Positions 1-25,254 of a stretch of 25,254 nt of DNA are shown here, piece by piece. Made by a program: the position numbers and the translations under genes. Source of the DNA: a virus. Within the stretch, counting starts at the first letter, position 1. Each line of letters starts with the position of its first letter. The stretch is taken from positions 1 to 25,254 of the IMG/VR virus record IMGVR_UViG_3300017593_000076. The stretch is one strand, 5' to 3'. The notes beneath the pieces are model-generated. The model was not told the origin of the DNA, did not search any database, and worked only from the letters and a program-made list of their open reading frames with translations.

Positions 1-46
1 CACGTGCGCGAACCTCAGGTGAAAACTTGTTGGTTGTCTTGCTCAT
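1..46 (-). CDS. IS3-family transposase OrfA, N-terminal fragment
   Basis: Only 15 residues are visible, MSKTTNKFSPEVRAR, reading off the left edge of the window. This is the characteristic start of IS3-family OrfA proteins, which are small helix-turn-helix DNA-binding subunits; the full transposase OrfAB is normally made by programmed frameshifting into a DDE-type OrfB. The start ATG at 46-44 is preceded by a purine-rich AGGAAGGGG ribosome binding site. The match is short but distinctive, and the terminal inverted repeat 50 bp upstream supports it. The subgroup cannot be fixed from this fragment. Confidence 0.75.
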   Translation of the reverse strand, partial: MSKTTNKFSPEVRAR

Positions 47-99
47 CGTAGCCCCTTCCTCTCAGGAGTTGGGGCCTCCGGCAATCCCGGGGCGGTTCA
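1..99 (-). mobile_element. End of an IS3-family insertion sequence (truncated by window edge)
   Basis: The first 46 bases encode the N-terminus of an IS3-type OrfA. Upstream of its start, the minus strand runs to a GC-rich terminal repeat beginning TGAACCGCCCCGGG at position 99, which resembles the known terminal inverted repeats of several IS3 subgroups that begin TGAACCGCC. The element boundary is therefore placed at 99. The other end, OrfB and any target duplication are outside the window. The element sits in host DNA, about 210 bp outside the prophage attachment site. Confidence 0.75.
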
Positions 100-261
100 A
101 AGTGTTGTTTGGCACTTTGACCAAGCGACGCGCCGCCGGTAAAGCCGCGCAGGCGAAGAAATCACGCTGACAAGGCGGTATTCAGACCACGGTTACGAAC
201 TTGCGATCTATCTTCGAGGCGAACTGGTGTCGATCCTGGAGCTATGTGCTTGTTCAGACGC
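100..261. other. Host intergenic DNA between IS element and tRNA terminator
   Basis: No reading frame, RNA or repeat in this stretch can be supported. An inverted repeat TCAAAGTG / CACTTTGA (97-104 and 113-120) begins at the insertion-sequence boundary and may be a remnant host hairpin. Confidence 0.6.
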
Positions 262-297
262 AAAAAAGCCTCCTACGGGGTTAACCGAGGAGGCCTT
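262..297 (-). terminator. Rho-independent terminator of the host tRNA
   Basis: On the minus strand an interrupted stem (GCCTCCTCGG pairing with CCGTAGGAGGC around a TTAAC loop) is followed directly by TTTTTT. It lies just downstream of the tRNA 3' end on the same strand, so it is most simply the original transcription terminator of the host initiator-tRNA gene, separated from the tRNA 5' half by prophage integration. Confidence 0.85.
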
Positions 298-308
298 GCA
301 AATTAAGT

Positions 309-353
309 TGGTTGCGGGAGTAGGATTTGAACCTACGACCTTCAGGTTATGAG
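309..353 (-). other. Prophage attachment site in the 3' half of an initiator tRNA-Met (CAT)
   Basis: Read on the minus strand, this is the anticodon loop CTCATAA, the 3' anticodon stem CCTGA, a variable loop, a T-arm GTAGG-TTCAAAT-CCTAC, the 3' acceptor strand TCCCGCA, discriminator A and encoded CCA. It closely resembles bacterial initiator tRNA. Identity stops exactly after the anticodon loop: the next bases (354-358) cannot pair with CCTGA, and no D-arm follows. A 3' tRNA half ending at the anticodon loop and followed by the native terminator is the normal footprint of integration by a tyrosine integrase into a tRNA gene. The restored complete tRNA would be at the other prophage end, outside this window. 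Confidence 0.85.
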
Positions 354-364
354 GCTTCCCGCAA

Positions 365-378
365 CTGATATTTATCAG
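365..378. repeat. Short palindrome next to the attachment core
   Basis: CTGATATTTATCAG is a 6-bp inverted repeat with a two-base centre, 12 bp inside the prophage from the tRNA-derived core. Its position would suit a recombinase or excisionase binding site, but this is inference from location only. Confidence 0.4.
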
Positions 379-396
379 CTACTTAGCTTCACCGTT

Positions 397-436
397 CATT
401 CCGAAAACACCCCTTTTGCAGCGAAGTTTCGGAATG
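397..436 (-). terminator. Inverted repeat at the end of the late operon (possible terminator)
   Basis: CATTCCGAAA (397-406) and TTTCGGAATG (427-436) form a perfect 10-bp inverted repeat with a 20-nt loop. It starts 4 bp beyond the stop codon of the last lysis gene. No U-tract follows on the minus strand, so it may be a weak or factor-assisted terminator, an mRNA-end stabiliser, or an attachment-region protein site. The repeat itself is certain; its role is inferred. Confidence 0.5.
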
Positions 437-439
437 GAT

Positions 440-751
440 CTAGCCGCCTGGCGGCTGCAGCGGGTTGCCGCACACCGTATCGAACTTTGCATTGTGCGCG
501 TCAATTTGCCGCACCGTTTCGTCGCTGTCGGCCGCGTTGCCCTCGTCCTGGACGGGCCGCCCCTCGGCCAGCGCGATCGCCCGCTGCGCGAGATCGAGCT
601 GGGCATAGCTGATCGCGGTGAACAACGAACAGCTGACGTCGCTCGGCGCCTTAGCAGTTTTGCTTTGTCCGACTGTGGCGCAAGCACCCAGCCCGGCGAG
701 CATCATCATCCCGATCGACAGCGGCAGCAGCCGCGTTCCCCTTCTCGACAT
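440..751 (-). CDS. Rz1-like outer-membrane spanin lipoprotein
   Basis: This 103-residue protein starts MSRRGTRLLPLSIGMMMLAGLGAC, a short basic and hydrophobic signal ending in the lipobox LGAC with the lipidated cysteine at residue 24. The mature part is hydrophilic. I chose the ATG at 751 because it gives a proper lipoprotein signal and has AAGGGA a few bases upstream; a longer reading frame to 826 would spoil the signal. It overlaps the end of the preceding membrane protein gene in another frame by about 100 bp, the classic Rz/Rz1 arrangement. The expected role is the outer-membrane half of the spanin complex that disrupts the outer membrane at lysis. Sequence divergence is normal in this family, so context carries much of the call. 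Confidence 0.7.
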   Translation of the reverse strand: MSRRGTRLLPLSIGMMMLAGLGACATVGQSKTAKAPSDVSCSLFTAISYAQLDLAQRAIALAEGRPVQDEGNAADSDETVRQIDAHNAKFDTVCGNPLQPPGG

Positions 752-944
752 TTTCAAGTCCCTTCGTTGCTGCGGCCGCGGCGGCCGTTGCCGCGCCCTT
801 CCCTTCAGCCGCGCCGATCGCGACATCCGTCTTGTGGTTCGTGGTGGCGGTGCAAGCCCTGAAGCCGGCGAAGATCGCGAGCGCGACCAGAACGATGCCG
901 GCGATTTTCCACCCCAGCGAGAGAGCCTTCAGATGGGTCAACAT
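651..944 (-). CDS. Rz-like inner-membrane spanin
   Basis: A 97-residue protein with one N-terminal membrane helix (about residues 12-31, WKIAGIVLVALAIFAGFRAC) and an Ala/Lys-rich periplasmic segment likely to be helical, ending in GCLRHSRTKQNC. A C-terminal Cys-Leu-Arg-His-Ser-Arg stretch recalls Rz-like proteins of other alphaproteobacterial prophages (from memory, not searched). AGGAG stands upstream of the ATG at 944. The lipoprotein gene begins inside it in a different frame, which supports an inner/outer spanin pair acting after endolysin. It is shorter than typical Rz proteins (around 150 residues), so its periplasmic reach would be small. Confidence 0.65.
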   Translation of the reverse strand: MLTHLKALSLGWKIAGIVLVALAIFAGFRACTATTNHKTDVAIGAAEGKGAATAAAAAATKGLENVEKGNAAAAAVDRDDDARRAGCLRHSRTKQNC

Positions 945-1054
945 GGCAATATCTCCTATTTGGCGTTTCTAGACTCGCTGAGCGCTATCGATGCTCGGGA
1001 GCTACCCATGTGGCCCGATGCCCTGAAATCGACTCCTGCGAGTCCCAGCGGTGA

Positions 1055-1306
1055 TCAGGGGATGGGGTTTTCGAGCGCATAGATCCGCGTTTCATATTCA
1101 AGGAGCACGTTGCCCAGTGACGTGCCGGGGTCGATGACGGCCGCCGCAATCTGCGCATCGATCTCGTCAGCGACCGCAGCGGACGCACTCGCCGATTGCA
1201 CGGCCGCCGCGGCGATCGCTTGGCGCTGGATGATCGGCCGCTGCGGGACGATGCTCGAGCTGAAGCGCGGCACCAGGCTAGCCGCCTTCGCTTTGCGCTG
1301 ACGCAT
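1055..1306 (-). CDS. Small phage protein of unknown function in the lysis cassette
   Basis: An 83-residue reading frame beginning MRQRKAKAASLVPRF and ending IDPGTSLGNVLLEYETRIYALENPIP. The start at 1306 lies inside the end of the holin-like gene and overlaps it by 29 bp; no strong ribosome binding site is visible, so translational coupling is likely if it is expressed. The composition looks like a real protein: a basic N-terminus, an Ala-rich helical middle, and a well-formed C-terminus. No family is recognised. It sits between the holin-like gene and the spanins, with about 110 bp of non-coding DNA after it. Confidence 0.5.
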   Translation of the reverse strand: MRQRKAKAASLVPRFSSSIVPQRPIIQRQAIAAAAVQSASASAAVADEIDAQIAAAVIDPGTSLGNVLLEYETRIYALENPIP

Positions 1307-1547
1307 CGGCTGCCGGCGCGACGTGGGGCCGCCGAGTGAACCAAGCCGCCATCGCCAGGCCGACGAGGCCCTGAACGACAATCGCCTGCGCGAGCATCTT
1401 GAAAAGCTCGTTTTCCGACAGTTTGGGATAGGCCGCGACCATGTAGAGCACGACGCCTGTGAGCATGAAGATCCCGGCACCGGCGATCGCGTCACCGCGG
1501 ATCCGCGCAAAGAGGCGGTCGAGAAAGTCCCAGAACGTCACCGTCAA
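1278..1547 (-). CDS. Holin-like small membrane protein
   Basis: An 89-residue protein with two predicted membrane helices (about residues 19-40, DAIAGAGIFMLTGVVLYMVA, and 50-70, KMLAQAIVVQGLVGLAMAAWF) joined by a short acidic loop, and a charged C-terminal tail. This is the layout of a class II holin. The TTG at 1547 is taken as the start: it overlaps the endolysin stop (TTGA) and follows a strong GGAGGG; a GTG two codons later is possible. Its place directly after the endolysin supports a role in timing membrane permeabilisation. Holins have little sequence conservation, so the call rests on size, topology and neighbourhood. Confidence 0.6.
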   Translation of the reverse strand: MTVTFWDFLDRLFARIRGDAIAGAGIFMLTGVVLYMVAAYPKLSENELFKMLAQAIVVQGLVGLAMAAWFTRRPHVAPAADASAQSEGG

Positions 1548-2230
1548 GCCCTCCGGTAAAGCGCGGTTTCGGCCGCGCGGCGCGTCACGAGTCCCGGGAG
1601 CGTCTTTCCCTTGGCCTTGACCCACATGCCGAACGCCTTGCCCGCCTCGACGAAGCTACGAGCGCGGTGCAGGCGTAGGACGCTCGATTTCAGGAAGGCC
1701 CCGATCCCTATGTTGAACGCGAGGCTCACCATCGCGGAGAATTGATTGTCGGTGGCGCCCGGCGCTGCGTTCGCGACGGCGACCTCGAAGCGTTCCAGAT
1801 CATCGAGAAGCAACGCTTCGGCCTGGGCCTCCGTGATGACCATTCCAGGTTTGACGTGCGGGCCGGTCGAGCCGTAGCCGATCGTCCAGACCTTGGCAGG
1901 GCAGAGATACGCTTTGAGGCGCAGGCCCTCGCTCGCCTTTACCAGCGCTAGCCCCGCCGCGTTGATGCGGCGCCGGCCCGTCTTGAGCGGCTGCGGCTTC
2001 TCGCCGCGTGCCGCGCGAATGGCGGCATCGAGAATATCCACCTCGACCTGATCGAGACCGTCGTCGTCATCGTCGAGCTCGCGCGCGATGTCGAACAGCG
2101 GCTTTATGATGCCGGTCGCTTTGACCTGGAACAGGACCGCGTTGATCGCAGCGACGTCGCGGCTGGTCATCGGTCCGCCGATTGCGCGGATCGCGTCGAA
2201 AATCGGCTTGTCGTCGACGAAAGTCATCAT
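1544..2230 (-). CDS. Endolysin, T4-lysozyme-like muramidase (glycoside hydrolase family 24)
   Basis: A 228-residue protein whose C-terminal 140 residues are a phage lysozyme: ASEGLRLKAYLCPAKVWTIGYGST fits the GH24 active-site spacing, with Glu101, Cys110 nine residues on, and Thr116 six further. T4 lysozyme has Asp at the second position; Cys there is known in P1-type endolysins. It should cleave the MurNAc-GlcNAc bond of peptidoglycan. An N-terminal extension of about 85 residues, with an acidic run (DDDDDG, residues 53-58), precedes it and may be a wall-binding or regulatory domain. There is no signal peptide, so release through a holin is expected. The start ATG at 2230 overlaps the upstream stop as ATGA and follows AAAGGGA. 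Confidence 0.92.
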   Translation of the reverse strand: MMTFVDDKPIFDAIRAIGGPMTSRDVAAINAVLFQVKATGIIKPLFDIARELDDDDDGLDQVEVDILDAAIRAARGEKPQPLKTGRRRINAAGLALVKASEGLRLKAYLCPAKVWTIGYGSTGPHVKPGMVITEAQAEALLLDDLERFEVAVANAAPGATDNQFSAMVSLAFNIGIGAFLKSSVLRLHRARSFVEAGKAFGMWVKAKGKTLPGLVTRRAAETALYRRA

Positions 2231-2685
2231 GCCTTGTCCCTTTCATCCAAACGGTGCGCGCTCTCGACGACCTGAATTTCCTGCTGAATGTTGCCCTTCG
2301 CTTGCTGGATGCGGCGCATCCGGGTCAGGAAGGCGTTGGCATTTTTCTCGGCGACCTTGCGCGCGTCGCTGTCGGTCGCGGTTAACACGGCCTCAAGATG
2401 CTCGAGCGCCTGCTGGAAATGATAGAAATGCTCTTCAAGCGCGCGGAGAGCCCGGTTTTCTTCGCGGACCTCGGCGATCTCGGCCCGCACTTGCGCGGCT
2501 TCGTCGGTTACCTGCTTAATCAACCGCAGCGTCAGGTCGTCGCGGTGCATCTCGACGTCCACGGCCTTGGCTTCCTTGCGCTCGCGCCGCGCATCGCCGT
2601 GAAGGTACGCCTTCCCCAGCCACGTCACGACCGCCGTCAAGGCCATCCATGGGGCCACGCCCATGAACTGTTCGAACGTGCCCAT
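2227..2685 (-). CDS. Membrane-anchored coiled-coil protein, function unknown
   Basis: 152 residues: one N-terminal hydrophobic segment (about 8-28, MGVAPWMALTAVVTWLGKAYL), a basic stretch, then a long charged helix with heptad-like character (roughly 40-145) rich in Glu, Arg, Gln and Ala. No enzyme motif is visible. The topology resembles small membrane proteins found beside phage endolysins, including some spanin- or holin-associated proteins, but I cannot name a family. It directly precedes and overlaps the endolysin by four bases, so it belongs to the lysis cassette or to the virion-release end of the operon. Confidence 0.7.
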   Translation of the reverse strand: MGTFEQFMGVAPWMALTAVVTWLGKAYLHGDARRERKEAKAVDVEMHRDDLTLRLIKQVTDEAAQVRAEIAEVREENRALRALEEHFYHFQQALEHLEAVLTATDSDARKVAEKNANAFLTRMRRIQQAKGNIQQEIQVVESAHRLDERDKA

Positions 2686-2687
2686 CG

Positions 2688-2963
2688 TCAGCCCGCCGGT
2701 TCGATCGTCGCGGCGATTTCGATGGCCGTGCGGCCGACACCTCTGCCGTCCAGCGTCATCGCGGTCACGCTCACCGCAACGTCGATCTGCTCGCCGGCCT
2801 CGGGGTCGCGGAGACGCCCGATGAACGCTTCCGCCGCCGCGAGAACCTCGGCCGCGCCGGCTCCATCATCGGGCCGTTCTGCGATGATTTCATCAAGCTG
2901 GTCGCCGATCGCGCTGACGGCGCCGGCCTTTTCGGCTGCGACAACGCTGAAACGATAGGACAT
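2688..2963 (-). CDS. Small conserved-looking phage protein, unknown function
   Basis: 91 residues, acidic and Ala-rich, without membrane segments: MSYRFSVVAAEKAGAVSAIGDQLDEII and a C-terminal half that looks like beta strands (DVAVSVTAMTLDGRGVGRTAIEIAATIEP). AGGGAGA lies seven bases before the ATG. It follows the tailspike gene by 20 bp and precedes the membrane coiled-coil gene by only two bases. The position would suit a tailspike accessory protein or a lysis-cassette protein, but nothing in the sequence decides this. Confidence 0.65.
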   Translation of the reverse strand: MSYRFSVVAAEKAGAVSAIGDQLDEIIAERPDDGAGAAEVLAAAEAFIGRLRDPEAGEQIDVAVSVTAMTLDGRGVGRTAIEIAATIEPAG

Positions 2964-2983
2964 GAAATATCTCCCTAAGCCGA

Positions 2984-5110
2984 TCAGGTGATGGCGGTTT
3001 CTGTGAACGGATTGTCGATGCGGTAATTGGCGCGGCGCAGCACCGCAGCCCCGGCAAAGACGTGGCTGTCGGTCGTCGTCATGTTGGTGACCCAGGTATC
3101 TTCGATCCGCGCCGACGTGCTGATGCCAAGGCCATAGCGGGCGGTCGGCACCTCGAAATGCACGCGCAGGTTCTTCATCGACGCATAGCTGGTGTCGATG
3201 GTGTTAAAGATATATCCGGTTTCGGACAGAACGCCACGGACCGTCGCGATCAGGTCGCGCATCGTCGGGCGCGCGCCGCCCATATAGACCGCACTGCTAT
3301 AACACCGCGAAAAGAAGACATCGGAGATGACATCGTCAGCGCCAAAGGTTTCGACCGCATTTCCGCGCGTCGAACCCGACAGGTCGATGGTGCTGTTTTT
3401 CAACGTGAACTGCGGGGCGCCCGAGAACAGGATTTTCGATGCCGACCCATCGGTCCTGATCCCCTCGACCGTGATGCCGTTCGGGGTGCCGCCGCCACCG
3501 TGGATATAGATCAGCGGATTGACGTCGGACGCGCCGTTGACCACGTCGGCGAACGATGGCCCGACAATCGTGTGCAGCCCCGCGCTGCTACCGATGTCGA
3601 TGCAACCACGCTTGTTCGGCGCGTCGACGCGCGCGGTATAATCGACCTGGTCCCACCCGGTGACGTTGGGGCGGATAATCTCGACCATGTCGGCAACGCT
3701 TTCGATCGCCGCCTTTTTGTTGCGATCGAACTTGCAATCGATCACCCGGAAATGGCGGGTGCCGTCGATGTTGGTCAGCAACAAGCCTGGACCTTGGTTC
3801 TGATCGAACAGCACCTCGATGAAATCAATATGCTGAATACGCCGCGCGGCCCACGTTGGCTGATTATCGCTTTCGCAATCGATCCCGGCGCACGGTCCTG
3901 TCGAACCCGCGGCGTCCCACAATCCCGACGTCAGGCCATACCGCCCGCGCAGGAATGTGCCCCACATGCCTTCGATCACCGAACAGCCCTGCCGGTAATT
4001 GCCCAGCGCGACGCAATCCTCCATCACCCACCGTTGTGGCACGTCGGCCAGCGTCACCGCGCCGCCGACGCCTGACCCACCCGCGCCGGCACCGATGTAA
4101 AAACCGTCACTGGTGCCATTGTTCGCTTGCACTCGGCTGAATTTCCAGTCGTTGCATTTGTCGATGACGACGACATGCGCCGGGTCCTCGGCGACCACCC
4201 GGTTGGCGCGGTTGCCGTCAAAGATCAGGTCGCTGATCTCGAAATTCTGGCATCGTGCGATATAGATCGCCGATCCGCCATAACCCGTGGCCGCGCCGTT
4301 CGCGAGCTTGATGGTGTAGCCATTTCCGTCGAGCCGAAAATGCGACCGATCGGTCAGCACCAACTGCGACGGAATGATATAATTGGCGTCGAGCCGGCCA
4401 TAACGGCCATTGCCCAGCGCATCGAGAAAGCGCTGAAGTCGCAGCAAGACCGTGTCGCCCGGCTGGCGGAAGGTGTCCGGGGTCAACAGCTGTTCGACCA
4501 ATATTTCCTGTGCCGTCTGTCGCCGCGCATAGGCGATCGGCCGCTTGATCCCGACATTTTCTCCGCCGTCATCCTGCGCCATGTCGGTTCGGAACGCGCT
4601 GTCATTTCCCGTGCCGCTGGCGCCGATCGGGCGGCCAATCGCATCATAGGCCGCATATGTGCCCGCACGATCGCCTGCGCTTGGCAGCTCGGGGAGTGTT
4701 TCACCTCGGCGCACGCGCAGCGCGCGACTGCCCACATCGTTGATATCGCGGCGGGCTTCCTGGTGAGCGATCATCGATCTGTCCAGCCCGCGCTCGTGAC
4801 TTTCGGCGGGGAAGTCGTCGCCCGCAGTATAATCGGTCGGCTGCTCGAGCGACATGTCGCCCTCGATGCGCCAGCTCGTGCCGGCGGCGATCGGCGCTAA
4901 TGGCGTGACGCTGCCGCCTGCAAGGTTGCCGGCGCCGGCAACCGAAAAATGGGTGCCGCGCACCAGCACGGTTTCACTACCGTCGGCGTTAGTGCGCGTG
5001 ACCTTCAGCGCGTCGTTGTCCAGAAACCGGAAAGGAACAGGGCGTGGGTTGGCGCTGTCGTCGCCAGCATATTCGCGGATGCGCAGATCGGCGTCGACGC
5101 TGACAGTCAT
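2984..5110 (-). CDS. Tailspike / tail fibre with right-handed beta-helix
   Basis: 708 residues. The first 140 or so (VPFRFLDNDALKVTRTNADGSE, then SLEQPTDYTAGDDFPAESHERGLDR) resemble the virion-attachment domain shared by T7-like tail fibres and many podovirus tailspikes. From about residue 210 onward the protein shows repeated short strands with stacked Asn, Gly and aliphatic residues (for example FEISDLIFDGNRANRV, WKFSRVQANNGTSDGFYIG), typical of pectate-lyase-like parallel beta-helices that bind or cleave surface polysaccharide. It would be the receptor-binding protein. The gene has its own putative promoter 56 bp upstream, inside the end of the preceding gene. Substrate and catalytic residues cannot be assigned from sequence alone. 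Confidence 0.85.
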   Translation of the reverse strand: MTVSVDADLRIREYAGDDSANPRPVPFRFLDNDALKVTRTNADGSETVLVRGTHFSVAGAGNLAGGSVTPLAPIAAGTSWRIEGDMSLEQPTDYTAGDDFPAESHERGLDRSMIAHQEARRDINDVGSRALRVRRGETLPELPSAGDRAGTYAAYDAIGRPIGASGTGNDSAFRTDMAQDDGGENVGIKRPIAYARRQTAQEILVEQLLTPDTFRQPGDTVLLRLQRFLDALGNGRYGRLDANYIIPSQLVLTDRSHFRLDGNGYTIKLANGAATGYGGSAIYIARCQNFEISDLIFDGNRANRVVAEDPAHVVVIDKCNDWKFSRVQANNGTSDGFYIGAGAGGSGVGGAVTLADVPQRWVMEDCVALGNYRQGCSVIEGMWGTFLRGRYGLTSGLWDAAGSTGPCAGIDCESDNQPTWAARRIQHIDFIEVLFDQNQGPGLLLTNIDGTRHFRVIDCKFDRNKKAAIESVADMVEIIRPNVTGWDQVDYTARVDAPNKRGCIDIGSSAGLHTIVGPSFADVVNGASDVNPLIYIHGGGGTPNGITVEGIRTDGSASKILFSGAPQFTLKNSTIDLSGSTRGNAVETFGADDVISDVFFSRCYSSAVYMGGARPTMRDLIATVRGVLSETGYIFNTIDTSYASMKNLRVHFEVPTARYGLGISTSARIEDTWVTNMTTTDSHVFAGAAVLRRANYRIDNPFTETAIT

Positions 5111-5126
5111 GTGGGAAACCTTTCGC

Positions 5127-7637
5127 CTATTCGACGAGGTTCCCTACATCGGGCGCGCGGGCCTGCTCCAAATGATCGCCCGGCGACCAGAAGTAGTCCT
5201 GCCCCTGATCGGCGGCGTAGCGATCGAGGCGCTTGAAGCGCTCCCGATAGTCGGGATCGACCATCTGCGACATCTCGTCGAGCATCAGCCGCTCGAACGC
5301 CAGGCGCGTGAACCAGAGCGATCCGATGCCTGGTGTTTCGCTCTTCAGCGTCTTGACAAAGGCCGCGCCCGGGTTGGTCTTTTCGCCCTGGATCACCTTC
5401 AGCGGCTGCCCGACCGCCAGGCCGAGCGCCGCGTCGACGGTCGCAAAGGCAGGCCCCGCCAATACCGTGCCGATGCCGCCGCCGAAACGCGACTGGCTCG
5501 AGCGCAGAAAATCGCCGTAAATGCCGAGCCCGCCGCCCTGCAGCACCGAAGCGCCCCAGAAAGCTGCCGTCGCGCCCGGATCCTCGCTGTCATAGATCGG
5601 GCGGGGATCGCGGCCCTTGGCGATTTCCTTCAGCTGCAGCGCCGTCGCGCCCATGACGGTCGTATAGAGCGTCATCATCACCGCATAGCGCGCGCGGTCC
5701 CATCCCGTCATCGCCAGCGCGCGCTGCATTTGCATCATCGTCAGGCCGATCGCGAAGCTTTTGAACTGGAACGCCGTGCGGCCCATCTCACCGACCAACG
5801 TGCCTTTGGGCAAAATGCTGTTCACCGCCGCATTGAGCGCGATCGATGGCACCGGCACGGCATAGTCGGTTTCGGTCAGGATCATCCGCATCATGCGATC
5901 GCGCAGCGCCTGGTCGCCGATCGCGTCGGGCAGGATCCAGTCGGCGCCGCGGGCCTGGGTAAGGTTGGTGGCGCGGATCTTGTCCCACTCGGCCGCGCCC
6001 ATGCCATAGCGTTCGAAGCTATTGCGGAACGGCGCGTCGAGATTGTCGAAGGCCTTGGCGCGCTCGCTGGTGATATGGGCGAGGAAATCCATGCCGAACG
6101 CCCAGCGGCCGCTCTGCGTCACCGCGCCCAGGCCGGAAATTCGCATCGTTCCCTCGGCGAGCCGGCGCGACCATTCGCCGGTCAGCTCTTCGCCGGTCAT
6201 GCGCGCGGTCGAGGCGGCCATCTGGCTCGCTTCCTCGGCGATCAGCCCCATCCGCATTGCCAGCGCCCGATCCTCGAGCGCACCAGGCCGGAGCAATTTC
6301 AGCTGCGACGACAGCTGCGACACGATCGGGATCCCGTTCATCTGGCGAGCGAGCAGCTGCGTCGCCTGGTCGGACGTCGTCGACAGCACGGCCGATCCCA
6401 GCTTGGTCGCAATCTGCCAGCTTCGCAGCGTCGAAAAGCCGAGCGCCATGCGCCGACCTTCGGGACGGCGGTTCGCGCCGGAGATCTCGTCATAGATTCG
6501 CAGGATACGCTTGCGCGCCGAAAAGCCCGCGTCACGATGTTTCTTCGCGCCGGCGCCGCCCGCGGCCGCCTTGAGGTTCGCGTCCTTCTCGATCGTGTCG
6601 GTCAGCCATTTCAGCGCCTGCGCTGGGTTCGGGCCGAGCCGTTCCATCAAGGCAATGTCGCGCGACATCGCATCGATATGCGCCATCATCGTATCGAAGG
6701 GGCTGGCGCCGCCGCCATACTTCGCCTGCATCGCCATCCAGGCATCGGCATCGGTGAACGACAGGAAACGATGATCGGCGCGGCGGTTCGCCAGACTGCC
6801 GACGCCCGCTTGCCCGCCGGGGTCGCGGTGCGCCCAGCCATCGGTCGATATCGTGTCGAACACGTCGCGCAGCGCGGCATCGAGCCCCTCGTCGGTGAAC
6901 GGTGCCCCGGTGGCGCCGTCGATCATTTTCGCCCGATCGAGCGAGGCGAGCATGTCACCGCGCCAAGTCTCGAAACCGATCGACGCGACCGCGTCGGGAT
7001 CCCAGCTCTGCGGCATCCCCCAATCCTCGAGCTTGCCGATATGGCCGCCGGCGGCGTTATAACGCTGGCGCAGCGCCTCACTCGCCGCGCGCCAGGCGTC
7101 GGCGAGCTCGCGTGCCGACAGGTTGCCCGTCGAACCCGGGACGAACAGCTCGCGCACCATGTCGTCGAGCTCGGCCTTGTTGCGCACGCGGCCGAGCAGG
7201 TCGCGGCTATGCTTCTGCAGCACGCCTGACATCGTCGCATGCGCCTGCCCGCGCACCGATTTCCACAGATACTCGACGTTGCGATACGGCGCATATTCGC
7301 TGCGCACGAGCAGGGCCTCAGCCGCTTTCGCCAGCCGATCGGCCGCGGCGTCGTCGATCGCGCGCACGCCGCCGGCCCCGCGGCCATATGCCTGCATGTC
7401 CAGCCAGGCGGTGCGTTGCCCCTGCACCTGCAGCAGCGCCTGGCGCTTGCGCTGCAGCTTCGTCGTGGTCAGCTGCTCGAGCGCGCGCGTGCTCGCGATC
7501 GCGTCGGCCGCCTCGTCGCCCATCGTCTTGCGATATTCGGATTTCAGGGCACCGAACAGCGACAGCATTTCGTCGGCCTGGCGCGCATCGATGTCGCCAT
7601 TGGCGAGCAGGTCGGGAATGCAGAGAGCTAGAGACAT
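5127..7637 (-). CDS. Large internal virion / DNA-ejection-type protein
   Basis: An 836-residue protein, mostly alpha-helical with many Ala, Arg and Glu residues, some amphipathic stretches (ALNAAVNSILPKGTLVGEMG; YAVMMTLYTTVMGATALQL) and no recognised enzyme motif. Large helical proteins between the SLT-carrying core protein and the tail fibre are typical of podovirus ejection proteins, which leave the capsid and form a conduit across the envelope. T7 itself has no fourth protein here. The start at 7637 overlaps the upstream gene by 10 bp with a GAGGCGG site before it. The last 20 residues contain DHLEQ, encoded by a copy of the repeated promoter-like motif. Confidence 0.75.
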   Translation of the reverse strand: MSLALCIPDLLANGDIDARQADEMLSLFGALKSEYRKTMGDEAADAIASTRALEQLTTTKLQRKRQALLQVQGQRTAWLDMQAYGRGAGGVRAIDDAAADRLAKAAEALLVRSEYAPYRNVEYLWKSVRGQAHATMSGVLQKHSRDLLGRVRNKAELDDMVRELFVPGSTGNLSARELADAWRAASEALRQRYNAAGGHIGKLEDWGMPQSWDPDAVASIGFETWRGDMLASLDRAKMIDGATGAPFTDEGLDAALRDVFDTISTDGWAHRDPGGQAGVGSLANRRADHRFLSFTDADAWMAMQAKYGGGASPFDTMMAHIDAMSRDIALMERLGPNPAQALKWLTDTIEKDANLKAAAGGAGAKKHRDAGFSARKRILRIYDEISGANRRPEGRRMALGFSTLRSWQIATKLGSAVLSTTSDQATQLLARQMNGIPIVSQLSSQLKLLRPGALEDRALAMRMGLIAEEASQMAASTARMTGEELTGEWSRRLAEGTMRISGLGAVTQSGRWAFGMDFLAHITSERAKAFDNLDAPFRNSFERYGMGAAEWDKIRATNLTQARGADWILPDAIGDQALRDRMMRMILTETDYAVPVPSIALNAAVNSILPKGTLVGEMGRTAFQFKSFAIGLTMMQMQRALAMTGWDRARYAVMMTLYTTVMGATALQLKEIAKGRDPRPIYDSEDPGATAAFWGASVLQGGGLGIYGDFLRSSQSRFGGGIGTVLAGPAFATVDAALGLAVGQPLKVIQGEKTNPGAAFVKTLKSETPGIGSLWFTRLAFERLMLDEMSQMVDPDYRERFKRLDRYAADQGQDYFWSPGDHLEQARAPDVGNLVE
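5165..5178 (-). promoter_or_regulatory. Promoter-like motif, site A (tailspike)
   Basis: CGATCATTTGGAGC within the last codons of the 836-residue gene. The conserved TA lies at 5146-5145, 35 nt before the tailspike ATG at 5110. It would give the tailspike its own transcript at the end of the structural operon. Confidence 0.6.
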
Positions 7638-10600
7638 TTTCTTGCCGCCTCGATTGCCGCGTCGTCGCGGCCGAATTGATCCAACAGCTCGCCGATCGTG
7701 CGCTCGACGGGCTCACCTTCGCCCAGGTCGACCAGGAAGCGAGGTTCGCCGGCCTCGTCGGCCGCTGCGCGCAAAGTCAGCTCGCCCTGATCGGCGCGGT
7801 CGAACAGCCCTAGGCCCATGCTGCCATCCTGTTCGGCCGTCGATCGCAACGGGGATCCGGCGCGCAGCTCCATTTCGATCGCGCGCCTGGCGGCGATCGC
7901 CGGATCGGCAATGTCGCCGGCGTCCAGCGCAGCGGCGACCTTCACGTCATGCTCGAGATTGTCGGCCTGCAGCTTCGTGCCCGGACTATCGGGCGCGTCG
8001 AACAGCTTGCCTTGTTCGGGATCGAGAGGATCGAAGCCCCGCTCTATGCCTGTTTCGATTTCCTCACGGCGCGGCCAGGCGCCGTCTAGGCCATCCGGCT
8101 CGCGCGAATAGCCCGCCCCTGGGAGAATGTCGCCATCCGCTTCGACAGCATCGCCTGCGCGTCCTGCTCCATCAGGAAGGCGACCATCGACCGCGTCGCC
8201 GCCGGATCGCGCCAGAGCGGCGAAGTCGAGTTTTCGGACATCGCCGACGAACTTTCGGACGATACCGGCGACGGCACCGCCTGCTGCGAGCTCGCCCGCG
8301 GCGGCATCGATGATGTCTTTGACGGGGCCCGCGCTGAAGGCGAGGCGCTGGACGAGCTCGATTGCGGTGGCATTGTCGATCGTCTCCTGTTCGCTGGCCT
8401 TGCGGTCGATCTTCGATCCGCTTCTTTCCAGCGTTTCCGCGTTTTTAGCCGCGACGCCATGAACCTGCTTCAGCTTCTTCAGTTCGCCCAGGCCGCGCTC
8501 GAGGATCCGCGCGCGATCGAGGAACAGCGACGAAGTGCTGTCGAGGGCGCCGAACATATCGAACTGCTGCTCGCGCGTAAAGCCGGCGGCGATGCCCTGC
8601 CTGACGATGCTGTCCGCCTGCGACATGCTGGCAGGCTGCAGCTTGACCAACAGGTCGACCAGCGCCTTCTGCTCGCCCGGGTCCGACAGCAGGCGGCCGA
8701 CGATCGCCGCGTGCCCCGGATCGACCAGCTCATTCACTACCATGCCGAACGCATCGTCGCCGAGACGTGACAAGCCGCCGGCGTCACGCACCAGCACCGA
8801 TCGCGGCGGCAGGAACGTCATCGCCTGGTCGGGCCCGATGCTGCGCATGACCTTTGCCGCATCGACCATGGTGCCGGACCCCTCGGCAACATTCTTCAGC
8901 GCCGCCCATACGCGGGCGCTTTCGGCGTCCCACCCATCGGCTTCGCGCAGCACGAGCGCGTCGATCGCCACCGACTGCCCCGGATCTTCGGCGCGGATCC
9001 GCTTCGCCAGGCCAAGCCGCTGATGACCATCGGCGATCAGTCGGCGGCCGTCCGCGGCCTCCCATACGATCGAGCGGCCAGCGAGGACCGGGTTCCATTG
9101 TTTCACACCCTGCAGGCGCTCGGTTACGCCGAACGCATCGCCGCCGCCCTTGAACTGCATCAAATCGGCATCGACCGCGATGTCGTCGGGATCGAAGCTG
9201 CGCGACGTGATCGTGCTCATGTCCATGCCGGCGATCTTCATCGCGGCCGCTTCCTGACGCAGCAGCAGCGCCTCGTCGCGCAGCAGCTCGGCCTCGGTCC
9301 CGTCGCGCACCGCGCCGGCGCCGCCGCGGCCAGCCGGCACGCTCGCCGATCGGCCGCCGACTGCCTTGTGGATTGCGGCGATCGCTTCGCTCGCCGACTT
9401 GCCGCCACCGAAATAGGTCGGGTTGCCGCGGATGACATCGGCCGAAAGGATCCGCGCGACCGGCGTGTCGGCCGCCGCCTGCAGCACCTTCGGCCCGTCG
9501 CCGCTGCCCAGGACGTGCATCACATACATGTTGCCCGTGGTGCGCGGGACGCCGATCCTGCGAAGCGCCGCCGAATTGTCGGCGATTAGCGCATCCATCA
9601 GCTTTTCCTGCACGTCGACGTCGAAGCGCTGATTGCGCCAGGCCGCGTCGGCCGAGGCGGCGCTGCCACCATAGACGCGGCGATAATATCCTTTGAACGT
9701 GCCCTCGACGAACTGATAGCGCCCGCTCGCCGACGAACCCAGGCGATTGGTCGCCCGGTCGTTGCCGCCGCTTTCGGGGCCGGCGATCGCGCGCTTCAGT
9801 CCATCCGGATCGAAATCGCCGGCGACCGACGCCGACGCACCGCCGCCGGCGCTATCGACTGTGCGGCCCGGCTCGCCGATCGCGCGCGACGCCGCGGCGG
9901 CATAGTCGGGGATCTCGGTCGAACGCAGCACGCCCTCGAGCGCGAGCGACAGCCGATCGGCATAAGCGTCGCCGGACCCTGCGATATAGGGGTTGCCGGC
10001 ATCGATGTCTGACTGGCGCTCGATCGCCGTCGCGCCCGCGGCCACGTTCGGATCGCCTTGCGCGCCCATCTGGCGCGAAAGTGCGACGAGCTCGCCATCA
10101 TCGAGCGAACCGAGGATCTCACTGATCACCTGGCGCTCGAGCTGGGTCGGAGACGTAATCTCGGCCGCTTCGAGCGCGCGGGCCATTTTCTTTTCGATCG
10201 GGCTCAGCGCGTCGAAAGCGCGGCCGCCATATTTGCCGGCGGATGCGATCAGGCCGCCGAGGACAAACCCGCCAGTCACGGCAAAGCCCGCGCGCGCGAC
10301 CGACTCGCCGAGCGTCAGCTCCTCGCCCAGCAGCTCGCGGTTTTCGGCCACCACGGGCTGCGACAGCACTTCGACCAGACCATTGGCGAGCGCCGATCGC
10401 GCCGCGATGCCGATGATCGTCTTGCCGCCGCCGCCTACCGGCATGGTGATGATGTTCCACGGATCCTCCATGGCCTTCGTCACGCCGCCGGCGAGATTGG
10501 CCGCGGTGCCGCCGATCCCTTCGCTGCGGTCGAGAACGCCGCGCGCGCGGCCGCGCTTGGCCTGGTCGCGGGCGAGATAGGGTGCAAGGATCTGCTCGCG

Positions 10601-11008
10601 CGATCCGGGCAAGTCCGACATGAAGCCCGGGCGGCCCTGCCGGATCCGCGCCACTTCGGCGACCAGCGCGTCGCCGACCTGGTCGCGACTGCCGTCGTCG
10701 AACAGGCCCATGGCCGCATAGACATTGACTGGCGCTGCGGAACCTATGGTCTGGTTTCGGCTGATCTTGCCATAGGAGGGCGGAAGGAACAGCGGCAACC
10801 CTTCCTGCCGCCGCACCGCATTGACCGCCTCGAGCGTGCTACCGAAAGCTTCGTCATAGAGCCGATCTTGATAATCGGTGTTATCGGCGTCCTGCAGGTC
10901 GCGCGCGGCGCGATAGGTTTCCGAGAGCGTCGACGGCGCCCGGTAGGGCTCGGGCGCTTTCAGCTCAACATCGTCGTTCGCATATGCGGTAAATGGGCTG
11001 CTTGCCAT
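7628..11008 (-). CDS. Internal virion protein with lytic transglycosylase-like and ParB-like domains
   Basis: 1126 residues. After a helical N-terminal third, with a glycine-rich hydrophobic patch around 240-262, there is a lysozyme/transglycosylase-like domain at about 398-555: AIAGPESGGNDRATN with probable catalytic Glu412, then SASGRYQF, as in SLT-type domains that open peptidoglycan during DNA entry. A second region, about 600-725, has the signature IADGHQRLGLAKRI (658-671), resembling the core motif of ParB/sulfiredoxin-fold domains. The C-terminal part is helical and acidic. Its position matches T7 gp16. A large virion protein combining peptidoglycan hydrolase and ParB-like modules recalls the 'polyvalent proteins' injected with phage DNA. 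The SLT call is firm; the ParB-like call is moderately firm; its activity is unknown. Confidence 0.82.
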   Translation of the reverse strand: MASSPFTAYANDDVELKAPEPYRAPSTLSETYRAARDLQDADNTDYQDRLYDEAFGSTLEAVNAVRRQEGLPLFLPPSYGKISRNQTIGSAAPVNVYAAMGLFDDGSRDQVGDALVAEVARIRQGRPGFMSDLPGSREQILAPYLARDQAKRGRARGVLDRSEGIGGTAANLAGGVTKAMEDPWNIITMPVGGGGKTIIGIAARSALANGLVEVLSQPVVAENRELLGEELTLGESVARAGFAVTGGFVLGGLIASAGKYGGRAFDALSPIEKKMARALEAAEITSPTQLERQVISEILGSLDDGELVALSRQMGAQGDPNVAAGATAIERQSDIDAGNPYIAGSGDAYADRLSLALEGVLRSTEIPDYAAAASRAIGEPGRTVDSAGGGASASVAGDFDPDGLKRAIAGPESGGNDRATNRLGSSASGRYQFVEGTFKGYYRRVYGGSAASADAAWRNQRFDVDVQEKLMDALIADNSAALRRIGVPRTTGNMYVMHVLGSGDGPKVLQAAADTPVARILSADVIRGNPTYFGGGKSASEAIAAIHKAVGGRSASVPAGRGGAGAVRDGTEAELLRDEALLLRQEAAAMKIAGMDMSTITSRSFDPDDIAVDADLMQFKGGGDAFGVTERLQGVKQWNPVLAGRSIVWEAADGRRLIADGHQRLGLAKRIRAEDPGQSVAIDALVLREADGWDAESARVWAALKNVAEGSGTMVDAAKVMRSIGPDQAMTFLPPRSVLVRDAGGLSRLGDDAFGMVVNELVDPGHAAIVGRLLSDPGEQKALVDLLVKLQPASMSQADSIVRQGIAAGFTREQQFDMFGALDSTSSLFLDRARILERGLGELKKLKQVHGVAAKNAETLERSGSKIDRKASEQETIDNATAIELVQRLAFSAGPVKDIIDAAAGELAAGGAVAGIVRKFVGDVRKLDFAALARSGGDAVDGRLPDGAGRAGDAVEADGDILPGAGYSREPDGLDGAWPRREEIETGIERGFDPLDPEQGKLFDAPDSPGTKLQADNLEHDVKVAAALDAGDIADPAIAARRAIEMELRAGSPLRSTAEQDGSMGLGLFDRADQGELTLRAAADEAGEPRFLVDLGEGEPVERTIGELLDQFGRDDAAIEAARKCL

Positions 11009-11010
11009 CG

Positions 11011-13080
11011 TCAGACCCCCGACGCGCGCGGCTGCGGGCCCTTCGGCACCACCGCATCTTCAAATTTCATCCTCCCCGGAGGGGCGCCATAGAACGCGCC
11101 CTGCGGCTTGACGGGCTGTGCCTTTGGCACAGCGGCCGCTGGCGCCAGCTTCGACACGTCGATCGAATATGGCGTGCGCCCATCCTTCCTCACAGCGACC
11201 TCGCCCCGCCGCGAAACGAAGCGATAGCGGCCATCGGGCTGCAGCTGGGGCACAAAATTGGAACGCAATTCATTGCCGCCGATTTTGCGCCCCGACGCAT
11301 CATATGCCTCGGTTGGCTTGAAACCGCCCAAGCGGGCGTCGAATTGCTGCTGCGACATGTCGGAGGGCAGCATGATTTTGGCGTCGTTCCACTCGCCGAT
11401 GCCGCCCGTCCTGCTATGAACATTCCCGCCGAGCGCCTCGCGCACCGCGCCGCGGAAAAGCTTCGGGTCGAATTCATCCTTGCCAGCACGCGAGGCCGCT
11501 TGGCGGTATAGATCCTTGGCAGAGAGATAGGCCGCTTCGCGCGAAGCTTCCGGCAATCGCGCCAACGCGTTCCCCGTGCTGTCGCGCCAGATTAGCGACG
11601 CCTGATCTTCCGGCACCGGATATTCTTTGCGTAGCCCCTTGCCGCGAAAAATCCCTTGCTGCACTTCGGGACGCAACCCCATCGAATAAGCGAATAGCGC
11701 GTCTCCAGGAAGAACCTGCTGCGCCGCCGCCTTCGCAGCCATGGGGCCCAGCGCGCGAAGCTGCCGCGCGACGGCGAGTTGCCCCGCAGGCGTATCGGCG
11801 TTGGCCGCGAGTTGCGTCGCCTCTTCATCGCTGAGATACTTCGCCGGCACGCCCATGGCGCGCGCGGTGGCGTCGGCAGCCTTGCGTCGCGCCGCGACCG
11901 ATGCTGGATCGGCCCAGTCGACCGGCTCGACGCGGATACCCATCGCGGCGCCGGCGGCGAGCGGATCATTGGCGACCTGCTTTTTCCGTTCGATCAGCAG
12001 CTTATCAAGCGCCGCACGTTCCGCGACCAGCGCAGGGTTGCCCTTGTCGCCCGCTTTCGCGAGCTCGGCGTCGATGATCTTGATGCGCTGGTCCATCTGC
12101 GCCGGCGTGGCGCTCGCCCATTCCTTGTTGACCTGCTTCCCTACATGCGCGTCGTTCAGGTCGCGCACCCTCTTGTCGAGGCCGCTGCGCGTCGCGCGCG
12201 TCATTGCCTCGGCATAATCCTCGTCTTCGACGGGATAGCCGCGGTTGATGCGATCGAGCACATCGTCGACATATTCGACGTCCTCGGCCTTCGCCGCTCG
12301 CGCGGCCGCGTCGGCCTCAACCTGTTTGCGGCGGATATCGCTGTCGGCTTCGGACAACACCGCCTCCACCTGCTCGCTGGTCAGCAGCGTGTCGAATGTA
12401 TGGCTGTCGATCATCGCCTTGCGGGCTTCCGGCTCCTGGCTGCGCAGCCAGGCGAAAGTCGCTTTCTGCGCAGCGCCTCGCCGCCATTCGAGCACGGCGC
12501 CTTCGGGGATGCCCTTCGGCACCTCGACGGTTTCGATCTCGCTCAAAGTCTCGACATAGTCGGCGAGAGGTTTGCCGCGCACCGAATTTGCCATGGCGTC
12601 GGCCGAGGCGTCCATCTGGTCGGCCATCAACTTCGCCGTGGATCCGCGCTCGAACGCGTCGGCCTGCACCGCCCGCTCGGCTTTCCAGTCTCCCAGGCGC
12701 GACGAATAGGCCTGGCGCAAACCTTCGTGGCCGATCGACGCGAGAAATTCCTCGCTCTGCTTGGCGGCGAGCTCGGTCATCGATTTCGCATAACCCGCTG
12801 CGCCGGGACCGGCATTGGTGCGCGCTTCATTGTCGGCAAGCCCATAGGCTTCCTTCAGCTGCGCCATGCGCAACATGGCATCGGTGGCCTGCCGGTCATA
12901 TTCGCGTTGCGTCTCGAGCTTGCGATCGTCGATCGCCGCGCGGCCCGCGACGCCGCCGGCGCCGGTCAGAGCATCGCCGACCCCCGCGCCATAATCTTCC
13001 GGCGTCGCCATCGGCAACGCGGTAGCGGTGCGCTGCGGTGAAAGCTGCGGCGCATACCCGCCAAACAAGGGATCAGCCAT
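11011..13080 (-). CDS. Internal virion protein (T7 gp15-like position)
   Basis: 689 residues, strongly helical, rich in Ala, Glu, Arg and Lys, with few hydrophobic runs and no membrane segment. The opening (MADPLFGGYAPQLSPQRTATALP) followed by a long helical array (residues 50-400) is typical of the second ejection protein of T7-like and related podoviruses, which builds the periplasmic tunnel together with the SLT-carrying protein. The identification comes mainly from length (T7 gp15 is about 750 residues) and gene order. It overlaps the upstream gene by 8 bp and is followed after two bases by the 1126-residue protein gene. No enzymatic motif is seen. Confidence 0.75.
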   Translation of the reverse strand: MADPLFGGYAPQLSPQRTATALPMATPEDYGAGVGDALTGAGGVAGRAAIDDRKLETQREYDRQATDAMLRMAQLKEAYGLADNEARTNAGPGAAGYAKSMTELAAKQSEEFLASIGHEGLRQAYSSRLGDWKAERAVQADAFERGSTAKLMADQMDASADAMANSVRGKPLADYVETLSEIETVEVPKGIPEGAVLEWRRGAAQKATFAWLRSQEPEARKAMIDSHTFDTLLTSEQVEAVLSEADSDIRRKQVEADAAARAAKAEDVEYVDDVLDRINRGYPVEDEDYAEAMTRATRSGLDKRVRDLNDAHVGKQVNKEWASATPAQMDQRIKIIDAELAKAGDKGNPALVAERAALDKLLIERKKQVANDPLAAGAAMGIRVEPVDWADPASVAARRKAADATARAMGVPAKYLSDEEATQLAANADTPAGQLAVARQLRALGPMAAKAAAQQVLPGDALFAYSMGLRPEVQQGIFRGKGLRKEYPVPEDQASLIWRDSTGNALARLPEASREAAYLSAKDLYRQAASRAGKDEFDPKLFRGAVREALGGNVHSRTGGIGEWNDAKIMLPSDMSQQQFDARLGGFKPTEAYDASGRKIGGNELRSNFVPQLQPDGRYRFVSRRGEVAVRKDGRTPYSIDVSKLAPAAAVPKAQPVKPQGAFYGAPPGRMKFEDAVVPKGPQPRASGV

Positions 13081-13564
13081 TTTTCGCGCCTGCTTTGGCG
13101 GCTGCCCCGGAGTTGCCTACCGTGTAACCGTCAACGCGGCCCGCCGCCGCATAGTCGGATTTATAACCGGCAATCTGGCCCGCGGCGCCGATCAGGCCCT
13201 CTACGGCCTGGAAGACGGCCGTGCGCTTGATTTGCTTCGCCTGCATATCGAGCCCGCTCGCGCGGCCTTCCGACGTTCGGCGCGACAACATGATATCGAG
13301 CTCGCGATTGATCAGGCTCTCCTCGATCGCGGTGCGCGCGGATCCGGTGCCGGGCTGGAAGCCGCTTTCGGCGATGCCCATGATCTGGCGCCCCATCGCA
13401 GCGCGGGCGCTCGAGCGGATCCGCTCGACCTCGGCGACGCCCAGGCTGCGTTCCTCGGCCGCCTGCGCCTTGACGACGCCGGCATTGTGCTGCGCGGCCT
13501 GGTAACCGCCGACCGTCTTCACCAGGGATCCCGCGATCATCAATGGAATTGCGGCTTGCGCCAT
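13073..13564 (-). CDS. Small internal virion protein (T7 gp14-like position)
   Basis: 163 residues: a hydrophobic N-terminus (MAQAAIPLMIAGSLVKTVGGYQAA), a long charged helix (AEERSLGVAEVERIRSSARAAMGRQIMGIAESGF) and a Gly/Ala-rich tail with another mildly hydrophobic segment (AVEGLIGAAGQIAGY). This pattern is frequent in gp14-type proteins that insert into the outer membrane at ejection. The ATG at 13564 shares its A with the preceding stop (TAATG) and follows GAGAGGG, so I prefer it over a longer frame that runs back into the upstream gene. Function is inferred from order, size and helix pattern. Confidence 0.72.
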   Translation of the reverse strand: MAQAAIPLMIAGSLVKTVGGYQAAQHNAGVVKAQAAEERSLGVAEVERIRSSARAAMGRQIMGIAESGFQPGTGSARTAIEESLINRELDIMLSRRTSEGRASGLDMQAKQIKRTAVFQAVEGLIGAAGQIAGYKSDYAAAGRVDGYTVGNSGAAAKAGAKNG

Positions 13565-14019
13565 TAGCTTACCCTCTCGAAAAGCCAGTAATCCTCCGAA
13601 TGCGGCCCCCATTTGCGGAGCAGCACCCGGCGTTCGAACCCAACGCGCTCGAGCCAGCGGCCCTCGGCGGGATAGGCGTTGCGGCAAAGCGCCTCGATGC
13701 GCGCCCATGGTCCCGACTGGATTTGCGCGCGCATAAACCGGATGACGGCCGCCTGGGCCCGGGTGCTATCGGCGAACTGGCGTGAGAATATCGCCCAGGC
13801 CGACGCCTGCACATCGGCGAAAACCTGGCCGAACCCGGCACAGCACAGCACGCTGCCATCCTCGCCGATCGCCGACCAAGCTGGCCCCATTGCCTGCAGC
13901 TCGATTCCGTGGCGGATATTCTTGATCGGCTCATAAATCCCGAACTGCCCTTCGACATTCGGTTGCTGGTCGAGCGCGAGCACGTCGAGCGGCAGCAGCT
14001 GGCGGATCTCCACCTTCAT
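13564..14019 (-). CDS. GNAT-acetyltransferase-like phage protein (T7 gp13-like position)
   Basis: 151 residues, MKVEIRQLLPLDVLALDQQPN to LFERVS. The strand-helix pattern and the end VGFERRVLLRKWGPHSEDYWLFERV, where GNAT enzymes usually carry 'lGFe.eg..r.....g.d..lm', suggest a GNAT fold. The usual acetyl-CoA loop (R/Q-x-x-G-x-G/A) is not evident, so catalytic activity is doubtful. It lies between the nozzle and the gp14-like gene, where T7-like phages have gp13, a small protein needed for virion assembly. The ATG at 14019 overlaps the nozzle stop as ATGA. A longer frame to 14142 exists but would sit inside the nozzle gene. Confidence 0.72.
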   Translation of the reverse strand: MKVEIRQLLPLDVLALDQQPNVEGQFGIYEPIKNIRHGIELQAMGPAWSAIGEDGSVLCCAGFGQVFADVQASAWAIFSRQFADSTRAQAAVIRFMRAQIQSGPWARIEALCRNAYPAEGRWLERVGFERRVLLRKWGPHSEDYWLFERVS

Positions 14020-16238
14020 TGTTCGCCCACCTCGAGCTTTTTCACGATCGCCGGCATTACCCAGGGGAAGGGTGAGCGATCTTCGAAGGTCACCTGCCCG
14101 CGGCGACTGTGCCCGCCGCCGATCGATTTCGCCTCGGTCCAATCCGAATATAGCGATGGACCGCTATCCATCGGATCGGATGCCTTACGGTTGACCAGGC
14201 GATCGAGCTTCCCGCCGCGATCGCCCGCCCTCACGCCGAAACTGTCTAGAAGGCTCGCCACGACGTTGATCACTCGTTTGATGCGACCAACCGACGTCCC
14301 GTCGCGCAGCGGCACATCAGGGCGCAGCGTCGTGTAGCGCGCCGTATAGAGGCGGCCGATCAGCACGCGGCTGCGCGCCTTGTCGAGCGTCAGCGTGCCA
14401 TCCAAGGCTACGGTCATCACCGGGAGTTCAGCGCCGTCGGCGAGCACGCCAACCTCTTTCCCAGCCAAATGCTCAAGTCCGCTGAAGACGGTAGCGGGCG
14501 GACCGTCATAAGCCAGCGCGCTGTCGAGGTGACAGCCATCTTGCGCGGCCAGGCCCGCATCTTCGTCCCACCAGTCGGCGAGCTGCTCGATCGACTTCTC
14601 ACCTTCGCGATCAACCAGTATCCACACGTCGTCGCGCTGGCCATCGGGCGACGGCGTGGACACCTGGCTAAGGATCGCGGCGTCCTCGAGCTCAAGCGTC
14701 GGGCACCAGCCTTTTGTGTCCTGGGCGGGATTATAGGGATGCGACGCGGCGGTGCCGTCGTTCTTCAGCATCCACAGCAGCTCCTCGGGCTCAGCCTGGT
14801 AGCAAAGCTGGCGGATCCCGCCGCGCGTAATCTGGCGCGCCCAAAGCGTCATATTGTCGGCGAGGTAGCGATCCTGCCCGAAATCATAGGTCGCCGCGCG
14901 AAGCTTGCGGCCGCCGCGCTGCGCAAAGATCAGCTCGGCCGCTGTCGCCAGCGGTTCGACCTGTTTGGATCCATGCCCGCTTTGCGGCACGATCTGCAGA
15001 TTGTCGGCCGAGATCCGCTCGCTCGGATTGATCGGGCCGATCGCATACTCGCCGCTCGCTGTCCCGATGATCATCGCCTGGCGATCGGGGCGCACCCAGA
15101 GCGCACGATCGGGAATGTCCATGCGCAGCCGGATAGCCTGGTCGGGCGAAGCGGCGCCGCTTTCGTCGAACTCGCTGAAATCGCGATATCCCGCGGACAC
15201 GCTGCCGGCGAGCTCGTTATCGCGGAACAGCCACATGCGGCCGCGCCATAGGCAGCAAAGCTGCGGATAGCCCGCGTCGGCCGAGAACAGACTATGCGCC
15301 CAACGGCGCGTAGGCGTAGCGGCCAGCGAGAGCGGGATCGCGCGCTCGACGATGCCGGTCATCGTGTTCGCGTCGGTGTATCCGGTGATGCGAACGACCC
15401 CATAGCGATCGTGGCGATAGCGCCATTTGACCCCATAGGGGCCCTTGCCGTTGATATCGGTGCCGACATTGTCGCCGTCCCATTGGTCGCCGCGAAGGTG
15501 AAAAGGCGCCTCCGTTCCGGTTCGACCTGCGGTAACGGCTTCGTAGACGCGGCCCTCGCTACGGCGCAGATTGGTCGCGACGATACCGTCGAGCCCGGTC
15601 TGCCAGGCCATGACATCGGCAAAGTCGCCCGCCTCGACCAGCATATGGCCGCCGATCATATTCGCATTGAACCGGTTGCTGTTGGCCTCGAGCGTCACGG
15701 CGCCGCCGACTGTCAGCACCCCCGATACGGTCACCGTTTTGGTTTCGTCGTCGTTGATATCGCCAAAGGGGCCGCCCTTCAGCTGCTCGATGACATAGCT
15801 GAAGGCGTCGGCCGCGGTGCGGCGGAGCGATGCAAACGGATAGCTGCCGTGCGCCAGATACTGGACGTCGAAGCTTTTCCAGCGCCAGACTGTCGGCGCA
15901 TGCGCGGCGGTATAGGGCACCACGACTTCGACCGGATCGCCGCCCGCCTCGAGGAGAGCATTGTTCGTGACGAAGCGGATCTTGCCCTCGCTCCACACCA
16001 GAACATAGGATTGCGTCGCGCTGAAGGTATATGGCGACAGCCAGGCCGACGTGGCGAGCGCCGCGGCGCGGAACCAGGTGCCGGGCCGCTTGACGATCGC
16101 GCCCTCGACCGACGCGGCCATGTTGCGGATCTCGGCGCCGGCGATGTTATAGATCGACAGGCTCGGGCGCGATTGAAGCCGACGCGACACTTCGCCGCCG
16201 TTGAAGCTGTCCTGCAGCCGGTACGCGGTGGTCCCCAT
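14016..16238 (-). CDS. Tail tubular protein B (gp12-like nozzle)
   Basis: 740 residues. The opening AYRLQDSFNGGEVSRRLQSRPSLSIYNIAGAEIRNM is the typical start of gp12-family nozzle proteins ('fnGGelsp.l..R.Dl..y..g...l.N'). Mid-protein, ATAAELIFAQRGGRKLRAATYDFGQDRYLADNMTLWARQIT matches the conserved 'lFvqrggr.vre..yd...d.y...dlt..a.hi' section. It is beta-rich, as expected for a propeller-based nozzle that closes the short tail and carries the spike. It overlaps tail tubular A by one base (TGATG) and the gp13-like gene by four. Confident assignment. Confidence 0.9.
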   Translation of the reverse strand: MGTTAYRLQDSFNGGEVSRRLQSRPSLSIYNIAGAEIRNMAASVEGAIVKRPGTWFRAAALATSAWLSPYTFSATQSYVLVWSEGKIRFVTNNALLEAGGDPVEVVVPYTAAHAPTVWRWKSFDVQYLAHGSYPFASLRRTAADAFSYVIEQLKGGPFGDINDDETKTVTVSGVLTVGGAVTLEANSNRFNANMIGGHMLVEAGDFADVMAWQTGLDGIVATNLRRSEGRVYEAVTAGRTGTEAPFHLRGDQWDGDNVGTDINGKGPYGVKWRYRHDRYGVVRITGYTDANTMTGIVERAIPLSLAATPTRRWAHSLFSADAGYPQLCCLWRGRMWLFRDNELAGSVSAGYRDFSEFDESGAASPDQAIRLRMDIPDRALWVRPDRQAMIIGTASGEYAIGPINPSERISADNLQIVPQSGHGSKQVEPLATAAELIFAQRGGRKLRAATYDFGQDRYLADNMTLWARQITRGGIRQLCYQAEPEELLWMLKNDGTAASHPYNPAQDTKGWCPTLELEDAAILSQVSTPSPDGQRDDVWILVDREGEKSIEQLADWWDEDAGLAAQDGCHLDSALAYDGPPATVFSGLEHLAGKEVGVLADGAELPVMTVALDGTLTLDKARSRVLIGRLYTARYTTLRPDVPLRDGTSVGRIKRVINVVASLLDSFGVRAGDRGGKLDRLVNRKASDPMDSGPSLYSDWTEAKSIGGGHSRRGQVTFEDRSPFPWVMPAIVKKLEVGEQ

Positions 16239-16846
16239 CAGCCGGGATAGCTGCCCGGATAGGACGGCCCTCCCTCGTGGCGCGCGGTCACCCAGCTGCT
16301 GTCCATCATGTCGACGGGGGGATTTTCGCGGCCATCGACGCCCGTCGCTTCACGGATCGCGGCGACATAGGATGACCAGCTATCCTGTTTGCGGCCGCGG
16401 TCGCCGGTCAAACGGTCGCAGACCTGGAACGCCAGGCGGCAAGCGAACGCCTCGACGAACAGCGCATCCCAGTCCCCGGTTTCGGCGATGCGCGCGACAT
16501 AGCGGACATCGATCGGCCCCGGCGTGTCGCAGAGCAACCGGCGGCTGCCCTCGAGCGACCATTTGCGCTGAACGATCGTGTCGAGCTCGTCGATGTCGAG
16601 GCGGATAAAATCGTCGGGAAGCTGATATTGGTGCGCGAAGCCAAAGGCCGGTGCGTCGAGCAAGCGCGAGATCTGCACGCGCTTCATCGCGAAATTCCAA
16701 AGGTGGCGGCGAAGCACCGCGTCGCGGACGCTATTCCAGACCGCCTTGATCGATCGCGCGGGCTTGGTGTCGTCATCGGGATCGATCAGCTGATCGTCCT
16801 CGCCCAGCTTCGACAATGCCAGGTTGGAAATCGCGACGCGATCCAT
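16238..16846 (-). CDS. Tail tubular protein A (gp11-like adaptor)
   Basis: 202 residues, MDRVAISNLALSKLGEDDQL with the 'alsnlALskLG' start typical of gp11-like and gp4-like adaptor proteins; then VRDAVLRRHLWNFAMKRVQ, the RD...LR.hpWnFA signature of this family, and YQLPDDFIRLD. It should form the ring beneath the portal that connects to the nozzle. It comes after a rho-independent terminator that separates it from the capsid block, with GAGGTGAGGCGGGGGTGAC upstream of the ATG. It overlaps the next gene by one base. Confidence 0.9.
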   Translation of the reverse strand: MDRVAISNLALSKLGEDDQLIDPDDDTKPARSIKAVWNSVRDAVLRRHLWNFAMKRVQISRLLDAPAFGFAHQYQLPDDFIRLDIDELDTIVQRKWSLEGSRRLLCDTPGPIDVRYVARIAETGDWDALFVEAFACRLAFQVCDRLTGDRGRKQDSWSSYVAAIREATGVDGRENPPVDMMDSSWVTARHEGGPSYPGSYPG

Positions 16847-16861
16847 GTCACCCCCGCCTCA

Positions 16862-16909
16862 CCTCAAAAAGGCAAACCGGGACGGCTGGAGGTGTATCAG
16901 CCGCCCCGG
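16862..16909 (-). terminator. Rho-independent terminator between capsid and tail blocks
   Basis: Minus strand: a 12-bp stem (CCGGGGCGGCTG with CAGCCGTCCCGG, one mismatch) with a short loop, followed by TTTGCCTTTTTG. It lies in the 78-bp gap between the small capsid-block gene and tail tubular A. It probably limits read-through, so that capsid proteins are made in excess over tail proteins. Confidence 0.75.
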
Positions 16910-16924
16910 ACGCGCCTGGCAAGG

Positions 16925-17362
16925 TCAGACGGCGTCGGAATAGAAGATGTCGACAACCAGGTAATCGGCGCTGGTCGGAGCCGCGGCGGCGCCAACGGTC
17001 GCGATCAGCGTCTTTTCTTCAGCAAACGGCGCGGCCGCGATGCCCTCGGCGATGCCGAACAAGGTCGGAGTGTCCGCTACCGTAAAGATCGCGGCAGCGC
17101 GGAACGCCGTGGGGTCGCCGACGATGCCGATCGCGAGCGTCGCTGCGGCGCCGAAGGTGGCTTTTGCGGTGATGACGCCAAAGGCGAACGTCGCACCCGG
17201 GGGCAGCTTGCCCAACGTGATGGTGTCGGCGGCCGCCTGACCGTCATAGTCGATCGTTGCGCGGACGCGCTTGAGCTTCGCCTGGTGATGGCGGCCGTCC
17301 GACTTCGAATAGTTGTTGGTGCCGAGCGAATTCGCGGTTTCGCGAGAAAAGCTGTTAGCCAT
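16925..17362 (-). CDS. Small capsid-block protein, possible decoration or head protein
   Basis: 145 residues. A polar basic N-terminus (MANSFSRETANSLGTNNYSKSDGRHHQAKLKRVRATIDYDG) is followed by a regular series of Ala/Gly/Thr-rich beta strands. The gene lies directly after the major capsid gene and before the terminator, so it would be co-transcribed with the capsid protein and made in quantity. This fits a capsid-decoration or head-stabilising role, as small genes after the capsid gene often have, but I do not recognise the family. AAAGGA precedes the ATG by about ten bases. Confidence 0.75.
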   Translation of the reverse strand: MANSFSRETANSLGTNNYSKSDGRHHQAKLKRVRATIDYDGQAAADTITLGKLPPGATFAFGVITAKATFGAAATLAIGIVGDPTAFRAAAIFTVADTPTLFGIAEGIAAAPFAEEKTLIATVGAAAAPTSADYLVVDIFYSDAV

Positions 17363-17394
17363 GATGTTGCTGTCCTTTTAAAAGTTGACCCTTG

Positions 17395-17418
17395 GGGGAC
17401 GCCGCTACGCGGCGCCCC
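17395..17418 (-). other. Hairpin between the capsid gene and the next gene
   Basis: GGGG-CGCCGC-GTA-GCGGCG-T-CCCC on the minus strand forms a strong stem with a 3-nt loop and one bulge, in the 74-bp gap after the capsid stop. No immediate U-tract follows. It could act as an attenuator or protect the capsid mRNA 3' end. Confidence 0.6.
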
Positions 17419-17436
17419 GCCCGGTGCGACCCAGGC

Positions 17437-18357
17437 CTAAGCCTCGAGACACTCGATATAGCCGACCTTGCCCTCTTCGCTGCGGGTCGCTGCCACCTGA
17501 CGGCGGGCATAGACCTGGGCGGAGAAGTGCTTCGTCGGCAGCTGGTCGATGCTCGAGAAGAGCTCCTCCCACATCACGCCGTAGATGCCGCTCTTGGGAT
17601 AGAACGGCACCTTGCGGTAACCGCCACCCGTCAGCGACAGCGAGGCCGCTTCCTTCAAGCGCGGATTGCTGAGCTCGATATGCGCGAAGTTGAAGCCGAA
17701 CAGCTTGCGGACCATGCCGTTGGTTATTTCGGCGCCGGTGGCGCCGTAATCCTTGTTGACCGTCTCGATCTGGCCGAGCAGGTCGCTGTTCTGCTTCGCT
17801 GTGATTGGCATCCACAGCTCCTCTTCGTCGAGATCGACGTCGTTGGCGCGGAGGATCTCGTTCGCGGCATTGAGCTTCTTGATGGTCAGGCCGACGTTGC
17901 CGCCGCCGCCTTCGTTCACCGGAACGACATTGTTGCCGTCGAACGGCGTCAGGATCGTGCCCTTCAGCCCGGTCTGTGCCGTGCTGAAAATTCCGGTGAT
18001 GATCTCGGCATCGGTGCCGCGGCCGATCGCCGCCGAGCCGGCGCGCACATAAGCGCCCTCGATGTCGATGCCCGACGCCAGCTTGTCTTCCTTGTCGACC
18101 AGGTCGGCATAGACGATCGGATCGGGCATGGCGATCCAGCGGCCATCGTGCGGCGTGTCGACATACTGGGTGTCGGCGTGGCGGGACTGCTTCTTGTAGT
18201 AATCGGCTTCGCCGATCAGATCGTCGAGCTTCATGAGCTCGCCCGACCCGGGAACGACGGTAACCGTCTTCAGCAGTCGGCTATCCTTCTGCTGCAGCGC
18301 CAGCTTAACGCTGTCGCGGTACTTGGTGCGGTGCATCTGCGTAACGAACTGGGACAT
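17437..18357 (-). CDS. Major capsid protein
   Basis: 306 residues, MSQFVTQMHRTKYRDSVKLALQQKDSRL then HADTQYVDTPHDGRWIAMPDPIVYADLVDKEDKLASGIDIEGAYVRAGSAAIGRGTDAEIITGIF, and the C-terminal YGVMWEELFSSIDQLPTKHFSAQVYARRQVAATRSEEGKVGYIECLEA. This matches the type of podovirus major capsid protein (HK97-like fold) found in many alpha- and betaproteobacterial phages. It follows the scaffold gene, as expected. A strong AGGAGG stands five bases before the ATG and the mRNA leader is long (about 160 nt from the proposed promoter). High confidence from sequence style and order. Confidence 0.9.
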   Translation of the reverse strand: MSQFVTQMHRTKYRDSVKLALQQKDSRLLKTVTVVPGSGELMKLDDLIGEADYYKKQSRHADTQYVDTPHDGRWIAMPDPIVYADLVDKEDKLASGIDIEGAYVRAGSAAIGRGTDAEIITGIFSTAQTGLKGTILTPFDGNNVVPVNEGGGGNVGLTIKKLNAANEILRANDVDLDEEELWMPITAKQNSDLLGQIETVNKDYGATGAEITNGMVRKLFGFNFAHIELSNPRLKEAASLSLTGGGYRKVPFYPKSGIYGVMWEELFSSIDQLPTKHFSAQVYARRQVAATRSEEGKVGYIECLEA

Positions 18358-18537
18358 GGTGGCCTCCTCAAATTTCTGGAATTTGCGAAGGGCTTGGCGG
18401 CGCTATGGCCGGGCCTCTCTGGCGGGTGACGTCCCGCTTGGACGGGGCCCTTTCTCGTGCCCCTTAGTCCGGGCCTGGCGATGCGGATGCACGCTGGCTT
18501 GGCGAACAGGGGCGGCATAACTCGGCATGCCGCCCCC
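18358..18537 (-). promoter_or_regulatory. Leader region of the major capsid gene with strong hairpin
   Basis: This gap between scaffold and capsid genes contains no reading frame I trust. It holds a 10-bp perfect inverted repeat, GGGGCGGCAT (18509-18518) and ATGCCGCCCC (18527-18536), directly downstream of promoter-like site B, a smaller CGTCC/GGACG stem, and AGGAGG before the capsid ATG. No U-tract follows the large hairpin, so it is not a standard terminator; its downstream arm includes the TA of the proposed -10 region. Confidence 0.5.
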
Positions 18538-18551
18538 GCTCCAAATGATCG
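18538..18551 (-). promoter_or_regulatory. Promoter-like motif, site B (capsid gene)
   Basis: CGATCATTTGGAGC, identical to two other copies in the window, begins one base after the scaffold stop codon. A TA dinucleotide lies at the conserved distance (18519-18518). The capsid ATG is 161 nt beyond, so this transcript would have an unusually long leader. Confidence 0.55.
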
Positions 18552-19523
18552 CTATCCCTGGGCCTCGCGCTCGCGCGTCTCGGCGGCCGCGACGATCGAA
18601 AGCAGATGGTCGCGCTCGGCCTTCAGCTTGGGATCCGATTTGAGTTTCTCGAGGTAGCCATCGGTCTTGCCGAGCACATCGAGCTTCGCCTGGGCTTCCT
18701 CTTTCGACAGGCTGAATTTGGGGCGGCCACCGGCGTCGAGCAGGATATCCTCGCCCATTCCCATGCCGAGCTTCGCGAACAGTGCGAGCGTCTTCTTGGT
18801 GCCGAGCCCGGCCTCGATGCCGGCGATGTCCTCGCCCGTCATCTCGAGCAGCCGCATCGCCTTGTTGCCGGCGGCGATATGCGTGTTGAACTTGTCGCCG
18901 ACCTCGGATTTATATTCGGCGACGCCGGCGTCGCGCTGCTGCACCTGGCCAGCTTCGTGCTGCTCCATGATCCCGCGCATGTAAGCGTTGAACGGCTCAG
19001 CCATGGCCGCGAACATGCTGGCGGGGACGCCCGCCTTGAACGCGGCCTCGCGCATGACCTTCGCGAGATCGTCGTTAACCTCTTCGCCCTCGCCGAGCTT
19101 CAGATCATATTTGTCGGCCGCTTCGGGACGGCCGATCGCCTTATGAAAGGCCTCGACGGCTTCCGGGCTGTCGCCTTCCTTCGGCAACACGATCTTTTCG
19201 CCGTTGCGCAGCTGGTTCTCGAGCTCGCGATAGCTCGACACCATCGCGTCGGGATCCTTAAAGCCCTTTGACTTCACCCAGTCGCGGCTCGCGGTCTGAC
19301 CTTCACCCGCCGGCTTGTCGTTGAAAATCCCGATCCACTCGGGCGGCGCCTCGCCAGCACCCCCGGCAGCTGCAGCCGCGGCCGCCGCAGCGGCTGCGTC
19401 ATCGCCGCCACCCTGCCCGCCGAGCAACCCTGCAGCTCCACCGCTTGCAGCTGCTGCCGCGGCGGCCGCTGCGCCATCGCCTTCGCCTCCGGCGGCACCT
19501 GCCGCCCCGGTTCCATCACTCAT
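18552..19523 (-). CDS. Scaffolding / capsid assembly protein
   Basis: 323 residues. The first 55 or so are low-complexity Ala/Gly, then PPEWIGIFNDKPAGEGQTASRDWVKSKGFKDPDAMVSSYRELENQLRNGEKIVLPKEGDSPEAVEAFHKAIGRPEAADKYDL, the typical core of podovirus scaffolding proteins (helper of procapsid assembly, absent from the mature head). The C-terminal helix KSDPKLKAERDHLLSIVAAAETREREAQG is charged and would contact the capsid protein. The start at 19523 has GGAGGTGA just upstream and overlaps the Bbp19-like gene by 8 bp. It lies between portal and capsid genes, as in T7. Confidence 0.88.
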   Translation of the reverse strand: MSDGTGAAGAAGGEGDGAAAAAAAAASGGAAGLLGGQGGGDDAAAAAAAAAAAGGAGEAPPEWIGIFNDKPAGEGQTASRDWVKSKGFKDPDAMVSSYRELENQLRNGEKIVLPKEGDSPEAVEAFHKAIGRPEAADKYDLKLGEGEEVNDDLAKVMREAAFKAGVPASMFAAMAEPFNAYMRGIMEQHEAGQVQQRDAGVAEYKSEVGDKFNTHIAAGNKAMRLLEMTGEDIAGIEAGLGTKKTLALFAKLGMGMGEDILLDAGGRPKFSLSKEEAQAKLDVLGKTDGYLEKLKSDPKLKAERDHLLSIVAAAETREREAQG

Positions 19524-19815
19524 CGCTCACCTCCACAAATGGGGCTATGTCTTCGCCCCTGATACCCAACATGGTCAGGATCCGCAGCGCGACCTCGCGC
19601 CGCCCCTCGAGCAGCGCGTGCGCGCGCGGATCCACTTCGAACGTCGATCGATCGACGCGGCAAAATTTCCGGAGATCCGCGAGCACCTTGCGGCCCGAAA
19701 GGCTGACAGTGCCGTCGCTGTCGAAAAATAGGCGCTGGTAGTGCATGGCGCGTCGCGCGTTCCATGACCGCTGCAGGAGCGCCAGGACGTCGGGCGCCTC
19801 CGGATCAAATACCAA
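19516..19815 (-). CDS. Bbp19-like small phage protein
   Basis: 99 residues, with YQRLFFDSDGTVSLSGRKVLADLRKFCRVDRSTFEVDPRAHALLEGRREVALRILTMLGI. This pattern (phenylalanine-rich start, VLADLxxFC, then EGRRxxxLxIL) fits the family named after Bbp19 of Bordetella phage BPP-1, small proteins found between portal and scaffold genes of podovirus-like prophages. The function is unknown; a head-assembly role is inferred from the location. It overlaps the portal gene by 11 bp and the scaffold gene by 8. Confidence 0.75.
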   Translation of the reverse strand: MVFDPEAPDVLALLQRSWNARRAMHYQRLFFDSDGTVSLSGRKVLADLRKFCRVDRSTFEVDPRAHALLEGRREVALRILTMLGIRGEDIAPFVEVSDE

Positions 19816-21445
19816 GCGCCGTCTCCTCGCCGCGCGCGGCCGACAGATCCTTGACCGCGCCGGCGCCGAGCGCGAGCTGCTTCAACGTGTTGTCGACCTC
19901 TTGCTGCTGCGCGCGCGCTTCGCCCTTTGCGGTGACCTCGTCGGGGGTCGACAGATACGCCTGGCGAACAGCAAGCGATTTCGCGAGCTCGCGCGGGGCG
20001 CGCTGCCAGTTGACGACGTCGTAAACCTCGGGCCCGGCGATCGAGGCCGCGGGCGTGAGCATTTCGATAAAGCGTCCAAAACCGAGCGCCTCTTCGGCCT
20101 TCGCTGCACGAGTAAGCGGGTTGTCATAGACGAGTTTGACCTGTGCCCCCTCCTCGCGCATTTCAGGCGGTGGCGGCGGGATCGTTCCGCTATCGAGCAG
20201 GATCTCGAGCTCGCGGGCCGTCTGGGGCGACAGCCACTCGGTTTCGCCGCGGCTCGCGCTGGGCGACATCAGCATGCCGACCATTCGCGTTTGCTCGAGC
20301 ACTTCGGTTGCCGTCATGCGGTCGCGCCGCTCGAGCACGAGCGAAAAGACAGTTTCGAGGAACGCGTCGCGGATAGGCTCGCGCTCATTGTTGAGCAGCT
20401 CCATGCCAAGCGGCAGATTGCCGCCGGTCTGCAGCGGCACGACCATCGGGCTACCGTCGAAGCCGAGGCCGCCGACGTTGATCCCGCCAGGCTTGGTCTG
20501 GATCCGCGACAGCACCCCATCCTCGGGCGTCAGAAGCGGCGGATCGACGGCCTTGTGCCCCGCGCGAAGCAAGGTCTTGACCATCTCGTTGACGGTGCGG
20601 ATCGAACCGAGCACCTGCATGGCAGGCGATCGCCCATAACGCTCGCGAGGGCCGGTGACGTACCGCGCGAACGCGATCGGCATCGTCTCATATCCGCCCT
20701 CGCGTAGCTGCGCCTTGTCCTCGACGCAGATATAGCGGCTTTCCCAGGCCATGCGACGAAAGTCGAAGCGTCCGGGGTCGCGCTCGGCCCGCGGGCGGAT
20801 GACGTGCAGGAACGTGAATTCCTGGCTGAGCTTGTTTTCCGCGATCGCCTTCTGGATCGAGGGCGTGAGATTGTCGGGGCCGAACATTTGCCGCGCCTGG
20901 CGCGCGGTCCGCGTGAACTTGCGGTGGACCGTGTCGATGCGACCGGTAAAATCCTCGTCGACGAACACCTCGGCGAGGTGAAGCGTCTTGTAGAACATCC
21001 CCAGGCCGGGCCGATGATCGGTCCACAAAGGCGCGTTGCCATATGTGCCGATCGACCGGATGCACATTCCCGCCTCGGTTTCGAAACCGGCGATCGGCCG
21101 ATATCGAGCACCGAACAGCAGATCGGTGGCCTTCTCGGCCCACTGCTGAAAGGCGGGAAAATCGTTCAGCGACGTGCTGGTCGACTGGACCAGCTGATAT
21201 CGCTCGCCGCGCGGGATGATCATCCCGCCATAGGCGGCCTGGAAACGGTTGAGCCCGGTCGAGGCAGTATGGTCAAAGATCGTGGTCCCACGGACCCCGC
21301 CCTTCGCCGCCTGGGTGAAACCGCCCTCGCCGAGCGGGTTGACCCGCTCATCGATTTCACGCCAGGCAGGCTCATAGGGCAAGCGATCGCTTTCGAGCTC
21401 GATCTGCCTCTGCAGGATCTCTTCGACGATCGCATTGTCATTCAT
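19805..21445 (-). CDS. Portal protein (head-tail connector, T7 gp8-like)
   Basis: 546 residues. MNDNAIVEEILQRQIELESDRLPYEPAWREIDERVNP is the helical start of podovirus connectors, followed by TIFDHTASTGLNRFQAAYGGMIIP and later RERYGRSPAMQVLGSIRTVNEMVKTLLRAGHKAVDPPLLTP, a conserved connector segment. Near the C-terminus, VKLVYDNPLTRAAKAEEA matches the common 'v.y.sPLaraqk.ee' motif. Twelve copies would form the ring through which DNA is packaged and ejected. GAGGAAGG lies upstream of the ATG. The assignment is confident from motifs, size and location. Confidence 0.92.
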   Translation of the reverse strand: MNDNAIVEEILQRQIELESDRLPYEPAWREIDERVNPLGEGGFTQAAKGGVRGTTIFDHTASTGLNRFQAAYGGMIIPRGERYQLVQSTSTSLNDFPAFQQWAEKATDLLFGARYRPIAGFETEAGMCIRSIGTYGNAPLWTDHRPGLGMFYKTLHLAEVFVDEDFTGRIDTVHRKFTRTARQARQMFGPDNLTPSIQKAIAENKLSQEFTFLHVIRPRAERDPGRFDFRRMAWESRYICVEDKAQLREGGYETMPIAFARYVTGPRERYGRSPAMQVLGSIRTVNEMVKTLLRAGHKAVDPPLLTPEDGVLSRIQTKPGGINVGGLGFDGSPMVVPLQTGGNLPLGMELLNNEREPIRDAFLETVFSLVLERRDRMTATEVLEQTRMVGMLMSPSASRGETEWLSPQTARELEILLDSGTIPPPPPEMREEGAQVKLVYDNPLTRAAKAEEALGFGRFIEMLTPAASIAGPEVYDVVNWQRAPRELAKSLAVRQAYLSTPDEVTAKGEARAQQQEVDNTLKQLALGAGAVKDLSAARGEETALGI

Positions 21446-21463
21446 CGCGCGGCCTTCCTCAAA

Positions 21464-21997
21464 TCAGCCGAACGACAGCTGGCCGCGCTTGAACTCGAGC
21501 TGCTGCCCGGGGTTGAGCCCGACCGGCGATCCCAGCTCGTTGACGTCGAGCGGGCGCTGCCCCTGCATCAGCCAGACATGCGTCACTTGCGTGGTGCGCG
21601 GCAGGGTGTGCGTTTTGTGGACGACGGAGCGCGTCACCTGGAAGCGGCCCCCGCGGCGCGTTGCGCTCGGCTCGAGGGTGATGCTCTCCGGCTCGATCGC
21701 CTTGGTCGGCCCGCGTTCGTTGCCGAGCGCGACGGTCAGATCGTCACCCTTCGCGATCGCCGCCTCGATGTTGTCGCCAGCCTTTTCCTTCAGCTTGGCG
21801 ATCTGCTCCGCAGCGTCGACGGTCTTGGGCTTCACCTTCGACTGGCGAGGCCTTGCCGCGGCGGCCTTCGTCGCCGCAGCCTTCGCGCTGGCGTCCGCGA
21901 AGCCTTCGCGTTTCGCGTTGGTTTCATCCGCGGCAGTCGGCGCGGCGGGTTTCGCCGCGTCAGCCGCCGGGGTCGGGGTCGGTTTCGTGTCCGTCAT
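21464..21997 (-). CDS. Small protein upstream of portal, unknown function
   Basis: 177 residues. The first 60 are a low-complexity Ala/Thr/Pro/Lys linker (MTDTKPTPTPAADAAKPAAP), the middle is charged and helical (KTVDAAEQIAKLKEKAGDNIEAAIAKGDDL), and the C-terminal 75 residues form a compact beta-rich domain (RFQVTRSVVHKTHTLPRTTQVTHVWLMQGQRPLDVNELG). The start at 21997 is chosen because AGGAG lies seven bases upstream; the frame is open to 22090 but that part overlaps the preceding gene. Its place among head-assembly genes suggests a virion or assembly role. I do not recognise the family. Confidence 0.7.
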   Translation of the reverse strand: MTDTKPTPTPAADAAKPAAPTAADETNAKREGFADASAKAAATKAAAARPRQSKVKPKTVDAAEQIAKLKEKAGDNIEAAIAKGDDLTVALGNERGPTKAIEPESITLEPSATRRGGRFQVTRSVVHKTHTLPRTTQVTHVWLMQGQRPLDVNELGSPVGLNPGQQLEFKRGQLSFG

Positions 21998-22007
21998 CGT
22001 CGTGCTC

Positions 22008-22238
22008 CTATTGGCCGACAAGGGTCTTGACGCTGGGGGCCGCGGCCTCGGCCCCGCCTGCGCCGGTGAGCATGTCCGCGGCGCCGCCACGGCGTTTGCG
22101 CAGATTGTCTTCCTTGATCGCCTCGCGGGCGACGTCGTCGCGCGTGGGCGCGGCCACGGGCGCCGGGATCTTGGGTTTTTTGAACAGGCCGACCGCCGCG
22201 CCGAGCGGGGAGATCAAGGCATTTGCGATTTTCGACAT
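22008..22238 (-). CDS. Small tail-assembly-like protein (T7 gp7.3-like pattern)
   Basis: 76 residues: an amphipathic basic N-terminus (MSKIANALISPLGAAVGLFKKPKIP), a Pro/Ala linker, and RKRRGGAADMLTGAGGAEAAAPSVKTLVG. The 'RRGxxAxxLTGxxG' string and a C-terminal '.KTLlG' are frequent in small virion proteins encoded next to the portal gene, which occupy the place of T7 gp7.3. The start ATG at 22238 follows GGGAGCTGACCG and lies just after the terminase stop at 22242. A putative promoter copy is centred about 60 bp upstream, inside the terminase gene, so this would be the first gene of the portal-scaffold transcript. Functional assignment is tentative. Confidence 0.7.
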   Translation of the reverse strand: MSKIANALISPLGAAVGLFKKPKIPAPVAAPTRDDVAREAIKEDNLRKRRGGAADMLTGAGGAEAAAPSVKTLVGQ

Positions 22239-22241
22239 CGG

Positions 22242-23801
22242 TCAGCTCCCGAACGGGTTATAATCGGCGTCGACCGTTACGCCGGTTCGCTGCCCCTGCT
22301 CCAAATGATCGGCGCGGCCCGCCCCGGACATGCGGCCCCAGCCGCTCGCGACCATCAGATACTGCAGCGCGTCGTGAACGTGGCTGAATTGGTTCTTCAC
22401 CGGCTTGTTGTCGTAGCGGCCCTCTTTGCCGGCGAGCGCGGTGCGGCGATATTTGTACCCGCTGTTGAAGCCGCGGCGCAGGATCTTGCACGCCGGGCTG
22501 ATGACCAGGGCGGGACGATCGCCCTCGAGGATCTTGGTCAGCGGCCGCCGCACCGCCTCGAGGCGGATCGTCAAATCATTGTTCGGCACCGGCGCGGGGC
22601 GGATCTTCAACTTCGAAACTTTCGCCGCGGTCTGCAGCCAGGTCAGCTCATTGCCGGATCCATCGACGCCCTTGGTCGCCGCGGGGTCGACGGCGGCGAA
22701 TTCGATCGCGAAACCCGGGAAGCGGCTAGCGAGAAGGTCGGCCAGGGCCTCGCCGAACGCCGTGGGCCCGACCGCGGCGAGCTGATCATCCTCCTCGAGG
22801 AAGGTGGCGAGCTCGGCGAGCACGATCGTTTGCCCTAGCTGGTTGCGCTGGGCGATGACGGCCGCCGGGGTCAGCCCCGCGTCCATGCCGATGCGCAGCG
22901 CGACGCCGCGGATCGGCTGGATATCGGCATCGGTGACGTGCCGCCCGTTGCTGAACTCGGGATAGACCGGCATGCCGTCGCGCACGGCGCCGAATTTGTT
23001 ATGGACCATGCGGCGGCATTTGTCGGCCGACATGAGCGCGGCTTGCTTGAGGTAGTAATTGCGGCCGCCCTTGAGATTTTGGAGGTTTTCGGCGCCGGGA
23101 TCGAGGCCGCCGGGCTGCTCGAAGAAGTCGATCAGCTTTTGCGTCCCGCCCGTCTCTTCGGCGATCACGGCCGCGAGCTCGGGATCGATCGCTTTGTCGA
23201 CGAACAGCGAATACATGTGATTGTCTTCGTCGGGCGCGTTGAAATCGCCCCAGATCTGCGCGAGCGTGCAGCCTCCTTGAACCTCTGCAGGGTAGCGGCC
23301 GACGCGGCCGACGCCGAACTCGAGTAGATCCGGCGGCAGCAGATCCCATTCGTTGCCCCACAGGCCTGTGAGCTCGAAACCGCGCAGCACGTCCTCGACG
23401 CTATGGTCGCCGATCGCCGTGAAGATCATCTCCATGTCGATTTGGTGAAAGCCGCGCACGCCAGGCCGGCCGACATTGATCGTGAACGTGTGCGTGCGGG
23501 GCGCTTCGCCCGACCATTTGCCGATTTCCTTGGGCACCCACTGATGCCAGGTCTTAATCAGCGTGCGATCGAGGTTCGGATAGGTGTCGCGGACGGCCGC
23601 GATGCGGCACCGCTTGACGAAGCACTTGCGCGTATCGTCCCAAACCGGCCGCTGCGCGTTCGCCAGGCGAAAACAACGGGCGATCCCTGCAACCGTCTTG
23701 CCACCGCCGACCGGCCCCATTATGCCGCTGATAAATGCCGTGCTCGCGATGAAGGCCGACGCCTTCGGCCCCACCGGCATCATCTGCCTGATCGACGCCA
23801 T
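22242..23801 (-). CDS. Terminase large subunit (packaging ATPase-nuclease)
   Basis: 519 residues. Walker A GPVGGGKT at 29-36; Walker B-like segment GLWGNEWD at 146-153; nuclease-domain acidic residues in RIGMDAG (Asp307), AAVDPAA (Asp372) and a C-terminal HVHDALQYL (Asp477), consistent with a RuvC/RNase H-like fold. It would drive DNA into the procapsid through the portal and cut concatemers. The start ATG at 23801 shares its A with the stop of the short upstream frame (TAATG). The C-terminal DHLEQ (498-502) is encoded by a copy of the repeated promoter-like motif, so this end of the protein may be constrained by regulation rather than by function. Confidence 0.95.
   Translation of the reverse strand: MASIRQMMPVGPKASAFIASTAFISGIMGPVGGGKTVAGIARCFRLANAQRPVWDDTRKCFVKRCRIAAVRDTYPNLDRTLIKTWHQWVPKEIGKWSGEAPRTHTFTINVGRPGVRGFHQIDMEMIFTAIGDHSVEDVLRGFELTGLWGNEWDLLPPDLLEFGVGRVGRYPAEVQGGCTLAQIWGDFNAPDEDNHMYSLFVDKAIDPELAAVIAEETGGTQKLIDFFEQPGGLDPGAENLQNLKGGRNYYLKQAALMSADKCRRMVHNKFGAVRDGMPVYPEFSNGRHVTDADIQPIRGVALRIGMDAGLTPAAVIAQRNQLGQTIVLAELATFLEEDDQLAAVGPTAFGEALADLLASRFPGFAIEFAAVDPAATKGVDGSGNELTWLQTAAKVSKLKIRPAPVPNNDLTIRLEAVRRPLTKILEGDRPALVISPACKILRRGFNSGYKYRRTALAGKEGRYDNKPVKNQFSHVHDALQYLMVASGWGRMSGAGRADHLEQGQRTGVTVDADYNPFGS
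22298..22311 (-). promoter_or_regulatory. Promoter-like motif, site C (portal block)
   Basis: CGATCATTTGGAGC inside the 3' end of the terminase large subunit gene. The conserved TA is at 22279-22278, 40 nt before the ATG of the next gene at 22238. Identical 14-mers occur at two other block starts. Confidence 0.6.
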
Positions 23802-24139
23802 TACACCCCTACCCCATTTGCCGGGCCCGGGAATTGCGCGACCGATCCCTTACCCCTACCCGATCCGTCGGCGTTCGCCTTCGCGGATGCATCCAAGTGG
23901 CCGAGGCGAGGGAAATCGAGCCCTTCGCATGCCATCGGCCCGAAAATGTGAAATGTCTCGGGCGCGACCCCGGGACCATATCGGGAAAGGCCGTTGGGGG
24001 GCCCCGGGGGGTGCCTCGCCGATCGGCCCAGGCAAAGGCCCCCCGGGGTGCGGCCAACGTGAAGGTGCGAAACCTGACGGGACGGGCCAGATTGCCGCTC
24101 TAGATCAATGCGATAGTGCGAGCGTTCCGAACTTGTCAT
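23801..24139 (-). CDS. Doubtful short ORF between terminase genes
   Basis: A 112-residue frame whose start overlaps the small-subunit stop as ATGA and whose stop overlaps the large-subunit start as TAATG. Such exact joints are typical of real operon genes. Against this, the protein is rich in Gly and Pro (HPPGPPNGLSRYGPGVAPE), uses codons rare in its neighbours (many GGG, CCC, AGG and a CTA), and spans a very strong hairpin, so the DNA may serve as a structural signal instead. No family is recognised. Translation may serve only to couple the two terminase genes. It is listed because its boundaries fit, with low confidence in a functional product. Confidence 0.3.
   Translation of the reverse strand: MTSSERSHYRIDLERQSGPSRQVSHLHVGRTPGGLCLGRSARHPPGPPNGLSRYGPGVAPETFHIFGPMACEGLDFPRLGHLDASAKANADGSGRGKGSVAQFPGPANGVGV
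23992..24059. repeat. Large GC-rich inverted repeat between the terminase genes
   Basis: Left arm pieces CGTTGG, CCCCGGGGGG and TGCCT pair with right arm pieces AGGCA, CCCCCCGGGG and CCAACG around a loop of about 13 nt, with small internal loops. The whole element is 68 bp and would be very stable as RNA or as a DNA cruciform. It lies in the only sizeable gap of the packaging genes. Possible roles are a packaging (pac/cos) recognition region or a regulator of large-subunit expression; neither is proven. Confidence 0.7.
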
Positions 24140-24822
24140 TCCGAACTCCCTTCATCGACGTGCGAGAAACCCACGTTTTCCGCCGTTTCTTCGCCCGCGA
24201 AGCCCATGCCGCCGAACAGGTCGCCATCGGTGCCCGCGGGCACCAGGTCGCCGCCGTCGAGCAGGCCGCCGCCCTCGACGAAATTGATCGTCACATCGCC
24301 CTGCACGCGATGGTCGACCGCGATCGGCATCTTCGACGCGAAGAAGGGCAGCAGATTGTCGTCGCATCGGATCTGCAGCTGCGCGGCCTCGAGCTTCGAG
24401 CAGCCGAGCTCGCCGGCCAGCTGCTCGACCGAGCGCCCCAGGAAGCGCATTTGCGTCACCCCAGGCTGCGGCCCGAACTGCAGCAGATATTGCTGGAAGG
24501 CCAGATTTTGCCGGTTCTTCGACCCCGGCTTGCGGCCGCCGTCGCCCTTCAGGCGTCGGTGCTCGGCGATCGCGCGGTGCAGGTCGCCGCCCATGGCCAT
24601 CTGCAGCTGCACGATCTCGGCCGCGTCGGGCAGCGACACATAGGCGTCGTTCTCGGCCAGGTCGGGCAGCTCGGGCGCGTCCCCATCGGGTATCAGGGGC
24701 AGCTGCTCGCCCGCGCTGGCGGCCTTCGCCTGGTCGAAATCGGACCGCGCCGCGTCGATCGACGCCCGCGCGCCAGCGGCATCGCCGCCGAAAATTTCGC
24801 CCGCCTCGCCCGTGCTCGACAC
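24136..24822 (-). CDS. Terminase small subunit-like protein
   Basis: 228 residues. An acidic N-terminal half is followed by RRLKGDGGRKPGSKNRQNLAFQQYLLQFGPQPG and LAGELGCSKLEAAQLQIRCDDNLLPFFASKMPIAVD. The sequence 'GRkpGSkN' followed by 'LA.eLgcs..EA...q..aa...lPyf..K.P.AV' is common in proteins encoded just upstream of podovirus terminase large subunits and often annotated as small subunits or DNA-binding partners. The GTG at 24822 is the first start after an in-frame TAG and follows AGGGG, so the start is well fixed. A promoter-like motif lies about 60 bp upstream. A DNA-recognition role in packaging is inferred. Confidence 0.65.
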   Translation of the reverse strand: MSSTGEAGEIFGGDAAGARASIDAARSDFDQAKAASAGEQLPLIPDGDAPELPDLAENDAYVSLPDAAEIVQLQMAMGGDLHRAIAEHRRLKGDGGRKPGSKNRQNLAFQQYLLQFGPQPGVTQMRFLGRSVEQLAGELGCSKLEAAQLQIRCDDNLLPFFASKMPIAVDHRVQGDVTINFVEGGGLLDGGDLVPAGTDGDLFGGMGFAGEETAENVGFSHVDEGSSE

Positions 24823-24880
24823 CCCAAAACACCCCTAGATCGACGTTGAGGCGAAGCGGCTAGCATGCGCTCGAAGGCGC

Positions 24881-24894
24881 GCTCCAAATGACGA
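24881..24894 (-). promoter_or_regulatory. Promoter-like motif, site D (packaging block)
   Basis: TCATTTGGAGC is conserved, with TCG in place of CGA just before it. The conserved TA is at 24862-24861, 39 nt before the GTG start of the terminase small subunit. This would be the first late promoter of the operon. Confidence 0.55.
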
Positions 24895-24916
24895 CGATCA
24901 TGGGAAGGAGGCTGCA

Positions 24917-25189
24917 CGTTACCGCGTTACCGGTCGAAGATCGGCACGGTAACGCAAAAGGTAACGCCTAAGTCACTCTAAATAGGAAACAAATCCACAC
25001 GTTACCGTTGTTACCATATATATCCATATCTCTATACATGCGCGCATGCGCGTGCGGGCGCGTGTATATTACGCGCGCGCGAGGACGGTAACACCGGTAA
25101 CGGCGCAATTCTGGCAGCGATTTCAGGAGGTTAGGCGTTACCGATTTCGTTACTTTTGGCGTTACACCCCCGCACCCAAGGCGGTAACA
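24917..25189. repeat. Cluster of twelve GTTAC-core repeats (iteron or operator-like)
   Basis: Copies of CGTTACC or close variants start at 24917, 24925, 25000, 25009, 25136, 25148 and 25160 on the plus strand; the reverse form GGTAACG/A starts at 24948, 24960, 25087, 25096 and 25183. Spacing inside groups is 8-12 bp. Groups alternate in orientation: two forward, two reverse, two forward, two reverse, three forward, one reverse. Eight of the twelve or more match GTTACC exactly. Such arrays are typical of replication-initiator iterons or multi-site operators. No protein-coding explanation is convincing here. Confidence 0.75.
25016..25081. other. AT-rich tract joined to an alternating purine-pyrimidine tract
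   Basis: Between two repeat pairs, an AT-rich run (25016-25036) passes into a long alternating purine-pyrimidine stretch (to about 25081) made of CG, TG, CA and TA steps. TATACATGCGC (25033-25043) and GCGCGTGTATA (25058-25068) form an inverted repeat with one G-T mismatch. Easy melting and possible Z-DNA or cruciform formation would suit an origin's unwinding region. Confidence 0.55.
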
Positions 25190-25254
25190 GCCAATCGGCG
25201 CGGCCAACCCCACTTGAATGCCTCGAAAGGGGTAGGGGCGCAAGGACTATGCAT

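Follow-up and report, generated by a model that had tools for sequence, protein, structure and literature searches.

A bipartite DNA motif, in which an asymmetric box is followed at a fixed distance by a TA dinucleotide, occurs four times on the late-gene strand of the virus record described here, each time before a gene start. The initial annotation had reported this repeat, and the observation is real and stronger than first claimed. It is very likely that the four sites are late promoters of a Sphingopyxis-type podovirus prophage that are read by the host RNA polymerase, with a phage activator at the box replacing the −35 element and the TA forming positions −12/−11. Judged from the DNA, the motif probably shows how the virus turns on its late genes. 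A limited search of open papers returned no description of late promoters of sphingomonad prophages.

Late gene map of the window and its relatives

The window, by which we mean the whole analyzed stretch of 25,254 nucleotides, is a 25-kb virus record whose minus strand carries podovirus late genes: those for the large terminase, portal, capsid, tail tubes, large virion proteins, tailspike, and lysozyme. Its closest relatives are prophages in Sphingopyxis-type bacteria, namely those of the SPHING1 MAG (L053, G006) and Sphingopyxis sp. H050 (L052 in G005; L007 in G001 is the same phage), together with the contigs L011 (G002), L009 (G003), and L047. The genes that matter for the motif are the following.

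24136..24822, minus strand: putative small terminase gene (terS), first in the predicted packaging transcript, GTG start at 24822
22242..23801, minus strand: large terminase gene (terL; phrog_2, E 4.6e-14)
22008..22238, minus strand: 76-aa ORF, first in the predicted portal transcript, start kept in relatives
19805..21445, minus strand: portal (head-tail connector) gene (PF12236, E 8.9e-93; phrog_332)
17437..18357, minus strand: major capsid gene (phrog_3437, E 2.6e-51)
2984..5110, minus strand: tailspike or tail fibre gene (phrog_1640 at the N terminus; beta-helix match weak)

The terS ORF, which is kept in all relatives (43-97%), matched nothing in a family search and is so named because it stands before terL. 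Beyond the lysis genes, the minus strand at 311-370 resembles the 3′ end of a tRNA gene (terminating in GGTTCAAATCCTACTCCCGCAACCA) and may mark the attachment site; ARAGORN found no complete tRNA there, and an Rfam search of the window returned zero families.

Four copies of the motif

The minus strand carries exact copies of CGATCATTTGGAGC at 5178-5165, 18551-18538, and 22311-22298, and TCATTTGGAGC at 24891-24881. In all four cases bases 19 and 20 after the motif are TA (5146-5145, 18519-18518, 22279-22278, and 24862-24861), and the distances from TA to the start codon given by the initial annotation (35, 40, 39, and 161 nt) are correct. The sites stand before terS, before the gene that follows terL, and before the major capsid and tailspike genes. 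Two copies fall in coding sequence, at the 3′ ends of terL and of the phrog_684 gene, and both encode DHLEQ there; the capsid copy follows the stop codon of the scaffold gene, and the terS copy is intergenic.

24881..24889, minus strand: predicted terS (packaging) promoter box ATTTGGAGC, preceded by TC; kept in L005, L053, L007, L011, L009, and L047
24861..24862, minus strand: predicted terS promoter TA; predicted start ~24850, 28 nt before the GTG at 24822
22298..22306, minus strand: predicted portal-block promoter box, within the 3′ end of terL
22278..22279, minus strand: predicted portal-block promoter TA; predicted start ~22267, 29 nt before the ATG at 22238
18538..18546, minus strand: predicted capsid promoter box, directly after the scaffold stop codon
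18518..18519, minus strand: predicted capsid promoter TA; predicted start ~18507, 150 nt before the ATG at 18357
5165..5173, minus strand: predicted tailspike promoter box, within the 3′ end of the phrog_684 gene; ATTTGGAGG in G001, G002, and G003
5145..5146, minus strand: predicted tailspike promoter TA; predicted start ~5134, 24 nt before the ATG at 5110

That the repeat is not a product of chance was also borne out. Across both strands of the window, ATTTGGAG is found exactly four times, always on the late-gene strand, against 0.07 occurrences expected under a second-order Markov model of the minus strand (2000 simulations); for ATTTGGAG-N19-TA the same model gives 0.0005. A common TA column appeared in none of 20,000 sets of four random stretches.

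Two neighboring elements were observed alongside the sites. The capsid leader (18357-18536, minus strand; 150-180 nt) is unusually conserved, with equivalents in L007, L011, L047, L049, and L053, and is kept even in L049, which has no promoter box. A hairpin (GGGGCGGCAT/ATGCCGCCCC) at its beginning overlaps the spacer of the predicted promoter, and the consensus fold of the leader contains a few compensatory pairs; no Rfam family was found for it. Upstream of the predicted terS promoter, 24905-25200 (minus strand) contains many GGTAACG / CGTTACC repeats in both orientations, which are retained in relatives (GGTAACCG in L049) and look like origin iterons or the operators of a regulator.

Conservation and restriction to the prophage

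Searching related prophages, the check proposed by the initial annotation, located the motif where its link to gene starts predicts. Relatives with 78-99% portal identity retain copies at the same gene boundaries, each before a gene or gene block, and ATTTGGAG-N19-TA is present at 20 of 20 sites in five lineages with invariant spacing; the ninth base of the box is C at 18 sites and G at 2. Inheritance links the sites within a lineage pair, so the 20 amount to about five independent contexts. A weight matrix gave true sites 25-43 bits, nothing else in these phages exceeded 10.6 bits, and the early regions contained zero sites; because these 20 sites had themselves served to build the matrix, what is informative is the gap that separates them from the next scores. 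Across two complete host genomes (4.4 and 4.3 Mb), all occurrences of the bipartite pattern (4 of 4 and 5 of 5) fall in the prophage, on the late strand, and the reversed-pattern control occurs once in each genome.

Relatives at 64-67% identity have no box, which is therefore not general to the phage group. Comparing ungapped words in two or three regions each of L048, L049, and the ~40% relatives L054-L061 revealed no convincing alternative repeated box. When 398 Sphingomonadaceae genomes were scanned for ATTTGGAG-N19-TA, matches were found in at least 182, and among the matches listed the result resembles the reversed-pattern background; a further cluster, in G186 or G240 for example, may lie beyond those listed. 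A scan of viral contigs for ATTTGGAGCAGG-N15-TA gave one match per contig, and among the matches listed none was recognized as new except that on the contig of L047.

The two bases in front of the box change in step. They are TC at all nine sites of the window and SPHING1 and CT at all eleven sites of G001, G002, and L047. Such uniformity within each group is expected if one trans-acting factor reads all sites. Two of the copies are coding, and the terminase and phrog_684 proteins accordingly share the same His-Tyr change; the remaining copies are non-coding, and it is therefore the DNA signal that is kept. The 9 and 11 sites are not independent events, since copies at one site are inherited; the weight of the pattern is that unlike sites agree inside each lineage. 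The motif set can be read as a record of promoters changing in step genome-wide, probably together with their regulator.

A fifth copy behind an inserted cassette

In SPHING1, an insert of ~1.8 kb (L072, G006:C17, about 8680-10480) splits the junction before the phrog_684 gene. The cassette, which lies between two virion genes, carries a Bro-N gene (PF02498, E 2.9e-16) and small ORFs, as well as an intrinsic terminator on the late strand (a hairpin of −21.5 kcal/mol followed by six T). Immediately behind it stands a fifth copy of the motif. Its TA begins the sequence TAGATC, and the ATG follows six bases further, which places the start predicted from the TA on the A of this ATG; the TA is thus at the distance expected of a leaderless start. 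At the same junction of the window, the two ORFs overlap without interruption and the motif is absent. The fifth copy is what a promoter restoring transcription past the terminator would look like, and SPHING1 may show how an operon interrupted by the insertion of a terminator-bearing cassette was repaired through a new promoter.

Proposed mechanism and candidate activator

The assignment to a late promoter class made by the initial annotation gains support from the conservation at gene boundaries, the restriction to the prophage, and the fifth copy: several copies in one orientation each stand before a late transcription unit. The motif itself, its spacing, strand, and positions, and its lineage-wide changes are direct observations, from which we infer promoter activity, reading by the host polymerase, and the need for an activator. 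If the TA is the −12/−11 pair of a −10 element, the box ATTTGGAGC would span −39 to −31, the normal contact zone of sigma region 4 with the −35 element, and the predicted leaders before the four gene starts would be 28, 29, 150, and 24 nt. The −10 hexamers (TAGCCG, TAACGG, TATGCC, and TAGGGA) agree with sigma-70 at TA only, and a minus-strand scan for the sigma-70 consensus (TTGACA, 16-18 nt, TATAAT), over a stretch that covered the three sites other than the one at 5165, found none at these three. A strict box at −35 combined with a poor −10 suggests an activator-dependent promoter. Beyond the TA, the −10 hexamer is poor and GC-rich, so that in the lysogen the promoters should be silent; a phage activator from the early operon would then bind the box and fire them. 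Four late transcripts would result: one for packaging, one for portal and scaffold, one for capsid, tail tube, and internal virion proteins, and one for tailspike and lysis. Exact predictions follow from the motif: four transcription starts, two short elements, and, in SPHING1, a natural fifth site.

The early regions of G001, G002, and G006 encode an integrase, cI- and cro-like regulators, a helix-turn-helix (HTH) protein, a Toprim primase, a helicase-like protein, and small ORFs, and the gene inventory of these three shows no polymerase gene between cro and terS. A T7-type polymerase profile search of G001, G002, and G003 gave zero matches, but the control genomes gave none either, and the argument against a polymerase is therefore carried by the inventory. 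Between the helicase-like gene and terS there is also a gene for a small CxxC-CxxC protein (L071, L043/L011), which is intact in G001 and seems frameshifted in SPHING1; in G002 and SPHING1 its first ATG is a TAG-containing start region.

The candidate for the activator, the least certain part of the proposal, is the HTH protein of 106-111 aa encoded directly after cro (L007:1213-1533). Between lineages with different flanking bases, 9 of the 22 residues at positions 57-78 (the recognition helix and what follows it) are kept, against 25 of the last 28 residues, and the recognition helix is identical in the two phages that share flanking bases. Its structural model shows a tri-helical HTH with moderate confidence (mean pLDDT 71). 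Comparison of the fold with the PDB gave no significant match, the best-ranked including the DNA-binding domains of LuxR/GerE, ArdK, and GcrA, and searches for relatives of the protein matched only phages already analyzed. Against this candidate, however, the N-terminal part also varies (19 of 31 residues kept), the cro-like protein diverges equally (61%), and a homologue is present in L049, which has no box. We put forward only tentatively, as a joint reading, that this single-HTH early protein sits at the −35 box and recruits the host polymerase in place of sigma region 4, that its recognition helix co-evolved with the bases before the box at every site, and that promoter copies were gained as portable units, the operon-cutting cassette bringing its own restart copy.

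Alternative explanations

The initial annotation had named two possible readers, the host RNA polymerase, perhaps with a phage activator, and a phage polymerase. The virion genes are those of a podovirus, the motif is short and phage-only, and the boxes shift together within a lineage, all of which would suit promoters of a phage-encoded RNA polymerase, as T7-like polymerases and their promoters change together. T7-type promoters are contiguous, whereas the motif here consists of two parts 19 nt apart, and from cro to terS the inventory shows just the HTH protein, the primase, the helicase-like protein, and small ORFs. Since a polymerase gene was unseen in the early regions of three relatives, the host polymerase with an activator is favored, and the phage polymerase appears highly improbable. 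The same box in terL and the phrog_684 gene encodes DHLEQ in frame, and its GGAG is similar to a Shine-Dalgarno core, so that the motif could also be taken for a ribosome-binding signal or for the conserved end of a protein (DHLEQ or DYLEQ). However, the non-coding capsid and terS copies share both the box and the lineage change, and the distance from GGAG to the start codon is not constant; we rejected both readings, whose probability we consider minimal.

Operators or stoperators of the prophage repressor, silencing late transcription in the lysogen, would account for sites that are asymmetric, partly intragenic, and in a single orientation with transcription, as are the stoperators of L5-like mycobacteriophages (PMC6550527). 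Those sites, of 13-14 bp, number 20-30 genome-wide and include the early promoter (PMC6550527), whereas the sites here number 4-5, are late only, and are missing from the cI-cro and early regions; moreover, the fixed TA 19 nt downstream is needless for a repressor site. This explanation is very unlikely. Another possible reader, acting without a phage activator, is an alternative sigma factor of the host such as EcfG, because GGAGC-N16-NNTA is similar to the GGAAC-N16-CGTT of Sphingopyxis general-stress promoters (PMC7083833), with which it shares the GGA core and the 16-nt gap before the −10 region. In those promoters the AAC of the −35 box is nearly invariant (PMC7083833), but it is replaced by AGC or AGG at 20 of 20 sites here; the CGTT of the −10 is absent, and the pattern has no further occurrence in the two host genomes. 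We therefore attach little probability to EcfG-type promoters.

Comparison with known systems

The late promoters proposed here, read by the host polymerase with a phage activator, resemble two known systems. In T4 middle promoters (MotA box, sigma appropriation), a phage-specific asymmetric box likewise replaces the −35 element and the host polymerase reads the −10 (PMC6755090). The MotA box is centered at −30 and a good −10 consensus is needed (PMC6755090), whereas the box here would be centered at −35 (−39 to −31 if the TA is −12/−11) and the −10 is kept at TA only. The late promoters of Mu are activated by C, with an activator site near a non-consensus −35 and with non-consensus −10 elements (PMC4461284). 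As proposed here, several late promoters of one phage share a common activator site and a non-consensus −10 (PMC4461284), but the sequence and geometry of the box are different. Among the scanned early proteins, no relative of MotA or AsiA and none of Mu C was noticed. These two are the nearest known kinds, and the motif probably works like the T4 middle or Mu late promoters, a likeness in mode of action rather than demonstrated homology.
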